Part shown: positions 1 through 58,699 of the stretch, piece by piece
How positions within the stretch are numbered: position 1 is the first letter of the stretch
How the letters are laid out: each line of letters opens with the position of its first letter
NCBI GenBank assembly: GCA_947166105.1
Contig: CAMVCZ010000018.1
Span: 1-58,699, forward strand
DNA from: an uncultured Bacteroidales bacterium
GTDB lineage: Bacteria > Bacteroidota > Bacteroidia > Bacteroidales > F082
DNA length: 58,699 bases
Direction of reading: 5' to 3'
Program-made: the position numbers and the translations under genes
Notes under the pieces: generated by a model
The model's database searches: none
The model's input: the letters and a program-made list of their open reading frames with translations, nothing else
What the model was told of the DNA's origin: nothing

Positions 1-1
1 T

Positions 2-403
2 CATCTGCGCTCGTTCAGCCGCAATTTGAGAAATGAGTTGAAGAAAAGTCGGAAAATCTATTTCTACGACAATGGGGTGCGCAATGCGATTCTTGGCGAC
101 TTCAAACCGCTTCAACTTCGACAAGACGCGGGGGCGTTGTGGGAAAACTTTCTTGTGAGTGAGCGCTTGAAGCACAATTCCTATAGCCTTTTCTATGGGA
201 AAAATTACTTTTGGCGAACCCAGCAGCAACAGGAAGTCGATTATATAGAAGATATCGACGGTGTTTTGCATACCTACGAGTTCAAATGGAGTAAGGCCAA
301 ACAGCCAAAACTGACCGAAACTTTCGCCCACAATTATCCTGAGCATACCTTCACGGTTGTCAATCCAGATAATTACCAGGACTTTGTAACTGGCAGAATC
401 TGA
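2..403 (+). CDS. AAA+ ATPase, DUF4143 family, C-terminal fragment
   Basis: The frame is open from base 2, so the gene begins upstream of the window and only about 133 C-terminal residues are present. The visible part is the DUF4143 domain that follows an AAA+ core: the stretch around RNELKKSRKIYFYDNGVRN, then GALWENFLVSERLK, then a PD-(D/E)XK-like end with EVDYIED and YEFKWSK (the Glu and Lys of such nuclease-like folds). A TTG at base 26 could be mistaken for a start, but the protein homology clearly continues to its left. Members of this family are free-standing ATPases of uncertain role, very common in Bacteroidota. A complete relative lies at 21412-22761. The ATPase motifs cannot be checked here. 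Confidence 0.8.
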   Translation, partial: HLRSFSRNLRNELKKSRKIYFYDNGVRNAILGDFKPLQLRQDAGALWENFLVSERLKHNSYSLFYGKNYFWRTQQQQEVDYIEDIDGVLHTYEFKWSKAKQPKLTETFAHNYPEHTFTVVNPDNYQDFVTGRI

Positions 404-408
404 CTTGA

Positions 409-527
409 TGGGACGAAGTGGTTGAGTATGAAAAACTCTCGCCTTTTCGTTGGAGTTTTATGCTTATAAAATCCTGATGGAAGGACTTTCTTTGGAGGAG
501 GTGCAGTTTGAAAAAGTATTGCTATAA
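409..527 (+). pseudogene. Possible frameshifted gene remnant
   Basis: Two short protein-like stretches follow each other in different frames. Bases 409 to about 440 read WDEVVEYEKLSPF; bases 441-527 read AFSLEFYAYKILMEGL then SLEEVQFEKVLL and a stop. Both have the composition of real protein and no start codon joins them, which fits a decayed small gene. The rest of the 404-748 spacer is AT-rich and holds only the promoter of the next operon. The family is not recognised, and this could be chance. Confidence 0.25.
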
Positions 528-689
528 CCAACACTTTTCCATAAAAACTGCTGTCTGTAGGCAACATTTTCTCGGAATCAATTACAACGGTTTGTCAATG
601 AAGTAATTTGTTTTCATTGATAATCAATATAATACAACTGTTATCAAAAATAGTTTGAAAAATAGTATAGTTTATAACATAAACTTGTT

Positions 690-697
690 TATTTTTG
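690..697 (+). promoter_or_regulatory. Bacteroidota -7 box TATTTTTG
   Basis: The TAnnTTTG match lies about 50 bases upstream of the membrane protein start at 749 and is followed by the GCAG sequence often seen at such starts. No clear TTTG -33 box is present; TTTA at 671-674 is the nearest candidate. Confidence 0.5.
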
Positions 698-748
698 CAG
701 CGTCAAATGACAAAAACATTAAACATCTTAACCTAAACTTTACGCATT

Positions 749-1333
749 ATGGAAAAAAGTAATGGACAAAACAAGGAAATGACGGCGGCGGAAAGCCTCG
801 CCCTCATCACAGAAACCCTCAACAACAGTCGCAAAGACATCCTTAACAACAGTTCCAAGTACTTTGTGCTGTGGGGCTGCCTTCTGACAGTCATGTCTTT
901 GGTGATTTACATGCTTTGGCATTTTACCGGCAGTCCCAAGTGGAACTTCCTGTGGTTCGCCATGCCCATAGGGTATCCCATTGCAGCCGTGATGGGCAGG
1001 CAAGACAAGGGCAGACCCCAAAACGAAATTGGGCGTATCCTCGGTTACATTTGGACGGTATTCGGCGTTTTCTCTATCTGCACCAGTGTTATCGCTGTTT
1101 ATGCGGTTCCCATGCATGTGACGCTGCTCATTGTGGTAATGTTGGGAATCGCCGAAAGCATTTCAGGTGCTGTACTCAAAAACTGGCCTGTCATCATTGC
1201 GGGGTTCATCCTTGGCGTTGGCGGCGCAGTGGTTGCTGTGCTGATGAAGTCTGAAGCTCAACTACTTCTTTTTGCTCTGGGTGGTGTACTTCTCGTAGCT
1301 ACCGGACTGACTATCAAGTTCCAAAACAAGTAG
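749..1333 (+). CDS. Multi-pass membrane protein of regulator-linked operon
   Basis: The 194-residue protein has a charged N-terminus of about 35 residues and then roughly six hydrophobic segments, including YFVLWGCLLTVMSLVIYML, the IWTVFGVFSICTSVIAVYAV region and a C-terminal pair at about 150-190. It is predicted to sit in the inner membrane. The next gene, a winged-helix regulator, starts 2 bases after its stop, and the hydrolase gene follows 7 bases later, so the three form one operon. Membrane-protein/winged-helix pairs of this kind are common in Bacteroidota, where the membrane protein may sense or modulate the regulator. That role is inferred; no catalytic motif is visible. Confidence 0.7.
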   Translation: MEKSNGQNKEMTAAESLALITETLNNSRKDILNNSSKYFVLWGCLLTVMSLVIYMLWHFTGSPKWNFLWFAMPIGYPIAAVMGRQDKGRPQNEIGRILGYIWTVFGVFSICTSVIAVYAVPMHVTLLIVVMLGIAESISGAVLKNWPVIIAGFILGVGGAVVAVLMKSEAQLLLFALGGVLLVATGLTIKFQNK

Positions 1334-1335
1334 CC

Positions 1336-1626
1336 ATGTTCCCGAAACTCGACCCGATTCTCCATTCGGAACTGAGATTGGCCGTGATGTCCATCTTGAT
1401 TGGAGTAGATGAAGCCGACTTTACCTATCTCAAGAAACAGACTGGCGCCACGTCAGGAAACCTCAGCGTGCAGATTGACAAACTTATGGCTGCCAGATAC
1501 ATCACGGTGGAAAAAGGCTTCAAAGGAAAGGTGCCACACACTACCTGCAAGATTACCACGACTGGCCAGGAGGCTTTCAACAAATATGTGGAATCGCTGA
1601 AAGAATACCTTTCGGCAAATAAATAA
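1336..1626 (+). CDS. Winged-helix transcriptional regulator (HTH_34-like)
   Basis: The 96-residue protein is almost entirely one winged-helix DNA-binding domain. Residues 5-20 (LDPILHSELRLAVMSIL) form the first helix. FTYLKKQTGATSGNLSVQID matches the helix-turn-helix with the SxGNLSxxxxxL recognition pattern typical of the MarR/ArsR-like 'transcriptional regulator' family. A basic wing follows (VEKGFKGKVPHTTCKIT). It most likely represses its own operon. It lies 2 bases after the membrane-protein stop and 7 bases before the hydrolase start, so the three proteins are co-expressed. The ligand is unknown. Confidence 0.85.
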   Translation: MFPKLDPILHSELRLAVMSILIGVDEADFTYLKKQTGATSGNLSVQIDKLMAARYITVEKGFKGKVPHTTCKITTTGQEAFNKYVESLKEYLSANK

Positions 1627-1633
1627 TCGAAAA

Positions 1634-2704
1634 ATGAAAAAGATAGTCAAAACCGTTTTATGGAGTGTGTTTGTGTTTCTTATCGGAGCAAGCGCAAAGG
1701 CACAAGTCGACCCGCTTGAACAGGGCGCGATGTCCGTCAGAAAACTTGACGACGGACTGTATTATATGGAATATAAAGGAGATGACGGCTTCGCTGGTCT
1801 GATGGAGAACGGCGGCGGACGCAGTGCCAGTGAACTGTCAGGATACGTTATGCGTTTCCTCTCAAAGGGTTTCTATCAACCGAAGGAAGGAAAAACCACA
1901 CCGGCGAAGTATGGTTGTTCAGCCTTGACGGTACGGACGCCAGAAGGCGGTGTTTTGATGGGTCGCAACTTCGATTCCTCTTCAGCGACAGGAATTGTAC
2001 TTCACACGGTTCCCGAGCAGGGTTATGAGACCTACACCACCTTCAACCTCGACTACCTCGGTTTCGGGGAAGGGTGGCTTCCGGAAGGTTTCAAGAATCA
2101 GTATATGGCGCTCTCCGTGCTGTTTTTCGCCTTGGACGGCATCAACGAAAAAGGTCTGGCCGTCGCCGACTTGATGGCGGGAGACGACGTTCAGACCCAC
2201 CAAAACAGCGGGAAGCCAGCCCTGACCACAACATCGGCTATCTGCTACCTTCTTAAAAATGCCGCCACAGTGGACGAGGCTTTGGATTTGCTTCGGGGAA
2301 TTGATATGAACTCGGACATTGGTGCCGCTCACCATTATGCTATTTCCGATGCCACTGGCCGGAGTGTCGTGGTCGAGTATGTTGACAACCAGATGGAGGT
2401 CGTTGAATCAGCTGCCGTTGCCAATCACTACTTGTGTGCGTCAAAGCTGAACGTTGGCCTGAAAGAAGGAGACCGCCGATATGAATTCCTTTGCAGCCAG
2501 TTCAATGCCGCCGAAGGTGTAATGGACAGGCAGCAACTCACCCAAGCAATGGCTTCCGTTTCTTTGCCGCCAATGGAGGGCAAACCTATAGGCACTGCCT
2601 GGACTCTTGTAATGGACTTGAAGAACCCGTCCATAACCTATTACTCCCGTCGCCATTTCGACAAGCCGTTCCACTTTGAATTTGTTCGCAAGAGCGAAAG
2701 GTAA
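1634..2704 (+). CDS. Choloylglycine hydrolase-like / linear amide C-N hydrolase (Ntn fold)
   Basis: The 356-residue protein has a signal peptide (cleavage near the AKAQ at 21-24), so it is exported. The core begins at Cys95 in YGCSALTVRTPEG, followed by GRNFD at about 110. This is the arrangement of Ntn-type linear amide C-N hydrolases (penicillin acylase, bile-salt hydrolase and ceramidase relatives), where the Cys becomes the N-terminal nucleophile after removal of a propeptide. Later conserved points include the 'FALDGINEKGLAVADL' strand and the GRSVVVEY segment. The substrate could be bile salts, acyl-amino acids or lipoamides; it cannot be decided from sequence. It is the third gene of the operon with the membrane protein and regulator. 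Confidence 0.8.
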   Translation: MKKIVKTVLWSVFVFLIGASAKAQVDPLEQGAMSVRKLDDGLYYMEYKGDDGFAGLMENGGGRSASELSGYVMRFLSKGFYQPKEGKTTPAKYGCSALTVRTPEGGVLMGRNFDSSSATGIVLHTVPEQGYETYTTFNLDYLGFGEGWLPEGFKNQYMALSVLFFALDGINEKGLAVADLMAGDDVQTHQNSGKPALTTTSAICYLLKNAATVDEALDLLRGIDMNSDIGAAHHYAISDATGRSVVVEYVDNQMEVVESAAVANHYLCASKLNVGLKEGDRRYEFLCSQFNAAEGVMDRQQLTQAMASVSLPPMEGKPIGTAWTLVMDLKNPSITYYSRRHFDKPFHFEFVRKSER

Positions 2705-2724
2705 TCCATCCTTACAGCCTGATT

Positions 2725-2783
2725 ATCCGTCCACTCGCTACACATTAGGGCAAACATCTCTTCCGTGTAAATAGTGGACGGAT
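2725..2783. terminator. Inverted repeat after hydrolase operon
   Basis: ATCCGTCCACT at 2725-2735 pairs perfectly with AGTGGACGGAT at 2773-2783 across a 37-base loop. It lies 20 bases after the operon's last stop codon. No long T tract follows, so it may be a weak terminator or an mRNA 3'-end hairpin. Confidence 0.4.
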
Positions 2784-2884
2784 TGTTTATAGGGTAGCCG
2801 ATGATTCCAAATGGCTGTGGGGATTTGAAGAAGGATTTGATGCGGAAGTTGGCTTAAATTTTGGTGTTTTGTCAAAAAAGTGGG

Positions 2885-2913
2885 TTTGCCCTCGTAATAT
2901 TTCCCTACTTTCG
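2885..2913 (+). promoter_or_regulatory. Promoter of sigma factor operon
   Basis: TTTG at 2885-2888 and TACTTTCG at 2906-2913 are separated by 17 bases, close to the Bacteroidota TTTG-N19-TAnnTTTG consensus. It sits about 40 bases upstream of the sigma factor start. Confidence 0.5.
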
Positions 2914-2951
2914 CTGTCTAACCTGATGAACGTTGCAACGGAAAACGCATT

Positions 2952-3440
2952 ATGAACAACGACAAGGAACATCAGTTTGAACTCTTGGTGCGGCAGCACA
3001 AGCGGACCATCTACACGGTGTGCTACATGTTCTCGCGCAACAAGGCCGAAATCGATGACCTGTTTCAGGAAATCCTCATCCGGCTTTGGAACGGCTTCGA
3101 CAACTACGAGGGACGAAGCACCGCGCAGACTTGGATCTATCGCGTCGCGCTCAACACGGCCATCAACCAGGACAAGAAGGAACGCCGCCGCATCGAGACA
3201 GTGCAGCTGACCGTCGACATCGACCCTTACGAGGCCGACGACCCACGGACGCAGCAAATCCGCGAACTCTACGACCGCATCTCGCGCCTCGATCTCATCG
3301 ACCGAAGCCTCATCTTGCTTTGGCTCGAAGGCATCACCTACGACGAAATCGGGGCCATCATCGGCATCACGCCGAATAACGTGGGGGTGAGGCTGGCGCG
3401 CATCAAGGAAAAACTGGTGAAAATGTCGAAAAACGAATGA
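2952..3440 (+). CDS. ECF-type RNA polymerase sigma factor
   Basis: The 162-residue protein has the two domains of an extracytoplasmic-function sigma factor. Region 2 spans about residues 10-75, including YTVCYMFSRNKAEIDDLFQEILIRLW and the TWIYRVALNTAIN motif. Region 4 spans about 105-158, with the helix-turn-helix ITYDEIGAIIGITPNNVGVRL for the -35 element. The start is supported by the promoter 40 bases upstream. The next gene begins 12 bases later and encodes a membrane protein, as is usual for sigma factors kept inactive at the membrane, but that partner lacks a recognisable zinc anti-sigma domain. The regulon is unknown. Confidence 0.9.
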   Translation: MNNDKEHQFELLVRQHKRTIYTVCYMFSRNKAEIDDLFQEILIRLWNGFDNYEGRSTAQTWIYRVALNTAINQDKKERRRIETVQLTVDIDPYEADDPRTQQIRELYDRISRLDLIDRSLILLWLEGITYDEIGAIIGITPNNVGVRLARIKEKLVKMSKNE

Positions 3441-3452
3441 AAGGGAATCATT

Positions 3453-4694
3453 ATGGAAAACAACGAAAACAACAATCTGAACGAACTCGACCAACTGAAA
3501 GCGCAATACGAAACGCTGAAACAACAGTTCGACCAACAGGAAATCGTCAATGACAGGCTGATGAAGTCGTCCATCAAGCAGGGCACGGATTTCTACAGAC
3601 GCAACCGGATGAGGAGCATTATAATGTGTCCGTTGGCTGCCATTTTTGGTCTATTAGGAATCAAATTGTGGTTTGGCAACAATCTTTCGTTAAGTCTGTT
3701 TTGGGTCGCATTTATGTTCACTTGCTTGGTCATTGAACTTGTTCTGACTCGCAAATTCCAGCGCAAAACATTGGGAAACGACGATTTGCTCGTTCTTTCG
3801 CACACCGCTCGAAGTTTCAAGAAACTTTTTTCCGTCTTTACCGTCCTGAATTATTCCACAGGACTCATTCTCGTTTGTGGCTTGTTAATGTCGTTGGTCG
3901 GCACAAACTATAATGGAGGGCCAATGATGTTGACATTTTTGGCAGTTGTTGTCGGAATGATAGTGTTGGGAATTAGTGAAGTCCGCTATAAGACAAGGCC
4001 TTGTGATGAAATTATCCGACAAATTGATGCTTCTGACAACACCATAATTAATAGGAAGACAGGCATTGACAGGAAACAAAGATGGTTCTGCGTTGCCATG
4101 CTTGTCGCATTCATCGGTCTCGACATTTGGGCATACACGATTGTCGGAACCTATCTGAAACTGCCGCCGATGTGGCGCACCGTGGAATATGTTCGCGCGG
4201 ATAATGATTTTTCTACGGAAGGCAAACTTGCCATCTGGGAAGTCTTTGCCGATAAGGTCGTTCCCGAAAAGGATGTCCCCGAAATGCGGCAAGCCTTAAG
4301 TGTCTTAAATGATTCATACGTTCTTATGGAAGACTCATCCGATGAAGTGAGGCTTTATGTGCTGAAAAAGAACTCCCAAGAAGGTCCGGCCATCAGTTCG
4401 GCGATTTTGGGCGGCAAGCCAATGGTGAAAAAAATAGTGGTGACCAAACCCTGCAAATACCCAAGCAACGGCTCCATTCCGATGATTGTGTGGCTGACAC
4501 CAGAAGCATACCAACTTTGGCATGAATATACCAAACGCCTCACGGGTAAGAGAGGTGCGGTTTCAATCGATGGGGTAGTGGTGCAGGAGTGGAAAATCAT
4601 GAGAAACCTTGACAACGGATGTTTTTTCATCATGAGGGAATGGTCGTCAAAGGAGGAATTGGAGGCGTTTTGTGAACAATTGATTCGTCAGTAG
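3453..4694 (+). CDS. Membrane protein encoded with ECF sigma factor
   Basis: The 413-residue protein starts with an acidic, coiled-coil-like region (residues 1-45, rich in Asn, Gln, Glu). Four hydrophobic segments follow between about 55 and 180 (for example IIMCPLAAIFGLLGIKLWF) and one more near 215-235, where the cytoplasmic loop contains RKTGIDRKQRW. The last 180 residues form a soluble mixed alpha/beta domain. It lies 12 bases after the sigma factor and has no catalytic motif. By position it is a candidate membrane regulator (anti-sigma function) for that factor. Its stop codon TAG lies inside the palindromic repeat at 4691-4718. Confidence 0.6.
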   Translation: MENNENNNLNELDQLKAQYETLKQQFDQQEIVNDRLMKSSIKQGTDFYRRNRMRSIIMCPLAAIFGLLGIKLWFGNNLSLSLFWVAFMFTCLVIELVLTRKFQRKTLGNDDLLVLSHTARSFKKLFSVFTVLNYSTGLILVCGLLMSLVGTNYNGGPMMLTFLAVVVGMIVLGISEVRYKTRPCDEIIRQIDASDNTIINRKTGIDRKQRWFCVAMLVAFIGLDIWAYTIVGTYLKLPPMWRTVEYVRADNDFSTEGKLAIWEVFADKVVPEKDVPEMRQALSVLNDSYVLMEDSSDEVRLYVLKKNSQEGPAISSAILGGKPMVKKIVVTKPCKYPSNGSIPMIVWLTPEAYQLWHEYTKRLTGKRGAVSIDGVVVQEWKIMRNLDNGCFFIMREWSSKEELEAFCEQLIRQ

Positions 4695-4718
4695 AGACGT
4701 TGCGCGCAACGTTTCTAC
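4691..4718. repeat. Dispersed GTAGAGACG palindrome, copy 1
   Basis: The 28-base near-perfect palindrome begins GTAGAGACG, has the centre TTGCGCGCAA and ends CGTTTCTAC; the single deviation is a G-U pair. It overlaps the stop codon of the preceding gene. Relatives with the same ends occur at 32263-32290 and 45523-45555. Confidence 0.75.
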
Positions 4719-4745
4719 AAACGGTAAAAAAAAATCAATTATTAT

Positions 4746-4775
4746 CTTGACCATACCAAAAAATCCGTACTTTTG
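4746..4775 (+). promoter_or_regulatory. Promoter of TonB-dependent receptor
   Basis: CTTG at 4746-4749 and TACTTTTG at 4768-4775 have an 18-base gap. The -7 box is perfect, and the box is followed by CAG. The distance to the chosen start (4925) leaves a 5' leader of about 140 bases. Confidence 0.65.
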
Positions 4776-4924
4776 CAGTGTCTTAATAAACTAATGCACT
4801 AAAACAAATTAAAATTTATATGAATAAGGTCGATAAAAATCTTTCAAACGGCAATATATATAAGGTGTCGCCGTTATCAAGGAAACTAACTCAAAACAAT
4901 TCATTCATCGCAAAATCTACGATC

Positions 4925-7387
4925 ATGAACAAGCGCATTTTCATGCTTCTGGCACTTGTCGGGTGCTTCATTATGCCAGCTTTGGCGCAAAACAAAATCA
5001 CGGGAACCATCGTTGAGGAGGCCAACGGCAAGGGCATTTCCTTCGTCAATGTGGGACTGTTCAGGCAGGCCGACAGCGTCTTCGTGAGCGGCGCAGCTGC
5101 CGACGACAAAGGCCGTTTCGAACTCATAGCGCCCAACGGCGACTACCGCTTGTCGGTCTCAGCCATTGGTTTCCAGACCTTTGAGCAGCTGCTGACCGTG
5201 AAAGGCAACCAAGACCTTGGCAAGCTGAAACTCTCTGAAGGCGCCACCAAACTTGATGAGGTGGTCGTCACCGAAAAACGTCCGCTGTTTGCCGTGGAAG
5301 GGGAGAAGACCATGTACAACGTGGCCGAAGACCCGAGCATCCAGACGGGAACGGCCTCCGATGCCTTGCAGAACGCGCCGGGCGTGGAGGTCGACGTGGA
5401 GGGCAACATCACCCTGCGCGGCACGTCGAGCGTGGAGGTGTGGATCAACGACAAGCCTTCGCACATGACCGCCGAAAACCTCAAGACCTACATCCAAACC
5501 ATGCCCGCCAACAGCATCGACCGCGTGGAGGTCATTACCAACCCCTCGGCACGTTATGGTTCCAATGCCGACGGCATCATCAACATCGTGACCAATGCCA
5601 AAATCCAGAAGAACGAGTTCTTCAGTTTCGGCGTGAACGGATCCACAAGGCCGTCGGTAACGCCTTGGATGTCATACGTTTGGTCGAACGACAAGTTGAC
5701 GTTCAACGCCTATATCAACGGCGGCTATTCCATTTGGAAAGGCAACAGCTATAGTGACCAATCGTTGTTTACGCAGGAACATCTTTTGGCTAGCCACGAA
5801 ATCGACACTTCGAGTTACAACAACAAGGGCTTCAATACGGGTGGCTATTTCAGCCTTGATTATGAGATAGATACGGCCAATAGCATCAATGTTTGGCTCA
5901 GCGGTTGGCCGAATTGGGGCAAAAACACCAACAGCATGTCGGTGTTCCGCGAAGAATTTATTCCCGACTCTTTGACGACTGATTTTGCCGAAAGCAGCAA
6001 TGCTTGGAACCGTAACTACTTCGCCAACGGTGGCCTGTATTATCGCCACAAGTTCGACGACAAAGGCCACAACCTTTCGGTAAGTGTGAACGCAATGGGC
6101 TGGGGTGGCGGCAACGGCGGCACGATTATGAGGACGTTTACCCAACCTTACGAATATCAGAAGGTGATGCAACAAGTGAGCAACTACAGCTCGTTTGGAG
6201 CGGAAGGCGAAATCATCTACAACCGCCCCTATTCCGAAAACGGCGAGATTGCGGTGGGCTACACAGTGGGTATAGACCCTGAAAAACAGTACCTTATCAC
6301 CGACACCGTGACCAATCCCTACGGCGACGAAGACGCTTGGAATTGGGACAACGATGTTTATCGTTCCTACAAGGCCAACTTCAGCACGCTGAACAACGAG
6401 GCTTTCGTTACCGTGCAGCACAAGTTTGGCGGTTTCACGGTGAAGCCCGGCATCCGCTTCGTCAGCGAATTGGTCAGCGGCGCCTATCCCGACTCGTCGA
6501 AATACGATTTCAAGAAGCATTTCTTCAGTGTGAGGCCGTCGTTGCACCTTTCTTACAGGACGGAGTCGATGCACAACTTCAAGTTGAGTTACACGCGCCG
6601 CATTGCCGCGCCCGAAGCGGAGCAATTGAGCGCCTTCCCGATGTATCACGAAGACAACTACAGCAGCGGCAATCCCGACTTGGAGCGCATCTACACCAAC
6701 TCGATTGAAGCCGGTTGGACCAAGTATTGGATGAGTTTCGGCTCGGTGGGCTTATCGGCCTACTATCGCGGCAAGTCAAACGAAGTCAATACGATAACTA
6801 TTTCTTCCGATAGCACTATGTATTGGCTTTACGGTCGCCCGGTGTCGTACAGCTATCCCGTTAATGTGGGCAAAAGCCATAGCACGGGTTTGGAGGCCAA
6901 CGTGATGTATCGACCGAGCGGCTTCTTCAACTTGCGCTTCTACGCCAACCTTTACGATTCCTACATTTATACGGAATACAATGGGAAACCCTACGAGTCT
7001 GATATGTGGTCGTACAGTTTCCGCCTCAATATGTGGGCCAAACTTTGGAACAAGGTCGAGGTGACGGCCTCGGGCTATTACAGTTCGCCGACGCAATCGT
7101 TATTCAGCGAGCGTCACGCCCGCTATGGCATCAATGCCGGTCTTCGCGCCGACTTCTTCGACCGCAAGTTATCTGTGTTTGTCAATGCCAACGACATCTT
7201 CAACTGGAACAGTTGGGGCAACACGAACAACAGCCCGTATGTGGAGTCAATCTCCAATTCAAAGTACAACAGCCGCAGCGTGTCCGTCGGCGTGACCTTC
7301 CGTTTCGGCAAGATGGAACTCGAGCAGCGCGCCCGCCAAGGCGGCGACGACTCGCAAGGTGCCCCGCAAGGGATGGGAGGGATGTGA
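4925..7387 (+). CDS. TonB-dependent receptor / outer membrane beta-barrel protein
   Basis: The 820-residue protein is an outer-membrane receptor. A signal peptide (residues 1-22, ending PALAQ) is followed by a carboxypeptidase-like regulatory domain (about 23-110, GTIVEEANGKGISFVNVGLF). A plug domain comes next (about 115-230, with TLRGTSSVEVWINDK, MPANSIDRVEVITNPSARYG and NIVTN), then a long beta barrel to the C-terminus. The architecture fits the 'outer membrane protein beta-barrel family' subclass of receptors rather than a classical SusC. The tail is rich in Gly, Gln and Met (ends GMGGM). Translation from 4820 is also open, but it adds 35 residues in front of the signal peptide, so 4925 is preferred. 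No SusD-like partner is adjacent. The ligand is unknown. Confidence 0.88.
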   Translation: MNKRIFMLLALVGCFIMPALAQNKITGTIVEEANGKGISFVNVGLFRQADSVFVSGAAADDKGRFELIAPNGDYRLSVSAIGFQTFEQLLTVKGNQDLGKLKLSEGATKLDEVVVTEKRPLFAVEGEKTMYNVAEDPSIQTGTASDALQNAPGVEVDVEGNITLRGTSSVEVWINDKPSHMTAENLKTYIQTMPANSIDRVEVITNPSARYGSNADGIINIVTNAKIQKNEFFSFGVNGSTRPSVTPWMSYVWSNDKLTFNAYINGGYSIWKGNSYSDQSLFTQEHLLASHEIDTSSYNNKGFNTGGYFSLDYEIDTANSINVWLSGWPNWGKNTNSMSVFREEFIPDSLTTDFAESSNAWNRNYFANGGLYYRHKFDDKGHNLSVSVNAMGWGGGNGGTIMRTFTQPYEYQKVMQQVSNYSSFGAEGEIIYNRPYSENGEIAVGYTVGIDPEKQYLITDTVTNPYGDEDAWNWDNDVYRSYKANFSTLNNEAFVTVQHKFGGFTVKPGIRFVSELVSGAYPDSSKYDFKKHFFSVRPSLHLSYRTESMHNFKLSYTRRIAAPEAEQLSAFPMYHEDNYSSGNPDLERIYTNSIEAGWTKYWMSFGSVGLSAYYRGKSNEVNTITISSDSTMYWLYGRPVSYSYPVNVGKSHSTGLEANVMYRPSGFFNLRFYANLYDSYIYTEYNGKPYESDMWSYSFRLNMWAKLWNKVEVTASGYYSSPTQSLFSERHARYGINAGLRADFFDRKLSVFVNANDIFNWNSWGNTNNSPYVESISNSKYNSRSVSVGVTFRFGKMELEQRARQGGDDSQGAPQGMGGM

Positions 7388-7393
7388 TAATAT

Positions 7394-7425
7394 TAAAAAT
7401 CCCGCCAGTGATGGCGGGATTTTTA
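7394..7425. terminator. Bidirectional rho-independent terminator
   Basis: AAAAATCCCGCC at 7395-7406 and GGCGGGATTTTT at 7413-7424 form a perfect 12-bp stem with a 6-base loop and T/A tracts on both sides. It ends the receptor gene on the plus strand and the two small membrane genes on the minus strand. Confidence 0.92.
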
Positions 7426-7446
7426 ATCTACATAGATACTTTACAG

Positions 7447-7554
7447 TCAGTTTCCTTTCATCATATTGTCCTGATGACGGAAGTAAATGATGGTTCCGAT
7501 GAAAGCCGCGAGGCCGATGAGTCCCACAATCAGAAGGAAAGATGTTAGTGTCAT
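7447..7554 (-). CDS. 35-residue single-pass membrane protein
   Basis: This short gene encodes 35 residues: MTLTSFLLIVGLIGLAAFIG, then TIIYFRHQDNMMKGN. One transmembrane helix covers residues 4-24 and is followed by a basic cytoplasmic tail. An unusually good Shine-Dalgarno sequence, AGGAGAT, lies 7 bases before the ATG, which makes this a real gene despite its size. It follows the 87-residue membrane protein gene by 15 bases and ends before the shared terminator at 7394-7425, so the two are an operon. The function is unknown; partners in a small membrane complex is a guess from co-transcription. Confidence 0.75.
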   Translation of the reverse strand: MTLTSFLLIVGLIGLAAFIGTIIYFRHQDNMMKGN

Positions 7555-7569
7555 AATAATATCTCCTAT

Positions 7570-7833
7570 TCATTTTGATTTCTTAATCAGGTAGAAGCCG
7601 AACACGACGAACAGTAACACAACCCCCAAACCGATGAGGAAAAGCGAATTGAACTCTATGCCTTGTTGCATGATTCCGGCAAGGATTACACCACCGAACA
7701 CCAACTTGGCTATGTCTAAACAGAACTTGCCCGCTTCTAAGGCTATGCTTCGGCTCTCCTTCGGTTTCTGTTCCGTTGTTGCCTCCCATTGCTTGTTATG
7801 CTGTGGCTTCGATTTCTCGCGTCGTGTCGTCAT
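7570..7833 (-). CDS. Small two-helix membrane protein (DUF6722-like)
   Basis: The 87-residue protein has a basic, polar N-terminus (about 35 residues) and two hydrophobic helices, KLVFGGVILAGIMQQGIEF and SLFLIGLGVVLLFVVFGFYL, then the tail IKKSK. The 'FCLDIAKLVFGGVILAGIM' segment resembles the DUF6722 family of small Bacteroidota membrane proteins; this is by eye. A longer reading adds 13 residues at the front, but the promoter box TATCTTTG (7862-7869, minus strand) lies too close for that start. The 35-residue gene follows in the same operon. Confidence 0.65.
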   Translation of the reverse strand: MTTRREKSKPQHNKQWEATTEQKPKESRSIALEAGKFCLDIAKLVFGGVILAGIMQQGIEFNSLFLIGLGVVLLFVVFGFYLIKKSK

Positions 7834-7861
7834 AATGCGTCGTTTTCTTGTTCCGACGGAG

Positions 7862-7869
7862 CAAAGATA
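7862..7869 (-). promoter_or_regulatory. -7 box TATCTTTG of small membrane operon
   Basis: The plus-strand CAAAGATA is a perfect minus-strand TAnnTTTG box 29 bases before the ATG of the 87-residue protein. No convincing -33 box was found at the usual distance. Confidence 0.5.
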
Positions 7870-7933
7870 CAACTTTTTTCAAAAACCTGACAATTGAAGT
7901 GAGGTAATTTGCTTCTGCATTTATAACTGGCTG

Positions 7934-9454
7934 TTATTCAATCATAATCTTCTGCATCCTAACACTATTCCCGTCCATCAGCCGCAGGACATAAACGCCC
8001 GTAGGAATCCCCGTTGTAGGGACAGTCTGTGTGTTTCCGCCAACGGAAACCACCACGCGCCCCGTCATGTCAATCACCTGTAGGGACGCATCTTGTGTGT
8101 TCGCAATAAAACGGATTTTTCCGTCAGCATAATATGCAAATTCCTGATGCTCATATTCTTCCACACCATAATGCGGGTCGAATATCAGTCTGAAACGTGA
8201 GGCGTAGTCGCTGGTATTGGCTGTGAAGGTATAAGTTGGAGTAGTCAACAAGTCGATGTTGTTTCCCGAAAGGTTGTCGATGAGGTGCAAATAATTCAGA
8301 TTCAAGTCTTTCTGATCAAATTTCATCGTGTATGAGGTGTTTTCGGCAGCCTTGAATTTCAAGGGTAATGCATCTACGCTATCGACACTGATAATGGCCA
8401 ATTCCTTGCTGTCTTTGGCGAAAAAAAGCGAAGGCTGTTCCTCGAACATCAGGAATTTCCCTAAGTCGTCGCCAGCATTGAAACTGATGATGGCATTGTC
8501 GATGGCCACATCTTGTGTCGTGGTCTTGCTGACAGAAAGCTCCACATAGCCTCCGTTTTCAGTAATTTGAGCATCTTCCGTTTTGCTGAACGAAACAACC
8601 TCACCTACACTTTCGGCCTTCATGAAAATGCCTTTGCAAGGTGGAATGGCCGTGGCTGAAGAGGCTGGAACGGCCAATAAAGATTTGCCTTTTCCGTCCA
8701 AGGCGTAATAACTACGGTTGGTCAAAGCATTGCAAGGCAGCGGATTACCCACCAAATTGCATCCTGCGAGGCCTCCATTGCTGGCATGATAATCAAGACT
8801 TACCTCAACGGGTGCGGCACTTCCCTTGAGCGCACCTTCAAAGAGCAGCAAAGTGTCAAAGACATTGATGTAGGCATATCCACGCCCGTTTTCCAAACTG
8901 AAAGGCGTGTCGTGGAAATTCACCCATTGTCGATTCTGCTCATCGTAATAGACGAGGTCGAAGCCAGTGTCAGGGTCGGTGAGGAAACCGTTTTCGAGCG
9001 AAGGCGTGATAGTTTCCATGACAGGCGAAGCGATGAATTCCAAGGCATGAGTGTCTTGGTCGTAGGCGGCGATTTTCTTTTTCACAATGGCGTGCAAATC
9101 GTCTTGGTAAACCAATTGCGCGCCGTCCTCAAGGATGAAGTCGCCATCGTGCCAATCGATGGAAGCTAAAACGGTTAATTTCTTGCCTGCTTTCACAGTC
9201 AGCGAGCAGGGCATGGCATCACGAAGGTTTAGGATGGTCACGTCTTCATCAACGAGGACATCGGCGTTGATGATTACATAATTGACATTTTCGTTGGGTT
9301 TCAAACCGTCGGCCCAATTGCCGGGTTTAGACCAAAGAGAATCGATGCTGCCAACGAAAGTGGCTTCCTCTTGGGCATAGGCAAATGCTGTGCTGAGGAG
9401 TAAAAACGCTACCGCAAAGATGCGGGTGAGGGAAATAAGTCTACCTTTTTTCAT
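7934..9454 (-). CDS. T9SS type A sorting domain-containing secreted protein
   Basis: The 506-residue protein has an N-terminal signal peptide ending near AFAYAQ (residue 28) and a long beta-rich body. An early part resembles surface proteins that begin with a G-N-W-x-D module (WSKPGNWADGLKP). The last 75 residues fit a type IX secretion C-terminal domain: FIANTQDASLQVIDMTGRVV, then PTGVYVLRLMDGNSVRMQKI. Such cargo crosses the outer membrane through T9SS and is anchored or released at the surface. No enzyme motif is visible, so an adhesive or structural role is likely. A divergent fabH lies about 250 bases away, and its promoter region carries tandem repeats. Confidence 0.82.
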   Translation of the reverse strand: MKKGRLISLTRIFAVAFLLLSTAFAYAQEEATFVGSIDSLWSKPGNWADGLKPNENVNYVIINADVLVDEDVTILNLRDAMPCSLTVKAGKKLTVLASIDWHDGDFILEDGAQLVYQDDLHAIVKKKIAAYDQDTHALEFIASPVMETITPSLENGFLTDPDTGFDLVYYDEQNRQWVNFHDTPFSLENGRGYAYINVFDTLLLFEGALKGSAAPVEVSLDYHASNGGLAGCNLVGNPLPCNALTNRSYYALDGKGKSLLAVPASSATAIPPCKGIFMKAESVGEVVSFSKTEDAQITENGGYVELSVSKTTTQDVAIDNAIISFNAGDDLGKFLMFEEQPSLFFAKDSKELAIISVDSVDALPLKFKAAENTSYTMKFDQKDLNLNYLHLIDNLSGNNIDLLTTPTYTFTANTSDYASRFRLIFDPHYGVEEYEHQEFAYYADGKIRFIANTQDASLQVIDMTGRVVVSVGGNTQTVPTTGIPTGVYVLRLMDGNSVRMQKIMIE

Positions 9455-9501
9455 ATCAAGTCGCTATTATTTGTTCGTGATAAACGATTGTTTTGAGGCC
9501 A

Positions 9502-9509
9502 CAAAATTA
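9502..9509 (-). promoter_or_regulatory. -7 box TAATTTTG of T9SS cargo gene
   Basis: The plus-strand CAAAATTA reads TAATTTTG on the minus strand, about 48 bases before the start codon at 9454. Confidence 0.45.
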
Positions 9510-9540
9510 GGGAAAATTGGCCTAACGAAGGGTAGAAACG

Positions 9541-9600
9541 CGATTTTTCGCCACAAAAAAGGCCGAATTTCACCCCAAATAGCCGAATTTCGCCACTTTT
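9541..9600. promoter_or_regulatory. Tandem 20-bp repeats, candidate operator upstream of fabH
   Basis: Three consecutive 20-base units share the core CGA(A/T)TTTC(A/G)CC(A/C)C: 9541-9560, 9561-9580 and 9581-9600. The second and third match best (GCCGAATTTCACCCC and GCCGAATTTCGCCAC). An inverted ATTCGGC follows at about 9609. The exact two-helical-turn spacing and the place just upstream of the fabH promoter suggest a regulator binding site. The regulator is unknown. Confidence 0.45.
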
Positions 9601-9644
9601 TGCCTGTATTCGGCACATTTTCCACACGCCAACGCAAGATACTG

Positions 9645-9652
9645 TACTTTTG
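9645..9652 (+). promoter_or_regulatory. -7 box TACTTTTG of fab cluster
   Basis: A perfect TAnnTTTG match followed by GCGGCG, about 50 bases before fabH. It also shows that the upstream in-frame ATG at 9650 is not a start, because it lies inside the promoter. Confidence 0.65.
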
Positions 9653-9700
9653 CGGCGTTTTATCAAACCGAAAACGAGTTTTATTTTAATTGAATCGAAA

Positions 9701-10654
9701 ATGAAAATAATTGGAACAGGAAGCGCACTGCCTGCCTTGACGGTGACCAATGAAGACTTGACCAAGTTTTTGGACACCAACGACGAGTGGATCACCACCC
9801 GCACGGGCATTCAGGCGCGTCATTTATTATCGACCGAAGATTTGTACGACATTTCCGTGGAGGCCGCCACGAAAGCCATCAAGGCTTCGGGCTTGCGTCC
9901 CGACGAAATTGACTTTCTTTTGGTCTCGAATGTGGCCAACCGCCACGTCACTCCTGGCCTGAGTTGCATCGTGCAGAAACGCATCGGCCTCACCTGCGCC
10001 GGCCTCGACATCAACGTGGCTTGTGCCGGCTTTGTCAATGCGTTGATGCTTGCCGACGGCATGATGAAGGCGGGTCACGCCAAGAACATTTTAATCCTGT
10101 GTGCCGAAGAACCCACCAAATACTGCAATTGGAAGGAACGCGATTGCAGCGTCCTCTTTGGCGACGGTGCCGGTGCGGTAGTCCTCACCGAGGGCAACGC
10201 TTTCAAGGATGTGAAACTCACCATGATCAGCGACCGCGATGTGCTCTATTATGAAAGAGGTATGGAACCCACGCCTTTTCAGGAGAAATACGTCGTCGGG
10301 CAGCCGTTGGTGATGAGGGGCAAGGAATTGTTCCGCACCGCCGTTACGGAATCGGCCAAGGACATTCAAGCCCTGCTGAAACGTAACGACTTGCAGAGCG
10401 ACGACATCGACTGGTTCTTGCTGCATCAGGCCAACAAGCGCATCATCGACGGCATCCGCAACATCGTGGGCGGCCCGGTGGCGAAATATCCAACCATCAT
10501 CGAGAAATACGGCAACACCTCCTCGGCAAGCATCCCGATTATGCTTGACGAAATGATTGCCGACAACAAAATCAAGGCTGGCGAAAAGATTGTGATGAGT
10601 GCTTTCGGCGCGGGATTCGTTTCCGCCGCCTGCCTTTGGGAATGGGAGTTCTGA
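9701..10654 (+). CDS. fabH: 3-oxoacyl-ACP synthase III
   Basis: The 317-residue enzyme condenses acetyl-CoA (or a branched starter) with malonyl-ACP to begin fatty-acid synthesis. The FabH triad is complete: Cys108 in NVACAGF, His242 in LLHQANKRI and Asn272 in GNTSSASIP. The TTRTGI motif after DEWI is near residue 30, and the C-terminal SAFGAGFVSAACLW motif is present. A 17-residue extension is possible, but the promoter box covers it. It is the first gene of fabH-fabF-fabZ-acpP-fabG, all on the plus strand. The divergent T9SS gene shares the repeat-rich upstream region. Confidence 0.95.
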   Translation: MKIIGTGSALPALTVTNEDLTKFLDTNDEWITTRTGIQARHLLSTEDLYDISVEAATKAIKASGLRPDEIDFLLVSNVANRHVTPGLSCIVQKRIGLTCAGLDINVACAGFVNALMLADGMMKAGHAKNILILCAEEPTKYCNWKERDCSVLFGDGAGAVVLTEGNAFKDVKLTMISDRDVLYYERGMEPTPFQEKYVVGQPLVMRGKELFRTAVTESAKDIQALLKRNDLQSDDIDWFLLHQANKRIIDGIRNIVGGPVAKYPTIIEKYGNTSSASIPIMLDEMIADNKIKAGEKIVMSAFGAGFVSAACLWEWEF

Positions 10655-10687
10655 GAGTTTAGAGTTTAGTGTTTAAAGTTTAGAGAA
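10655..10687 (+). repeat. Short tandem heptamer leader before fabF
   Basis: The 33-base spacer is built almost entirely from variants of GTTTAGA/GTTTAAA at about 7-8-base intervals and leads straight to the fabF start codon. Similar AT-rich leaders precede fabZ, purB, the aldolase, pruA and the gene at 43233. Confidence 0.5.
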
Positions 10688-11929
10688 ATGGAAAACAATA
10701 ATAGAAGAGTAGTTATAACCGGCATGGGTGCAGTTTCCCCGATTGGAAACGACCTGCCGACCATTTGGGACAACCTGATGAAGGGCTATTGCGGCATCGA
10801 TTTCATCAAGTCGTTCGACACCACCGACCTTCCCGTGAAAATCGCAGCCGAACTGAAGGACTTCAATCCCGAGGCTTGTGGCGTCGACAAGGGTTTCGTG
10901 AAACGCAACGACCGTTTCGCGATTTACACTTTGGCCGCCGCTTATCAGGCCATGAAGGACAATGAGGACATGCACTTGAGTCCAGAACGCCTGGGCGTTT
11001 ACGTCGGTTCGGGCATTGGCGGCTTCGACACTATTATGAACGGTGTCATCAAATACAAGGAAGAAGGCGCACGGTGGATTTCGCCCTTGATGATTCCCAC
11101 CATGATTGGCAACATGGCTTCGGGCAGTGTGGCCATACGCTACAACGCCCAAGGTCCGTGCGTGCCCATCGTGACGGCTTGCGCCACGGGCACACACAGT
11201 ATCGGCGAGGCCTATCGCGCCATCAAGCACGGCTATGCCGATGCCATCATTGCGGGTGGCTCGGAGGCGGGCATCAACCCCGTTTCGATTGGTGCATTCG
11301 CCAACTGCAAGGCCCTCACCAAGGCTGAAGACCCGAAATATGCTTCGTTGCCGTTCAATAAGAACCGTGCGGGTTTCGTCATCGCTGAGGGTTCGGGCAT
11401 TGTCCTCCTTGAGGAATACGAACACGCCAAACAGCGCGGCGCAACGATTTACGCCGAGCTTTGCGGCTATGGCAACTCGTGCGATGCCTACCACAGCACC
11501 GCTCCACGTCCCGACGGGACGACACAATCTTTGGCCATCAAGCAGGCTTTGCAGGAGGCCAATTTCAAGGCTGGCGAGAGCATTTACATCAACGCGCACG
11601 GCACCGGAACGCCGATGAACGACAGCGGCGAGACCCGCGCCATCAAGATTGCGATGGGCGAAGACGAAGCCCGCAAGGCCATCATCAGTTCCACAAAGTC
11701 AGAAATGGGTCACGCCCTCGGTGCCGCTGGTGCCATCGAGCTCATCATCAGTGTGATGACTTTGAACAACGGCATCATTCCGCCCACCATCGGCTTGGAT
11801 GAACCAGACCCCGAATGTGACCTGAACTATACGCCCAACACGCCTGTCAAGGCCAATGTGGACATCGCCATCTCTAATTCCTTGGGCTTCGGCGGACATA
11901 ATGGTTGCTTGGCTATAAGGAAAATTTAA
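10688..11929 (+). CDS. fabF: 3-oxoacyl-ACP synthase II
   Basis: The 413-residue elongating beta-ketoacyl-ACP synthase has Cys165 in VTACATGTH, His304 in NAHGTGTPMNDSGE and His342 in SEMGHALGAAGA, the Cys-His-His triad that separates it from FabH. It begins VVITGMGAVSPIG and ends with the SLGFGGHNG loop, so it is full length. It extends acyl-ACP with malonyl-ACP in the cytoplasm. The gene follows fabH after a 33-base heptamer leader and is followed by hairpin element A before fabZ. Confidence 0.96.
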   Translation: MENNNRRVVITGMGAVSPIGNDLPTIWDNLMKGYCGIDFIKSFDTTDLPVKIAAELKDFNPEACGVDKGFVKRNDRFAIYTLAAAYQAMKDNEDMHLSPERLGVYVGSGIGGFDTIMNGVIKYKEEGARWISPLMIPTMIGNMASGSVAIRYNAQGPCVPIVTACATGTHSIGEAYRAIKHGYADAIIAGGSEAGINPVSIGAFANCKALTKAEDPKYASLPFNKNRAGFVIAEGSGIVLLEEYEHAKQRGATIYAELCGYGNSCDAYHSTAPRPDGTTQSLAIKQALQEANFKAGESIYINAHGTGTPMNDSGETRAIKIAMGEDEARKAIISSTKSEMGHALGAAGAIELIISVMTLNNGIIPPTIGLDEPDPECDLNYTPNTPVKANVDIAISNSLGFGGHNGCLAIRKI

Positions 11930-12067
11930 TCACAAAACACACAAAACAATGCAAAACCTCAAAAAGAATTGTGTGGCGGCTACACAACCGTGTGCCGCCG
12001 GAAGCCGCCGGTTGGCAGGCTTCCCCCAACCAAAAAACAAGTTTTGCAGGTTTTGAAAGTTTTGTGA
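11930..12067. repeat. fab-spacer hairpin element A
   Basis: The outer ends TCACAAAAC (11930-11938) and GTTTTGTGA (12059-12067) are inverted repeats. The arms continue inward with iterated CAAAAC words on one side and GTTTTG words on the other (about 28 bp, imperfect). The core holds GC-rich palindromic words: GTGGCGGC...GTGCCGCC and GCCGCCGG. It begins directly after the fabF stop codon. Elements B and C have the same plan with different words. Confidence 0.7.
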
Positions 12068-12070
12068 CCA

Positions 12071-12110
12071 AACAACAATTAAACGATTAAACAATCAACA
12101 ATTCAACAAC
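12071..12110 (+). repeat. A-rich leader repeat before fabZ
   Basis: The 40 bases are made of variants of AACAATTAAAC/AACAATCAAC and end 4 bases before the start codon. The first 23 bases (AACAACAATTAAACGATTAA...) are identical to the leader of purB (21194-21234, opposite strand). Confidence 0.55.
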
Positions 12111-12114
12111 TAAT

Positions 12115-12546
12115 ATGAACAGAGACGAAATCAAACAGTATCTCCCTCACCGCGAGCCTATGCTCTTGGTCGACGAAATGACCCTCGACGAGAACCATGT
12201 GGCCCATTCTAAGTACCATGTGACGGGCGAGGAGTTCTTCCTGCAAGGCCACTTTCCGGGCGAACCCGTTGTGCCGGGCGTCATCCTTTGCGAAATCATG
12301 GCCCAATCGTGCGCCCTGCTGATGAAAGACGACCTCATCGGCAAGCTGACCTTCTACACGGGTATCGACAAGGTGCGCTTCAAGAACAGCGTCAAGCCGG
12401 GCGACACCGTCGAAGTGGAAGCCACGTTGACCTACCACATGCGCAACATCTACATCTGCTCCGCTGTGCTCAGCGTTGGCGGCAAGATGTGTGTAAAAGG
12501 CGAACTTTCTTTTGCCTTGCTCCCCGATAATAGAAACAAGCAATGA
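12115..12546 (+). CDS. fabZ: 3-hydroxyacyl-ACP dehydratase
   Basis: The 143-residue hot-dog-fold protein dehydrates 3-hydroxyacyl-ACP to trans-2-enoyl-ACP. His46 in LQGHFPGEP and Glu60 in VPGVILCEIMAQ are the catalytic pair. The PHREPMLLVD start motif and the ending KGELSFALLP are typical. The length matches the stand-alone family; in many Bacteroidota FabZ is fused to LpxC, which is not so here. It lies third in the fab cluster, between hairpin elements A and B. Confidence 0.95.
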   Translation: MNRDEIKQYLPHREPMLLVDEMTLDENHVAHSKYHVTGEEFFLQGHFPGEPVVPGVILCEIMAQSCALLMKDDLIGKLTFYTGIDKVRFKNSVKPGDTVEVEATLTYHMRNIYICSAVLSVGGKMCVKGELSFALLPDNRNKQ

Positions 12547-12554
12547 AATTAAAC

Positions 12555-12712
12555 AACTACGAATTGCACGAATGAAACGAATTATGCCATTTGAATTTCG
12601 CGGCAAGCCGCTAATGAAACAAATTGTCACAAGTTGAAATATTCGTATCAATCAGATGCTTGCATCTCAAAATTCTCAACTGTGATTCGTAAAATTAGTG
12701 AAATTCGTAGTT
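12555..12712. repeat. fab-spacer hairpin element B
   Basis: AACTACGAAT (12555-12564) and ATTCGTAGTT (12703-12712) are perfect inverted ends. The arms extend to about 28 bp as iterated ACGAAT words at 9-10-base intervals. Inner stems follow: TCACAAGTTGAAAT near 12627 with ATTCTCAACTGTGA near 12681, plus GCGGCaaGCCGC (12600-12611) and GATGCttGCATC (12655-12666). Nothing else is in this 180-base spacer. Confidence 0.75.
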
Positions 12713-12726
12713 AAACATCATTAAAC

Positions 12727-12963
12727 ATGTCAAGGATTCAAGACAAGGCGCGGGCGTTGATAGCCTCGAAGATGAAACTCGACGAAAGCGAGATTACGCC
12801 GGAGAAGAACATTTTCAACGACTTGGGTGCCGATTCGTTGGATTTCGTGGAACTGTCCATGCTATTGGAACGCGAATTTAACGTGAAGTTCACCGAAGAC
12901 GACACCGCAAACGTAAAGACCGTCGGCGACTTGTATGAACTGATTGAGCAATATGCCAAGTAA
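12727..12963 (+). CDS. acpP: Acyl carrier protein
   Basis: The 78-residue acidic four-helix protein carries the growing acyl chain on a phosphopantetheine arm attached to Ser37 in the GADSLDFVEL motif. Length and charge are standard. It lies between hairpin elements B and C, and its stop codon TAA overlaps the first bases of element C. It is directly upstream of fabG, as in many bacteria. Confidence 0.97.
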   Translation: MSRIQDKARALIASKMKLDESEITPEKNIFNDLGADSLDFVELSMLLEREFNVKFTEDDTANVKTVGDLYELIEQYAK

Positions 12964-13108
12964 CTACGGATTAAGCGGATTTTACGGATGACGATTCGTG
13001 AATTTAGCAGCTAAAGCTGCACATTTTACGGATATCCGCATCGCCCGCAATATAGTTGCAAAATTTGTGATTCCGAAATAATCCGTTTCATCCGTGAAAT
13101 CCGTAGTT
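12962..13108. repeat. fab-spacer hairpin element C
   Basis: AACTACGGAT (12962-12971) and ATCCGTAGTT (13099-13108) are perfect inverted ends. The arms are iterated (A)CGGAT words over about 28 bp. The core contains GCAGCTaaAGCTGC (13007-13020) and the palindrome CGGATATCCG (13029-13038). The element begins inside the acpP stop codon. It differs from element B mainly by GGAT in place of GAAT in the arm words. Confidence 0.75.
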
Positions 13109-13148
13109 GAAAAAGAAAATCATAACAAAAACAAATCTTAAATCTGAA

Positions 13149-13895
13149 ATGAAACTCTTGGAAAATAAAGTGGCTCTGATTACGGGAGCCGGTCGTGGCA
13201 TCGGCAAGGCCATTGCCCTGCGTTTTGCCCAGGAAGGCTGCAACATCGCCTTCACCGACATTGCCTTGAACGATGTCGTCATTGAAACGGAAAAAGAACT
13301 GGCAGCCCTTGGCGTGAAAGTCAAGGCTTACGCCTCAAACGCCGCCAATTTCGAGGAAACCCACAAGGTGGTGGACGAAATCGTCAAGGACTTTGGCCGC
13401 ATCGACATTCTTGTGAACAATGCGGGCATCACCAAAGACACCGCCCTCAAGCGTATGACCGAGGAACAATGGGATGCCGTCATCAATGTGAACCTCAAGT
13501 CGGTGTTCAACTTCACCAAGGCCGTGCAGCCCGTCATGTGGAAGCAGGCTGGCGGCAGCGTCATCAACATGAGCTCGGTGGTGGGCGTTTCGGGCAATGC
13601 CAACCAGTGCAATTACAGTGCCTCGAAGGCCGGCATCATCGGTTTCACGAAGAGCGCGGCCAAGGAGATGGGTGTGCGCAACATACGCCATAACGCCATC
13701 GCCCCCGGCTTCATCATCACCGCCATGACCGACGCCCTCCCCGAGGATGTCCGCAAACAATGGGAAAGCCAGATTCCGCTGCGTCGCGGCGGCACGCCCG
13801 AAGATGTGGCCAATGTGGCGCTCTTCCTCGCCAGCGACCTCTCCTCGTATGTCACGGGACAGGTGATTCACTGCTGCGGCGGAATGAATTGCTAA
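13149..13895 (+). CDS. fabG: 3-oxoacyl-ACP reductase
   Basis: The 248-residue short-chain dehydrogenase reduces 3-oxoacyl-ACP with NADPH. The cofactor motif is ALITGAGRGIGKAIA near the N-terminus and NNAG lies near residue 87. The catalytic set is Ser142/143 (INMSSVVG) with Tyr156 and Lys160 (CNYSASKAG). The end is the usual TGQVIHCCGGM. A longer in-frame start at 13107 lies inside the arm of hairpin element C, so 13149 is chosen. It closes the fab cluster and is followed by a strong terminator. Confidence 0.95.
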   Translation: MKLLENKVALITGAGRGIGKAIALRFAQEGCNIAFTDIALNDVVIETEKELAALGVKVKAYASNAANFEETHKVVDEIVKDFGRIDILVNNAGITKDTALKRMTEEQWDAVINVNLKSVFNFTKAVQPVMWKQAGGSVINMSSVVGVSGNANQCNYSASKAGIIGFTKSAAKEMGVRNIRHNAIAPGFIITAMTDALPEDVRKQWESQIPLRRGGTPEDVANVALFLASDLSSYVTGQVIHCCGGMNC

Positions 13896-13926
13896 AACAC
13901 TTATTTTGAAAACGATAGCAGAAGGA

Positions 13927-13954
13927 AAGCCTCGCCAAACGGTGGGGCTTTTTT
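13927..13954 (+). terminator. Terminator of fab cluster
   Basis: AAGCCTCGCC, loop AAAC, GGTGGGGCTT, then TTTT: a 10-bp stem with two G-U pairs, 30 bases after the fabG stop. Confidence 0.9.
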
Positions 13955-13956
13955 GG

Positions 13957-14009
13957 CTTATAATCTGCTCAATTTGGGTAAAAAAACAGCAAATTGATCA
14001 GATTATAAG
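13957..14009. repeat. 20-bp inverted repeat after fab terminator
   Basis: CTTATAATCTGCTCAATTTG (13957-13976) pairs with 13990-14009 with one mismatch across a 13-base loop. The word CTGCTCAATTT recurs in the terminator stem at 14114-14154. It has no gene of its own and sits between converging transcripts. Confidence 0.65.
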
Positions 14010-14113
14010 TTGAGGTTTGCTTCCGTTATCCGTTTCTCAATATGCGCGAAGATTTTCTTGTAGGTTGAGCAAAGGAATAATCTTTCGAATCGGTTGCGAG
14101 GGACTAAAATAAA

Positions 14114-14154
14114 AAACTGCTCAATTTGCTATGAAAATCGAAATTGAGCAGTTT
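14114..14154 (-). terminator. Terminator of minus-strand lipoprotein operon
   Basis: AAACTGCTCAATTT and AAATTGAGCAGTTT form a perfect 14-bp stem with a 13-base loop. On the minus strand it is followed by TTTTTTATTTT. It lies 17 bases after the lipoprotein stop. Confidence 0.88.
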
Positions 14155-14170
14155 GCTTGTTTGGCTCAGT

Positions 14171-14593
14171 TTAGTTCACTTTAGTGAATTCAAACTTGGA
14201 TCCATCACCATCTTGAAAGTAGGGATAATACTCTTGGCAAACTAAACTTGAATTTGTCAGTTCCAATATTTTCCAACTAAACTTTGAATATCCTGCTAAT
14301 ATTGTGATTTCATCATTTTCAATGCTATATTGTCCTCCGATTTCAGAGTTTGATTTGGGAAGAAACCTGACACCAAATGTGCACATTCCATTTGATTTGA
14401 ATTCGATGGGTTCCCATCGGTCATCAAAAGCAGACGAGGGACCAGTATATACATCTCCATGCCAAGTAAGCTTGGTTAATTTCCATTTACCGACAATTCG
14501 ATTTTGGTAGCTGGTCTCTTTCGAGCATGAGGTCATCATGACCATTGCCACTGCACACAGCAGTATAGCCATTGTTTTAAGTGTCTGTTTCAT
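14171..14593 (-). CDS. Small lipocalin-like lipoprotein
   Basis: The 140-residue protein has a lipoprotein signal peptide with the lipobox MTSC (Cys23). The mature part is one beta-rich domain that begins IVGKWKLTKLTWHGD and contains NGMCTFGVRF, IENDEITI and KFSWKILEL. This strand pattern resembles lipocalin-like and DUF4923/5640-type 'GxW' domains of Bacteroidota lipoproteins. It is probably anchored in the outer membrane with a ligand-binding or structural role, unknown in detail. The gene upstream on this strand (14634-15074) is separated by 40 bases and may be co-transcribed. Confidence 0.65.
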   Translation of the reverse strand: MKQTLKTMAILLCAVAMVMMTSCSKETSYQNRIVGKWKLTKLTWHGDVYTGPSSAFDDRWEPIEFKSNGMCTFGVRFLPKSNSEIGGQYSIENDEITILAGYSKFSWKILELTNSSLVCQEYYPYFQDGDGSKFEFTKVN

Positions 14594-14633
14594 TGCATTT
14601 TGTTTTTAATTGTACATGAATATTGATTTAAGT

Positions 14634-15074
14634 TTAGATTAATCCAACTTTTCTGAAAACCTCATTGTCAAAGAATGAGACAAAATCTTGATCGTAGTAT
14701 TGAGCGTGTTTTTTCCAGACGGTCAAGAAAGATGGGTCTTTTTTCACGATTCCACACGCTGTGTCAACAAACATATTCAGCATTTCTTGTGAAATCATGC
14801 CTTGTTGCTTGGCGATGAATTCGTCTTTGCAAAGGTCTAAAAAGTCTTGTTGGTACTTCTCCTTGTTGTTTCTGTCATGCAGGTGATTTTTAATAATTTG
14901 ATACCTGGTGAAAAAAGAGGAAACATCCAGAAGATGGTCTTTGCTTTGTGAAATGATTCCGTGAATGGCTTTAGCATTTTCGTCTGATTGCTTGGAACTA
15001 TTATTTGCCCGCACCATCGACCAAACAGCAAGTACCAATGAAATGACACCAAGAATAATAGAAACGATTTCCAT
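14634..15074 (-). CDS. Membrane-anchored protein of unknown function
   Basis: The 146-residue protein has one N-terminal transmembrane helix (IVSIILGVISLVLAVWSMV) and a mostly helical, charged remainder of about 120 residues. No known family is recognised. The -7 box TAGTTTTG at 15102-15109 excludes the longer in-frame start at 15104 and supports the ATG at 15074. The tail has clustered aromatic residues (AQYYDQDFVSFFDNEVF). It could be a small sensor or scaffold, but nothing in the sequence decides. Confidence 0.55.
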   Translation of the reverse strand: MEIVSIILGVISLVLAVWSMVRANNSSKQSDENAKAIHGIISQSKDHLLDVSSFFTRYQIIKNHLHDRNNKEKYQQDFLDLCKDEFIAKQQGMISQEMLNMFVDTACGIVKKDPSFLTVWKKHAQYYDQDFVSFFDNEVFRKVGLI

Positions 15075-15101
15075 GAGTAAAAACTTGTTTGCTTTTCGTT
15101 G

Positions 15102-15109
15102 CAAAACTA
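15102..15109 (-). promoter_or_regulatory. -7 box TAGTTTTG deciding the start at 15074
   Basis: The plus-strand CAAAACTA is a TAnnTTTG box on the minus strand. It overlaps the alternative start codon, so translation must begin downstream. Confidence 0.45.
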
Positions 15110-15193
15110 TCTATAAATTGTTTTATATCAGCATTAACAGACTAACTCATTTTACCAATAAAACTGAAAGATTTTACCACAAAACCACAACCG

Positions 15194-15442
15194 TTATTTC
15201 GTTTTTTCCGCTTCCAAATACGCCGAGCAATCCTTGAAGAAATCATAATCCAAGGCCTTGCAAATCTCGAATAGCAATGGCATGGAAATCCATTGCGAGT
15301 GATAGGCTTTGTAGATGTTTTCGGGAGTGCAATGAACCTGTCGGGCAAGCCAAGTGGCAGTGCGGCCTTGTCGGGCAAGTTCGGCTTTAAGGAGCTGGCC
15401 TAAATGGAATTCGGGATTTTCTTGTGGCGTTTTCGTTTTCAT
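15194..15442 (-). CDS. XRE-type helix-turn-helix protein
   Basis: The 82-residue protein has a Cro/C1-type fold: FHLGQLLKAELARQGRT (helix 1), ATWLARQVHCTPENIYKAY (helix-turn-helix) and MPLLFEICKALDYDFFKD (helices 4-5). It ends in a short charged tail. It is probably a DNA-binding regulator, similar to small XRE proteins of Bacteroidota that act alone. Its 5' region (15443-15755) carries strong hairpins. No phage or toxin partner is adjacent, although a decayed toxin-antitoxin locus lies 300 bases upstream. Confidence 0.75.
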   Translation of the reverse strand: MKTKTPQENPEFHLGQLLKAELARQGRTATWLARQVHCTPENIYKAYHSQWISMPLLFEICKALDYDFFKDCSAYLEAEKTK

Positions 15443-15755
15443 GGTGCTGTGCGGTTAGGGGAGGTGGTCCGCTCTTGTCAACAATCCATGAAGAAAGGCG
15501 CTCACCTTTCGTTTCATTGCTTATTCAAACTGGAGGCTCGGCAAAGCCCTAAACACAAATAAGCACGAAAAAGTTTGCGCCTAAAAACGCAAACTTTCCG
15601 CTTTCTTATTCTCGTGTTTATGAAATTTTGCCGATTCCCAATTTGAGAACAAGAGCGTAAAGCTCAGGGGTTATGTTATGTTAGGATGGTTTGTTTTGTC
15701 TTTTTTTAGTTTTAATTTATTGGGTTTAGTGTTAGTTATTTGTATGTTTTATTGT
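15443..15755. other. Spacer with two strong hairpins upstream of XRE gene
   Basis: No gene is seen. AAAGG...CCTTT with flanking ATGAA/TTTCAT forms a hairpin at 15488-15517. AAAGTTTGCG (15570-15579) pairs perfectly with CGCAAACTTT (15588-15597), and flanking AAACAC/GTGTTT words extend that stem. The part from 15650 to 15755 is AT-rich, with GTTATGTTATGTTAGG and no recognised signal. Confidence 0.45.
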
Positions 15756-15953
15756 TCAATTATTTCCCTTTTCCATCGCAGACAGCATACTCACAAAATT
15801 AGCATATTTCAGAATAGGAATGTCTGCATGAGTACCAAGGTCAATTAGGTCGTTGTCGCCGCTTACAATAAAGTCAACAGGAACACTCTCGGCTATTGAC
15901 AGAAGATCATTTTCCGTAACGTACTGCATTAACTTCTGAGGCAATCTCCTCAT
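15756..15953 (-). pseudogene. C-terminal remnant of PIN-domain toxin
   Basis: The 65-codon frame reads TENDLLSIAESVPVDFIVSG, then DNDLIDLG and IPILKYANFVSML. This matches the last third of PIN-family ribonuclease toxins (the 'DF(I/L)V(S/T)GDxDLLxLG...I' strand). The first ~90-100 residues, which hold the first catalytic Asp and the Glu of the PIN site, are missing. The frame starts inside the end of the antitoxin gene (overlap 15907-15953), so a deletion has fused the two. The surviving piece cannot make an active nuclease by itself. Confidence 0.7.
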
Positions 15954-16098
15954 CTGTCATTACGGGAGTCTGCGGGCAGGAATTGATGAATTGTTCAATC
16001 GATGCGCGACGCGGGCGTAGTTTCCAACCCATTCTTGAAGCTAAAATCTCCATGAAACTTTGGTCGCGGGTTGGTATAGATAAAACGAAATCTTCCAT
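15907..16098 (-). CDS. Antitoxin of a decayed PIN toxin-antitoxin locus
   Basis: The 63-residue protein has the pattern of Bacteroidota antitoxins that begin with a short beta strand (FVLSIPTRDQSFMEILASRM GW), have a variable linker, and end in the conserved (S/T)DEEIxxEVxAVRYxK motif, here TDEEIASEVNAVRYGK. It appears complete. A toxin gene would normally start at its end, but only the toxin's C-terminus is left. It may now be a solitary antitoxin. The -7 box TAACTTTG at 16122-16129 drives it. Confidence 0.7.
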   Translation of the reverse strand: MEDFVLSIPTRDQSFMEILASRMGWKLRPRRASIEQFINSCPQTPVMTDEEIASEVNAVRYGK

Positions 16099-16121
16099 AA
16101 TTGATTACTTTTATTGAACTG

Positions 16122-16129
16122 CAAAGTTA
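16122..16129 (-). promoter_or_regulatory. -7 box TAACTTTG of antitoxin
   Basis: The plus-strand CAAAGTTA gives a perfect TAnnTTTG box 24 bases before the antitoxin start. Confidence 0.45.
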
Positions 16130-16140
16130 TAACTTTTTTT

Positions 16141-16248
16141 CTAAAAACTAGTTGTTGCCGTATTGTTGTTGGTACAACTCTCGAATCTGTTGAAAAAACC
16201 GAGCTTCGGCTTCTTCATTTCACGAATTTCTTCTTCTCTGCCTATCAT
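16141..16248 (-). pseudogene. Possible small frameshifted gene
   Basis: On the minus strand an ATG opens MIGREEEIREMKK. One base later in phase the sequence continues as EAEARFFQQIRELYQQQYGNN and a stop at 16148, which looks more protein-like than the unshifted tail. The -7 box TATCTTTG at about 16275-16282 precedes it. The family is unknown; low confidence. Confidence 0.3.
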
Positions 16249-16351
16249 TTTTCCTGAAAAGTGTTTTTATTTCTGCAAAGATACAAAAAAGACCAATTGC
16301 AGAAAAATAAAACGATGTTTTTGCCTGATTTTTTTCTGGAATAGAAATTTA

Positions 16352-17230
16352 TCACTTCTTGTTGAACGCCTCCAACACCTTCGCCGAATAGGTCTTTGAA
16401 ACGGGCACCGAATCCAATCCCTCGCGCTCGAAGTCCATAACAAAGCCATCGGCCTCGTTGTGCAATACGCTCACTTTCTTGATGTTGACGATATAAGAGC
16501 GATGGCAGCGCATTAAACTGCTGGAATCCACGCAGTTGTCGGCGATGGTCTGCATCTTGCACCGCAACATATAGCTCGCAATGTTGCCACTGCGTTGGTA
16601 AAACACGTTGATGTAGTTGTCCTCCGCCTTGATGTAATAGAGATTGTCCAATTTGACCGACAGCTTCAGGTTGCCGTTGTTGTCCATCAGGTTGATGATT
16701 TCGGTGTGTTGGGGCATCACTTCGTCATCCGACTCAACCGTGTCGCTCTTGGTGAGCATCAGGCGTTGTCGCGTGTCTTTCAGCAAGATAGAAAGAATGG
16801 TGACGGTATAAGGCACACCCAGTGCCACAAAAGTGATGAGCACGCATTTGGCAAAAAGATAGCCAAAACTATGGTCGGTGGACCGGATTTCGAAATAGGA
16901 AATCAGCGTGTGGCACACCGCAATAATCATGATTTCGAGGAACAGCCACAAGAGGTAAAGCCAAAACGGGAAATGCCGGCTCTTTTTGATGGCCCAATTC
17001 ATCATCATTCTACTGAGAACCAAAAACATAGTGCCAGCACCTACGAAAGCGGCGGTGATGAAAAAATAATGGCTACGTCCCACCTGAAACCAAGCCGTTT
17101 CCGAAAACGGGACGTATGCGGTCAGGAACACCAAGGCGAACAGCGTCGAGATAATCACATTAAGCACCTGCCCGACGGGTTCTGTCAGGCACTCAGGCGT
17201 TTGCGTTATCAGGCGTTTGGGAAATCTCAT
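16352..17230 (-). CDS. LytTR-family regulator with membrane N-terminus
   Basis: The 292-residue protein starts with four transmembrane helices (about 22-48, 55-77, 90-112 and 125-150, for example IISTLFALVFLTAYVPF). The C-terminal LytTR DNA-binding domain spans about 185-290, with LDNLYYIKAEDNYINVFYQ, the MRCHRSYIVNIKKV motif and a final VSKTYSAKVLEAF. LytTR proteins bind paired direct repeats and often respond to histidine kinases. Here the domain is fused directly to a membrane part with no receiver domain, so sensing and DNA binding may be in one chain. The -7 box TATCTTTG is at 17251-17258. The ABC exporter upstream on the same strand may be its neighbour in function. Confidence 0.85.
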   Translation of the reverse strand: MRFPKRLITQTPECLTEPVGQVLNVIISTLFALVFLTAYVPFSETAWFQVGRSHYFFITAAFVGAGTMFLVLSRMMMNWAIKKSRHFPFWLYLLWLFLEIMIIAVCHTLISYFEIRSTDHSFGYLFAKCVLITFVALGVPYTVTILSILLKDTRQRLMLTKSDTVESDDEVMPQHTEIINLMDNNGNLKLSVKLDNLYYIKAEDNYINVFYQRSGNIASYMLRCKMQTIADNCVDSSSLMRCHRSYIVNIKKVSVLHNEADGFVMDFEREGLDSVPVSKTYSAKVLEAFNKK

Positions 17231-17250
17231 GAGGTTTATGCAATTGTCGG

Positions 17251-17258
17251 CAAAGATA
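17251..17258 (-). promoter_or_regulatory. -7 box TATCTTTG of LytTR gene
   Basis: CAAAGATA on the plus strand, 20 bases before the start codon at 17230 on the minus strand. Confidence 0.45.
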
Positions 17259-17294
17259 TGAAAAATTGTCTAATGAATGGATTATTGGTGAATT

Positions 17295-19127
17295 TTACCC
17301 AATCGACTGCAAATCGGTCAGTTTCTTGTAAACGCCGCCGAGGGCAATCAGTTCATCGTGTTTGCCGTGCTCGATGATTTGGCCTTTTTGGAGCACCACG
17401 ATTTCATCGGCATATTGGATGGTGGAAAGGCGGTGCGCAATGACGATGGAGGTGCGTTGGCTCATCACCTTCGACAAGGCATCTTGCACAAGTCGCTCGC
17501 TTTCAGTGTCTAACGAGGATGTAGCCTCGTCCAATATTAATATAGGTGGATTCTTCAGCACGGCTCGGGCGATGCTCAGGCGTTGCCGTTGGCCGCCACT
17601 GAGGTTCATGCCACGGTCGCCGATGCGGGTGTCGTAGCCTTGCTCCAAAGCCATAATGAACTCGTGAGCATTGGCGATTTTGGCGGCCTCAATAACCTTC
17701 TCTTTCGAAACATTTTCCATGCCGAAAGCGATGTTATTAAAAACGGTGTCGTTGAAGAGGATGGTGTCTTGCGAAACTATGCCCATCAGGCCGCGCAAGT
17801 CACTGATTTTGTAGTCGCGGATGTCGCGCCCGTCGATGCAAACCGAGCCTTCTCCTACTTCGTAGAAACGAGGAAGCAGGTCGGCCATTGTGGATTTTCC
17901 GCCGCCGCTCTCGCCGACAAGGGCGACGAACTTGCCTTTCGGAATCTTCAAGTCGATGCCTTTCAAGACCTCATCCTTGCCGTAACTGAAATGCACATCC
18001 TTGTATTCGATGCAGTCGTTGAAATCCTTGATTTCCAGTGCGTTTTCTTTTTCTGTAATCACCTCTTCGGCATCCAAAATCTCAAAGATGCGTTCCGCCG
18101 AGGCGATACCCTTTTGCACGTTGTAGTAGCCTTGTGAAAAAGACTTGGCAGGTGAGATAATCTGCGAAAACACAACGATATAGCTGATGAAGCTTCCTGC
18201 GTCGATATGGTTGCCGCCGCCGAGGATGAGCTTGCCGCCAAACCACAGCACGAGAATCACCACCGCCGACGACAAAAACTCGCTCATCGGCGAACTCATG
18301 TCGCGCTTGCGGTGGATGCCGCGCAGCACCTTAGTGTAGTTGCCGTTTTGCTCCTCAAACTTGTCACTTGAATATCGCAAAGCGTTGAATGCCTTGATGA
18401 TACGAAGCCCTGAAATGGTTTCTTCTACGGTGGAAATGATCCCCGCAAGTTTGGTTTGTCCTTCCTTGGATTCCTTTTTCAGCATCTTGCCGACTTTACC
18501 AATAATCAGACCTGCCAAGGGCAAGACAATCAGCACGAAAAGAGTCAGTTTTGGGCTGAGCGTAATCATAAAGGCGAAATAGAAAAGGATGGTCAGCGGG
18601 TCTTTGATGAGCATTTCGAGATAGTTCAAAATCGAAACCTCAACTTCCTGAACATCAGTAGTGATACGAGCCAAAGTGTCGCCTTTCTTGCGGCTGTGGT
18701 AGAACGACAGCGGCAGAATGAGAATTTTGTTATACACGTCGCGGCGCAGGTCGTGGACGGCTCCCACGCGCACGTTGGCCATGAAATAGCAGGCGAAAAA
18801 TCGTCCCAGATTGCGGAAGAAAAACGCCGCAAGCAGCAACAGGCACATAAAGACCAGCGCATGGTGTTTGCCTCCCTCGGCGATGAGGCTGCTCATGAAC
18901 CAGTTGAGGTAGCCCATCAGGTAGTCGGAGGTGAAAGAAAATTCAGGTTTGGCCACGACTTCCACCGCGCCTTCCTTGAATAACAAGGTGAGGAACGGCC
19001 CGACCAAGGCAAAGCTGAACAGCGAAAAGAAAATGGTGATTAGGTTGAAGACCAGATTCAGGACGATGCTGCCCCAATAGGGCTTGACGTAGGTTAGGAC
19101 GCGGGAGAAGGGTTTGGGCTTTTGCAT
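17295..19127 (-). CDS. ABC exporter, fused permease and ATPase (MsbA-like)
   Basis: The 610-residue half-transporter has an ABC type-1 transmembrane domain (about residues 15-340, six helices). The nucleotide-binding domain contains Walker A GESGGGKST (Lys411), signature LSGGQRQRLS, Walker B ILILDEATSSLD and the switch His in IAHRLST. It acts as a homodimer in the inner membrane and is most like the MsbA/lipid A and multidrug exporter group. The position between the LytTR gene and the S23-family/purB genes gives no direct substrate hint. Confidence 0.92.
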   Translation of the reverse strand: MQKPKPFSRVLTYVKPYWGSIVLNLVFNLITIFFSLFSFALVGPFLTLLFKEGAVEVVAKPEFSFTSDYLMGYLNWFMSSLIAEGGKHHALVFMCLLLLAAFFFRNLGRFFACYFMANVRVGAVHDLRRDVYNKILILPLSFYHSRKKGDTLARITTDVQEVEVSILNYLEMLIKDPLTILFYFAFMITLSPKLTLFVLIVLPLAGLIIGKVGKMLKKESKEGQTKLAGIISTVEETISGLRIIKAFNALRYSSDKFEEQNGNYTKVLRGIHRKRDMSSPMSEFLSSAVVILVLWFGGKLILGGGNHIDAGSFISYIVVFSQIISPAKSFSQGYYNVQKGIASAERIFEILDAEEVITEKENALEIKDFNDCIEYKDVHFSYGKDEVLKGIDLKIPKGKFVALVGESGGGKSTMADLLPRFYEVGEGSVCIDGRDIRDYKISDLRGLMGIVSQDTILFNDTVFNNIAFGMENVSKEKVIEAAKIANAHEFIMALEQGYDTRIGDRGMNLSGGQRQRLSIARAVLKNPPILILDEATSSLDTESERLVQDALSKVMSQRTSIVIAHRLSTIQYADEIVVLQKGQIIEHGKHDELIALGGVYKKLTDLQSIG

Positions 19128-19153
19128 AATTACTGGTTGTTAGTTGATTGATT

Positions 19154-19182
19154 ATAAGTCTTATATGTCCTATAGGACTTAT
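19154..19182. terminator. Palindromic sequence between S23-type and ABC genes
   Basis: ATAAGTC (19154-19160) pairs with GACTTAT (19176-19182) around the inner palindrome GTCCTATAGGAC (19167-19178). It overlaps the stop codon of the minus-strand gene that ends at 19179. There is no T tract, so it could be a weak terminator or mRNA-processing hairpin. Confidence 0.35.
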
Positions 19183-19835
19183 GTTGTCTTGTCCTTTTTG
19201 TCATTATTATTGTCATCTTTGGGAATAGCATCCTCTCCTTTCTTCTTGTTCTTTTTATTATCTTGTGTTTCTTGTGGAGGAGGATTGTTTTTATAATTCT
19301 TCCTCGCTTGGTACATCCTCTCTCGCAAACCACCATTCATAATAAAATCTTCCTCTAACCTTCTAATCTGTTGATCAAGGAGATAGATGCACTGATGAAT
19401 TAAACATAAGATAATGTTTGCGCAAACCACACCACTTCGAGTTTCGATAAACTGTTCGTAAGTGTTTTCGTAAGACTCGTCCTTCGTGTAAGCCAGTTTT
19501 CTGACATACAATGCTTCACGACTGTCCTTGTCCCAAATGACTTCTTTTCTATTTCTGATATAGTCCTTGAAGTCTTCAAGTAATTCTTCTAAACTTGATC
19601 TCGCTACATTTGTCAATCGTATTTCAGTTTCCTTGGATGTCGCTGAGGCCTTCGACCCTTCGATGATGTTCTGCTTTCCAGAGCGAGCTGCCTGAACCAT
19701 TTGGTCGTAGGTTCTGTCCTTAATGCTGATAAACCTTTCGCAAAACTTTACCGTTGCAGAATACACAATCGCCGATTTCTTGTAAGAAAGCAGTTCATGA
19801 TAATTCCCGTGAGGTGGTATAAAGCCGTTATCCAT
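19179..19835 (-). CDS. Four-helix bundle protein (S23/IVS-like family)
   Basis: The 218-residue protein is mainly helical. The segment TYDQMVQAARSGKQNIIEGS followed by SLEELLEDFKDYIRNR is the signature of the four-helix-bundle proteins related to the S23 intervening-sequence protein. Residues 125-165 carry the 'four helix bundle suffix' region, with the Cys-containing helix ANIILCLIHQCIYLLDQQI. The last 35 residues are low-complexity Lys/Asp/Asn, probably disordered. Members are small cytoplasmic bundles; some are encoded within 23S genes, others, as here, are free-standing. It is encoded 11 bases after purB, so it is likely co-transcribed. Confidence 0.75.
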   Translation of the reverse strand: MDNGFIPPHGNYHELLSYKKSAIVYSATVKFCERFISIKDRTYDQMVQAARSGKQNIIEGSKASATSKETEIRLTNVARSSLEELLEDFKDYIRNRKEVIWDKDSREALYVRKLAYTKDESYENTYEQFIETRSGVVCANIILCLIHQCIYLLDQQIRRLEEDFIMNGGLRERMYQARKNYKNNPPPQETQDNKKNKKKGEDAIPKDDNNNDKKDKTT

Positions 19836-19846
19836 CTTTACATTTT

Positions 19847-21193
19847 TTAGTAGTTATACCCCGTATAGTTCTCCGGCGTAATGGCCATCAGCTCCATCTT
19901 GATTTCCTTGCTCACCGGCAAGCCTTTGATGAACTCGTCAATGGCCTCTTTGTCAATGTGTTTGTTGGTGCGGGTGAGGCCTTTCAGCAGTTCGTATGCA
20001 CCCTCAATTTGCTCACGGCGGAGGATGGTCTGTATGGCTTCGGCCACCACGGCGTAGTTTTGTTGCAGGTCTTGGCGGATCTTGTCCTCGTTGAGCAGGA
20101 GTTTGTCCAAGCCCTTCATCAGCGACTTGAGCGCAATCAAGGTGTGGGCCATCGGCACGCCGATGTTGCGGGTGACGGTCGAGTCGGTGAGGTCGCGCTG
20201 CAGGCGGCTGATGGGCAGTTTGGTGCTCAAGAAGGTAAGAATGGCGTTGGCCATGCCGAGGTTGCCTTCGGCGTTCTCGAAGTCGATGGGGTTCACCTTG
20301 TGGGGCATCGCCGACGAGCCGACTTCGCCCGCCTTGATCTTCTGCTTGAAGTACTCCATCGAGACATAGAGCCAGATGTCGCGCGAGAGGTCAATCAATA
20401 TGGTGTTGACGCGGCGCAGGGCATCGAAATAGGCGGCCATAAAGTCGTAATGCTCGATTTGTGTAGTGGTCTGCTGTCGCTTGAGTTTCAGGCTCTTCTC
20501 CACAAACTTCTTCGCGAAGGCGGGCCAGTCGATGTTGGGGTAGGCTACCTTGTGGGCGTTCATGTTGCCCGTGGCGCCGCCGAACTTGGCTGTGAAGGGC
20601 ACGCTGTTGAGCATCTTCAACTGGTCGTTGAGACGCTCCACGAAGACATAGATCTCCTTGCCGAGATGTGTTGGGCTGGCGGGCTGACCGTGGGTCTTGG
20701 CTAACATCGGGATGTCGCGCCATTCCTCAGCCATGCCTTTCAGCTTGTCGACGAGGTCTTCCAAGGCGGGCTTCACCACTAATTTGTGCGCCTCCATCAT
20801 CGAGAGCGGCACGGCGGTGTTGTTGATGTCCTGCGAGGTGAGGCCGAAGTGCAGGAACTCCTTGAATTCGGTGAGGCCGAGTTCGTCGAAGCGGCGTTTC
20901 AGGAAGTATTCCACGGCTTTCACGTCATGGTTGGTCTCTTTTTCTATCTCCTTGATTTCCAATGCGTCTTCTGTTTGGAACTCCTCGTAGATGGCGCGGA
21001 GGTCGTCGTAGTCGCCGTTGAACTTCTCGAGTTGCGGCAAGGGCAGTTCGCACAAGGCGATGTAATACTCCACTTCGACCATTACGCGATAGCGGATGAG
21101 GGCAAATTCACTGAAAAAGTCGTCCAACTCGGCGGTCTTGGAACGGTAACGCCCATCGACGGGCGATATTGCGGTTAAGGGATTGAGGTTCAT
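19847..21193 (-). CDS. purB: Adenylosuccinate lyase
   Basis: The 448-residue enzyme of the fumarase/aspartase superfamily acts twice in purine synthesis: SAICAR to AICAR and adenylosuccinate to AMP, releasing fumarate each time. The superfamily loop GSSAMPHKVNPIDFEN, with the catalytic Ser, is present. HGQPASPTHLGKE and the N-terminal LTAISPVDGRY are typical of the PurB subgroup. It is full length. The promoter (TTTG-N20-TATTTTTG) is at 21258-21289, and its leader is a tandem A-rich repeat nearly identical to that of fabZ. Confidence 0.95.
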   Translation of the reverse strand: MNLNPLTAISPVDGRYRSKTAELDDFFSEFALIRYRVMVEVEYYIALCELPLPQLEKFNGDYDDLRAIYEEFQTEDALEIKEIEKETNHDVKAVEYFLKRRFDELGLTEFKEFLHFGLTSQDINNTAVPLSMMEAHKLVVKPALEDLVDKLKGMAEEWRDIPMLAKTHGQPASPTHLGKEIYVFVERLNDQLKMLNSVPFTAKFGGATGNMNAHKVAYPNIDWPAFAKKFVEKSLKLKRQQTTTQIEHYDFMAAYFDALRRVNTILIDLSRDIWLYVSMEYFKQKIKAGEVGSSAMPHKVNPIDFENAEGNLGMANAILTFLSTKLPISRLQRDLTDSTVTRNIGVPMAHTLIALKSLMKGLDKLLLNEDKIRQDLQQNYAVVAEAIQTILRREQIEGAYELLKGLTRTNKHIDKEAIDEFIKGLPVSKEIKMELMAITPENYTGYNY

Positions 21194-21234
21194 TATTGTT
21201 GATTGTTGAATGTTTAATCGTTTAATTGTTGTTG
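21194..21234 (-). repeat. A-rich leader repeat before purB
   Basis: On the minus strand this reads AACAACAATTAAACGATTAA followed by similar CAACAATC words, ending directly at the start codon. The first 23 bases equal those of the fabZ leader at 12071-12110. Confidence 0.55.
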
Positions 21235-21257
21235 CTCAATTACAACAAAATGTATCG

Positions 21258-21289
21258 CAAAAATAGGAATAATATTGTTTGGTGACAAA
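21258..21289 (-). promoter_or_regulatory. purB promoter
   Basis: On the minus strand, TTTG (21286-21289), a 20-base gap and TATTTTTG (21258-21265) match the Bacteroidota housekeeping consensus. Confidence 0.75.
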
Positions 21290-21326
21290 ATGAAAACGAA
21301 GTTTGCCCAGTGTTTTTTAGGCTTTG

Positions 21327-21409
21327 TTGGAAAAACGGACAAAATAATTCAAAAATGTGTTGGAAAAACGGACAAAAAGTAGTTGTTTTGCATTGGAAAA
21401 ACGGACAAA
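21327..21409 (+). repeat. Three direct 17-bp repeats at 33-bp period upstream of AAA+ ATPase
   Basis: TTGGAAAAACGGACAAA occurs without mismatch at 21327-21343, 21360-21376 and 21393-21409. The two 16-base spacers are unrelated to each other. The last copy ends two bases before the ATPase start codon at 21412. The exact 33-bp period and the perfect cores with free spacers indicate DNA- or RNA-level binding sites. The frame is open across the repeats (each encodes WKNGQ), but no promoter lies upstream to make that peptide likely. Confidence 0.8.
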
Positions 21410-21411
21410 TT

Positions 21412-22761
21412 ATGCTTAAAAGAAAGATTGACAAGTATTTATATGATTTTTTCAAGACCAATAATAAAGCTTTGCTTGTTACAGGTGCGAGGCAGACGGG
21501 GAAATCGTTCTCCATCAGCCATTTCGGGACAACCCATTTCGAAAGTTTCATCGAAATCAACTTTATTGAGATGCCTGATGCTGTGGATGTTATTGCCCAA
21601 GCGAAAGACCGCGACGACATGCTTTTAAGGCTCTCCGCTCTTGCCGACCGACCGCTCATCGAAGGCAAAACCTTGTTCTTCTTCGATGAGGTGCAGGAAT
21701 GTCCTTCCATAGTCACCGCTGTCAAGTTTTTGGTCTCTGAAGGCAGCTACCGATATATCTTGAGTGGCTCGCTTTTAGGCGTGGAACTCAACGACTTGCG
21801 TTCCGAACCAGTGGGTTATATGGATGTCGTTGAAATGTTTCCGCTCGACTTGGAGGAGTTTTTTATGGCATTGGGCGTGAACGATGACGTGATGGATGTG
21901 GTGAGAAATGCGTGGGAAAGCAAAAAGCCCGTTCCCGATTTCATCCATACGAAACTGATGGAACTATTTAGGCTTTACCTCATCGTTGGAGGGATGCCGG
22001 CGGTGGTGCAGAAATATTTGGACACCAACAACCTTCAGGATGTCCTTGCCGAACAGCAGGCCATCATTCGGCTCTACGAGCGCGACATCGCCAAATACGA
22101 CCGTAACCATAAACTCTACATTGAGGAAATCTTCGACATGATTCCTTCGGAACTCAACGCCAAGAACAAACGGTTTATCCTCAAGAACTTGAACGAAAAT
22201 ATGAAATTCTCGCGTTACGAGAACAGTTTCATCTGGCTTAAGGATGCTGGTGTGGCCTTGCCTGTTTATAATGTTGAGGAGCCGACTGTGCCGCTGAAAC
22301 TCTCGCGCTCGCGCAATTTGTTCAAGTTGTTTCAAAACGACGTAGGACTTTTGACATGTCAATTCGCGGAAGGCATTCAGTTGCGGATTCTCAAAGACGA
22401 CAAGGGAATAAATTTTGGTTCTGTATATGAGAACGTTGTGGCGCAAGAATTGTATGCGCATGGTTTTGAGTTGTATTACTTCAACAGCAAGAAGCAAGGT
22501 GAACTGGACTTTGTCATAGAGAAGGACGGCAAGGTCGTTCCCATAGAGGTGAAGTCGGGCAAAGACTACCAACGCCACAACGCCTTGACTAATGTCTTGG
22601 CCAATCCTGATTACCAAATCAAGAATGCTATAGTGTTCAGCAACAATAATTTGAGCCGAATCAACAAAACCATTTACTTGCCGATTTATATGGCCGCCTT
22701 CATAAAAAAAGCCACATTGCCATCAATTACATACACGGTTGATTTGTCGGGATTGAGATAA
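21412..22761 (+). CDS. AAA+ ATPase with DUF4143 domain
   Basis: The 449-residue protein has an N-terminal AAA+ core: Walker A GARQTGKS (Lys31), Walker B LFFFDEVQECP near 93, sensor LSGSLLGV near 120. The DUF4143 region follows from about residue 200. It ends in a PD-(D/E)XK-like block: GSVYENVVAQELYAHG, QGELDFVIEKDG and PIEVKSGKDY, with the Asp, Glu and Lys of the nuclease fold. Family members are free-standing and of unproven role; plasmid maintenance and defence have been suggested. The start at 21412 is chosen because upstream sequence is the repeat array. A strong terminator follows. A second member's C-terminus lies at 2-403. Confidence 0.85.
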   Translation: MLKRKIDKYLYDFFKTNNKALLVTGARQTGKSFSISHFGTTHFESFIEINFIEMPDAVDVIAQAKDRDDMLLRLSALADRPLIEGKTLFFFDEVQECPSIVTAVKFLVSEGSYRYILSGSLLGVELNDLRSEPVGYMDVVEMFPLDLEEFFMALGVNDDVMDVVRNAWESKKPVPDFIHTKLMELFRLYLIVGGMPAVVQKYLDTNNLQDVLAEQQAIIRLYERDIAKYDRNHKLYIEEIFDMIPSELNAKNKRFILKNLNENMKFSRYENSFIWLKDAGVALPVYNVEEPTVPLKLSRSRNLFKLFQNDVGLLTCQFAEGIQLRILKDDKGINFGSVYENVVAQELYAHGFELYYFNSKKQGELDFVIEKDGKVVPIEVKSGKDYQRHNALTNVLANPDYQIKNAIVFSNNNLSRINKTIYLPIYMAAFIKKATLPSITYTVDLSGLR

Positions 22762-22770
22762 TCAGTCAAC

Positions 22771-22811
22771 AAAAAAGTATCGCAAAAAGCCTATTTTTGC
22801 GATACTTTTTC
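22771..22811. terminator. Bidirectional terminator between ATPase and aldolase
   Basis: AAAAAGTATCGCAAAAA and TTTTTGCGATACTTTTT form a perfect 17-bp stem with a short loop. It serves the ATPase (plus) and fructose-bisphosphate aldolase (minus). Confidence 0.92.
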
Positions 22812-22830
22812 AATTGGCTTAAAAAACTGC

Positions 22831-23838
22831 TTATGCCTGCTCCAACTTGTCATTCGATCCTAAAACATTGATAATCTTATGTTCATAGAGTTTCTTCATG
22901 CTGTCGCGGGCGGGACCGAGGTACTTGCGGGGGTCGAACTCGGCGGGCTTTTCGGCGAAGGTCTTGCGGATGGCGGCGGTCATGGCCAGACGGCTGTCGC
23001 TGTCGATGTTGATCTTGCAGACGGCGCTCTTGGCGGCCTTGCGCAGCTGCTCCTCTGGGATGCCCACGGCGGCCTTCAGCGCACCACCGTATTTATTAAT
23101 GGTGTCCACCTCGTCTTGCGGCACCGACGAAGAGCCGTGCAGCACAATGGGGAAGCCGGGCAGTTTCTTCTCAATGGCTTCGAGCACATCGAAGGCCAAC
23201 GGAGGCGGCACTAAGCGACCCGTAGCGGGGTCGACGGTGCACTGCTCGGGAGTGAACTTGTAGGCGCCATGCGAGGTGCCGATGCTGATGGCCAAGGAGT
23301 CAACGCCGGTCTTGGTCACGAAGTCGATGACTTCTTCGGGCTTGGTGTAGTGGCTTTCTTCGGCGGCCACTTCGTCTTCTACGCCAGCCAACACGCCGAG
23401 TTCGCCTTCCACGGTTACGTCGAACTGATGGGCGTAGTCGACGACCTTTTTCGTGAGGGCCACGTTCTCGTCGTAAGGCAGCGCCGAGCCGTCGATCATC
23501 ACTGATGAGAATCCCATGTCGATGCACGATTTGCAAAGTTCAAACGAATCGCCGTGGTCGAGGTGGAGCACGATTTCAGGATGGGCGCAACCGAGTTCCT
23601 TGGCGTATTCCACGGCACCTTGGGCCATGTAGCGCAGCAGGGTCTGGTTGGCGTAGTTGCGTGCGCCTTTCGACACTTGCAGGATGACGGGCGACTTGGT
23701 TTCGACGGCAGCCATGATGATGGCCTGCATCTGTTCCATATTGTTGAAGTTGAAAGCGGGGATGGCATAGCCGCCGTCCACGGCCTTGGCGAACATTTTA
23801 CGGGTGTTCACAAGCCCTAATTCTTTATAACTTACCAT
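22831..23838 (-). CDS. fbaA: Class II fructose-1,6-bisphosphate aldolase
   Basis: The 335-residue zinc-dependent aldolase cleaves fructose 1,6-bisphosphate in glycolysis and makes it in gluconeogenesis. HLDHGDS (residues 92-98) carries the catalytic Asp and a zinc His. VEGELGVLAGVED follows, then the second and third metal sites in TSHGAYK and VLHGSSSVP, and NIDSDSRLAMT binds phosphate. It is full length. The gene symbol follows the class II type. The leader 23839-23874 is an AT-rich repeat and the -7 box TACTTTTG is at 23874-23881. Confidence 0.94.
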   Translation of the reverse strand: MVSYKELGLVNTRKMFAKAVDGGYAIPAFNFNNMEQMQAIIMAAVETKSPVILQVSKGARNYANQTLLRYMAQGAVEYAKELGCAHPEIVLHLDHGDSFELCKSCIDMGFSSVMIDGSALPYDENVALTKKVVDYAHQFDVTVEGELGVLAGVEDEVAAEESHYTKPEEVIDFVTKTGVDSLAISIGTSHGAYKFTPEQCTVDPATGRLVPPPLAFDVLEAIEKKLPGFPIVLHGSSSVPQDEVDTINKYGGALKAAVGIPEEQLRKAAKSAVCKINIDSDSRLAMTAAIRKTFAEKPAEFDPRKYLGPARDSMKKLYEHKIINVLGSNDKLEQA

Positions 23839-23881
23839 TTTATGATGATTGATTGTTGTTTGTTTAATTGTTGCAAAAGTA
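23839..23881 (-). promoter_or_regulatory. Promoter and A-rich leader of aldolase
   Basis: The minus-strand -7 box TACTTTTG (23874-23881) is followed by a leader made of AACAATTAAACAAACAAC and AATCAATCATC words up to the start codon, similar in style to the purB and fabZ leaders. Confidence 0.55.
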
Positions 23882-23902
23882 TGAATTTGTTTTCAAATTG
23901 TG

Positions 23903-26900
23903 TCATCTGACGCTCACTTTCTTGGAACAGCTCCCAATCGCACCACTTAATTTAATGATATACAGACCTGAAACAAGATGTCCGAGGTCAAGGGTCAAAG
24001 TTTCTCTTTCTTGCAAATGGCTAATGCTCTTGGCCATCATTCTCTCGCCCAGCAAGTTGTAGACCTCAACCACGGCATTGCCTTGCTGTTTTTCATCGAT
24101 AACGAGGTTGACTTTTCCATTGGTTGGGTTGGGATAGATATTGAAAAGGTTTGCATCCTGCTCGTCTATCGCGGTGGAATTGAACACATTGACCGCCAAA
24201 GCCTCGGAAACCGCAGTGGAGCCGCAAGGGTTCTCGTAGCGGTAACTCACCTTGGCCTGACCGCGATACTCGCCGCTCCACAGAACTTGGGCGCGGTGAC
24301 CTTCGCTCGTTATCGTGCCCGCCGTTTCGGGTTCGAGGCTCCAAGTGTAGATGACCTCGCTGATGTCCTCGCCTTCAAACTCGCTCTCGTTGACCAAGCG
24401 CAAGTCGACTTCGGTCGCTCCATTGGGCGTTTCGGGCGAATAACTTGGCTCGAAACTCGGAATGAGGCTCACGGCGACCGTGCTGCTTTGTTGGCTTCCG
24501 TTGAGTGCAGCGGTGCCTGTGAGCGTAAGTTCCACTTGGCCTTCAGCCATGTCGGTCGGACCGAAGGTGTAGGTTGGATGCTCCAAAGTGCTGTCGTCGA
24601 AAGTGCCGTCGCCGTTAGTCGACCATGCAAATTCGCTATGGTTGTAGATGTAGCCTTCGGGCGTGAAACTGGCATTAGAGCAAGTTTCGGTGTCGTCGCC
24701 GGCATAAAGCACCATTTTGGCAAAAGGCGGGAAACGGAGGTCGTCAATCATCACGGCATCTTCGCCGCCGCTGCCTTCGGTGTTTTTCTTGAAGGTGAAA
24801 CGAATCAGGTTGGTGCCGGCGGGCAGGGCGACTTCCGCTTTTTCCCAATCGCTAATGCCGCTCCACGTTTCCACTTCCTTGCCGTTCATCCAAAACTGGA
24901 GAATGTCGCCCTCTTCGGTGGAAGTCTTGTGGAGGAACGAAAACTTGTCTTCGACTTCTGTGGTAATGCCGATGTTCACCGTGGAAACCCCGTTGTTGTT
25001 GAGCACGGGCGACCGCAGGCAATGGCCTCCATGAGCGGTGGTGTCGGCCACGATAGTCCACTGTTTGTTGCCCGAGCCTATTTTCCATTGCAGGTTGGCG
25101 TTGAGGGTTTGGCCTTCAAAGTCCTCGATGGTATAGCCCAACGGAATCTGGCTCTCAAGCAGGTCGGTGTAGTGTCCGCTTTCGGCTTGCAGGCTGTAGT
25201 TGAGGATGCCGTCGGCGGCATTGTCGTCCACATTCACGAGGAAAGTGACTTTCGCCGAGCCGCCCGCATCAATGCCGGAAATGTCGATTTCGCTTTCCGC
25301 AACATTGAGGAAAGGTGCCAATAGGTTGAACTTGTTGCTGATTTCCAATGACTTGCTATGACCTTGGTTCTCAATGACGAAGGTCAAGTAGGAGGATTGG
25401 CCTTGCATTAGGCGGTCCATTTCGGCTCCGTCCAAATCGGTGAGTGTGAGTGCGACGTATTTCAAAACAGGTGCGTTCACGGCAAGGGTTACGCTGTCGA
25501 TGAAGGCATGATCGGCATTTTCCATTTTCAGGTAAAACTTTATCTTCTCTTGGTCTTCAAGGTCGTCGTTGAAATGAACCGTGAAAGCATTATTTTGCGT
25601 TTGTATCTCATTGGCGTTCATTCCATTGAAGGAAAATTCACTTTGCGTGATTCCCACGGAAGGATGGCTGCAACTGAGCGTGACTTTGAACTCGTCCAAA
25701 TTGTCGAACCCCGCATTGTGGATGCTGATGCCGAAGCGGCAGGTTTCGTTGTAGTCGGGGGCATGGTTGTCGTTGCCTTCTGCGTCGTTGATTTCCAAGG
25801 CGTTGAAAATCAAATAAGGAGCATCGGTCGGAATGGTGCTGATGAAATGCTCGTAGCGGTAATAATTCTGCTTGGTGATGGTGAGTTTCACCTTCGTCCC
25901 AACCTCTTGCGGCGTGACGGCGATGGTTTGCGTATCGCCCGTCGCAATGTCAAAACCTATGATTTGTCCATTGGCACTCAGGCAGATAACGGAGCCTTCG
26001 TCGGCCTTTACCTCATATTGGTCGCTGCCAGCGGGAATTACGGGCAACATTTCCACAGTGAGCGGCTGAGGCATTTCGCTGTAAAGTGTCATATAGGCGT
26101 CGCCGTGCTGGTGGAACAGGTAATAGGTGATTTCCTTCACGCTATTGTCAGTCCAAGAGGACTGGCGGAGGAAGAATTTTCCGGCGGCGTTACCGAAGGC
26201 TGGACGGATGAAATTGGTTTCGTGCTGCGTGCCGTAGGTGGGCATAAAGTCGGGCCACATGTTGTCGTATGCGCCCCAAACGTAAATGTCGTTGACGAAG
26301 GAATAAGAAACCTGCGTGGCCGCGATGAGGCCCAAGGCACCATATTGGTGGCGGTGGAATGCCTCGGCGAAACAGCCGTCAGCACCATTGTAATTGAACC
26401 TCCCCGTGAGGCAGTTGTTCGACATGACAAAAGTCAAGTCCTTGTTGGTCAATCGTTTGATGAAACCAATGCTGTAACTCGGTTCGCCCCAAACCTCCTC
26501 TGCACCGTGGTCGCGGTGCTGGATGAGGAACGCGCCGCTGTTGATGGCCTCGTTCACCGAATTGCCATTGGCGCTCCAGTCGGTGAGGTGCGACATGGTT
26601 TGCGGAATGTAGCCGCAGCCATTAGGCCCGAAATAATTGAGCACGGTGTTGGTGTGCTCGTAAGTCGACCAGCGGCTGCCAGGTGTGCCTTGGTAGATGG
26701 CGTTTTGGCGAACGGGGTGCTTGCCGAGTTCGTTGGTCCAAAAGCCGTTTACCACCTCGGAGCAAAGTTGGAACCAACGCTCCAATTGGAATCCCATCGC
26801 CGTGATGGGCTTGTCGTAGAAGTCGGGATTGGTGGGCGGTTGTCGCTCATAATCAAGGTTTTTCTTGATGATATGGTACATTTCTTCGAGGTTGCGTCCC

Positions 26901-27976
26901 GTGATGCGGCTCAAAATGATGTCGGGCATGTCGTTGTTGCCCATCACGGAATAGATATGGTCGGAAATGTAAGGGTTGTAGCCGTCGCCGCCCGGATGGT
27001 TGTTCATCGTGTAGGAAATGATGCCTTGAGTGCCGTCGTTGCTGTGGTCGCCAAGGAAAAGCACCGCCGCTGGAGGCATGTCCCAATTGTTGTAAGCGTT
27101 ACGGATGAAGTTGCGGATGGCCGTTTGGGTGTTGCCGCCGCAGTCGCTCACGGTAAAAATCTTAGTCGGGATGCCTTGCTCCATCCTGAATTGCTTGATG
27201 CTGTCGGCCAAAGCGATAAAGTCCTCATTGTCAGGTGTGATAATCATGTATTCACATCCTGTTTCGCGGTTTTCGTAATGCTTGCGGAGGCGTGCTCCGT
27301 AGTCCACTTCGGGCAGGTCGTCACTATTGAGGAGGATGTCTTGCAGGATTTGGTCCCATTCGGGAGTGCGATAACGCAGGTCGCCGATGGTGCCGTCGCC
27401 GCCTTCTATGTCAATTTCCAGCTCCAAATCGCTGTAAACGACCAATTCTTTGGTGACGGGGTTGTATTGGAATGGCATCACGCCCACCTGAACCACCTGA
27501 ACGCCACGGATGCTGCTGACCTCCGAAATTCGGAAAGGCGTTTCGGGATAGAAGGCGTTGCGCCCATAGATTTCTGGGTTTTTACGATAAACGGCGGGCG
27601 AATTGTCATTATCCAATTGAGGCTCAGCCGCCGGAATGAGGTCGACATTCTTGATGACCTTGGTCTTTGACGAAACCATCCTGAGCGAGGCCGTTGCGCC
27701 ATTGGGGATGGCAACAAAGGTGCTGTGGCTCGGCAGGTTGGGGGCACCAGCCTCGTTGGGCACATAGATGCCCGAAAGGGTGATGACCTGCCCCTGCACC
27801 TCGGCGCGGTCAGCATTTTCGATGGTTACCATGCCAAGGTTATGGCGAAGAGTCATTTGGCCGTTTTTCCTCCCGCTGATGCTGAACCCTTCAGGTTCGC
27901 CATTGAAGCGGTATTCTTGGGCTTGGAGTGTGATGCCTGCAATGATTGCAAGGGCGAAAAGTAGTGTTTTCTTCAT
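23903..27976 (-). CDS. Gingipain-like C25 family peptidase with T9SS sorting domain
   Basis: The 1357-residue secreted protease has a signal peptide (MKKTLLFALAIIAGITLQAQ) and a propeptide/'Peptidase_C25 propeptide' region to about 250. The C25 catalytic domain spans about 255-620 and contains LIQHRDHGAEEVWGEP (His490) and VMSNNCLTGRF (Cys522). The 32-residue His-Cys spacing is close to that of gingipains. Ig-like and jelly-roll modules follow (about 720-1270, including an MAM/adhesin-type region near 1000). The T9SS type A sorting domain forms the last 80 residues (FNIYPNPTNGKVNLVIDE, then LVSGLYIIKL). It is probably surface-attached and degrades host or dietary protein. Translation could begin 8 residues earlier, but the signal peptide supports 27976. 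The -7 box TATTTTTG is at 27998-28005. Confidence 0.9.
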   Translation of the reverse strand: MKKTLLFALAIIAGITLQAQEYRFNGEPEGFSISGRKNGQMTLRHNLGMVTIENADRAEVQGQVITLSGIYVPNEAGAPNLPSHSTFVAIPNGATASLRMVSSKTKVIKNVDLIPAAEPQLDNDNSPAVYRKNPEIYGRNAFYPETPFRISEVSSIRGVQVVQVGVMPFQYNPVTKELVVYSDLELEIDIEGGDGTIGDLRYRTPEWDQILQDILLNSDDLPEVDYGARLRKHYENRETGCEYMIITPDNEDFIALADSIKQFRMEQGIPTKIFTVSDCGGNTQTAIRNFIRNAYNNWDMPPAAVLFLGDHSNDGTQGIISYTMNNHPGGDGYNPYISDHIYSVMGNNDMPDIILSRITGRNLEEMYHIIKKNLDYERQPPTNPDFYDKPITAMGFQLERWFQLCSEVVNGFWTNELGKHPVRQNAIYQGTPGSRWSTYEHTNTVLNYFGPNGCGYIPQTMSHLTDWSANGNSVNEAINSGAFLIQHRDHGAEEVWGEPSYSIGFIKRLTNKDLTFVMSNNCLTGRFNYNGADGCFAEAFHRHQYGALGLIAATQVSYSFVNDIYVWGAYDNMWPDFMPTYGTQHETNFIRPAFGNAAGKFFLRQSSWTDNSVKEITYYLFHQHGDAYMTLYSEMPQPLTVEMLPVIPAGSDQYEVKADEGSVICLSANGQIIGFDIATGDTQTIAVTPQEVGTKVKLTITKQNYYRYEHFISTIPTDAPYLIFNALEINDAEGNDNHAPDYNETCRFGISIHNAGFDNLDEFKVTLSCSHPSVGITQSEFSFNGMNANEIQTQNNAFTVHFNDDLEDQEKIKFYLKMENADHAFIDSVTLAVNAPVLKYVALTLTDLDGAEMDRLMQGQSSYLTFVIENQGHSKSLEISNKFNLLAPFLNVAESEIDISGIDAGGSAKVTFLVNVDDNAADGILNYSLQAESGHYTDLLESQIPLGYTIEDFEGQTLNANLQWKIGSGNKQWTIVADTTAHGGHCLRSPVLNNNGVSTVNIGITTEVEDKFSFLHKTSTEEGDILQFWMNGKEVETWSGISDWEKAEVALPAGTNLIRFTFKKNTEGSGGEDAVMIDDLRFPPFAKMVLYAGDDTETCSNASFTPEGYIYNHSEFAWSTNGDGTFDDSTLEHPTYTFGPTDMAEGQVELTLTGTAALNGSQQSSTVAVSLIPSFEPSYSPETPNGATEVDLRLVNESEFEGEDISEVIYTWSLEPETAGTITSEGHRAQVLWSGEYRGQAKVSYRYENPCGSTAVSEALAVNVFNSTAIDEQDANLFNIYPNPTNGKVNLVIDEKQQGNAVVEVYNLLGERMMAKSISHLQERETLTLDLGHLVSGLYIIKLSGAIGSCSKKVSVR

Positions 27977-27997
27977 AGTTGATTCATTTATAGGCGA

Positions 27998-28005
27998 CAA
28001 AAATA
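27998..28005 (-). promoter_or_regulatory. -7 box TATTTTTG of C25 protease
   Basis: CAAAAATA on the plus strand, 21 bases before the start at 27976, which also rules out the longer N-terminus. Confidence 0.45.
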
Positions 28006-28020
28006 GGAATAATTTTGGGA

Positions 28021-28058
28021 AAAGAAAAAATCCGCCCCCATTTTGGACGGATTTCTTT
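28021..28058. terminator. Terminator downstream of AAA+ ATPase (28116-29429)
   Basis: On the minus strand AAATCCGTCC, a short loop and GGGCGGATTTTTTC form a 10-bp stem followed by a T tract. It separates the ATPase from the C25 protease gene. Confidence 0.85.
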
Positions 28059-28084
28059 TTCTTGAAGTAATATTAATGGTGATT

Positions 28085-28121
28085 AATATTAACCACAATT
28101 TATATTAATCATCATTTACAT
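28085..28121. repeat. 37-bp repeat flanking AAA+ ATPase, copy at 3' end
   Basis: The unit begins AATATTAA and ends AATCATCATTTACAT. It overlaps the last two codons of the ATPase, so TTACAT supplies the Met and the TAA stop. It matches the copy at 29430-29466 at 33 of 37 positions, in the same orientation. A partial inverted copy (ATTAATGGTGATTAATATTAA) runs into it from 28072. Confidence 0.8.
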
Positions 28122-29429
28122 ATCTTCGATAGACAATGCTTGAAGCGAAAGTTTATACTTTCCGAAAGCACTGGCGGGCAGCGCTTTTGTCTTTTCTTCA
28201 AGCGTTTTTAGGTTGATTTTCTCAGGGTTGCGCTTGATTTCCACCACAATGCCCGTACCTTCAAACTCGTTCAGGGCTATCATGTCGATTTCGTTGTCGC
28301 CTTTGCGGTCCCACCAGTTGCCGGCCATCGTGAACTCGCCCGATTCCATCGCTTTGGCTTGGAAATACTGCTCCAACGTCCTTCCCGAAAACTGCTCGTA
28401 ATACTTGCCCATGTTTTGCCGCAAGGCGGACATCTGCTGCCGCTCAATCAGCGACTGGTAAGGCCAGATGAAGCGGAACCAGAACCGCAAGAACTGGTCT
28501 GAAATCTCGTATGCCGTGACCTTGCTGTTGGGTTTGGCCAGCATGGGTTTCAGACGTTTCACGAGCATGAAGTTCTTCTCCAAGTTCTGCAAATAAACGC
28601 CCATGTCCTTCTGCATGACCCCATCGATTTCGCTGCGTTTGGTCATTCCGGCGGCAATCAGTTGAAGGACAGAAAAATAGGTGTTGCTCTCGTCGCTAAA
28701 CTCTTGGTTCATCAGGTCGCGGCCTTCGCTGAGGAAATAGGAGTCGGGGCGGCACACATAGTTGAGCATTTTTTCTTTCGTGTAGCATTGGGCGTCCATC
28801 AGCAACTCCACGTATTTGGCCACGCCGCCAGTGATCATGTAAAGGCAGAGCAGGTCTTCGTTCTTGTAGTTGGGGTTGTGGTCGCGGAAGATTTGCTTCA
28901 ACACTTCGATGCGGAAGGGGAGGAGCGTGAATTTCGAGGTTGGGCGACCGTAAAGCGGCTCGTTTTCGTCCTCGAAGATGCGTTTCATCAATGATTGTAT
29001 GCTGCCCGAGGCCACCAAGTGCAGGTGCGACTCGCGATGATAGCGGTCCCAAAGGTCTTGTATTTCGCTGAAGATGGCGGGATTCACCTTTTGGAGGTTC
29101 TGGAACTCGTCGAAAAAGACGGTGAAATGACGCTGCAACGACTCTTTCATGATGACCTCAAACAAGTCGCGGAAACGGCTGATTTGGCCGTAAACTTGAA
29201 TGTTCAACTGCTCTTGAATGGTCTGCTGGAACTTTTGGCAAAGCACGGCCTCGCTGTCTTTCGAGACAAAGAGATAGGCAATGTTTTTCCCTTCCAAAGC
29301 CTTGTTAATCAACGAGGTCTTTCCCACGCGGCGGCGACCCGTCAGCACGGTGAACACCGCCGACCTTTCGGTTTGCTTCTCGCTCTGCAACAGCAGATCC
29401 AGTTCCATTTCCCTGTCGTAGAATTTCAT
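28116..29429 (-). CDS. AAA+ ATPase of the archaeal-type (ATPase_2/DUF234) group
   Basis: The 437-residue protein has Walker A TGRRRVGKTSL (Lys37), Walker B FTVFFDEFQNLQ near 105, and the sensor VASGSIQSLMKRIF near 140. LYMITGGVAKYVELL is typical of the archaeal-ATPase-like family abundant in Bacteroidota. The C-terminal DUF234-like domain (about 330-437) carries NEIDMIALNEFEG and VVEIKRNPEK, which fit a PD-(D/E)XK nuclease-like fold (Asp, Glu, Lys). It is encoded alone. The frame is bracketed by 37-bp direct repeats, one touching the start codon, the other overlapping the stop. The promoter is at 29475-29504. Confidence 0.85.
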   Translation of the reverse strand: MKFYDREMELDLLLQSEKQTERSAVFTVLTGRRRVGKTSLINKALEGKNIAYLFVSKDSEAVLCQKFQQTIQEQLNIQVYGQISRFRDLFEVIMKESLQRHFTVFFDEFQNLQKVNPAIFSEIQDLWDRYHRESHLHLVASGSIQSLMKRIFEDENEPLYGRPTSKFTLLPFRIEVLKQIFRDHNPNYKNEDLLCLYMITGGVAKYVELLMDAQCYTKEKMLNYVCRPDSYFLSEGRDLMNQEFSDESNTYFSVLQLIAAGMTKRSEIDGVMQKDMGVYLQNLEKNFMLVKRLKPMLAKPNSKVTAYEISDQFLRFWFRFIWPYQSLIERQQMSALRQNMGKYYEQFSGRTLEQYFQAKAMESGEFTMAGNWWDRKGDNEIDMIALNEFEGTGIVVEIKRNPEKINLKTLEEKTKALPASAFGKYKLSLQALSIEDM

Positions 29430-29466
29430 AATATTAATCGTAATTTATATAAATCATCATTTACAT
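29430..29466. repeat. 37-bp repeat flanking AAA+ ATPase, copy at 5' end
   Basis: The unit starts at the base directly next to the ATPase start codon. It reads AATATTAAT..., then TTTATATAAATCATCATTTA and CAT. It lies between the promoter (29475-29504) and the coding sequence, so it is the whole 5' leader of the mRNA. It matches the copy at 28085-28121 with four differences. Confidence 0.8.
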
Positions 29467-29474
29467 TTATGCCG

Positions 29475-29504
29475 CAAAAATACAAAAAAGAAAAATGCGC
29501 CAAA
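29475..29504 (-). promoter_or_regulatory. Promoter of AAA+ ATPase 28116-29429
   Basis: On the minus strand TTTG (29501-29504), an 18-base gap and TATTTTTG (29475-29482). It overlaps the terminator of the S41 protease gene. Confidence 0.55.
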
Positions 29505-29522
29505 CATTTTGACGCATTTTTT
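29491..29522. terminator. Terminator of S41 protease operon
   Basis: AAAAATGCG and CGCATTTTT form a 9-bp stem around CCAAACATTTTGA, with T/A tracts on both sides. It lies about 65 bases after the S41 stop codon on the minus strand. Confidence 0.85.
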
Positions 29523-29531
29523 CTCAAAATA

Positions 29532-29571
29532 ATGTAAATGGTGATTAATATTAATCGCTGTTTACATTTTT
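29532..29571. repeat. Inverted partial copy of the ATPase-flanking repeat
   Basis: ATGTAAATGGTGATTAATAT at 29532-29551 is the reverse complement of the end of the 37-bp repeat with one change (TAATCATCATTTACAT in the repeat). It ends in TTTACAT again at 29561-29567. With the copy at 28072-28092 this makes the repeats roughly symmetric around the ATPase gene. Confidence 0.6.
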
Positions 29572-29587
29572 TTTGTTTGGACCGTTA

Positions 29588-30862
29588 TCAATAACCCTTA
29601 ATGTACTCAATGGCCGCGTCGAGTTGGGGCTTGTAGCTGTCGTTATGGTCTTTGCGGAGTACGATTTGGCCGGGCGTGTAGCCGATGCCTTCCAAGACCG
29701 TGCCGTCCACCGCTGCCTCGAATGTCGAAGTGTAAACAAAATGGTGCATCGTTTCTGTACTGCCAAACGGGCCGCCATAGCTGAGGGCGATGCTGCTGGC
29801 GGGTTGCAGCGGTCCGGTGGCGCCGTAGGTGCGCTCGCCGATGGTGTGGCTCGTGGGCAGCACCTTATCGATGATGACGGTCTCGATTTCGCCCATGCTG
29901 ATGGAGTTCAAGTCGCAAAGCACGACGAGGGGAATGTTCTCGGCGGCGAGGTCGCGGTGGTATTGGCTCTGCGGGTCGATGTAATAAGGTGTCCAGGCGG
30001 AGTGCTCGTAGCGTCCTGGGCCTTCTTTATACCGGGTTTGCATCACTTGGGTGCGCTCGTTGATGAAGCTGCCGACGAGGTAGTCGAGGTCGTCCTGATA
30101 ACCGCCCGTGTTGGCGCGGTTGTCGAGGATGATGCCGGCCAGCTCTTCGCGCGGCGTATCCTTGATGGCGGTCAGCCAATGATTGATGACGGCGGCAGCC
30201 TGTTGGGTCGTTGGGTTGCTGCTTTTCAGGATGGGAGTGAGGGCAGCGCAAGATTGCCACAGGTAAGGGATTTTGCGTCCGTCGGGGAGCTTGAACAAGC
30301 AATAATGGTACATGGCGGTTCGGCCGATTTCTTCAATCGTTCCCATGAAATCCTCGTTAGCTTCAAGTTCATAATGCGTACCAAGCCCGAGGACAAAACC
30401 ATGGAGGCTTCTTCGCGCGAAGGAAGGGACTTCAATGAAATAATCGCGTTTTGCCGTTTCAATTTCTCCAGGGTCGACGAAGAATGATTCGACCGTGTCG
30501 GTTGCGGCAGGGAAGAGGTTCTTGATTTCGATGACCATGTGGTGGTCTTTCAGGCCACCCATCGCACCGGTGTAGAGTTCCTTGAGTTCGGCCAAGGTCA
30601 CGTCTTGGCCGGCTTCGTGTTGTGCGTCGAGGGCGTGGAACTTGGGCATGTATTCGTCATAAACGGCATCCCAGTCGGTGTCGTCGACGTCCCAAAACAC
30701 ATAGCCCGTGCTGAGGCATTTCCATAGGTACTCGAATTGGCTCGAGTAATTGTCGTAGGCCAAATGGTCGCTTTCGCCGATGTAGGGATGATAGTCGGCT
30801 TCTTTGCGGCAACCGCTGAAAACCAAGGCGATGATGGCTAATATGATGATGCTTCTTTTCAT
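29588..30862 (-). CDS. S41-family peptidase lipoprotein
   Basis: The 424-residue protein has a lipoprotein signal with lipobox FSGC (Cys18). A helical N-terminal part follows (about 35-110: YLWKCLSTGYVFWDVDDTDWDAVYDEY, the tail-specific protease N-terminal pattern). The S41 catalytic domain contains ELAGIILDNRANTGGYQDDL, LCDLNSISMGEIE (nucleophile Ser in the SISMGE loop) and TIGERTYGATGP. No PDZ domain is evident. It is probably anchored in the outer membrane, facing the periplasm or outside. The barrel gene 30875-31555 lies 12 bases upstream, so the two are an operon. Confidence 0.85.
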   Translation of the reverse strand: MKRSIIILAIIALVFSGCRKEADYHPYIGESDHLAYDNYSSQFEYLWKCLSTGYVFWDVDDTDWDAVYDEYMPKFHALDAQHEAGQDVTLAELKELYTGAMGGLKDHHMVIEIKNLFPAATDTVESFFVDPGEIETAKRDYFIEVPSFARRSLHGFVLGLGTHYELEANEDFMGTIEEIGRTAMYHYCLFKLPDGRKIPYLWQSCAALTPILKSSNPTTQQAAAVINHWLTAIKDTPREELAGIILDNRANTGGYQDDLDYLVGSFINERTQVMQTRYKEGPGRYEHSAWTPYYIDPQSQYHRDLAAENIPLVVLCDLNSISMGEIETVIIDKVLPTSHTIGERTYGATGPLQPASSIALSYGGPFGSTETMHHFVYTSTFEAAVDGTVLEGIGYTPGQIVLRKDHNDSYKPQLDAAIEYIKGY

Positions 30863-30874
30863 AGTTGTTCGGTT

Positions 30875-31555
30875 TTAGAATTTGTAATAACAGCCTATAC
30901 TCACGGAAAGCGTGTTCAAGTAGCGCGGGTCGTTTAAGTGGGTATAACCTTTGTGATAACTGACGAGATCATAATAGTAGAGCGCATCGAGGTTGAAACC
31001 TCCATTGTGGACAACATCGAAACTCAGGCCGATGCCGCCAACAACGCCTGCCGTGAAACGTTGGTCTTCGCTGTTGAACTCGCGCTTTTCATCGAAGTCG
31101 TTGAAATAGACGTAATAGTCTGTCATCCAGTAGGTCTTGCCATATTGGTCGGCTTGCAACCAATAGCCGGCAAAGCCTCCACAAAGCAAATGTCCGCGTA
31201 TCTTCTCGCCTCCAAAAGAGAAATCGGCCATCACGGGAAGCATGGCATAAATATTACGATACTCTGTATAGACCGGATCCAGATAATTGAGGTGGCGGTC
31301 CATACGATGTGAACGCAACATGATGCTGAGGTCGGCGCGTACAGCAAGCCAGTCGTTGAAGTTATAGCGTGTCAGTAAACCTGCATCTATGCCAACCAAC
31401 GGCGAGTAGGTCTCGTCAATGCGGCCTGTATAGGACCTATCGGCAGTAGTCCATGTAGGTCCAAATTTTGCGCCAACAGCCCATTGTGCATTGGCCTCCA
31501 CCGCCATCCAGCACATCAGGACGAGAACGATGGCTTTGATAAAATTGTTTTTCAT
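30875..31555 (-). CDS. Outer membrane beta-barrel protein (PorT-like family)
   Basis: The 226-residue protein has a signal peptide (ending VEANAQ, residue 24). The small beta barrel begins WAVGAKFGPTWTTADR, runs through alternating aromatic strands (WLAVRADLSIMLR, FTAGVVGGIGLSFDVV) and ends in the terminal strand SVSIGCYYKF with the usual aromatic last residue. It is inserted in the outer membrane. It is co-transcribed with the S41 lipoprotein. No function beyond the family. Confidence 0.8.
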   Translation of the reverse strand: MKNNFIKAIVLVLMCWMAVEANAQWAVGAKFGPTWTTADRSYTGRIDETYSPLVGIDAGLLTRYNFNDWLAVRADLSIMLRSHRMDRHLNYLDPVYTEYRNIYAMLPVMADFSFGGEKIRGHLLCGGFAGYWLQADQYGKTYWMTDYYVYFNDFDEKREFNSEDQRFTAGVVGGIGLSFDVVHNGGFNLDALYYYDLVSYHKGYTHLNDPRYLNTLSVSIGCYYKF

Positions 31556-31578
31556 AAAACAGAAAATTTAGTTAAACG

Positions 31579-31905
31579 TTAATTTTTCTCTTTCGTCATT
31601 ACTTTTTCGGCCTGTTTCTTCGGCTCGCGGCGGGTGTCCCAGAAAGCGGCGATATAAATGGTTTCGCCATCGATGAAATACACCATTTTGCTTAATCTGT
31701 TGATAACCGTGCTTCTATAGGAAAGTTTTCGGCCTTCAAACAATGGGTCAATCGCCCCAAGAAAAGGGTTGGTCAATATCAACCGTTCTGTTTCACGAAC
31801 TTGCTTAATAAAGTCTTTCCTTGCTTCGCTGCCAAATCTTTTTTGTATGTATCTGGCAATTTGGTACAAAGACTTCTTTGCTTTCGGGTCCCAAATCGCT
31901 TTCAT
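31579..31905 (-). CDS. RelE/ParE-type toxin
   Basis: The 108-residue protein has the ParE/RelE fold pattern: IWDPKAKKSLYQIARYIQKR, ERLILTNPFLGAIDPLFEG, YRSTVINRLSKMVYFIDGET and IYIAAFWDTRREPKK. The late W-D-x-R-R-x-P motif is common in Bacteroidota members. As a toxin it would inhibit mRNA translation or gyrase. It overlaps the antitoxin gene by 4 bases (31902-31905), so the two are translationally coupled. Confidence 0.85.
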   Translation of the reverse strand: MKAIWDPKAKKSLYQIARYIQKRFGSEARKDFIKQVRETERLILTNPFLGAIDPLFEGRKLSYRSTVINRLSKMVYFIDGETIYIAAFWDTRREPKKQAEKVMTKEKN

Positions 31906-32168
31906 GCCATCTCAAGTTGAAGTTCTTCTTGCTCAAATTCTTCTTCCAAATCTCGGAAAACTTCTTCGCTGGGGATACCTAATCCTGCCTTATAATTGTG
32001 CTCTGCCTCGTCAAGCATGGCATTGAGTTCGTCCAAAGTGTATGGCTTCAGGTTTTCCTCATCGGCATCGGCGTATGCCATCAAGTTCATAGCCATCCAA
32101 CGCATATTGTCTGGTGAGAGTGTGCTGTGGAGATAATCCAACAATCCTCTTAATGTTGATTCGCTCAT
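31902..32168 (-). CDS. Antitoxin of RelE/ParE-type pair
   Basis: The 88-residue acidic protein has LKPYTLDELNAMLDEAEHNY with IPSEEVFRDLEEEF, the pattern of Bacteroidota antitoxins that pair with ParE-like toxins. The unusual N-terminus (about 35 residues, LRGLLDYLHSTLSPDNMRWM) may give dimerisation and DNA binding. It is upstream of the toxin and overlaps it by 4 bases. The promoter -7 box TACTTTTG is at 32195-32202. Confidence 0.75.
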   Translation of the reverse strand: MSESTLRGLLDYLHSTLSPDNMRWMAMNLMAYADADEENLKPYTLDELNAMLDEAEHNYKAGLGIPSEEVFRDLEEEFEQEELQLEMA

Positions 32169-32194
32169 GGTTTGCCTGTTTTGTTATTATGCGA

Positions 32195-32202
32195 CAAAAG
32201 TA
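32195..32202 (-). promoter_or_regulatory. -7 box TACTTTTG of toxin-antitoxin operon
   Basis: CAAAAGTA on the plus strand gives a perfect minus-strand box 27 bases before the antitoxin start codon. Confidence 0.6.
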
Positions 32203-32224
32203 CAATTTTTCGTCAAAATGCAAC

Positions 32225-32259
32225 AAAAAAATCCGCCAAATAGCATTGACGGATTTTTT
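32225..32259. terminator. Terminator downstream of pyrroline-carboxylate dehydrogenase
   Basis: AAAAAATCCG, a 14-base loop and CGGATTTTTT form a perfect stem with T tracts on both strands. It stops the dehydrogenase transcript on the minus strand before the toxin-antitoxin promoter. Confidence 0.85.
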
Positions 32260-32262
32260 CTT

Positions 32263-32290
32263 GTAGAGACGCGGCGCGCCACGTTTCTAC
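32263..32290. repeat. Dispersed GTAGAGACG palindrome, copy 2
   Basis: The 28-base sequence begins GTAGAGACG, has the centre CGGCGCGCCA and ends CGTTTCTAC. It is the same length as copy 1 (4691-4718), shares the ends and has a GC palindromic core. It lies between a terminator and the 3' end of the dehydrogenase gene. Confidence 0.75.
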
Positions 32291-32301
32291 CAACAAAACG
32301 A

Positions 32302-33933
32302 TTAATCCTTTGCCAGGAACGGATACCCGTAAGCGGCAGCAGGAACGAAGGTGTTCTTGATGGCGCGGGGGCTGGTCCAGCGGATGAGGTTCCAGAGGCC
32401 GCCGGCCTTGTCGTTGGTGCCGCTGGCGCGGGCGCCGCCGAAGGGCTGCATACCGACCACGGCTCCCGTGGGCTTGTCGTTCACGTAGTAGTTGCCTGCC
32501 GCGTGGCGCAGCTTGTCGTTGGCAATCCTTTGGGCCTTCATGCAGTTGCCGAAGAAGGCGCCAGTGAGGGCGTAAGGCGAGCTCTGGTCGCATACATCCA
32601 GCATCTCCTCAAACTTGTTGTCGTCGTAGACGTAGATGGTGATGATGGGTCCGAAGATTTCTTCCACCATGCTCTCGTAGTTCGGCACCTTGGCGAGAAT
32701 GACGGTAGGCTCCACGAAGTAACCCACGGTCTTGTCGCAGTTGCCACCGAATACGATCTCCGCATCGGCGCTGGCCTTGGCGCGGTCGATGTAGCCCTTG
32801 CAGTTGTCGAACGAAGCCTCGTCGATGACGGCGTTCACATAGTTCGAGAAGTCTTTCACGTCACCCATCTTGATGGTGCTCATCATGTCGCCAACGCGGT
32901 TCTTCACGTCGTTCCACATCGAAGCGGGGATGTAGGCACGCGAGGCGGCGCTGCACTTTTGGCCTTGGTATTCGAAGGCGCCACGCACGATGGCCACGGC
33001 CACCTCTTGCGGGTCGGCGCTGTTGTGGACAAAGATGAAGTCCTTGCCGCCGGTCTCACCCACGAGACGAGGATAGGCCTTGTACATGTCGAGGTTCTGT
33101 CCGGTGGTTTTCCACAGGCTCTTGAAGGTGCCCGTGCTGCCGGTGAAGTGGATGGCGTTGAAGTTCTTGTCCTTCAGGGCCACGCCGCTGATCACGCTGC
33201 CCTTGCCAGGGAGGAAGTTGACCACGCCGGCGGGAAGTCCGGCTTCCATGAAGATGCGCATGTCGGTGTAGTTCGACAGCAGGGCGGTCGTCGAGGGCTT
33301 CCAGATGGTGGTGTTGCCCATCAAGGCGGGGGTCATGTTCAGGTTGGAGGCGATGGAGGTGAAGTTGAAAGGCGTGATGGCGAACACGAAGCCTTCCAAC
33401 GGACGGTATTCGGTGCGGTTCAGCTGGTCGTTGGCCGAAGCGGGCTGCTCGGCATAGAGCTTGCTGGCGTAGTGGTTGTTGTAGCGGAAGAAGTCGATGG
33501 TCTCGCAGGCACTGTCGATTTCGGCTTGGAAGCAGTTCTTCGACTGGCCGAGCATGGTGGCGGCGTTGATGCGGGCGCGGTACTTGGTGGCCAACATCTC
33601 GCCGATGCGTGCCATGATGGCGGCGCGCTCGTCCCAAGGCGTGTTCTCCCAGTCGTGCTTGGCGGCTTGGGCGGCGTCGATGGCCATGCGGACTTCCTTT
33701 TCGCCTACCTTGTGGTAGCGTGCAATGACGTGTTTGTGGTCGTGAGGCATCACCACTTCGCCCATGTCGCCCGTGCGGACTTCCTGGCCGTTGATGATGG
33801 CGGGGATTTCAACGATTTCGTTGGATTGTCTTTCGAGTTCCTTCTGGAGTTCGATTCTTTCCGGACTGCCTGGCTTGTAGCTTTTTACAGGCTCGTTTTC
33901 CGGCTTCGCAAATGTGATTAGTGCGTTGTTCAT
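32302..33933 (-). CDS. pruA: L-glutamate gamma-semialdehyde (1-pyrroline-5-carboxylate) dehydrogenase
   Basis: The 543-residue NAD-dependent aldehyde dehydrogenase oxidises glutamate semialdehyde to glutamate, the second step of proline (and arginine) catabolism. The nucleophile is Cys327 in YQGQKCSAASR. The nearby ETGGKDFIFV holds the conserved Glu, HFTGSTGTFK is the NAD-binding turn and EEIFGPIITIYVY a late motif. The length (about 540) is that of the stand-alone P5C dehydrogenase subgroup rather than a PutA fusion. No proline dehydrogenase gene is in the window. The leader upstream has AAATCTT-type tandem words, and the -7 box TATATTTG is at 33985-33992. Confidence 0.92.
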   Translation of the reverse strand: MNNALITFAKPENEPVKSYKPGSPERIELQKELERQSNEIVEIPAIINGQEVRTGDMGEVVMPHDHKHVIARYHKVGEKEVRMAIDAAQAAKHDWENTPWDERAAIMARIGEMLATKYRARINAATMLGQSKNCFQAEIDSACETIDFFRYNNHYASKLYAEQPASANDQLNRTEYRPLEGFVFAITPFNFTSIASNLNMTPALMGNTTIWKPSTTALLSNYTDMRIFMEAGLPAGVVNFLPGKGSVISGVALKDKNFNAIHFTGSTGTFKSLWKTTGQNLDMYKAYPRLVGETGGKDFIFVHNSADPQEVAVAIVRGAFEYQGQKCSAASRAYIPASMWNDVKNRVGDMMSTIKMGDVKDFSNYVNAVIDEASFDNCKGYIDRAKASADAEIVFGGNCDKTVGYFVEPTVILAKVPNYESMVEEIFGPIITIYVYDDNKFEEMLDVCDQSSPYALTGAFFGNCMKAQRIANDKLRHAAGNYYVNDKPTGAVVGMQPFGGARASGTNDKAGGLWNLIRWTSPRAIKNTFVPAAAYGYPFLAKD

Positions 33934-33935
33934 TA

Positions 33936-33992
33936 CTTGTTATTTAAAGATTTGAAGATTTAGAATTTCAAGATTTTTGCGGTGCAAATATA
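33936..33992 (-). promoter_or_regulatory. Promoter and tandem-word leader of pruA
   Basis: The minus-strand -7 box TATATTTG (33985-33992) is followed by a leader of AAATCTT/GAAATTC/TAAATCT/TCAAATC heptamer-like words up to the start codon. Confidence 0.5.
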
Positions 33993-34023
33993 AAGATTTT
34001 AGGTTGTAACGGCGAAAAAACAA

Positions 34024-35109
34024 TCATATTTTTGGTTGCAACAGGTTTTGTTGTATCCACCGTTGGAAAAACGGGTCTTCAATCTCGTAGGTGTCCGTCT
34101 TGATGACATAGCCGTTTTTGGTTAGGCGTTTCAGCGAACTGAACGAGGTGCTGGTGGATGTATCGCGCTGCATCATAGGGCTTTTGCCTTGTGCAAGCAG
34201 CATCAAAGTGTTTCGGTCGGTTTTGTTGAGGTTGATCCAAAAACGTTCAAAATCAAGGTCGTGCATTTGAATCAGTTGTTCAATGGCTTGGTTCACCACA
34301 TTGTCCACAATCTTCTGATATTGAATGGCATCCCACACTTGGAAGGCCAATTGCTGTGTGTAATACGGATGGCAATGCGTCACTTGCAGAATCTCATGGC
34401 TGATGCTCTCACTTTGGGTGGTGATTTTGCTGAAACGCTCGTTCAAGAACTGGAAAAACTCGTCTTCGGGGATGCGTTTCAGTTGCATGATGAGGCCGAA
34501 ATGGTAAAAAGGCGACTTTTTGTCATTGAAAATCTCCTCCATCATCGACTCTTGGCTGCCCAAGAAGATGCAGTTTATCTTGTCCTGAAGTTGCAAAATG
34601 CCTCTCAGTTTCTTGTCCAAACCTTTCTCTATCTCCTTGATTTCCTGAAACTCATCGAAAATGAGGATGATGCGCTTCTTCTCGGTGCTGACCTCGTTGA
34701 CCAATTGCAGCACATCTTCTAAAATCATGTCGTTGTTTTCCTTGCTGAACGGATTGAACGACACTTCAATGCTATCCGTCATCGGGTTGGTGCTGATGGT
34801 GGGCACAATCCTGAAATTGCGGAGCAGCACCTTCAGGTTTTTCATCGGATAGAGCTTTAATACAGATTCCAAAATCCTGTTCGACAGGTCTTTGGTGCTG
34901 GTGATGCTCTGCATGTTGAGCATGACGTAAGGCCGTTTCAGTTGCTTGACGGCTTTCAAAACGAGGCTGCTTTTCCCGAAACGGCGCGGACTGATGAGCG
35001 CGAGGTGGTTCTCGCTGTCCATCACTCGGCAGATGTATTGCAACTCCTCTTGTCGGTCGGTGAAAAACTCCTCCTCAACGACCGTTCCGAATTTAAATGG
35101 ATTCTTCAT
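34024..35109 (-). CDS. AAA+ ATPase of the archaeal-type group
   Basis: The 361-residue protein has the N-terminal FKFGTVVEEEFFTDRQEEL, Walker A ISPRRFGKSSLV (Lys46), Walker B ILIFDEFQEIKEI near 150 and sensor IFLGSQESMMEEIF near 182. The C-terminal half is a winged-helix region (SLKRLTKNGYVIKTDTYEIE, DPFFQRWIQ). It lacks the nuclease-like end of the other two ATPases here. It is encoded alone. Its upstream region has two layers of repeats: a tandem 15-mer touching the start codon and three 53-bp-period palindromes upstream of the promoter. Such ATPases resemble STAND/Orc-like switches; no role is established. Confidence 0.82.
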   Translation of the reverse strand: MKNPFKFGTVVEEEFFTDRQEELQYICRVMDSENHLALISPRRFGKSSLVLKAVKQLKRPYVMLNMQSITSTKDLSNRILESVLKLYPMKNLKVLLRNFRIVPTISTNPMTDSIEVSFNPFSKENNDMILEDVLQLVNEVSTEKKRIILIFDEFQEIKEIEKGLDKKLRGILQLQDKINCIFLGSQESMMEEIFNDKKSPFYHFGLIMQLKRIPEDEFFQFLNERFSKITTQSESISHEILQVTHCHPYYTQQLAFQVWDAIQYQKIVDNVVNQAIEQLIQMHDLDFERFWINLNKTDRNTLMLLAQGKSPMMQRDTSTSTSFSSLKRLTKNGYVIKTDTYEIEDPFFQRWIQQNLLQPKI

Positions 35110-35138
35110 TGCGAAATTTTTCGTTGCGAAATTTTTCG
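35109..35138. repeat. Tandem 15-bp repeat at the ATPase start codon
   Basis: TTGCGAAATTTTTCG occurs twice in direct tandem (35109-35123, 35124-35138), sharing one base with the start codon and ending at the -7 box. Each copy contains the near palindrome CGAAATTTTTCG. It therefore spans the whole 5' leader. Confidence 0.75.
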
Positions 35139-35170
35139 CAAAGATATAGGTTTATTTCCAAACCAGCAAA
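35139..35170 (-). promoter_or_regulatory. Promoter of AAA+ ATPase 34024-35109
   Basis: On the minus strand TTTG (35167-35170), a 20-base gap and TATCTTTG (35139-35146) match the Bacteroidota consensus exactly. The -7 box touches the tandem 15-mer, and the palindrome array begins 16 bases beyond the -33 box. Confidence 0.75.
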
Positions 35171-35185
35171 ACGTTTTTGCATTTT

Positions 35186-35333
35186 ATTTACCCGTGAAAC
35201 CCTATTTTTATCATTTCGTGGGTAATTATAACTTTTTTATTTACCCGTGAAATGGTGGTTTCTGTGTTTCGTGGGTAATTATCGTTTTCTTATTTACCCA
35301 CGAAACGGCATTTTAGGTATTTCGCGGGTAATT
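35186..35333. repeat. Three palindromic units at exact 53-bp period upstream of AAA+ ATPase
   Basis: Left arms ATTTACCC(GT/CA)GAAA start at 35186, 35239 and 35292. Right arms TTTCG(T/C)GGGTAATT start at 35214, 35267 and 35320. Arm spacing is therefore 53 bp in each case (about five helical turns), while loops (14 bases) and linkers (11 bases) differ in sequence. The array lies upstream of the ATPase promoter on the minus strand, where an activator or repressor, possibly the ATPase itself, could bind. Confidence 0.85.
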
Positions 35334-35354
35334 TGATTTGGTTTTTCGGGAACA

Positions 35355-36098
35355 TTACCCCATTCGCTTAATAACCTGCAACCGATGTGTATGTTCATTC
35401 CGCTCCTTATTAAATATCCCCGTTTGGTCAAGGTAGTCGATGCGTACCTGTCCCGAGGCGTGGATGATTTGCTCGTCGCCCATGAGGATGCCTACATGGG
35501 TGATTCGTCCATCCTCATCACCGAAAAAGGCCAAGTCGCCGGTGCGGGTTTCTTGCAGGAAATACACCAAATCGCCACAAGCCACCTGCTGTGAAGCATC
35601 GCGGGGCAAACAGAGTCCGGCCAAGCAGGTGCAAATTTGCACCAAGCCTGAACAATCAATGCCAAATGCCGTGCGACCGCCCCAAAGATAAGGCGCACCG
35701 AGCAGTTTCTTGGCGTTTTCAACCATCAGTTCAGGCTGAAAGTGCTGTGGCATTTCCACCGCGTCAGGATACGGCTCGAAAAGTGGCGTGCCCAAAGTCA
35801 ACCATTTGCCCTCGTATTCCGCGACTGCCTTATTAATAAGGTATGGCTTTTTGCCTTTCAAAGCATTGAAGTCCGTTTCGCTGATTTCGCAAAACTGTTT
35901 CGCCTGAATCCAGCCTTCGTAAAACTCTGTTCCTGAGCCTGTCGAAGGGCCGTTTTCTGTTTGAATCAAAATCCATTCTGGAGCTTTGTCTAAAACGGTA
36001 TAGGTTTCATTATAAAGCAGTTGGCTCACCATTTCGGAGGCGTGTCGGGCTTCCTTGCGCAAGGCGATGGCGGATAAATTGCAGATGCCGTGGGTCAT
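35355..36098 (-). CDS. SH3-domain NlpC/P60 peptidoglycan endopeptidase
   Basis: The 247-residue protein begins with an SH3-like domain (about 1-70), has a second short SH3-like part and ends in an NlpC/P60 domain (about 125-247) with Cys149 (FGIDCSGLVQ), His201 (ITHVGILMG) and His213 (IIHASGQ). This is a dipeptidyl-peptidase VI-type enzyme that cuts gamma-D-Glu-diamino acid links in wall peptides. No signal peptide is present, so it probably works on recycled peptides in the cytoplasm or is exported differently. Residues 50-57 (GPSTGSGT) are encoded by an inserted dispersed palindrome (35931-35951). Another start 13 residues earlier is possible. Confidence 0.87.
   Translation of the reverse strand: MTHGICNLSAIALRKEARHASEMVSQLLYNETYTVLDKAPEWILIQTENGPSTGSGTEFYEGWIQAKQFCEISETDFNALKGKKPYLINKAVAEYEGKWLTLGTPLFEPYPDAVEMPQHFQPELMVENAKKLLGAPYLWGGRTAFGIDCSGLVQICTCLAGLCLPRDASQQVACGDLVYFLQETRTGDLAFFGDEDGRITHVGILMGDEQIIHASGQVRIDYLDQTGIFNKERNEHTHRLQVIKRMG
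35931..35951. repeat. CCTTCGACAGGCTCAGG repeat inside NlpC gene
   Basis: On the minus strand GGCCCTTCGACAGGCTCAGG is read in frame as GPSTGSG(T). The same 20 bases occur in the unrelated lipoprotein gene at 43652-43671. The word is partly self-complementary (CCTTCGACAGGCTCAGG with CCTGAGCCTGTCGAAGG). Confidence 0.8.
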
Positions 36099-36204
36099 GA
36101 TTTTTCTTTGTTTTCTGACCGCTAAATTAGGTAACAAATCGGTGCAATCGGCCTTTTTTCGACGATTTTTTTCAAGCGATTGGAGTTTTTCTTAATTTAG
36201 CACA

Positions 36205-36218
36205 CGGATTATAATCCG
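36205..36218. repeat. Perfect 14-bp palindrome before HD-phosphohydrolase gene
   Basis: CGGATTATAATCCG lies 25 bases upstream of the ATG at 36243. Its position suggests a dimeric regulator site or leader hairpin. It was not found again in the window. Confidence 0.35.
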
Positions 36219-36242
36219 ATTGTAATTTTTAAATAATTGGTT

Positions 36243-38297
36243 ATGAGTAAGATAAAGGATTTTCTGAACAGAATAAGGCATAGTTATTATGTTGTTGCCA
36301 AGGTGATTGCCTTTTTGGTGGCCATTGTTTTGGTTTGTTGGCAGATGCCGCGTACGGGCAAGTTCAAATATGAATACCAACTCTCCAAACCGTGGCAACA
36401 CGAAACTCTGTATGCACCCTTCGATTTCCCGATTTACAAGGATGACGAGACGCTGAACGCTGAAACAGAGGCGATTGCTGCCAAGGTGAAGCCGATTTTC
36501 GTCTTCAACGATGAGGAAATGACTGCCGCCCGTAATGCTTTGTTCAATGCGTTTGAGGCGAGATGGAGCGGCAATTCCGATAAGGAATACAACCTCGACG
36601 AATTGTTTATTCTCTACGATTCCATTGAGGATCAAGGAATTGTGGCCTATGACAATGCAACGAGCAACCTCGCGCCCGAAACTGAAGTGAGCGTGATTCG
36701 CAACAAGGTGATGCGCACCGTCCGCTATGGCGATTTCTATTCGATGAGTGAGGCGACTGAAGCGGTCGCGAAGGCTTTGGAAAACATTGATAAACAGATA
36801 GATACAAAACTGCTCTCGGAGTTGCTCAACGGCGCGTTGCGGCAGAATGTTTTCTACAACGCTGAGATTACCAAATTGGAGAAGGAGAAGGCGGTTTCGG
36901 CCATTTCGCTCACCTACGGCATGGTGCAGAAGGACGAAATCATCGTGTCGGAAGGGGAAATCATTAGCCCGCACACCTACGACATTTTGAATTCGTTGCA
37001 ACATGAATATACCTCACGCTCCATGTCGAGCGATGAGTCGCTGCGTGTGCTGCTGAGCCAACTTTTCCTCGTGGCACTCATCTTTACACTTATGGGATTG
37101 TACGGCAACAAGTTACACAAAAAAGTCTTTTCGGAGTTGAAGAACATTGTGCTCTTGCTAACACTCATGCTGATTGTCATCATCCCCTCGTATGTCCTTG
37201 TCAAGTTTGAGCCGGGACTGGTTTATCTGATGCCGGTGTGCCTGCTCGCCATCATGGTAAGCTCGTTCTTCAACCTGCGCTTGGCGTTTTCCACCCAAGT
37301 CTTTGCCGTGATGCTGATTTCGCTCGTGGTACCCAATCCTTTCCAGTTCATTTTCATGCAGTTGGTGGCCACGGTGCTTACGGTGTTCAGCATGTCGAAC
37401 CAGCGGGCGCACCACCGTTTCATCCAAACGGCCTTGTTTGTTTTTGTGGGCTATCTGTTGGTTTATGCGGCGTTCACGTTTTTGTCCACTTCCGAAATCG
37501 ACTGGTGGGATGTTTTCTTGCTGGTTCTGAACGCTTTGTTCACCCTGCTTGCCCAGCCGCTCATCCTCATGCTTGAGCGCATTTTCGGCGTGCCTACTTC
37601 GCTCTCGCTCTTGGAGTTGAGCAATACCAACAGTCCGCTATTGCGACAATTGGCGGCAACTGCCCCCGGCACTTTCCAACATTCCATCCAAGTGGCCAAC
37701 CTTTGTGAGGAGGTGCTTTTTGAAATCGGTGGCGACTCGCAGTTGGCACGCACAGGGGCTTTGTATCACGACATCGGGAAGACGAAAAACCCAATGTACT
37801 TTACTGAAAACCAGCACGGAGCATATAGTCCGCACAACGGTCTTTCTAATAAGGAGAGCGCAGAAATCATCATTTCGCATGTGACCGACGGCATCGAATT
37901 GGCGCACAAGGCACATGTGCCAGAGCGCATCATCGATTTCATCCGCACCCACCACGGCACGCGCCGCACGGATTATTTCTTCATCAACGAGCAAAAGGCG
38001 CATCCCGACGAGGTGATTGACCCTGCACCGTTCACTTATCATGGTCCTGCACCATTCTCACGCGAGACCGCCGTGTTGATGATGGCCGACAGCATTGAGG
38101 CGGCCTCACACAGCCTGAAGGAGCCTGACGAAAAGAAAATCAGCGACTTGGTCGACAACATCATCAACAAGCAGATGGAGGCAGGGCAGTTCCTCAACAC
38201 CGACTTGACTTTGCGCGACATCGAAACCTGCCGCAAAGTGCTGAAAAAGAAGTTGATGAGCATTTACCATGTCAGGATTGCTTATCCGGAGAAGTGA
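36243..38297 (+). CDS. 7TM-HD family metal-dependent phosphohydrolase (PgpH-like)
   Basis: The 684-residue membrane protein has an N-terminal transmembrane helix, an extracellular 7TMR-HDED domain (about 45-270), a bundle of seven helices (about 275-470) and a cytoplasmic HD domain (about 480-684). The metal site includes HSIQVANL, LYHDIGKTKNP (His509, Asp510) and FIRTHHGTRRTDYF. Relatives such as PgpH of Listeria hydrolyse cyclic di-AMP. That substrate is inferred for this protein. It is transcribed alone from a short leader with a 14-bp palindrome; a structured RNA candidate lies directly downstream. Confidence 0.9.
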   Translation: MSKIKDFLNRIRHSYYVVAKVIAFLVAIVLVCWQMPRTGKFKYEYQLSKPWQHETLYAPFDFPIYKDDETLNAETEAIAAKVKPIFVFNDEEMTAARNALFNAFEARWSGNSDKEYNLDELFILYDSIEDQGIVAYDNATSNLAPETEVSVIRNKVMRTVRYGDFYSMSEATEAVAKALENIDKQIDTKLLSELLNGALRQNVFYNAEITKLEKEKAVSAISLTYGMVQKDEIIVSEGEIISPHTYDILNSLQHEYTSRSMSSDESLRVLLSQLFLVALIFTLMGLYGNKLHKKVFSELKNIVLLLTLMLIVIIPSYVLVKFEPGLVYLMPVCLLAIMVSSFFNLRLAFSTQVFAVMLISLVVPNPFQFIFMQLVATVLTVFSMSNQRAHHRFIQTALFVFVGYLLVYAAFTFLSTSEIDWWDVFLLVLNALFTLLAQPLILMLERIFGVPTSLSLLELSNTNSPLLRQLAATAPGTFQHSIQVANLCEEVLFEIGGDSQLARTGALYHDIGKTKNPMYFTENQHGAYSPHNGLSNKESAEIIISHVTDGIELAHKAHVPERIIDFIRTHHGTRRTDYFFINEQKAHPDEVIDPAPFTYHGPAPFSRETAVLMMADSIEAASHSLKEPDEKKISDLVDNIINKQMEAGQFLNTDLTLRDIETCRKVLKKKLMSIYHVRIAYPEK

Positions 38298-38337
38298 ATT
38301 TTCCCCCAAAATCCTATTCCCATATCCAAATATTCCC

Positions 38338-38672
38338 TATCTTTGCCTCGCCAATCGCTGATGTTTCGGCAAGTTCGGAAAACTAAGGCGTTTGGCAAAC
38401 ATATTGACAAGGCGTTGTACTACGCTTTATCAGCGGCCATTCGAATCTCGCAAATTCAACCAACCGCAAGGTAGAGCAATAGGCGATGTCCATTTTTAGT
38501 AGATGATACGCTCAACTTGCGTGAGCCTATTCGTTTTGGAAATGAATAGTTACAAAAGTGAGATGGTATAATCTATTGCGTGGGCTTTCGACATTGCTTA
38601 TCCTCGGTTGGTGGGCATGCGAGAGCCTCGAATGGCGGGATAAGCAAATAGGACAGATACCCGCGCTTTTTC
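38338..38672 (+). ncRNA. Candidate structured RNA / leader of surface-protein locus
   Basis: The -7 box TATCTTTG (38338-38345) gives a predicted start near 38352. About 320 bases later an outer stem GCGTGGG (38578-38584) / CCCGCGC (38660-38666) is followed directly by TTTTTC, which is a terminator. Inside it lie GCTTATCC (38596-38603) / GGATAAGC (38638-38645) and the hairpin CGAG-AGC-CTCG (38620-38630). Upstream is CTATTCGTTT-TGG-AAATGAATAG (38527-38549), a 10-bp stem with one G-U pair. No RNase P, tmRNA or 6S signature is visible. A reading frame at 38558-38755 crosses the stems and is probably not coding. It could be a free RNA or a 5' leader with an attenuator for 38752-41260. Confidence 0.5.
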
Positions 38673-38751
38673 ATTGTGTTTTCAGAACAACATCCAACAA
38701 ACCTGCCAATGAGAGGGTGTCTGAGTTGGCGCAAAATGCAGAAAAGGCATT

Positions 38752-38922
38752 ATGAAAGTATCAAAGAATGGCCTCACGACGAGGCGAACCTATGATGCTC
38801 CGAAAGTGGAGATCATAGAGGTTGAGCCGCAAGGCGTTTTGTGCGCTTCGGCTGATGCTGCGGCATACGCCGGCGGCGGAACGGAATCCATGACCATGAC
38901 AGACATCGATTGGCCAAACTAA
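38752..38922 (+). CDS. 56-residue small protein upstream of surface lipoprotein
   Basis: The frame encodes 56 residues: MKVSKNGLTTRRTYDAPKVE, then IIEVEPQGVLCASADAAAYA, then GGGTESMTMTDIDWPN. The (Y)(D/E)APKVEIIEVExxGVLCAS motif followed by a Gly-rich acidic tail recurs in many short Bacteroidota ORFs next to surface proteins; I recognise the pattern but no name. It has no signal peptide. The start ATG overlaps the stop of the dubious frame 38558-38755 (ATGA), and the lipoprotein starts 19 bases later after an AGGAGG-like AAGGAGGA sequence. A conserved leader half and variable tail are reminiscent of peptide precursors, but no modification enzyme is adjacent. Confidence 0.65.
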   Translation: MKVSKNGLTTRRTYDAPKVEIIEVEPQGVLCASADAAAYAGGGTESMTMTDIDWPN

Positions 38923-38941
38923 TCTTAAAGGAGGACTTACT

Positions 38942-41260
38942 ATGAAGAAAGTATTGTTTTCAGCAATGGCACTGACGATGGGCTTGATGATGCTCGTGTC
39001 GTGCAACAAGGAAAAGAAAGTCTCGAAGGAAGCCGTCTTCACGGCCAACATCGAGCAGCACATTGGCCAACAAGGCCGCACCGCCATTAATCCCCTGAAT
39101 GGCGATGTGAAATGGCTGGCTGGCGACAAGATTTTGGTGGCCAACGGCAACGGCGAAACTGCAGAGTTCACGCTGCAATCGGGCGCAGGAAGCACCGAAG
39201 GCACTTTCCGCACCACGGGCGAGTTTGAGATGGCCGAACCGTTCACTGCGGTTTATCCCCAAACAGCCACCCTTAGCGGCACAACGGCAACCTTTAACCT
39301 GCCTGCCACGCAAACCCTCACCCAAACCGGCACTTTCGCCAACGGTGCGAACCCGATGGCAGCATACGGCACGGATGAGAACCTTTATTTCAAGAACCTC
39401 TGCGGCGGCTTGGATGTCCGTCTGTTGGGCGACAACATCCATGTGAGCGGCATCCGCATCACGGGCGCAGAAGGCGAGAAACTGAACGGCATCTTCACCG
39501 TTGACTGCTCCGCCAATGAACCTGTCCTAATGGTCGGCCAAGGCACTAATGGCACGAACATCGTTACCTTGAACTGCGACGTGACCTTGACCAGCACGAC
39601 AACTGCGCAAGAGTTCTTCATCGTGCTGCCCGTGGGCGCATTGGCACAAGGCTTCACGATGGAAGTGCTTGATGGTGAGGAAGTCATCTGCACCAAACAG
39701 TTGGAGACCAACCTTGCCCAAATCGTGCGCAACGACGTGAAGCGTTTCAATCCCCTGCTGATTGTGACCGAGACTCCTGTTCCGATTGAACTGCCCGACG
39801 TGACAACATCCCAAGTGACCGGCATCACCACGACGACAGCCACGGCAGGCGGCGAAATCCTCAGCGATGGCGGCAGCACGATTACCGAGTGCGGCGTGTG
39901 CTGGAGTACTGAAGGCGAACCCACCCTTGAGGGCGACCACGCCACGGCAACGGCCACCACTGGAGTCTTCACGGTGAGCCTCACCGAACTGACCCAAAAC
40001 ACCACCTACTACATTCGTGCCTACGCCACCAACGAGGCCGGCACAGGCTACGGCGATGTACTGACCTTCACCACCGAGGAAGAGATTGTCATTACCGCTC
40101 CCACGGTAACGACCTCTGAGGTGACCGAGATTACCACCACGACAGCCACGGTTGGCGGAGCAATTACCGATGCTGGCAATGGCACTATCTCTGAAAGTGG
40201 TATCTGCTACAAGACTGGGAATGAAGAGTGGACTTGCGTGATTCTTGAAGCCACCGAGAACGCCTTCTCGACAACCTTGACCGAACTAACCCCGAACACC
40301 ACCTACACCGTACGCGCCTACGCCACCAACGAGGAAGGCACGGGGTATGGCGAGGAAGTGAGCTTCACCACCGAGGAGGAAATTGTCATTACCGTTCCTA
40401 CCGTGACGACTGATGCAGTGACCAACATTACCACCAATACTGCCCTTGTTGGCGGAGCAATTACTAATGATGGCAACGGCACGGTTACTGAAAGCGGCAT
40501 TTGCTACAAAACGGGCAATGAAGAATGGGCTTGCGTGACCATTGCTGCCACCAACAATGCCTTCTCGATGACCTTGACCGGCCTGACCGCCAACACCACC
40601 TACACCGTGCGCGCCTACGCCACGAATGAGCAAGGTACTGGCTATGGTGAAGAAAAGACCTTCACCACATTAAACGAAGGCGGCGGCGACGAACACGAAT
40701 ACGTTGACCTCGGTCTGCCGAGCGGCCTGTTGTGGGCGACTTGCAATGTGGGGGCCGATACCCCCGAGGGCTACGGCGACTACTATGCCTGGGGCGAAAT
40801 CCAGCCCAAAAGCACTTACAGTTGGAACTCCTACCAATACGGCAATGGCAGTACATTCACCAAATACACTGGAAGCGACGGTTTGACCACCCTGCTTCCC
40901 GAGGACGACGCTGCCGTTGCCATTTGGGGCAACGGCTGGCGCATGCCCACCAAGGAAGAATTTGAAGAACTCTACAACAATACGACGGTAACTTGGACAC
41001 AGCAAAATAGTGTAACTGGATGCTTGTTCACTGCCACCAACGGCAGCAGTCTCTTCCTGCCCGCTGCGGGTTTCCGCGAGCAAAGCAGTCTCTACGATAC
41101 AGGCAGTGGTTGCTACTACTGGTCAAGTTCGCTCACTCCAGATTTTCCTAGCATTGCGTGGAGCCTTGAATCCATCATATCTGCAATTGATATTGACATG
41201 GGTTATTGGTTCTATCGCTATTATGGACTTCCTGTACGCCCCGTGCGTTCATCGCGATAA
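38942..41260 (+). CDS. Fimbrillin-like lipoprotein with Fn3-type repeats and FISUMP domain
   Basis: The 772-residue surface protein has a lipoprotein signal with lipobox LVSC (Cys21) and a fimbrillin-like N-terminal domain (about 30-280: FTANIEQHIGQQGRTAINP, VKWLAGDKILVANG). Three fibronectin-type beta-sandwich repeats begin at residues 285, 387 and 486. A FISUMP domain occupies about 586-772 (EYVDLGLPSGLLWATCNVGA, WRMPTKEEFEELYN, FLPAAGFRE, YYWSSS, and final PVRPV). It is probably exposed on the outer membrane as an adhesin. AAGGAGGA lies 10 bases before the ATG. A large two-part terminator follows. Confidence 0.88.
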   Translation: MKKVLFSAMALTMGLMMLVSCNKEKKVSKEAVFTANIEQHIGQQGRTAINPLNGDVKWLAGDKILVANGNGETAEFTLQSGAGSTEGTFRTTGEFEMAEPFTAVYPQTATLSGTTATFNLPATQTLTQTGTFANGANPMAAYGTDENLYFKNLCGGLDVRLLGDNIHVSGIRITGAEGEKLNGIFTVDCSANEPVLMVGQGTNGTNIVTLNCDVTLTSTTTAQEFFIVLPVGALAQGFTMEVLDGEEVICTKQLETNLAQIVRNDVKRFNPLLIVTETPVPIELPDVTTSQVTGITTTTATAGGEILSDGGSTITECGVCWSTEGEPTLEGDHATATATTGVFTVSLTELTQNTTYYIRAYATNEAGTGYGDVLTFTTEEEIVITAPTVTTSEVTEITTTTATVGGAITDAGNGTISESGICYKTGNEEWTCVILEATENAFSTTLTELTPNTTYTVRAYATNEEGTGYGEEVSFTTEEEIVITVPTVTTDAVTNITTNTALVGGAITNDGNGTVTESGICYKTGNEEWACVTIAATNNAFSMTLTGLTANTTYTVRAYATNEQGTGYGEEKTFTTLNEGGGDEHEYVDLGLPSGLLWATCNVGADTPEGYGDYYAWGEIQPKSTYSWNSYQYGNGSTFTKYTGSDGLTTLLPEDDAAVAIWGNGWRMPTKEEFEELYNNTTVTWTQQNSVTGCLFTATNGSSLFLPAAGFREQSSLYDTGSGCYYWSSSLTPDFPSIAWSLESIISAIDIDMGYWFYRYYGLPVRPVRSSR
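39794..40675 (+). repeat. Three tandem ~300-bp repeats encoding Fn3-type modules
   Basis: Units start at 39794 (102 codons), 40100 (99 codons) and 40397 (about 93 codons). All share PxVTTxxVTxITTxTAxxGG, the G-x-C-(W/Y) strand and NTTY(T/Y)(V/I)RAYATNExGTGYG. Units 2 and 3 are the closest (both contain ESGICYKTGNEEW). They are close enough at DNA level for recombination to change copy number. Confidence 0.8.
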
Positions 41261-41311
41261 ACAGTACGTACAAGTTTCTACAATATATTATGAAAACTAA
41301 TAGAATGTAGT

Positions 41312-41378
41312 AAAGACGAGAGATTATGGGATACGGGGCAAATGTCTTTGCCCTGTATCCCGAGGTCTCGTCTTTTGT
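41312..41378 (+). terminator. Two-part terminator after FISUMP lipoprotein
   Basis: The outer stem is AAAGACGAGA (41312-41321) / TCTCGTCTTT (41366-41375). The inner stem is GGGATACGGGGCAAA / TTTGCCCTGTATCCC (15 bp, one G-U), with the loop TGTC, and T's follow. The arrangement is unusually long and stable for a terminator. Confidence 0.88.
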
Positions 41379-41698
41379 CTTATCGGCTGCCGTGGTACGA
41401 CAGCCGCCTTTTGGCAGAGGTTTGTTTTTTGCTGGCAGGGTGTGTTTGTTTTTCGGCAGGGGTTTCATTTCATTTCACCCCTGCCTAACATCCGCCGTCA
41501 CTCCGTGACTTCCTTCGGCACACGAGGTCACCCCTACCTATTGAAAAGTGATAACCATAAATAGTTTGGGCCAAAACTTCAAAATTTTCGCAGTTTTGGC
41601 CCAAAATCAAAATTGTTGTTTTTTGTATAAATTACTTAATATCAATGTTTTAAATACAAAAATGTAAATACCAAACCATCTAAAATTTTACCACATCA
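41379..41698. other. Spacer between converging genes
   Basis: No gene is supported. A 9-bp hairpin GGCAGGGGT / ACCCCTGCC lies at about 41453-41488 with a TTTCATTTCATTT loop, and its direct relative GGCAGGGTG precedes it. CCGCCGTCACTCCGTGACTTCC (about 41492-41513) and CACACGAGGTCACCCC follow. The last 150 bases are AT-rich, with the duplicated word TTTTGGCCCAAAA near 41568-41606. Confidence 0.5.
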
Positions 41699-42301
41699 TC
41701 AACGAAAATGAAGATATTCCACCGCTTCCGGCCCCTCATTGAAAACCAAATCCAACACACTCAAATCCGCCGCAAAGGGAAATTTTGTGCTGAAAACTTG
41801 GTAATATTCTGGAAATGAGGTGTTTTCAATCGCCTTCTTAGGGCTGAAAGCCTCGCGCAAGTCGTTCTCAGCCTCGCGCACATAATCCGTAGTATGGACA
41901 ATTTCCTTCTTGGTTTTCAGCATTTTGAGGATTGCCTGCAAAGCCGCATCGTTCAAATCGATAAGCCGCTCGAAATGACCTTCGAAAATCGGCCGCAGAT
42001 AGTCATAGTAATGGTCGAAATAAGGCGCAGCCTTGTACGCTGACTCCAAACAGCGGCTATGAATGTGCTGCCACGGCTCCACGGGGCTGATTATTATGTC
42101 CTTGGTCATCGTGTGGTTTCCGTTGACTTTCACGACGGGCACACTAAGAATCTCCACGCCGTTGGCCGTCATCACGCGGCAGCGGTTGCGGTAGGTCTGC
42201 TTGCGGTAGGTTTCAAAAACTTCAATTAAAGGCTCGTTTTCAGTGAGAAAACGAGCCATGTAACTGATGCTTGGGAAGTAGGCTGTCGAGAAAAGTGTCA
42301 T
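41699..42301 (-). CDS. WbqC-family protein
   Basis: The 200-residue protein fits the WbqC-like family throughout: TAYFPSISYMARFL near the N-terminus, ETYRKQTYRNRCRVMTANG, LSVPVV, HIHSRCLESAYKAAPYFDHYYDYL, TDYV and PEYYQVFSTKFPFAADLSVLDLVFNEGPEA. WbqC is linked to surface polysaccharide or glycolipid synthesis, with the exact reaction unknown. In Bacteroidota it usually follows signal peptidase lepB, but here it follows a thioredoxin-like gene with a 4-base ATGA overlap (42298-42301), so the two are translationally coupled. Confidence 0.85.
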   Translation of the reverse strand: MTLFSTAYFPSISYMARFLTENEPLIEVFETYRKQTYRNRCRVMTANGVEILSVPVVKVNGNHTMTKDIIISPVEPWQHIHSRCLESAYKAAPYFDHYYDYLRPIFEGHFERLIDLNDAALQAILKMLKTKKEIVHTTDYVREAENDLREAFSPKKAIENTSFPEYYQVFSTKFPFAADLSVLDLVFNEGPEAVEYLHFR

Positions 42302-42735
42302 TTAATCAATTGTTCCTCAACGACTTTCCTGTAACCTTCTTCCGGCAAGGCCCCGACTTGCATCATCGGCTGGCCCTCCAAGGGGATGAACAGCACCATG
42401 GGAATGCTTTTCACCTGAAATGCTGCGGAGAGGCCGCGCTCTTGGTCAGTGTTGACCTTGTAAACCAGCAACTTGCCGTCGTATTCCTCGGCCAATTTTT
42501 CCATGATGGGAGCCACGCGGCGGCACGGTCCACACCAGTCGGCGTAAAAGTCGATAATGGCAGGAAGTTCGCCCTTATAGATAAAGGTGTTCGGGTTTTT
42601 CTCAAAGTCCCAGACTTTCTTCAGAAACTCGTTGTAAGTCAAATGCTTGACCTTCGATTCTTCTTTCTTTTCTTGCGCGTTGGCAGTGAAGCCAAAGGCA
42701 AGGATTGCAATAGCGATTAGGATGGTTTTTTTCAT
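42298..42735 (-). CDS. Exported thioredoxin-fold protein
   Basis: The 145-residue protein has a signal peptide (ending FTANAQ, residue 21) and a thioredoxin domain with the active site ADWCGPCRR (Cys68, Cys71). Conserved KVNTDQERGLSAAFQVKSIPM, containing the cis-Pro, and GALPEEGYRKVVEEQL complete it. It acts as a periplasmic disulfide oxidoreductase. The gene overlaps wbqC by 4 bases. Confidence 0.9.
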   Translation of the reverse strand: MKKTILIAIAILAFGFTANAQEKKEESKVKHLTYNEFLKKVWDFEKNPNTFIYKGELPAIIDFYADWCGPCRRVAPIMEKLAEEYDGKLLVYKVNTDQERGLSAAFQVKSIPMVLFIPLEGQPMMQVGALPEEGYRKVVEEQLIK

Positions 42736-42760
42736 GATAATGGTTGTTATTTTTTGCTTT

Positions 42761-42894
42761 TCATTTTTCCATTTCTTTGATGAAATCTTCTAGACTGTCA
42801 TGCTAATGGCCTTTTTGATGTCGTTGATGAGCGACATGTCCTTGATGTCGACTATCAATTGCCCCTCGGCAGGAATGTTTGCTGTGTTTGCCAT
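42761..42894 (-). pseudogene. Frameshifted small gene (antitoxin-like N-terminus)
   Basis: On the minus strand an ATG at 42894 opens MANTANIPAEGQLIVDIKDM SLINDIKKAISM and then meets TAG at 42790. In the next frame the sequence goes on as HDSLEDFIKEMEK and a stop at 42761, which completes a plausible protein. The strand-helix start (VDIKDMSLINDIKKAIS) resembles small Bacteroidota antitoxins, but the usual middle part is missing. The -7 box TATTTTTG at 42924-42931 stands in front. Either a frameshift or a deletion has broken it, or the 34-residue form is what remains. Confidence 0.4.
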
Positions 42895-42923
42895 GATACC
42901 TGTTTTTTGTGGTTTTACGGCTG

Positions 42924-42931
42924 CAAAAATA
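42924..42931 (-). promoter_or_regulatory. -7 box TATTTTTG of the small broken gene
   Basis: CAAAAATA on the plus strand, 30 bases before the ATG at 42894 on the minus strand. Confidence 0.4.
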
Positions 42932-42984
42932 ATCAAACTATCGGAATTTTGCCGCAAAACATGTTCCAATTTCGCTTTTTTTTC

Positions 42985-43135
42985 TACTTTTGCGGCTTCA
43001 AATCAATGCCAATTATTATGCTAAACACTTGTAAATTATTGATTATCAATGTAATGGGGGGGGTAAATCTTCGTTCCATGCTTTCCCATACCCTTAGTCC
43101 AAGGCAGGACGAAGTGGCTTGCCTTGGATTTTTTT
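42985..43135 (+). ncRNA. Candidate small RNA or attenuated leader with G8 tract
   Basis: The perfect -7 box TACTTTTG (42985-42992) would start a transcript near 42999. About 100 bases on, TCCAAGGCA (43098-43106) pairs with TGCCTTGGA (43120-43128) and seven T's follow, a strong terminator. Between them there is a run of eight G's (43056-43063) and no credible reading frame. The product would be about 135 bases. The surface-protein operon 43233-45457 lies just downstream, so this could also act as a premature-termination leader. Confidence 0.5.
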
Positions 43136-43232
43136 GTGCCTGCCATTGCGAACGGAGCGGCGCAAGGCGGGTCTTCGGAATCCTTGAATCTTAAATCTTA
43201 AATCTTTAAATGTTTCACTAAATCATCACAAA
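43136..43232 (+). other. Leader of small-protein/lipoprotein operon
   Basis: TGCCATTGCGAACGGAGCG at about 43141-43159 followed by GGAATCC at 43179-43185 resembles the dispersed repeat GTCATTGCGAGCGxAGCGxAGCAATCC known from many genomes. It is followed by tandem AATCTTA words up to the start at 43233. Confidence 0.35.
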
Positions 43233-43532
43233 ATGTTCAGAAAAAAGAATTCCCTGAAAGCCCTTGCGCTTTCGCTCGGGCTGGCAGCCCTGATGGCGCC
43301 GGCCACCACACTGAACGGCCAGAGCAGGCCCGACGGCTTGTTCGGCAGCGACCCGCAAACCAACGACAACAGCCCCAAAGGCTTGATGAACCAAAACCGC
43401 AGCGGGGAGAGCTTCGAGTTCAGCAACGGCAACTTCGGCGAGCAGCCCGCTCCCCTCGGCAGCGGCCTTGTCCTGCTGATTGGCGCCGGCCTCGGCTATG
43501 TGGCACTCAAAAAGAAGGAGGACGAACAATGA
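43233..43532 (+). CDS. Small exported protein with C-terminal membrane anchor
   Basis: The 99-residue protein has an N-terminal signal peptide (residues 1-30, ending LNGQ) and a polar Asn/Gly-rich middle (about 31-68). The C-terminal tail is PLGSGLVLLIGAGLGYVALK followed by KKEDEQ. The P-x-G-S/G-G start, one helix with GxGY and a Lys cluster recurs at the end of many Bacteroidota proteins and looks like a membrane-anchor or sorting tail, similar in plan to PEP-CTERM or LPXTG tails. I know no named family for it. The stop overlaps the lipoprotein start by 4 bases (ATGA at 43529). Confidence 0.65.
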   Translation: MFRKKNSLKALALSLGLAALMAPATTLNGQSRPDGLFGSDPQTNDNSPKGLMNQNRSGESFEFSNGNFGEQPAPLGSGLVLLIGAGLGYVALKKKEDEQ

Positions 43533-45457
43533 AAAGACTTGGAATGATTGTGATGGCCGGCCTTTTGGTGCTGGGCCTCGCACAGTGCAAGAAAGAACAA
43601 ACCAACAACACCCAAAGCGAGGGCAACGTTGTGAGGATTACGCTGAACGTTGGCCCTTCGACAGGCTCAGGGACCAACAACGGCTCAAGGGTGAATGTGG
43701 ACCCTGCCGCTACGGAACAAGTCACTTTTACGAATGGCGACCAAATCCTGGTGGCTAACAACGGCGCAGTGGTCGGCACACTGACCCGCACCGATGGTGT
43801 CTTTTCTGGCGACATCACCAGCCCCACGGAAGGCCAACTCCTCTATTTCTACTTCCTCGGCAACAAGCAAGGAACGGTCGCCAACGGCGCCACCGAATTG
43901 ACCGTGAACATCAGCGACCAAACCAACGAACTCCCCGTGATTTCGATGGGGAAATCGACGGTGGAATATTCCGCTGACGTAACTTCCTACACCTCGCGCC
44001 TCTACAACAAGTGCTCGCTGATGAAGTTCAACGTGACCACGCCTTCCACGGCTGCCATCTGCATCACGGGGATGAACAACACCGTGACGGTTGACTTCAG
44101 CAACCCGACCGACGAAAACTACGGGTTCAGCTACGGCAAGGACGGCGACGGCTTGATCAAGATGCCCGCCAAGGACGAAAACAACGTCACTTGGGCCATC
44201 GTGCTTCCGCAAGACGCTTTGGCTGAAGGCGAGGACGGCTCAGTTTATACCGCCGACGATGCGTACGCCGGCACCCGCCCCCAAATGAATGCAATCGAGA
44301 TGAACACGTTCCTCAATGCAGGCGTTGACCTGACTGCGACAGTTATCACTGCTTTTACCGTAGACTTCAATGACGGCATCTTTCCCGAAGGTTGGACGAC
44401 CATCGACGCCGATGGCGACGGCCACAACTGGGTGCTTGACACGGAATGCGAGTCTGCCTATGGCTATAACCAAAGCAATGCAGGTTTCAATGGCAGCCAC
44501 ATGATTCTCTCTGGCTCGTACCATAAAACTGCAGGTGCTCTCTATCCTGACAACTACCTTGTGTCGCCTAAAGTGACCTTGCGCAGCGGCAGCACCTTCA
44601 GCTTCTGGGCTGGCGCACAAGACTATAAGTATCCCGCCGAGCATTTCGGCGTGTTTGTCTCCGACAACGGCACGAGCGACTGGACGATGGTTCAGGAGTG
44701 GACGATGGAAGCCAAGGGCGCGAGTGGCGACAAAGGATTTGGCCGCGACGGCAACACCCGTGACCAAGGTCGCTGGTATTACTTCAGCGTCGACTTGAGT
44801 GCCTACGCCGGACAGAAATACATCGCCATCCGTCACTTCAATTGCAGCGACAATTTCTTTTTGGATGTCGATAATATCAGATTGGGCGACCCCGAACCAG
44901 GGACCTCATTCTCACAGAACTTCAATAATTCTGTTTTTCCCGAAGGCTGGACCACCATCGACGCCGATGGCGACGGCTACAACTGGGTGCTTACCAATCA
45001 AATGGCAGCCTATGGCTATAGTAGTAACAATGATGGCCACTATGGAACCGTAGGGATGACTTCAGGCTCATACCATGGATCTGCTGGCCCCCTTACTCCC
45101 GACAACTACCTTGTTACGCCTAAAGTGAACTTGGTTCAGGGCAGCACCTTCAGCTTCTGGGCTTGCTCCCAGGATGCCGATTATCCCGCCGAGCACTTTG
45201 GCGTGTTCGTCTCCGACAACGGCACCGGCACGGACGGCTGGACGATGGTGCAGGAGTGGACGATGACCGCTAAGGGCGCGAGTGGCAACAAAGGCAATGG
45301 CCGCGACGGCAACACCCGTGACATAGGCAACTGGTATCAATATACCGTCGACCTGAGCGCCTACGCCGGAGAGAAGTACATCGCCATCCGTCACTTCAAT
45401 TGCAGCGACGAGTTCTTTTTGGAAGTCGACGATATACTGCTGACCGTCAACAGATGA
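43529..45457 (+). CDS. Surface lipoprotein with two cleaved-adhesin (choice-of-anchor J) domains
   Basis: The 642-residue protein has lipobox GLAQC (Cys20) and a fimbrillin-like N-terminal part (about 30-270: VTFTNGDQILVANNGAVVG). Two tandem cleaved-adhesin domains follow at about 276-455 and 461-642, both with FPEGWTTIDADGDG(H/Y)NWVL, PDNYLV(S/T)PKV, GSTFSFWA, EHFGVFVSDNGT and KYIAIRHFNCSD(N/E)FFL(D/E)VD. Such domains occur in gingipain adhesin regions. The two domains are a recent 555-bp duplication. Residues 42-49 (GPSTGSGT) come from an inserted dispersed palindrome. Probably an outer-membrane adhesin, co-translated with the small anchor protein. Confidence 0.85.
   Translation: MKRLGMIVMAGLLVLGLAQCKKEQTNNTQSEGNVVRITLNVGPSTGSGTNNGSRVNVDPAATEQVTFTNGDQILVANNGAVVGTLTRTDGVFSGDITSPTEGQLLYFYFLGNKQGTVANGATELTVNISDQTNELPVISMGKSTVEYSADVTSYTSRLYNKCSLMKFNVTTPSTAAICITGMNNTVTVDFSNPTDENYGFSYGKDGDGLIKMPAKDENNVTWAIVLPQDALAEGEDGSVYTADDAYAGTRPQMNAIEMNTFLNAGVDLTATVITAFTVDFNDGIFPEGWTTIDADGDGHNWVLDTECESAYGYNQSNAGFNGSHMILSGSYHKTAGALYPDNYLVSPKVTLRSGSTFSFWAGAQDYKYPAEHFGVFVSDNGTSDWTMVQEWTMEAKGASGDKGFGRDGNTRDQGRWYYFSVDLSAYAGQKYIAIRHFNCSDNFFLDVDNIRLGDPEPGTSFSQNFNNSVFPEGWTTIDADGDGYNWVLTNQMAAYGYSSNNDGHYGTVGMTSGSYHGSAGPLTPDNYLVTPKVNLVQGSTFSFWACSQDADYPAEHFGVFVSDNGTGTDGWTMVQEWTMTAKGASGNKGNGRDGNTRDIGNWYQYTVDLSAYAGEKYIAIRHFNCSDEFFLEVDDILLTVNR
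43652..43675. repeat. CCTTCGACAGGCTCAGG repeat inside lipoprotein gene
   Basis: GGCCCTTCGACAGGCTCAGG followed by GACC is read in frame as GPSTGSGT. It is the same 20-base word and same reading frame as in the NlpC/P60 gene (35931-35951, minus strand). Confidence 0.8.
44381..45435 (+). repeat. 555-bp tandem duplication encoding the two adhesin domains
   Basis: TTTCCCGAAGG at 44381 recurs at 44936 (offset 555, exactly 185 codons). The following ~50 bases differ at only a few positions, and similarity continues to about 45435. Divergence is concentrated in loop regions. Confidence 0.8.
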
Positions 45458-45466
45458 TGGGCGGTT

Positions 45467-45515
45467 CTTCCGAATTTGCAATTCGGAAGTGTTGAGAGGG
45501 GAATTTGCAATTCCC
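45467..45515. repeat. Two palindromes sharing GAATTTGCAATTC
   Basis: CTTCCGAATT-TGC-AATTCGGAAG (45467-45489) and GGGAATT-TGC-AATTCCC (45499-45515) share the centre and differ in the outer arms. They sit directly after the lipoprotein stop and before GTAGAGACG palindrome copy 3. Confidence 0.75.
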
Positions 45516-45522
45516 GCATGAT

Positions 45523-45564
45523 CGTAGAGACGTCACGGTGAGTGGCGTCTCTACGTGTTTTTTT
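45523..45564 (+). terminator. GTAGAGACG palindrome copy 3 acting as terminator
   Basis: CGTAGAGACG and CGTCTCTACG (45523-45532 / 45546-45555) with an inner CAC/GTG form a perfect stem, followed by GTGTTTTTTTT. It shares its ends with the palindromes at 4691-4718 and 32263-32290 but has a different centre. By position it terminates the lipoprotein operon. Confidence 0.8.
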
Positions 45565-45618
45565 TGCCTGCCGGGGCACTGCCGTAGGCCACCAGCTTGC
45601 GTCCAAAGGTTACAAAAT

Positions 45619-45663
45619 CCTTCAATGAGTGCTTTTTTTCAAAAAAATCTCCCTCATTGAGGG
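45619..45663 (+). repeat. Hairpin in hutI upstream region
   Basis: CCTTCAATGAG (45619-45629) pairs with CTCATTGAGGG (45653-45663), 11 bp with one G-U. TTTTTTT and AAAAAAA pair inside it. It lies about 50 bases before the hutI -7 box, outside the predicted transcript, so it may end upstream transcription. Confidence 0.55.
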
Positions 45664-45714
45664 ATTATTTGTATTGGAAAGCTATGATGTTTCCTCAAAT
45701 CCAGTGAATTATTG

Positions 45715-45722
45715 TATTTTTG
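45715..45722 (+). promoter_or_regulatory. -7 box TATTTTTG of hutI
   Basis: A perfect TAnnTTTG followed by CCGC, 18 bases before the ATG at 45741. It excludes the longer in-frame start at 45720. Confidence 0.5.
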
Positions 45723-45740
45723 CCGCAAATTTTTTTGAAT

Positions 45741-46982
45741 ATGCTCATCGTCAATATCAAGGAACTCGTCGGCATCGAGGAACAAGGCCGACTGCTGAAA
45801 CGCGGCCCCGAAATGGCCGAAACGGGAAGGATCAAGGACGCCTTCCTATTGATTAAAGGAAAGAAAATCGCCGACTACGGCCCGATGGACTCGGAGGCTT
45901 GTAGGAAATATCTCGCTGAAAACCATCGCGTTTATGACGTGAAAGGCAGCGTGGTGATGCCTACCTTCTGCGACTCGCACACGCATCTGGTCTATGCCAA
46001 CTCGCGCGAGCTGGAGTTTGTCGATAAGATTCGCGGCCTCAGTTATGAGGAAATCGCGAAGAGGGGAGGAGGCATCCTCAACTCGGCCAAGGCAACGGCG
46101 GCGGCCTCAGAGGACGAACTTTACGACATGGCGCAACAACGCTTGGACGAGGTGATGCGCATGGGCACGGGCGCCATCGAAATCAAGAGCGGCTACGGCC
46201 TCACCACCGAAAGCGAGCTGAAGCTGCTGCGCGTCATCCGCCGCCTGAAAGAGAACTCGCCACTGACCATCAAGTCGAATTTCCTCGGGGCGCACGGTAT
46301 CCCGATGGAATATCGCGGGCATCAAGAAGATTACGTCGATTTGGTCATCAACGAAATGATTCCGCTCGTGGCGGCTGAGGATTTGGCCGACTTCATCGAC
46401 GTTTTCTGCGACCAAGGCTTCTTTACCTGCGAGGACACCGAGCGCATCCTCATGGCGGGCATCAAATATGGCATGAAGCCGAAAATCCATGCCAACGAAA
46501 TGGCCATATCGGGCGGCGTGCAGGTGGGCGTAAAATATGGCGCCATCTCCGTCGATCACCTTGAACAAATGGGTGACGAAGAGATTGAATGTCTGAAAGA
46601 TACGGAAACCATGCCGACGGTTTTGCCGGGTTGCGCCTTCTTCTTGAACCTGCCGCTTTCGCCAGCAAGGAAAATGATTGACTCGGGTTTGCCGGTAGCG
46701 ATGGCCTCCGATTTCAATCCGGGCACTTCGCCTTCGGGCAACATGCAACTCATCATGTCGATGGCCTGCATCCGCTACAAGCTAACGCCCGAAGAGGCCC
46801 TGAACGCCACCACAATGAACACTGCCTACGCAATGGGCGTGAGCGACGAGGTGGGCAGTATCACCAAAGGCAAGTTGGCCAACCTCATCATCACCCAACC
46901 GATGACGCAGTTGGAGTTCATGCCTTACTATTATGGCGCGAACAAGGTGGCCAAGATGATATTGAACGGAAAATTTGTTTGA
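45741..46982 (+). CDS. hutI: Imidazolonepropionase
   Basis: The 413-residue amidohydrolase converts imidazolone-5-propionate to formiminoglutamate, the third step of histidine degradation. Metal and substrate motifs are in place: FCDSHTHLVYANSRELEF near 80, EIKSGYGL near 150, ANEMAISGGVQVGVKYGAISVDHLEQM near 250-275, and MASDFNPGT near 320. It is full length. The -7 box 18 bases upstream fixes the start. The next pathway enzyme, formiminotransferase ftcD, lies 4.6 kb downstream on the same strand, separated by four unrelated genes; hutH and hutU are not in the window. Confidence 0.95.
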   Translation: MLIVNIKELVGIEEQGRLLKRGPEMAETGRIKDAFLLIKGKKIADYGPMDSEACRKYLAENHRVYDVKGSVVMPTFCDSHTHLVYANSRELEFVDKIRGLSYEEIAKRGGGILNSAKATAAASEDELYDMAQQRLDEVMRMGTGAIEIKSGYGLTTESELKLLRVIRRLKENSPLTIKSNFLGAHGIPMEYRGHQEDYVDLVINEMIPLVAAEDLADFIDVFCDQGFFTCEDTERILMAGIKYGMKPKIHANEMAISGGVQVGVKYGAISVDHLEQMGDEEIECLKDTETMPTVLPGCAFFLNLPLSPARKMIDSGLPVAMASDFNPGTSPSGNMQLIMSMACIRYKLTPEEALNATTMNTAYAMGVSDEVGSITKGKLANLIITQPMTQLEFMPYYYGANKVAKMILNGKFV

Positions 46983-47005
46983 AAATAACTTTAAAAAATA
47001 ACATT

Positions 47006-48535
47006 ATGAAAGCCAAACAATTACTGTTGCTATTTGTCATTGCGATGGCATTGTGTTCTTGCAAAAAAGACCATTATGACACCAGTCATGTTCATGGTGC
47101 GCAGTTGGAAGGCGAATTCCTGCTGCCCATCATCAACGCTTCCTACACGATTGAAGACTTGCTGAAGAGATTCCAAATCGACAGCGTCATTGTCTTTGAA
47201 GAAGGCGGCGGAATGTATTTTGAATATGATTACACGCAGGCCGATGTGTTAAAAGGAAGTGATTTCATGAAATTCAAGAATTTTGTCTTCGAGGAGAAAT
47301 ACTCCATCGAAAATCCTTATCCTTTCGTGATTCCGCAACCGATTGATACAACGGTCAGGCTTGATTATTCCGTGAATTTGGAGTCGGAATATGTCACGGT
47401 GCAGAGCGGCAAGATCCGTTCAGGTGTGCTGAGTTTCAGCGTCGGGACCAATGTGGCGAATATTCGTTCAATGATAATCCGCTCGGATGATCTTAAGCAG
47501 GCTGATGGCTCGCCGTTGGAAATTATTACAGGTCCGGTTTCCGATTCTGTCGTGATTGATTTGGCGGGACTGTATTTTGAGGCCGAGGAAACGCATGTGT
47601 TGAACTTCAGCCACGAGTTGCGGGTTTCCATCGAGAATACAACGGTTTCGGAATTCATTTTCGATGTCCATCTCGCATCGACCGAAATCTGTGTTCAAGA
47701 AATGAGCGGATGGGCGAATATTGTTAGGGTCAGAAACAGGTTGGATACCGTGTTTGCTGTGTTCGAGGACAATGTTTTTGGCTCGTTGGAAGTGAAAGGT
47801 GCCGAGGTGTCGATGTCGGGAAGGAATGGTTTTGGAATGGACGCGGGCCTGCAAGTCGATACGGCGATGTTCGTGTACGATTTCTGGGAAACTTACGACA
47901 TTTTCGAGCCTCTTCCGGTTGAAGCTGTCCTTCCTGTTTCGCCGGCTGCGTATGCCGAGGTGCTTCATCGCAAGTTGAACGCCAAGGTCAATCTGAATTC
48001 CATAGGTTTGTGTTTCGCTTCGGATGTCATTTTCAATCCTCAAGGGCTTCAGGATTTGATCCAATTGTCTGATTCGAGCACGATTGACATGATTGTGAAT
48101 GTCGATGTGCCTTTGAAGTTCTGTGTCGATGATGTCTGGTACATGGATACGCTTGATTTCGAGCTTTCCGAAGTCGAAATTCCAGAGATAATCAAGGAGG
48201 TTACTTTGGAAATGACGTTCCATTCTACCTTGCCTTTGAATTTGAACGGGAAGTTCTATTTGTATGATTCCGAGCATGATGTGGTTACTGATACCCTTAT
48301 CGGTGGCAGCAATTTGATTTCGGCTTCTTTTGACGGAAAGCCCACCACGACCAATGTGAGCTTCACCATCACCGAAGACCGTGTTGAGAACCTGTTCCAC
48401 TCCGACCGCATCTTTATGATGTATGAAGTGGACACCGACGCACGCGATGTGGCATTGAACGCCAACCAAAAATTGGAGGCGATAGTGAAAGCCAAAGTGA
48501 AATATGATGGAGTGATTGAAACCAATAATGAATAA
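47006..48535 (+). CDS. Large lipoprotein of unknown function (paired with DUF5723 barrel)
   Basis: The 509-residue protein has a lipoprotein signal with two possible lipobox cysteines (ALCSC; Cys17 or Cys19) and an all-beta mature part of repeated strands, without Cys and with few basic residues. The early FLLPIINASYTIEDLLKRFQ and later LPVSPAAYAEVLHRKL segments are typical of uncharacterised Bacteroidota lipoproteins. Translation from 46979 is open, but the signal peptide supports 47006. The DUF5723 gene follows after 2 bases, so the two are co-transcribed and may work together at the outer membrane. Confidence 0.6.
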   Translation: MKAKQLLLLFVIAMALCSCKKDHYDTSHVHGAQLEGEFLLPIINASYTIEDLLKRFQIDSVIVFEEGGGMYFEYDYTQADVLKGSDFMKFKNFVFEEKYSIENPYPFVIPQPIDTTVRLDYSVNLESEYVTVQSGKIRSGVLSFSVGTNVANIRSMIIRSDDLKQADGSPLEIITGPVSDSVVIDLAGLYFEAEETHVLNFSHELRVSIENTTVSEFIFDVHLASTEICVQEMSGWANIVRVRNRLDTVFAVFEDNVFGSLEVKGAEVSMSGRNGFGMDAGLQVDTAMFVYDFWETYDIFEPLPVEAVLPVSPAAYAEVLHRKLNAKVNLNSIGLCFASDVIFNPQGLQDLIQLSDSSTIDMIVNVDVPLKFCVDDVWYMDTLDFELSEVEIPEIIKEVTLEMTFHSTLPLNLNGKFYLYDSEHDVVTDTLIGGSNLISASFDGKPTTTNVSFTITEDRVENLFHSDRIFMMYEVDTDARDVALNANQKLEAIVKAKVKYDGVIETNNE

Positions 48536-48537
48536 TT

Positions 48538-49938
48538 ATGAAAAGGATATTTAAGGTTTTTGCCGCTATGGTTGCGGCTTTGGCGTGGAACGTCGCTCAG
48601 GCACAAGTAGGGACTCCTGTCGACTTCATGCGGATGAATCCATACCAGTTGAAGGCCAATCCGGCCACTGAATTGCCCTACGAGAGCGTGATGTCGATAC
48701 TCATTGGCAACACCAGCCTGAACGTCCAGAACACGACTTTGCGCTATAACAATTTGTTTGATTTCGACGCCCAAGGTCGCCCCGAAGTCCTCAACCTTCG
48801 CAAGTTGGCCAACAGCCTGAAAGAGAATAACTTCGTCGGCGTTGACTTTGACCTCAATTTCTTCATTTTGGGTCGCCGCACGAAGCATGGCTTTTTCACT
48901 TACGAGCACAATATCCGCACCCAGTCAGACGTGGGCTTCAGAGCCGACTTGTTCAAGCTGTTGGCTTACGGCAACTCGGCTTTCTTGGGTTCTGATAATC
49001 CCGTCAATGTGGGCCTGAAAGCCAATGCCACTATGTTTCAGGAGTTTGCGGTGGGCTATCAGATGAAAGTGAATGATCGGCTATCTCTCGGCGGTCGTGC
49101 CAAACTGTTGTTCGGCGTGGTCAATGTCAACACGAAGCAATTTGATGTGCGGTTGTTTACCGACCCCGACAGCTACGCGCTTCGCCTTGTGGATGATGTG
49201 TTGGTGCGCACTTCCATGCCCAGCACCATAACGCTCCAAGATGGCGTGTTGGGTGGCGCCGGCGGTTTCGGAATTGGTGATTTGTTCCACAATCCCGGTT
49301 TCGGTGTCGATTTTGCCGCTGAATACCGTTTCGACGACAGGTTTAGTGCCGTGGCCGCCGTCCGCGATTTGGGTTTCATCAGTTGGGGCTTCAACAACAT
49401 TCAGATGACAAACAATATCCAGGATATGGGTGAGTTTTATGACAATGGTACTTTCTTGTTCAATGGATTGAATGTCAACCAATTGGAAATGCTTGCCGAT
49501 GAAACCAACAGTGCTTTGTTCCTTGACACTTTGCAGCAGTACTTCCATCTCGGCTTCGACAGGGGAGAGAGATACTTCACCGCCTTGAATACCAATCTTT
49601 TGCTTCGCGGAAACTACGACCTTGATGCCCACAATCGCTTCAGTGCGCAAGTGCAAGGCCGTTTCAATGGCAGCGGTTTCCGCCCGGCTTTGACTTTGGC
49701 CTACAACGGCTATTTCTTTGAGAAACTGGATGTTTGCGCCACCTATACAATTATGCCCAACAGTTACGACAACATTGGTTTGGGCATTTCAGGCAGGCTG
49801 TTTAAGACTTGCAACATCTACTTGACAACCAACAATGTAATCGGCTTTTTCTCCCCGATGAACCTAAGCGGAATGCATGTGCAGTTTGGCATCGTGTTCA
49901 CTTTACGGCCCGAGGACAAGAACACCGAATACGAATGA
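48538..49938 (+). CDS. DUF5723 outer-membrane beta-barrel protein
   Basis: The 466-residue protein has a signal peptide ending AQAQVG (about residue 22). The rest is beta-strand rich and matches the DUF5723 family by plan: FMRMNPYQLKANPATELPYE (the 'NP' segment), VGYQMKVNDRLSLGGRAKLLFG, PGFGVDFAAEYRFDDRFSAV, FRPALTLAYNGYF, and a last strand MHVQFGIVFTL. The function is unknown; it is predicted to be an integral outer membrane protein. It starts 2 bases after the lipoprotein gene. Confidence 0.75.
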   Translation: MKRIFKVFAAMVAALAWNVAQAQVGTPVDFMRMNPYQLKANPATELPYESVMSILIGNTSLNVQNTTLRYNNLFDFDAQGRPEVLNLRKLANSLKENNFVGVDFDLNFFILGRRTKHGFFTYEHNIRTQSDVGFRADLFKLLAYGNSAFLGSDNPVNVGLKANATMFQEFAVGYQMKVNDRLSLGGRAKLLFGVVNVNTKQFDVRLFTDPDSYALRLVDDVLVRTSMPSTITLQDGVLGGAGGFGIGDLFHNPGFGVDFAAEYRFDDRFSAVAAVRDLGFISWGFNNIQMTNNIQDMGEFYDNGTFLFNGLNVNQLEMLADETNSALFLDTLQQYFHLGFDRGERYFTALNTNLLLRGNYDLDAHNRFSAQVQGRFNGSGFRPALTLAYNGYFFEKLDVCATYTIMPNSYDNIGLGISGRLFKTCNIYLTTNNVIGFFSPMNLSGMHVQFGIVFTLRPEDKNTEYE

Positions 49939-49982
49939 TTTTCAAGCGAAAGGCGGCAAATTGGCATGACTTCTAGTTGCCT

Positions 49983-50591
49983 ATGAACTCGGCAAAGATT
50001 TTCGGCATCAGTCGCCACCGCCTGACTACGGACGGCGAGGGCGTCACCACTTTGGTGGCGTTCAGCGGCTGCCCCTTGCGATGTAAGTATTGCCTCAACA
50101 AGGCCTCGTGGGAACCCGATAAGGGTCGGCTTTATACGCCCGAAACGCTTTTCGAGGAGGTGAAAATCGACCAACTCTATTTTTTGGCAACCAAAGGCGG
50201 CATCACTTTCGGCGGGGGAGAACCATTGTTGCAGGTAGAATTCATCAAGGCGTTTCGTGAACTTTGTGGCTCGCAATGGCAACTTTTGGCCGAAACCAGC
50301 CTCAATGTGCCGTTTGAAAATGTTGAAACGCTTGATACTGTTTTGGATGGTTATATCGTCGACATCAAGGACATGAATCCTGAGATTTACAAAGCCTATA
50401 CTGGAAAAGACAATGCTTTGGTGTTAAGCAATTTGCAATGGCTTTTGCAGCATGGCGACCCAAACCGTATCATGGTGCGCGTGCCGCATATTCCCGATTT
50501 CAACATGGATGATGATGTGGAACGAAGCAAAGAACGTCTTGAAAAGATGGGCGTGACGAGCATTGACGAGTTCCAATATATAATAAGGTGA
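49983..50591 (+). CDS. Radical SAM glycyl-radical-enzyme activase-like protein
   Basis: The 202-residue protein has the radical SAM cluster motif in FSGCPLRCKYC (Cys30, Cys34, Cys37), the ITFGGGEPLLQ motif near 80 that binds S-adenosylmethionine, and DGYIVDIKDMNPEIYKAYTG. The length and the lack of extra ferredoxin domains match short pyruvate-formate-lyase activase relatives. No glycyl radical enzyme is encoded nearby, so the target is unknown. A TTG two codons earlier is an alternative start. It follows the DUF5723 gene by about 44 bases. Confidence 0.82.
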   Translation: MNSAKIFGISRHRLTTDGEGVTTLVAFSGCPLRCKYCLNKASWEPDKGRLYTPETLFEEVKIDQLYFLATKGGITFGGGEPLLQVEFIKAFRELCGSQWQLLAETSLNVPFENVETLDTVLDGYIVDIKDMNPEIYKAYTGKDNALVLSNLQWLLQHGDPNRIMVRVPHIPDFNMDDDVERSKERLEKMGVTSIDEFQYIIR

Positions 50592-50734
50592 GAATAGTTA
50601 GAAGTTTGAAATTAGAAGTTAGTAGTTGATAATCAGTCCCGTAGGGACGGCAGCGCAATAGCCGATGCGAGTAATTAGTGGTTAGTTAAAAAAATAATGT
50701 TATATTTGCCGCATTATTCAAAAAATCGAATCCC
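50592..50734 (+). other. Spacer with dispersed CCCGTAGGGAC element
   Basis: It contains tandem AT-rich words (GAAGTTTGAAATTAGAAGTTAG), then AGTCCCGTAGGGACGGCAGC and CAATAGCCGATGC (about 50635-50669), and the -7 box TATATTTG at 50701-50708. The CCCGTAGGGAC element resembles the one at 51541-51592 and repeats commonly seen in other Bacteroidota genomes. Confidence 0.55.
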
Positions 50735-51493
50735 ATGTCCAAAGGCAAACAAACCTGCAAAATCCTGAAGGAAATCCGCAAGCAGATTGCGGCGGAGAAT
50801 GATATTAAGTTGGTCGTTGAGGAATGTACCTACCAAGGCGACTGCTTAGGTACCTGCCCGAAATGCGAGGCAGAGGTGCGCTATCTGGAACGCGAACTGG
50901 AGAAACGGCAACGGATGGGCAAAGCCGCAGTCTTTGCTGGAATGACACTTGGCACGGCCATCACTGCTGCCTCGTGTGGTTCACCAGTTCCGCCAACTCC
51001 TGGATTGATTGCATTGCCAACAGATTCTATCACTGCCATTGATACCGTTAGGAACGATAGTGTTGACAAGCCTTTCCTATTTGAAGGCGATGTGGTGGCA
51101 ACAGTGCCGGATAGTTTGGAAGAAGAGGGTGAGACATTAGAAGGGATAATTGAAGACCCGGTAGCGGTAGATGAAGGTGAACCTTATATGATTGTCGAGC
51201 AAATGCCTGAATTTCCAGGTGGAGAAGAGGCCATGATGCAATATATTGCGGAACAGGTCAAGTATCCTGCAGAGGCTAAAAAGGCTGGTGCCTATGGAAG
51301 AGTGTTTATAGGGTTCATTGTCGAGCCAGATGGAAGTCTCTCCGATTATAAGGTGTTGAGAGGCATCGGATATGGTTGCGATGAAGAAGCCTTGCGTGTA
51401 GTAAAATCCATGCCGAAATGGCAGCCCGGAATGCATAGGGGCAAGGCTGTAAGAGTGCAATATTTGGTTCCAGTCAATTTTAAGTTGGATTGA
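50735..51493 (+). CDS. TonB-like energy transducer with N-terminal Cys motif
   Basis: The 252-residue protein has a cytoplasmic N-terminus with a four-Cys cluster (Cys31, Cys37, Cys41, Cys44 in ECTYQGDCLGTCPKCEAE), likely metal-binding. A basic stretch and one hydrophobic helix follow (about 63-80), then a Pro/Thr/acidic linker (about 82-160) and a C-terminal TonB domain (about 165-252: EFPGGEEAMMQYIAEQVKYP, GRVFIGFIVEPDGSLSDYKV, ALRVVKSMPKWQPG, VNFKLD). It should link the inner-membrane motor to outer-membrane receptors. Adjacent exbB/exbD genes are absent. The Cys cluster replaces the usual short cytoplasmic end of TonB and recurs in Bacteroidales. Confidence 0.82.
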   Translation: MSKGKQTCKILKEIRKQIAAENDIKLVVEECTYQGDCLGTCPKCEAEVRYLERELEKRQRMGKAAVFAGMTLGTAITAASCGSPVPPTPGLIALPTDSITAIDTVRNDSVDKPFLFEGDVVATVPDSLEEEGETLEGIIEDPVAVDEGEPYMIVEQMPEFPGGEEAMMQYIAEQVKYPAEAKKAGAYGRVFIGFIVEPDGSLSDYKVLRGIGYGCDEEALRVVKSMPKWQPGMHRGKAVRVQYLVPVNFKLD

Positions 51494-51518
51494 TTTCCTT
51501 TCGTGCCGAAAAAAGCCC

Positions 51519-51526
51519 TACCTTTG
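51519..51526 (+). promoter_or_regulatory. -7 box TACCTTTG of ftcD
   Basis: A TAnnTTTG match followed by CAGCGGC; it leaves a leader of about 85 bases that includes the repeat at 51541-51592. Confidence 0.45.
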
Positions 51527-51540
51527 CAGCGGCAAAAGCC

Positions 51541-51592
51541 AAGCCCCATAGGGGCGACAGCTTATAAGCAGGCGGTGTCAACCCCTGCGTAA
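51541..51592 (+). repeat. Dispersed GCCCCATAGGGGC element in ftcD leader
   Basis: GCCCCATAGGGGC (palindrome) followed by GACAGCTTATAAGC, then a second arm pair AGGCGGTG...CCCCTGCG. It forms two adjacent hairpins in the ftcD leader and is related in plan to the CCCGTAGGGAC element at 50635-50669. Confidence 0.6.
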
Positions 51593-51616
51593 CAAGAAAT
51601 CTAAATCTAACACAAT

Positions 51617-53317
51617 ATGAAACAACTCATCGAATGTGTGCCGAATATCAGCGAAGGCCGCGACAAGAATATCATTGACCAAGTGACCGCTGAAATCGAG
51701 AAAGTGGAAGGCGTCAAGCTGCTTGACGTCGATCCCGGTATGACCACCAACCGCACCGTCATCACCTTCGTGGGTGAGCCTGAGCCTGTGCTTGAAGCCG
51801 CCTACCGTGTGGTGAAGAAAGCCGCCGAGCTCATCGACATGAGCCAGCACCACGGTGCTCATCCGCGCCAAGGTGCAACGGATGTTTGCCCCCTCATCCC
51901 TGTGAGCAATATCACCATGGAAGAGGTGGTCGAGTATGCCCATAAGTTGGGCAAGCGCCTCGGCGACGAGCTGAACATCCCGATCTACTGCTACGAAGAG
52001 GCTGCCTACATCAAGGAGCGCCGCAACCTCGCTTACTGCCGCACGGGTGAGTACGAGAGCCTGTCCTCACGCCTCGGTACCGAGCAGTGGAAGCCCGACT
52101 TCGGCCCCAACGCATGGAACGAACACGTGGCCCACACGGGCGCCACCCAAGTGGGTGCCCGCGACTTCCTCGTGGCCATCAACTATAACCTCAACACTAC
52201 CTCGACGCGCCGCGCCAACGCCATCGCTTTCGACGTGCGCGAAAAGGGTCGCCCGATGCGCGAAGGCGGCAAGGTGACCGGCAAGCCGATGAAGGACGAA
52301 AACGGCAAACCGATTATGATTCCTGGAACGCTGAAGGCTACCAAGGCCATCGGCTGGTTCATTGAGGACTACGGCATCGCCCAGGTGTCGATGAATATTA
52401 CCAACATCAGCGTGTCGCCCGTCCACGTCTGCTTTGAGGAAGTCTGTGCCAAGGCCGCTGCCCGTGGCGTGCGTGTCACCGGTTGCGAAATCGTCGGCCT
52501 TGTGCCCAAGAAGGTGCTGATGGACGCTGGCAGGTTCTATCTCGCCAAGCAACAGCGTAGCCTCGGCGTGAGCGAAGAGGAAATCATGAAGATCGCCATC
52601 AAATCAATGGGCCTCGACGACCTGAAGCCCTTCAACCCGAAGGAAAAGGTCATCGAATACCTCATCGAGGACCACAGCCAGAAGAAACTCGTCGACATGA
52701 CCTGCACGGGCTTTGCCAACGAGACCGCCAGCGAAAGCCCTGCTCCGGGTGGTGGTTCCATTTCGGCCTACATGGGTGCCCTTGGTGCATCTTTGGCCAC
52801 TATGGTAGCCAACCTGTCGTCGCACAAGCCGGGCTGGGACGAACGTTGGGAGGAGTTCTCCAACTGGGCCGTCAAGGGTCAGGCCATCAAGGACGAGCTG
52901 CTTGAACTCGTTGACGAGGACACCAACGCCTTCAATAAGATTATGGATGCTTTCGGTTTGCCGAAAAAGACCGACGAGGAGAAGGCTGCCCGTAGTGCCG
53001 CCATCCAAGAGGCCACGAAATATGCCACAGAGGTGCCTTTCCACACGATGAAGGCTGCTTTCAAGGCTTTCGAGGTTGTCCGCGCTATGGCTGAGACCGG
53101 CAATCCGAACTCCGTCACCGACGCTGGCGTGGGTGCATTGTGTGCCTGTTCCGCCGTCATGGGTGCCCATTTGAACGTCAAAATCAACGCTTCTTCGCTG
53201 AAAGACGAGGCTTTCAAGGCCGAAATCTTGAAGGAAGCCGCCGAAATTGAGGCTGAGGCTTTGAAGCAAGAGGCTGAAATTCTGCAAATTGTGAACAAGG
53301 TCATCCAAGGGGAATAA
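51617..53317 (+). CDS. ftcD: Bifunctional formimidoyltransferase / formiminotetrahydrofolate cyclodeaminase
   Basis: The 566-residue fusion has an N-terminal formiminotransferase (about 1-330: KQLIECVPNISEGRD at the start, ARQ-like HHGAHPRQGATDVCPLIP near 80, GARDFLVAINYNLNT near 180). The C-terminal cyclodeaminase (about 350-560) begins in the LVDMTCTGFANETASESPAP region and continues GGGSISAYMGALGASLATMV. It moves the formimino group from formiminoglutamate to tetrahydrofolate and then releases ammonia to give methenyl-THF, completing the pathway begun by hutI here. It is full length. Confidence 0.95.
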   Translation: MKQLIECVPNISEGRDKNIIDQVTAEIEKVEGVKLLDVDPGMTTNRTVITFVGEPEPVLEAAYRVVKKAAELIDMSQHHGAHPRQGATDVCPLIPVSNITMEEVVEYAHKLGKRLGDELNIPIYCYEEAAYIKERRNLAYCRTGEYESLSSRLGTEQWKPDFGPNAWNEHVAHTGATQVGARDFLVAINYNLNTTSTRRANAIAFDVREKGRPMREGGKVTGKPMKDENGKPIMIPGTLKATKAIGWFIEDYGIAQVSMNITNISVSPVHVCFEEVCAKAAARGVRVTGCEIVGLVPKKVLMDAGRFYLAKQQRSLGVSEEEIMKIAIKSMGLDDLKPFNPKEKVIEYLIEDHSQKKLVDMTCTGFANETASESPAPGGGSISAYMGALGASLATMVANLSSHKPGWDERWEEFSNWAVKGQAIKDELLELVDEDTNAFNKIMDAFGLPKKTDEEKAARSAAIQEATKYATEVPFHTMKAAFKAFEVVRAMAETGNPNSVTDAGVGALCACSAVMGAHLNVKINASSLKDEAFKAEILKEAAEIEAEALKQEAEILQIVNKVIQGE

Positions 53318-53333
53318 AATTTTGAAAAATCGG

Positions 53334-53363
53334 TTGCGGGTATCTGAAAAAGTTGTACTTTTG
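53334..53363 (+). promoter_or_regulatory. Promoter of rpmG-DUF4295-ftsY
   Basis: TTG at 53334-53336, a 19-base gap and TACTTTTG (53356-53363) match the strong Bacteroidota promoter form. The L33 start is 43 bases further. Confidence 0.75.
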
Positions 53364-53405
53364 CAACCCAAATCGATGAAGTTAAATTTTGAAAGGATAT
53401 AAGCA

Positions 53406-53594
53406 ATGTCAAAGAAACAGAAAGACGCGCGCGTGAAGGTCATTCTCGAATGTACCGAACACAAGGCCAGCGGAATGCCCGGTACTTCAAGGTACTACAC
53501 CATGAAGAACAAGAAGAACACTCCCGACCGTTTGGAGTTGATGAAGTATAACCCGATTCTCAAGAAAATGACCCTCCACAAGGAGATTAAATAA
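53406..53594 (+). CDS. rpmG: Ribosomal protein L33
   Basis: The 62-residue basic protein of the large subunit has the typical [31 protein letters not shown] and [17 protein letters not shown] pattern. It lacks the CxxC zinc pairs, having a single Cys, as expected for the Bacteroidota form. It is followed by DUF4295 (9 bases later) and ftsY. In many Bacteroidota rpmB (L28) is directly upstream; here it is absent and a promoter stands in its place. Confidence 0.95.
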
Positions 53595-53603
53595 TTTAGA
53601 GTT

Positions 53604-53756
53604 ATGGCAAAGAAAGCTGTTGCTACCCTTCGTAGCTTAGACAAGACCTATAGCAAGATCATCAGAATGAAGCGTTCTGAGAAGACTGGTGCCTATTATT
53701 TCGACGAGATTGTTGTTCCCGCCGACAAGGTTCAAGAATATCTTGCTAAGAGATAA
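53604..53756 (+). CDS. DUF4295 small basic protein
   Basis: The 50-residue protein (MAKKAVATLRSLDKTYSKII, then RMKRSEKTGAYYFDEIVVPA, then DKVQEYLAKR) matches DUF4295, conserved in Bacteroidota between L33 and ftsY. Its size, charge and neighbours suggest a ribosome-associated protein; this is inference. It starts 9 bases after rpmG. Confidence 0.9.
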   Translation: MAKKAVATLRSLDKTYSKIIRMKRSEKTGAYYFDEIVVPADKVQEYLAKR

Positions 53757-53836
53757 GTAAAGTTATCAATTGAAAATCAGGCTTTTCCATAACCAATATG
53801 GGAGAGCCTTTTTGTGTTTGTAATAAATCGAAAATC

Positions 53837-54793
53837 ATGGGCCTATTCTCATTCCTCACACGAAAAAAAGAACAAAAGGAAGACCTCGACAAAGGGCTTG
53901 AAAAGACCAAGACCAATGTCTTCACCCGCATCTCCAAAGCCATCATGGGCAAGTCGACCGTCGACGACGAGGTTTTGGACAATCTGGAAGAAATCCTCAT
54001 CACTTCCGATGTGGGCGTTGAAACCACATTGAAAATCATCGACCGCATCCAAGCCCGCGTTGCCCGCGACAAGTATGTGGGTACCAATGAGTTGAACAGA
54101 ATCCTGAAAGAGGAAATCGTGGCCTTGCTTCAGGAGAACGAGTCGGGCGACGGCACCACTTTCGAGATTCCCGCCGACAAGAAACCGTATGTGATTATGG
54201 TCGTTGGCGTGAACGGCGTGGGCAAGACCACCACCATCGGCAAGTTGGCCCACAACTTTAAGAAGGCGGGCAAGAAGGTTGTGCTTGGTGCTTCCGACAC
54301 TTTCCGTGCGGCTGCCGTTTCGCAGTTGCAGATTTGGGCTGAGAGGGTAGGTGTGCCCATTGTTCAGCAAGGTCAGGGCGCAGACCCCGCTTCCGTGGCA
54401 TTCGATACGGTGAAGTCCGCCGTGGCCCAAGACGCCGACGTGGTCATCATCGACACGGCAGGCCGCCTGCACAACAAAGTCAACCTCATGCGCGAGTTGA
54501 CCAAAATCAAGACCGTTATGCAAAAGGTCATCCCTGACGCACCGCATGAAATCCTGCTCGTTTTGGATGCCTCAACAGGCCAAAACGCTATCGAGCAGGC
54601 CAAGCAATTCACCGCTGCCACCGAGGTCAACGCCTTGGCTTTGACCAAGTTGGACGGCACCGCCAAAGGTGGCGTGGTCATAGGCATTTCCGACCAGTTC
54701 AAGATTCCAGTCAAGTACATCGGTGTCGGCGAAGGCATTGACCATTTGCAGATTTTCGACAGGAAGGCGTTTGTGGATTCGCTGTTTGAATGA
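53837..54793 (+). CDS. ftsY: Signal recognition particle receptor FtsY
   Basis: The 318-residue GTPase docks SRP-bound ribosomes at the membrane. It has a short basic N-terminus (MGLFSFLTRKKEQ), the four-helix N domain (to about 110) and a G domain with GVNGVGKTTTIGKLA (Lys130), SDTFRAAAVSQL, VIIDTAGR, TKLDGTAKGG and the final GVGEGIDHLQIFD. The long acidic A domain is absent, as usual in Bacteroidota. A start 13 codons earlier is possible but less likely. A terminator follows at 54818-54851. Confidence 0.95.
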   Translation: MGLFSFLTRKKEQKEDLDKGLEKTKTNVFTRISKAIMGKSTVDDEVLDNLEEILITSDVGVETTLKIIDRIQARVARDKYVGTNELNRILKEEIVALLQENESGDGTTFEIPADKKPYVIMVVGVNGVGKTTTIGKLAHNFKKAGKKVVLGASDTFRAAAVSQLQIWAERVGVPIVQQGQGADPASVAFDTVKSAVAQDADVVIIDTAGRLHNKVNLMRELTKIKTVMQKVIPDAPHEILLVLDASTGQNAIEQAKQFTAATEVNALALTKLDGTAKGGVVIGISDQFKIPVKYIGVGEGIDHLQIFDRKAFVDSLFE

Positions 54794-54817
54794 TGAGCCT
54801 TTATTGCTCACAGAATG

Positions 54818-54851
54818 AAGTCGGTTTTTGAAAGGAAATCGACTTTTTTTT
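54818..54851 (+). terminator. Terminator of rpmG-ftsY operon
   Basis: AAGTCG / CGACTT with inner TTT/AAA pairing and eight T's; 25 bases after the ftsY stop. It separates the core operon from the ATPase/TOPRIM module. Confidence 0.8.
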
Positions 54852-54882
54852 GTTGTGTTGGTGTCGGTTGTGATTGTTTTAG

Positions 54883-54890
54883 TATTTTTG
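54883..54890 (+). promoter_or_regulatory. -7 box TATTTTTG of ATPase/TOPRIM module
   Basis: A perfect TAnnTTTG, 19 bases before the ATPase start; it indicates independent transcription of the module. Confidence 0.5.
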
Positions 54891-54908
54891 TAGGCAAATA
54901 ATGAAGTG

Positions 54909-56099
54909 ATGATAAAAGAGATTGCTATTAAAAACTTCAAGTCGATAGTAGATTTAAAGTTGCCGCTTGGCAGATTCAATCTTTTCATTGGGGCGAATGG
55001 CTCGGGGAAGTCGAATATTCTTGAAGCTATTGCCTTTGGTGCTGCTGCCAGTTCCGACAAACTTGATTTTGAGTATTTTGCAAATCGTGGCATAAGAGTT
55101 GTAGAGCCTCGATTTATGTTGCCGGCATTTAGTGAAGTAGAATCGGATAGAGTATTTGTTTCTTTAACTGATGAGCAGAATGATACTGCAGCATATAGTA
55201 TTCATTATAATCAAGAAGCAAAACCTGCGCGTTGGGAAGACGATTCTATTGATATTATTCAGTTTCTTAGATACTTAAATAGTAAGGAGGTTCAAGGGAA
55301 TAAGAATAAGATGAAGAAAAACGATATGCTAGACCTTTTGAAGAAAATGCAAGAGGATAAAGGCGGAGATGTGCCAGTCAATATTAGTATAATGGAGTCG
55401 ATGGATAAGGGTCTGGTGTTTATGCCTATCAATATAAATATAGGTATTTATCGTTTTCTCATTTATTCATTGGAAGAATCGAAACTTCGAAAAGCGGATG
55501 ATTCAAATAAAACATATCCATTAGGTTTACACGGCGAGGGATTGTTTGCCTATTTGAAACAGATTGCAAAGCGTCCTGATGGATTATTGATATTCAATGA
55601 AATCAAGGAGAACTTGAAAGTCTTAGATTGGTTTGACGATATGAGTTTACCAACGGAACAACTTTCAAATGAATTTAATATTCAATTGAAAGACAGTTAT
55701 TTGTCGGAAACAATCAACACGTTTGACCAACGCAGCACGAATGAAGGTTTTCTCTATTTGCTGTTCTATCTCACCTTGATTGTTTCAGATGAAACCCCAC
55801 CGTTTTTTGCCATTGAAAACATTGATACCGCGTTTAATCCGAAACTTTGCAGGGAAGTCACAAGACGCCTGATTGAATTGGCACGAAAACACGATAAGCA
55901 AATCATAGCGACGACACATAATGCATCGGTGCTTGATGGTTTGAATCTGAAAGAAGAAGATGTCTGTCTTGATGTCGTTCGCAGAAATGTTGACGGCTAT
56001 ACGAAAGTCAGTCAGGTGAAGTTGAAGAACGAGTTGGGAATGCCTCTGTCGGAAGCGTGGCAGAAGGGTTTCATTGGCGGACTGCCCGATAATTTCTAA
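54909..56099 (+). CDS. SMC/OLD-like AAA ATPase (AAA_15/AAA_21), first gene of putative defence pair
   Basis: The 396-residue ABC-class ATPase starts with KEIAIKNFKSIVDLKLPLG and Walker A FIGANGSGKSN (Lys34). A variable middle insertion spans about 95-230, and the core resumes with Walker B-like PPFFAIENIDTAF near 298 and the His switch IIATTHNASVLDG. This is the layout of Rlo/OLD/AriA-like ATPases. It lacks a TOPRIM domain of its own, but the next gene, 11 bases downstream, encodes a TOPRIM-like protein. The gene is visibly AT-richer than ftsY and rimO on either side and has its own promoter, which suggests insertion by transfer. A GTG one codon earlier is possible. Confidence 0.82.
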   Translation: MIKEIAIKNFKSIVDLKLPLGRFNLFIGANGSGKSNILEAIAFGAAASSDKLDFEYFANRGIRVVEPRFMLPAFSEVESDRVFVSLTDEQNDTAAYSIHYNQEAKPARWEDDSIDIIQFLRYLNSKEVQGNKNKMKKNDMLDLLKKMQEDKGGDVPVNISIMESMDKGLVFMPININIGIYRFLIYSLEESKLRKADDSNKTYPLGLHGEGLFAYLKQIAKRPDGLLIFNEIKENLKVLDWFDDMSLPTEQLSNEFNIQLKDSYLSETINTFDQRSTNEGFLYLLFYLTLIVSDETPPFFAIENIDTAFNPKLCREVTRRLIELARKHDKQIIATTHNASVLDGLNLKEEDVCLDVVRRNVDGYTKVSQVKLKNELGMPLSEAWQKGFIGGLPDNF

Positions 56100-56110
56100 A
56101 AGGTTTCGTT

Positions 56111-56776
56111 ATGGCTTCAATTGCACTTTTTTGCGAAGGCGCGTCGGAGATTAGGATGCTCAATTATATCATTACCCGTTATTTGGGCGATGAATTTGAG
56201 GTTAATCCCATACAACCGAAACTAAATTCGGTAGGTCGTCAAGCCAATGAAGGCGGTTGGCTGGAAGTGCTCAATCATTGTAATGATGAGGAGGTAAAAT
56301 ATGTGTTTGCCACCAATGATTTCCTTGTGATTCAGATAGATACGGATACTTGCCCTTTGGCAAACTATGATGTGGATATTTATGATGAGAATCATCAAAA
56401 AGTGCCAGACGATGTGCTTTATGAGCGCGTGAAAAACCGTTTGCTTTTGAACATCAGCGAAAACATACAAAATCAATATGCCGATAGGATTCTTTTTGCT
56501 ATCTGCATCAACGAAACGGAATGTTGGCTTTTGCCGTTGTATTATGAAAACGACGCAAAAAAGCGTTGTGCGACCACGAACTGCATCCATATTTTGAACC
56601 AAAGACTTCAAACCGAGGGCATTGGCATTCCCGATAAGACGAAAAACAAACCTGAAGCCATTCAAGTGTACAATAAAGTGCTGAAGCAATTGAAACGGAA
56701 AGACATTCCGCGAATAGCCCAGTGTAATTATGGTTTCCAAAAGTTTGTGGAGCAGATGGATGGAATAAAGAACTAA
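56111..56776 (+). CDS. TOPRIM-like protein, second gene of putative defence pair
   Basis: The 221-residue protein begins IALFCEGASEIRML (Glu9 and Glu13, the TOPRIM Glu motif). FLVIQIDTDT (Asp77 and Asp79, the DxD motif) and LFAICINETECWLLPLY (Glu135, Glu137) follow, like DUF4276/RloB-type TOPRIM-like nucleases. The spacing fits a stand-alone TOPRIM effector. It is 11 bases after the ATPase and 18 bases before rimO. By analogy with PARIS and other ATPase/TOPRIM pairs it may be a nuclease released on phage infection; this is inferred. Confidence 0.72.
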   Translation: MASIALFCEGASEIRMLNYIITRYLGDEFEVNPIQPKLNSVGRQANEGGWLEVLNHCNDEEVKYVFATNDFLVIQIDTDTCPLANYDVDIYDENHQKVPDDVLYERVKNRLLLNISENIQNQYADRILFAICINETECWLLPLYYENDAKKRCATTNCIHILNQRLQTEGIGIPDKTKNKPEAIQVYNKVLKQLKRKDIPRIAQCNYGFQKFVEQMDGIKN

Positions 56777-56794
56777 TTATAAAGTTTTAATAAT

Positions 56795-58087
56795 ATGCGT
56801 AGACCTATCCTGAATATCATCACCCTCGGCTGCTCCAAGAACAAAGTTGACTCGGAACATCTGGCCGCTTTGTTGGAGCATAAATACTTGATTCGACACG
56901 ATTCCGATAGGAAATCCGATGTGGTCATTATCAACACTTGTGGCTTCATCGGCGACGCGCAAGAAGAGTCAGTAGATACCATTCTGGAATATGCCGAGTT
57001 GCGCAAGCAAGGCAAAATCAGCAAATTGTATGTGATGGGATGCCTCTCGCAACGTTTTAAGAAGGACTTGCAAAAGGAAATTCACGAAGTGGATGGTTTT
57101 TATGGCGTGGAAAGCGTGAATCTCGTTGCCGCCGACTTGTTGAAGGAAGAGCCGCAGCTGCAGTATTGCAGTCGCCGTGTGCTTTCCACTCCGAAACATT
57201 ACGCTTATTTGAAGATTTCGGAAGGCTGCAACCGCCGTTGCGCGTTTTGTGCCATTCCGCTCATTCGCGGGCCACACGTTTCCGTCCCGATGGAAAACTT
57301 GCTTGAAGAAGCCAAAGGTTTGGCCAAGCAAGGCGTGAAGGAACTCATCCTCATCGCCCAAGACCTTACCTATTACGGTCACGACATTGACGGCAAGTCG
57401 CACATCGTGGAGTTGGTGAAAGCCTTGTGCGAAATCAATGGTTTTGAATGGATTAGGTTGCATTACGGCTATCCATTGGGCTTCCCCGATGAACTATTGG
57501 ATTTGATGCGCGAGAATCCCAAGATTTGCCATTACATCGACCTGCCGTTGCAGCACATCAGCACACATATATTAAAGGATATGCGCCGGGGTGTGGACCG
57601 CGAGCAGACCATTGGCTTTGTGAAAAACGTCCGCAAGCATGTGCCCAACATTGCTTTCCGCACCACTTTCATCGTCGGTTTTCCAGGAGAAACGGAAGCC
57701 GATTTCGAGGAGCTTTGCCAATTTGTCGAGGATATGCGTTTCGAAAGGGCAGGGGTGTTCGCTTTTTCGCCCGAGGAAGGCACTGTAGCGTACGAGATGA
57801 AAGACGATGTTCCCGATGAGGTGAAACGGGAACGTGTCGATAAACTTATGGAAATCCAGCAGAACATCTCTTTGGAAATCAACGGCCAACGAGTTGGCAA
57901 GACCGAAAAAGTCCTCATAGACCGTCTCGAAGGTGATTATTACATTGGCCGGAGTCAATACGATTCGCCTGAAGTTGACGATGAAATCCTCATTTCCGCC
58001 GATAACGAATTGAAAATCGGCGAGTTCTACCAAGTGAAAATCACGCAGGCCGATTATTTCGATTGTTATGGAGAAGTCGTAAACTGA
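56795..58087 (+). CDS. rimO: Ribosomal protein S12 methylthiotransferase
   Basis: The 430-residue radical SAM enzyme adds a methylthio group to Asp of ribosomal protein S12. The N-terminal UPF0004 domain has the cluster cysteines in TLGCSKNKVDSE, INTCGFI and VMGCLSQR. The radical SAM motif is EGCNRRCAFCAIP (Cys145, Cys149, Cys152). The C-terminal TRAM domain starts near 365 (GKTEKVLIDRLEGDYYIGRS). The GCSKNKVDSE form and ISEGCNRRCAFC separate RimO from MiaB. It follows the defence-like pair by 18 bases. Confidence 0.94.
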   Translation: MRRPILNIITLGCSKNKVDSEHLAALLEHKYLIRHDSDRKSDVVIINTCGFIGDAQEESVDTILEYAELRKQGKISKLYVMGCLSQRFKKDLQKEIHEVDGFYGVESVNLVAADLLKEEPQLQYCSRRVLSTPKHYAYLKISEGCNRRCAFCAIPLIRGPHVSVPMENLLEEAKGLAKQGVKELILIAQDLTYYGHDIDGKSHIVELVKALCEINGFEWIRLHYGYPLGFPDELLDLMRENPKICHYIDLPLQHISTHILKDMRRGVDREQTIGFVKNVRKHVPNIAFRTTFIVGFPGETEADFEELCQFVEDMRFERAGVFAFSPEEGTVAYEMKDDVPDEVKRERVDKLMEIQQNISLEINGQRVGKTEKVLIDRLEGDYYIGRSQYDSPEVDDEILISADNELKIGEFYQVKITQADYFDCYGEVVN

Positions 58088-58094
58088 GTTTCCT

Positions 58095-58457
58095 ATGGCG
58101 AAGCACAACGAATTGGGAAAGAAAGGCGAGGAGATTGCGGCTCAATACCTGTCAGAAAAGGGTTATGAGATTTTGGAACGCAATTGGCGGAACCGGCATA
58201 AGGAGATTGATATTATCGCCAAAGATGGCAATGAGTTGGTTATTGTCGAGGTGAAAACCCGCCAAAACGATGAGCATGGCGAGCCTGACCTTGCCGTGAC
58301 AAGGCCAAAACAAACTCGTCTAATTTATGCCGCCAACGCCTATATTTTTCAAAACAAGCTTGACATCAACACTCGTTTTGACATTATTTCCATCGTTTTC
58401 AAGGACGGCAAGCCTGTTATTGACCACATCCAAGATGCTTTTTTGCCCCATTGGTAG
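58095..58457 (+). CDS. yraN: YraN family (UPF0102) endonuclease-like protein
   Basis: The 120-residue protein fits the family completely: NELGKKGEEIAAQYLSEKGY, ILERNWRNRHKEIDIIAKDG, LVIVEVKTRQ (the Glu-x-Lys of the PD-(D/E)XK fold) and TRFDIISIVF. The function is unproven; relatives resemble Holliday-junction nucleases. It lies 7 bases after rimO. Confidence 0.92.
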   Translation: MAKHNELGKKGEEIAAQYLSEKGYEILERNWRNRHKEIDIIAKDGNELVIVEVKTRQNDEHGEPDLAVTRPKQTRLIYAANAYIFQNKLDINTRFDIISIVFKDGKPVIDHIQDAFLPHW

Positions 58458-58571
58458 GCCATTATATTATTAATAGGTGCATAATTCATAAAAAAATAGT
58501 CCTATCGAAATTTTTTCTTCTTGACAATCAGCAATATGCATGGTTTGATGAAATATTTTTGGAAAAACCCA

Positions 58572-58699
58572 TTGCGGAACGGGGAAAAGGTAGTACTTTT
58601 GCACCCGCTTTCGGAAGGGAACAGGGGTTGAGCGAGGGGAGCACGGGAGCAAGTTCTTTGAGAGTCTGAGGCCAGCACAGAGCCGCAGCCCGTTGGGGG
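58572..58699 (+). promoter_or_regulatory. rRNA operon promoter and boxA leader (16S beyond the window)
   Basis: TTG (58572-58574), a 19-base gap and TACTTTTG (58594-58601) form a strong promoter. The GC-rich leader that follows contains GTTCTTTGA (58653-58661), the boxA antitermination sequence, in the place usual for Bacteroidota 16S leaders. The 16S gene should begin within a few hundred bases after the window. The 58458-58571 part is AT-rich upstream sequence without a gene. Confidence 0.75.

What the first reader, a model, noticed from the sequence alone, without database searches (positions are those of the whole stretch)
21327..35333. Three stand-alone AAA+ ATPases, each with a private, exactly spaced repeat set at the 5' end
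The window holds three complete orphan ATPases of the archaeal-type/DUF4143 kind (21412-22761, 28116-29429, 34024-35109). Each has repeats at its 5' end that are unrelated in sequence between genes but tightly ordered: 17 bp x3 at 33-bp period; 37-bp direct repeats around the frame; 53-bp-period palindromes plus a tandem 15-mer. In all three cases a repeat touches or nearly touches the start codon. If general, each ATPase lineage may come with its own cognate repeat, for example self-binding sites for autoregulation, a partition-like or silencing system, or recognition sites for movement of single genes.
Basis: partly seen in the sequence, partly recalled or inferred. Interest (0 to 1): 0.78.

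Follow-up and report, generated by a model that had tools for sequence, protein, structure and literature searches.

The report
Mobile ATPase genes with private operators
This gut bacterium's genome holds more than seventy related ATPase genes of a kind listed as candidate phage defences, most with a short repeated DNA sequence just in front of the gene; in the largest subfamily the repeat changes in step with the part of the protein predicted to read DNA, so each ATPase likely binds, and would switch off, its own gene.

Summary
The repeats are real. Gene 1 (PADLOC candidate defence PDC-S01) has three 17-bp units at 33-bp spacing whose core occurs nowhere else in the 3.5-Mb genome; gene 2 (PDC-S27) has about 38-bp palindromes on both sides. 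I examined 77 such ATPase genes here: 65 have upstream repeats beyond 99% of shuffles, with subfamily-typical spacing (about 33, 22-23 or 53 bp). In 62 of 78 named relatives of gene 1, from Bacteroidota to Treponema, Akkermansia and Firmicutes (7 of 14), the array stands before the gene. Its unit has a constant half (TTGGAAAA) and a variable half. Variable bases covary with residues 262-265, beside the predicted recognition helix (K265 with G, 47 of 57; R265 with T, 25 of 30; first of 358 columns), on few independent switches. I infer that each ATPase binds its own array and represses itself. Array and gene come and go together: 14 of 15 relatives without gene 1 in its slot lack the array; the other keeps it beside a gene scrap. 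Correction: the palindromes before gene 3 belong to a lost PDC-S27 gene, as two relatives show. Binding, regulation and defence are untested. PDC-S01 is called the fourth most common prokaryotic defence, without direct proof.

The parts
21327..21409 (+). Array of gene 1: three 17-bp units TTGGAAAAACGGACAAA at 33-bp spacing, the last ending 2 bp before the ATG
   Evidence: the 15-bp core has exactly 3 matches in the whole genome, all here
21412..22761 (+). Gene 1: AAA_14 ATPase with DUF4143, 449 aa, PADLOC PDC-S01
   Evidence: Pfam; PADLOC E 2.8e-201
22111..22275 (+). Predicted winged helix of gene 1 (residues 234-288); codons 264-265 at 22201-22206 are beside helix 266-278
   Evidence: AlphaFold2 model, (mean pLDDT 87.8, but block means 61 and 55 at residues 251-270); winged-helix reading is mine; covariation
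22417..22560 (+). PD-(D/E)XK-type nuclease residues of gene 1 (E340, E364, D366, K381)
   Evidence: E340 invariant and E364, D366, K381 in at least 90% of 27 aligned paralogues; nuclease name from family knowledge and PMC12988326
28064..28121 (.). Palindromic element behind gene 2, overlapping its stop codon
28116..29429 (-). Gene 2: ATPase_2 with DUF234, 437 aa, PADLOC PDC-S27
   Evidence: Pfam; PADLOC E 2e-41
29430..29467 (.). Palindromic element of gene 2 abutting its start codon
   Evidence: kept in relatives
29531..29568 (.). Outer palindrome of gene 2 (AATGTAAA..TTAATATTAA..TTTACATT type)
   Evidence: pattern found only here in the genome
34024..35109 (-). Gene 3: ATPase_2 domain alone, 361 aa, no array of its own shown
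   Evidence: only weak PADLOC matches
35101..35130 (-). 15-mer pair at the start codon of gene 3, resembling the slot's own hairpin
   Evidence: resemblance by eye
35188..35331 (.). Orphan array: three TTACCC-type palindromes at 53-bp spacing, left by a lost PDC-S27 ATPase
   Evidence: private; the same array precedes a PDC-S27 gene in G123 and G124

Best explanation
Genes 1 and 2 belong to a large set of single-gene units, each an AAA+ ATPase with a predicted nuclease domain plus a repeat array that sits at its own locus, and the ATPase likely binds that array through its predicted winged helix and would thereby repress its own promoter. Shown: the arrays, their spacing, the privacy of the three window arrays, linkage to the gene across phyla in gene 1's subfamily, presence and absence together with the gene, and covariation of variable array bases with residues 262-265. 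Inferred: direct binding; several protomers on one face of the DNA (33, 22-23 and 53 bp lie near 3, 2 and 5 helical turns); repression, because the arrays lie around the promoter or between it and the start codon. Untested: what the ATPase-nuclease does when released; the PADLOC label suggests phage defence. Because array and helix change together, dozens of paralogues could stay uncrossed in one cell. Gene 3 is the exception: it sits behind the orphan array of a lost PDC-S27 gene.
For: 65 of 77 ATPase upstream regions have repeats over 99% of shuffles. Commonest spacings of the 71 ordered arrays: 32-34 or 65 bp in 54, 22-23 in 12, 52-54 in 5. Core of gene 1's unit: 3 matches in the genome, all in its array; likewise gene 3's palindrome and gene 2's pattern. 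Array present in 62 of 78 unmasked named relatives. Residue 265 against motif position 12: phi 0.71 in pairs 50-90% identical, first of 358 columns, next 0.53. Tree-based contrasts: residue 265 first of 167 columns for position 12 and first of 162 for position 10; 263 and 262 first and second of 178 for position 13. Motif similarity follows protein identity, r 0.518 against a maximum of 0.233 in 1000 permutations. Last upstream unit ends a median 16 bp before a -7-type box (41 of 46 arrays have one). 14 of 15 relatives with purB and fba but no gene 1 lack the unit; 3 of 3 fetched relatives with gene 1 have three units.
Against: No binding or expression data. The tree holds few independent K/R switches: 4 supported pairs, sign test p 0.25; with residues 255-290 left out only 3 pairs remain and 265 is not ranked. 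With residues 185-205 left out the top columns for positions 9 and 14 move outside the helix region. The model is least certain just there (262-264 below pLDDT 50). 12 of 77 own ATPase genes show no repeat over the limit, 16 of 78 relatives miss the score, among them 7 of 14 Firmicutes. Close relatives with the same residue 265 can differ at position 12. The 3' arrays of the PDC-S27 class (17 of 29) are not explained by repression. G043 keeps the array with only a C-terminal scrap of gene 1.
Confidence: 0.68

Rival explanations
1. The arrays are chiefly the ends of a single-gene mobile element: the ATPase-nuclease binds them to excise or insert its own gene, and the promoter overlap is secondary.
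For: In the PDC-S27 class 17 of 29 genes have the 5' array again behind the gene. Units come and go: 10 of 14 genomes compared lack #60 at its site, an empty site exists for #37 with a 42-bp host tail duplicated in the filled one, and 7 of 74 units are flanked by repeats of host tails, terminators or similar of 36-309 bp.
Against: In the 33-bp class only 6 of 38 genes repeat anything from the 5' flank behind the gene, so arrays there are at one end. Intact empty sites of gene 1 (14 of 15) lack the array. No transposase domain was found in genes 1-3. No junction shared by many insertions was found.
Confidence: 0.2
2. The arrays mark self for the nuclease: the ATPase parks, inactive, on its own array and is released or switched on by invading DNA, as a one-gene defence.
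For: Genes 1 and 2 match PDC-S01 and PDC-S27; nuclease-type residues are kept in the paralogues; fold neighbours include STAND immune proteins such as Avs5 and Avs3.
Against: Nothing here tests activity. Position around the promoter fits regulation without it.
Confidence: 0.25
3. The arrays have no tie to the protein: tandem duplication near promoters, carried along by linkage.
For: Array and protein are inherited together, so correlated similarity alone proves no contact; few independent switches.
Against: The array stands before the gene across phyla, the spacing is typical of the subfamily, and the best covarying residues fall beside the predicted DNA-reading helix in most tree versions. 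Other genes of the genome rarely have such repeats (7 of 60).
Confidence: 0.07

Closest known systems
PDC-S01 and PDC-S27, single-gene phage defence candidates of PADLOC
   Same: Genes 1 and 2 match them over nearly the whole length; ATPase fused to a PD-(D/E)XK domain as described in PMC12988326 (passages)
   Different: No cognate array, self-operator or single-gene mobility is mentioned in the passages I read
Archaeal Orc1/Cdc6 with origin recognition boxes
   Same: AAA+ ATPase with a winged helix and cognate repeats by its gene; DNA-bound Cdc6/Orc1 (2qby, 2v1u) is among the fold neighbours; the repeat arrangement is recalled
   Different: These genes carry a nuclease-type domain and occur in dozens of copies; no origin function is shown
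Iteron-type plasmid initiators (recalled)
   Same: Direct repeats at about 22-bp spacing by the gene of the protein that binds them and represses itself
   Different: Chromosomal, AAA+ ATPase, several spacings; no replication role tested
Archaeal STAND ATPases 2qen (Pyrococcus) and 2fna (SSO1545)
   Same: Best fold matches: 2qen for both models, 2fna second for gene 2
   Different: I saw no report of arrays for them in the search listings
RAYT transposases with REP sequences (recalled)
   Same: Single gene flanked by lineage-specific palindromes (gene 2's class)
   Different: The three arrays tested are not dispersed in the genome; no such transposase domain in genes 1-3

Membership tests
PDC-S01 (gene 1) | Match to the PADLOC model over the full protein | tested here: met
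   PDLC04792 E 2.8e-201, residues 1-446; 27 of 27 aligned paralogues match a PDC-S01 model
PDC-S01 (gene 1) | Protects against phage | not testable with these tools
PDC-S27 (gene 2) | Match to the PADLOC model | tested here: met
   PDLC04985 E 2e-41, residues 2-413; 20 of 20 aligned relatives in this genome match
PDC-S27 (gene 2) | Protects against phage | not testable with these tools
PDC-S01 or PDC-S27 (gene 3) | Match to a PADLOC model | tested here: inconclusive
   Best E 3.4e-6 over 78 residues
Self-regulating iteron or Orc1/Cdc6-like system | Cognate repeats beside the gene of a winged-helix protein | tested here: met
   Arrays; winged helix is my reading of models
Self-regulating iteron or Orc1/Cdc6-like system | The protein binds those repeats | tested here: inconclusive
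   Covariation of residues 262-265 with motif positions 10, 12, 13; few independent switches
Self-regulating iteron or Orc1/Cdc6-like system | The array serves as a replication origin | not tested
   No test was made
REP/RAYT | Repeats dispersed through the genome | tested here: not met
   Three window arrays found only at their own loci
Homing endonuclease gene | Recognition sequence present in the empty allele | tested here: not met
   14 of 15 gene-1 slots without the gene lack the unit; the other, G043, holds a gene scrap; three gene-2 sites read by eye lack the palindrome

The most novel reading that the evidence does not exclude
[quoted passage not shown] What is counted as one of the commonest prokaryotic defences would then be an expanding set of self-silenced ATPase-nuclease elements.
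Probability: 0.38. Interest if true: 0.9.

Novelty: new variant of a known kind. Interest (0 to 1): 0.76.

Why it matters
[quoted passage not shown] A DNA address before the gene, with residues that covary with it, gives a first concrete handle: what the protein binds, how many copies could stay separate in one cell, and how expression might be released. The orphan array before gene 3 also warns that such addresses can be credited to the wrong neighbour.

Tried and rejected
Homing and REP-like dispersal: rejected as told in the membership rows. A common target gene: 112 of 157 loci had a co-oriented frame ending within 520 bp upstream, and my pattern for permease tails found 0 of them, although #37 sits directly behind a frame that I read as an ABC permease; no general target is claimed. 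Correlation of protein segments with array similarity along sliding windows was weak (best partial r 0.24, residues 226-255). No PDB sequence hit for gene 1 or gene 2. The exact ends of the #60 insertion could not be fixed because its flanks diverge. Covariation for PDC-S27 was not attempted.

Literature: searches for DUF4143 + repeat, DUF234 + ATPase, PDC-S01, DUF4143, 'archaeal ATPase' + repeats + upstream + Bacteroidetes, STAND ATPase terms, COG1373, and PABY2304/SSO1545/PF01637/COG1672. No listed title or abstract start that I saw describes such arrays. Passages only were read in PMC12988326, PMC13356809, PMC4406477, PMC4158269, PMC1913061 and PMC5760070; none of those passages mentions them. 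Most subscription papers and all preprints on bioRxiv are outside the library.

Changes made on rechecking: gene-1 slots recounted, the G043 orphan array found, the Firmicutes share and the 45-of-76 own count added, PADLOC run on the 27 own ATPases not yet scanned.
Full report
Setting. The window is contig C18 of a 3,520,585-base assembly in 100 contigs. Neighbouring genes are ordinary: adenylosuccinate lyase (purB), fructose-bisphosphate aldolase (fba), an S41 peptidase and an aldehyde dehydrogenase (short names are mine).

The observation. The frames and repeats exist as described. Gene 1 is AAA_14 with DUF4143, gene 2 ATPase_2 with DUF234, gene 3 ATPase_2 alone. PADLOC names gene 1 PDC-S01 (E 2.8e-201) and gene 2 PDC-S27 (E 2e-41); gene 3 matches only weakly (best 3.4e-6).

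A genome full of them. AAA_14 has 83 matches in this genome, 76 over the family's cut-off. I set six aside before counting: two frames of 796 and 846 codons, one of 160, and three under the cut-off that look to me like other proteins. Of the remaining 77, 54 have direct and 30 inverted repeats in the 250 bp upstream above the 99th percentile of dinucleotide shuffles, 65 one or the other. In a comparison on part of the sequence, 10 of 15 ATPase genes and 7 of 60 other genes pass; three of the seven share an intergenic region with an ATPase array. A stricter search for ordered arrays, in 76 own regions and 29 of relatives, finds 45 of 76 and 26 of 29, and 0 of 80 mononucleotide-shuffled regions. 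The commonest spacing is 32-34 (or 65) bp in 54 arrays, 22-23 in 12 and 52-54 in 5. At E 1e-6 PADLOC matches 27 of 27 and 20 of 20 ATPases in two alignments, #40 and #45 and at least 23 of the 27 others, so at least 72 of 77 match PDC-S01 or PDC-S27.

Private. The 15-bp core of gene 1's unit occurs exactly three times in the genome, all in its array. The gene 3 palindrome occurs three times, all there. The gene 2 pattern occurs only in its outer palindrome, once on each strand. The other arrays were not tested in this way.

It follows the gene. Relatives of gene 1 at 77-97% identity carry the array. Of 80 named loci at 53-96% identity (a capped list of 576), two are masked upstream. Of the other 78, 62 have an array over the score and 59 have 32-34 or 65-67 bp spacing: Bacteroidota, Treponema, another spirochaete, 2 of 3 Akkermansia-type loci and 7 of 14 Firmicutes. 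Of the 16 below the score, 8 still show two or three TTGGAAAA-like units (my count); four loci named Clostridia or Clostridiales show nothing clear.

A code. Of 121 arrays, 105 fit the anchor TTGGAAAA in at least 6 of 8 letters; 16 were left out. In the 105, positions 1-8 are nearly constant and 9-14 vary. Some genomes came in through two collections, so near-duplicates remain; the effective number is 78. Residue 265 is K with G at position 12 in 47 of 57 rows, and R with T in 25 of 30. Among pairs 50-90% identical, a difference at residue 265 predicts one at position 12 better than any other of 358 columns (phi 0.71, next 0.53 at residue 186). The AlphaFold2 model (mean pLDDT 87.8) has helices 234-249, 257-260 and 266-278 and strand 282-288, which I read as a winged helix with 262-265 as the cap of its recognition helix. 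The model is weakest just there: block means 61 and 55 at 251-270, below 50 at 262-264.

Tree control. With residues 255-275 left out of the tree, 265 ranks first of 167 columns for position 12 and first of 162 for position 10; 263 and 262 rank first and second of 178 for position 13; the tops for positions 14 and 9 are 274 and 281. With nothing left out the tops for 9, 10, 12, 13, 14 are 281, 265, 265, 263, 274. Leaving out 185-205 keeps 265 for 10 and 12 and 262/263 for 13, but the tops for 9 and 14 become 307 and 233. Leaving out 255-290 keeps 281 for 9 and 263 for 13, while 265 drops out because only three supported pairs remain; in them position 12 goes the same way in 2.0 and the other way in 0.2 on average. 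The sign test alone is not significant (4 pairs, p 0.25). Close relatives with the same residue can also differ at position 12, for example L228 and L223 at 90% identity. The signal is consistent but rests on few switches.

Position. A -7-type box (consensus recalled) was found in 41 of 46 own arrays examined; the last upstream unit ends a median 16 bp before it, interquartile range 7-35, and six arrays have a unit downstream of the box. Gene 1 itself has no box of that exact pattern. This fits an operator around the promoter; no transcript was seen.

Units that come and go. Of 18 fetched relatives with both purB and fba on the stretch, 3 have gene 1 and three units each; 15 lack gene 1, of which 14 have no unit (one mismatch allowed) and one, G043, keeps the array fused to a C-terminal scrap of the gene. 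G057 holds another ATPase (61% to #40) in that slot. Gene 2 with its palindromes stands in five different neighbourhoods in seven genomes; sites without it in G030, G029 and G043 show no palindrome by eye. #60 is present in 3 of 14 genomes compared; 10 have gaps under 100 bp without it and G049 has another frame there (31% to #80). #37 follows a stop codon directly, with the last 42 bp of that gene repeated behind the unit; G055 has the single-copy empty site and G047 another ATPase at that spot (48% to #9). Of 74 units, 25 have direct repeats between the 5' and 3' flanks: 18 are arrays (one a neighbour's) and 7 host tails, terminators or similar of 36-309 bp. In the PDC-S27 class 17 of 29 repeat the 5' array behind the gene, in the 33-bp class 6 of 38 share something, in the 23-bp class 1 of 8.

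Gene 3. The TTACCC palindromes occur in 6 of 99 genomes of the genus. In G123 and G124 they precede an ATPase in the same slot between the NlpC-like gene and the aldehyde dehydrogenase; the G123 protein matches PDC-S27 at E 9e-187. In the window's genome, G047 and G055 that gene is missing and gene 3 stands there; in G120 an unidentified frame follows. Gene 3 of G030 has no palindromes. The 15-mer at gene 3's start resembles the hairpin in the empty slot of G057 and G032 and behind the G123 ATPase (by eye).

How it works, most likely. Fold searches place both models nearest the archaeal ATPase 2qen (TM-score by query 0.41 and 0.54), then CED-4 or SSO1545 and Orc1/Cdc6 proteins, some DNA-bound. 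I take the ATPase to bind its array as a row of protomers on one face of the DNA and to shut its own promoter. This explains spacing, privacy, joint change and position. It leaves open the 3' arrays of the PDC-S27 class and the trigger.

Standing. The proteins belong to known candidate-defence families. The self-addressed operator and the single-gene unit were not described in what I could search.

Noticed in passing
L066 2788-2829 and 4528-4569; L177 2064-2265 and 3717-3916 (G047): The 3' end of a RadA-like gene (my reading) is repeated beside ATPases #54 and #35; in G047 array copies stand there without #54.
   Followed up: partly
L003, 309-bp repeat flanking ATPase #2: ATPase #2 is flanked by 309-bp direct repeats of the neighbouring gene's end; relatives were searched but the junctions were not resolved.
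   Followed up: partly
L150 4780-4860 (G043): Gene 1's array survives next to a C-terminal scrap of gene 1, a decaying unit.
   Followed up: yes
L307 3523-4431 (G120): The TTACCC palindromes are followed here by an unidentified 302-codon frame instead of an ATPase.
   Followed up: no
Upstream of #53 (L083) and #72 (L079): A similar stretch reading gtagggctgtcacaaggttgctgagcctgtcgaagcaccgtggcagc stands before both, perhaps a dispersed element.
   Followed up: no
L311 1-1502 (G047:C3): The slot of #37 holds another ATPase (48% to #9) with its own GCTTTCTGTAAAAAGCA repeats upstream.
   Followed up: partly
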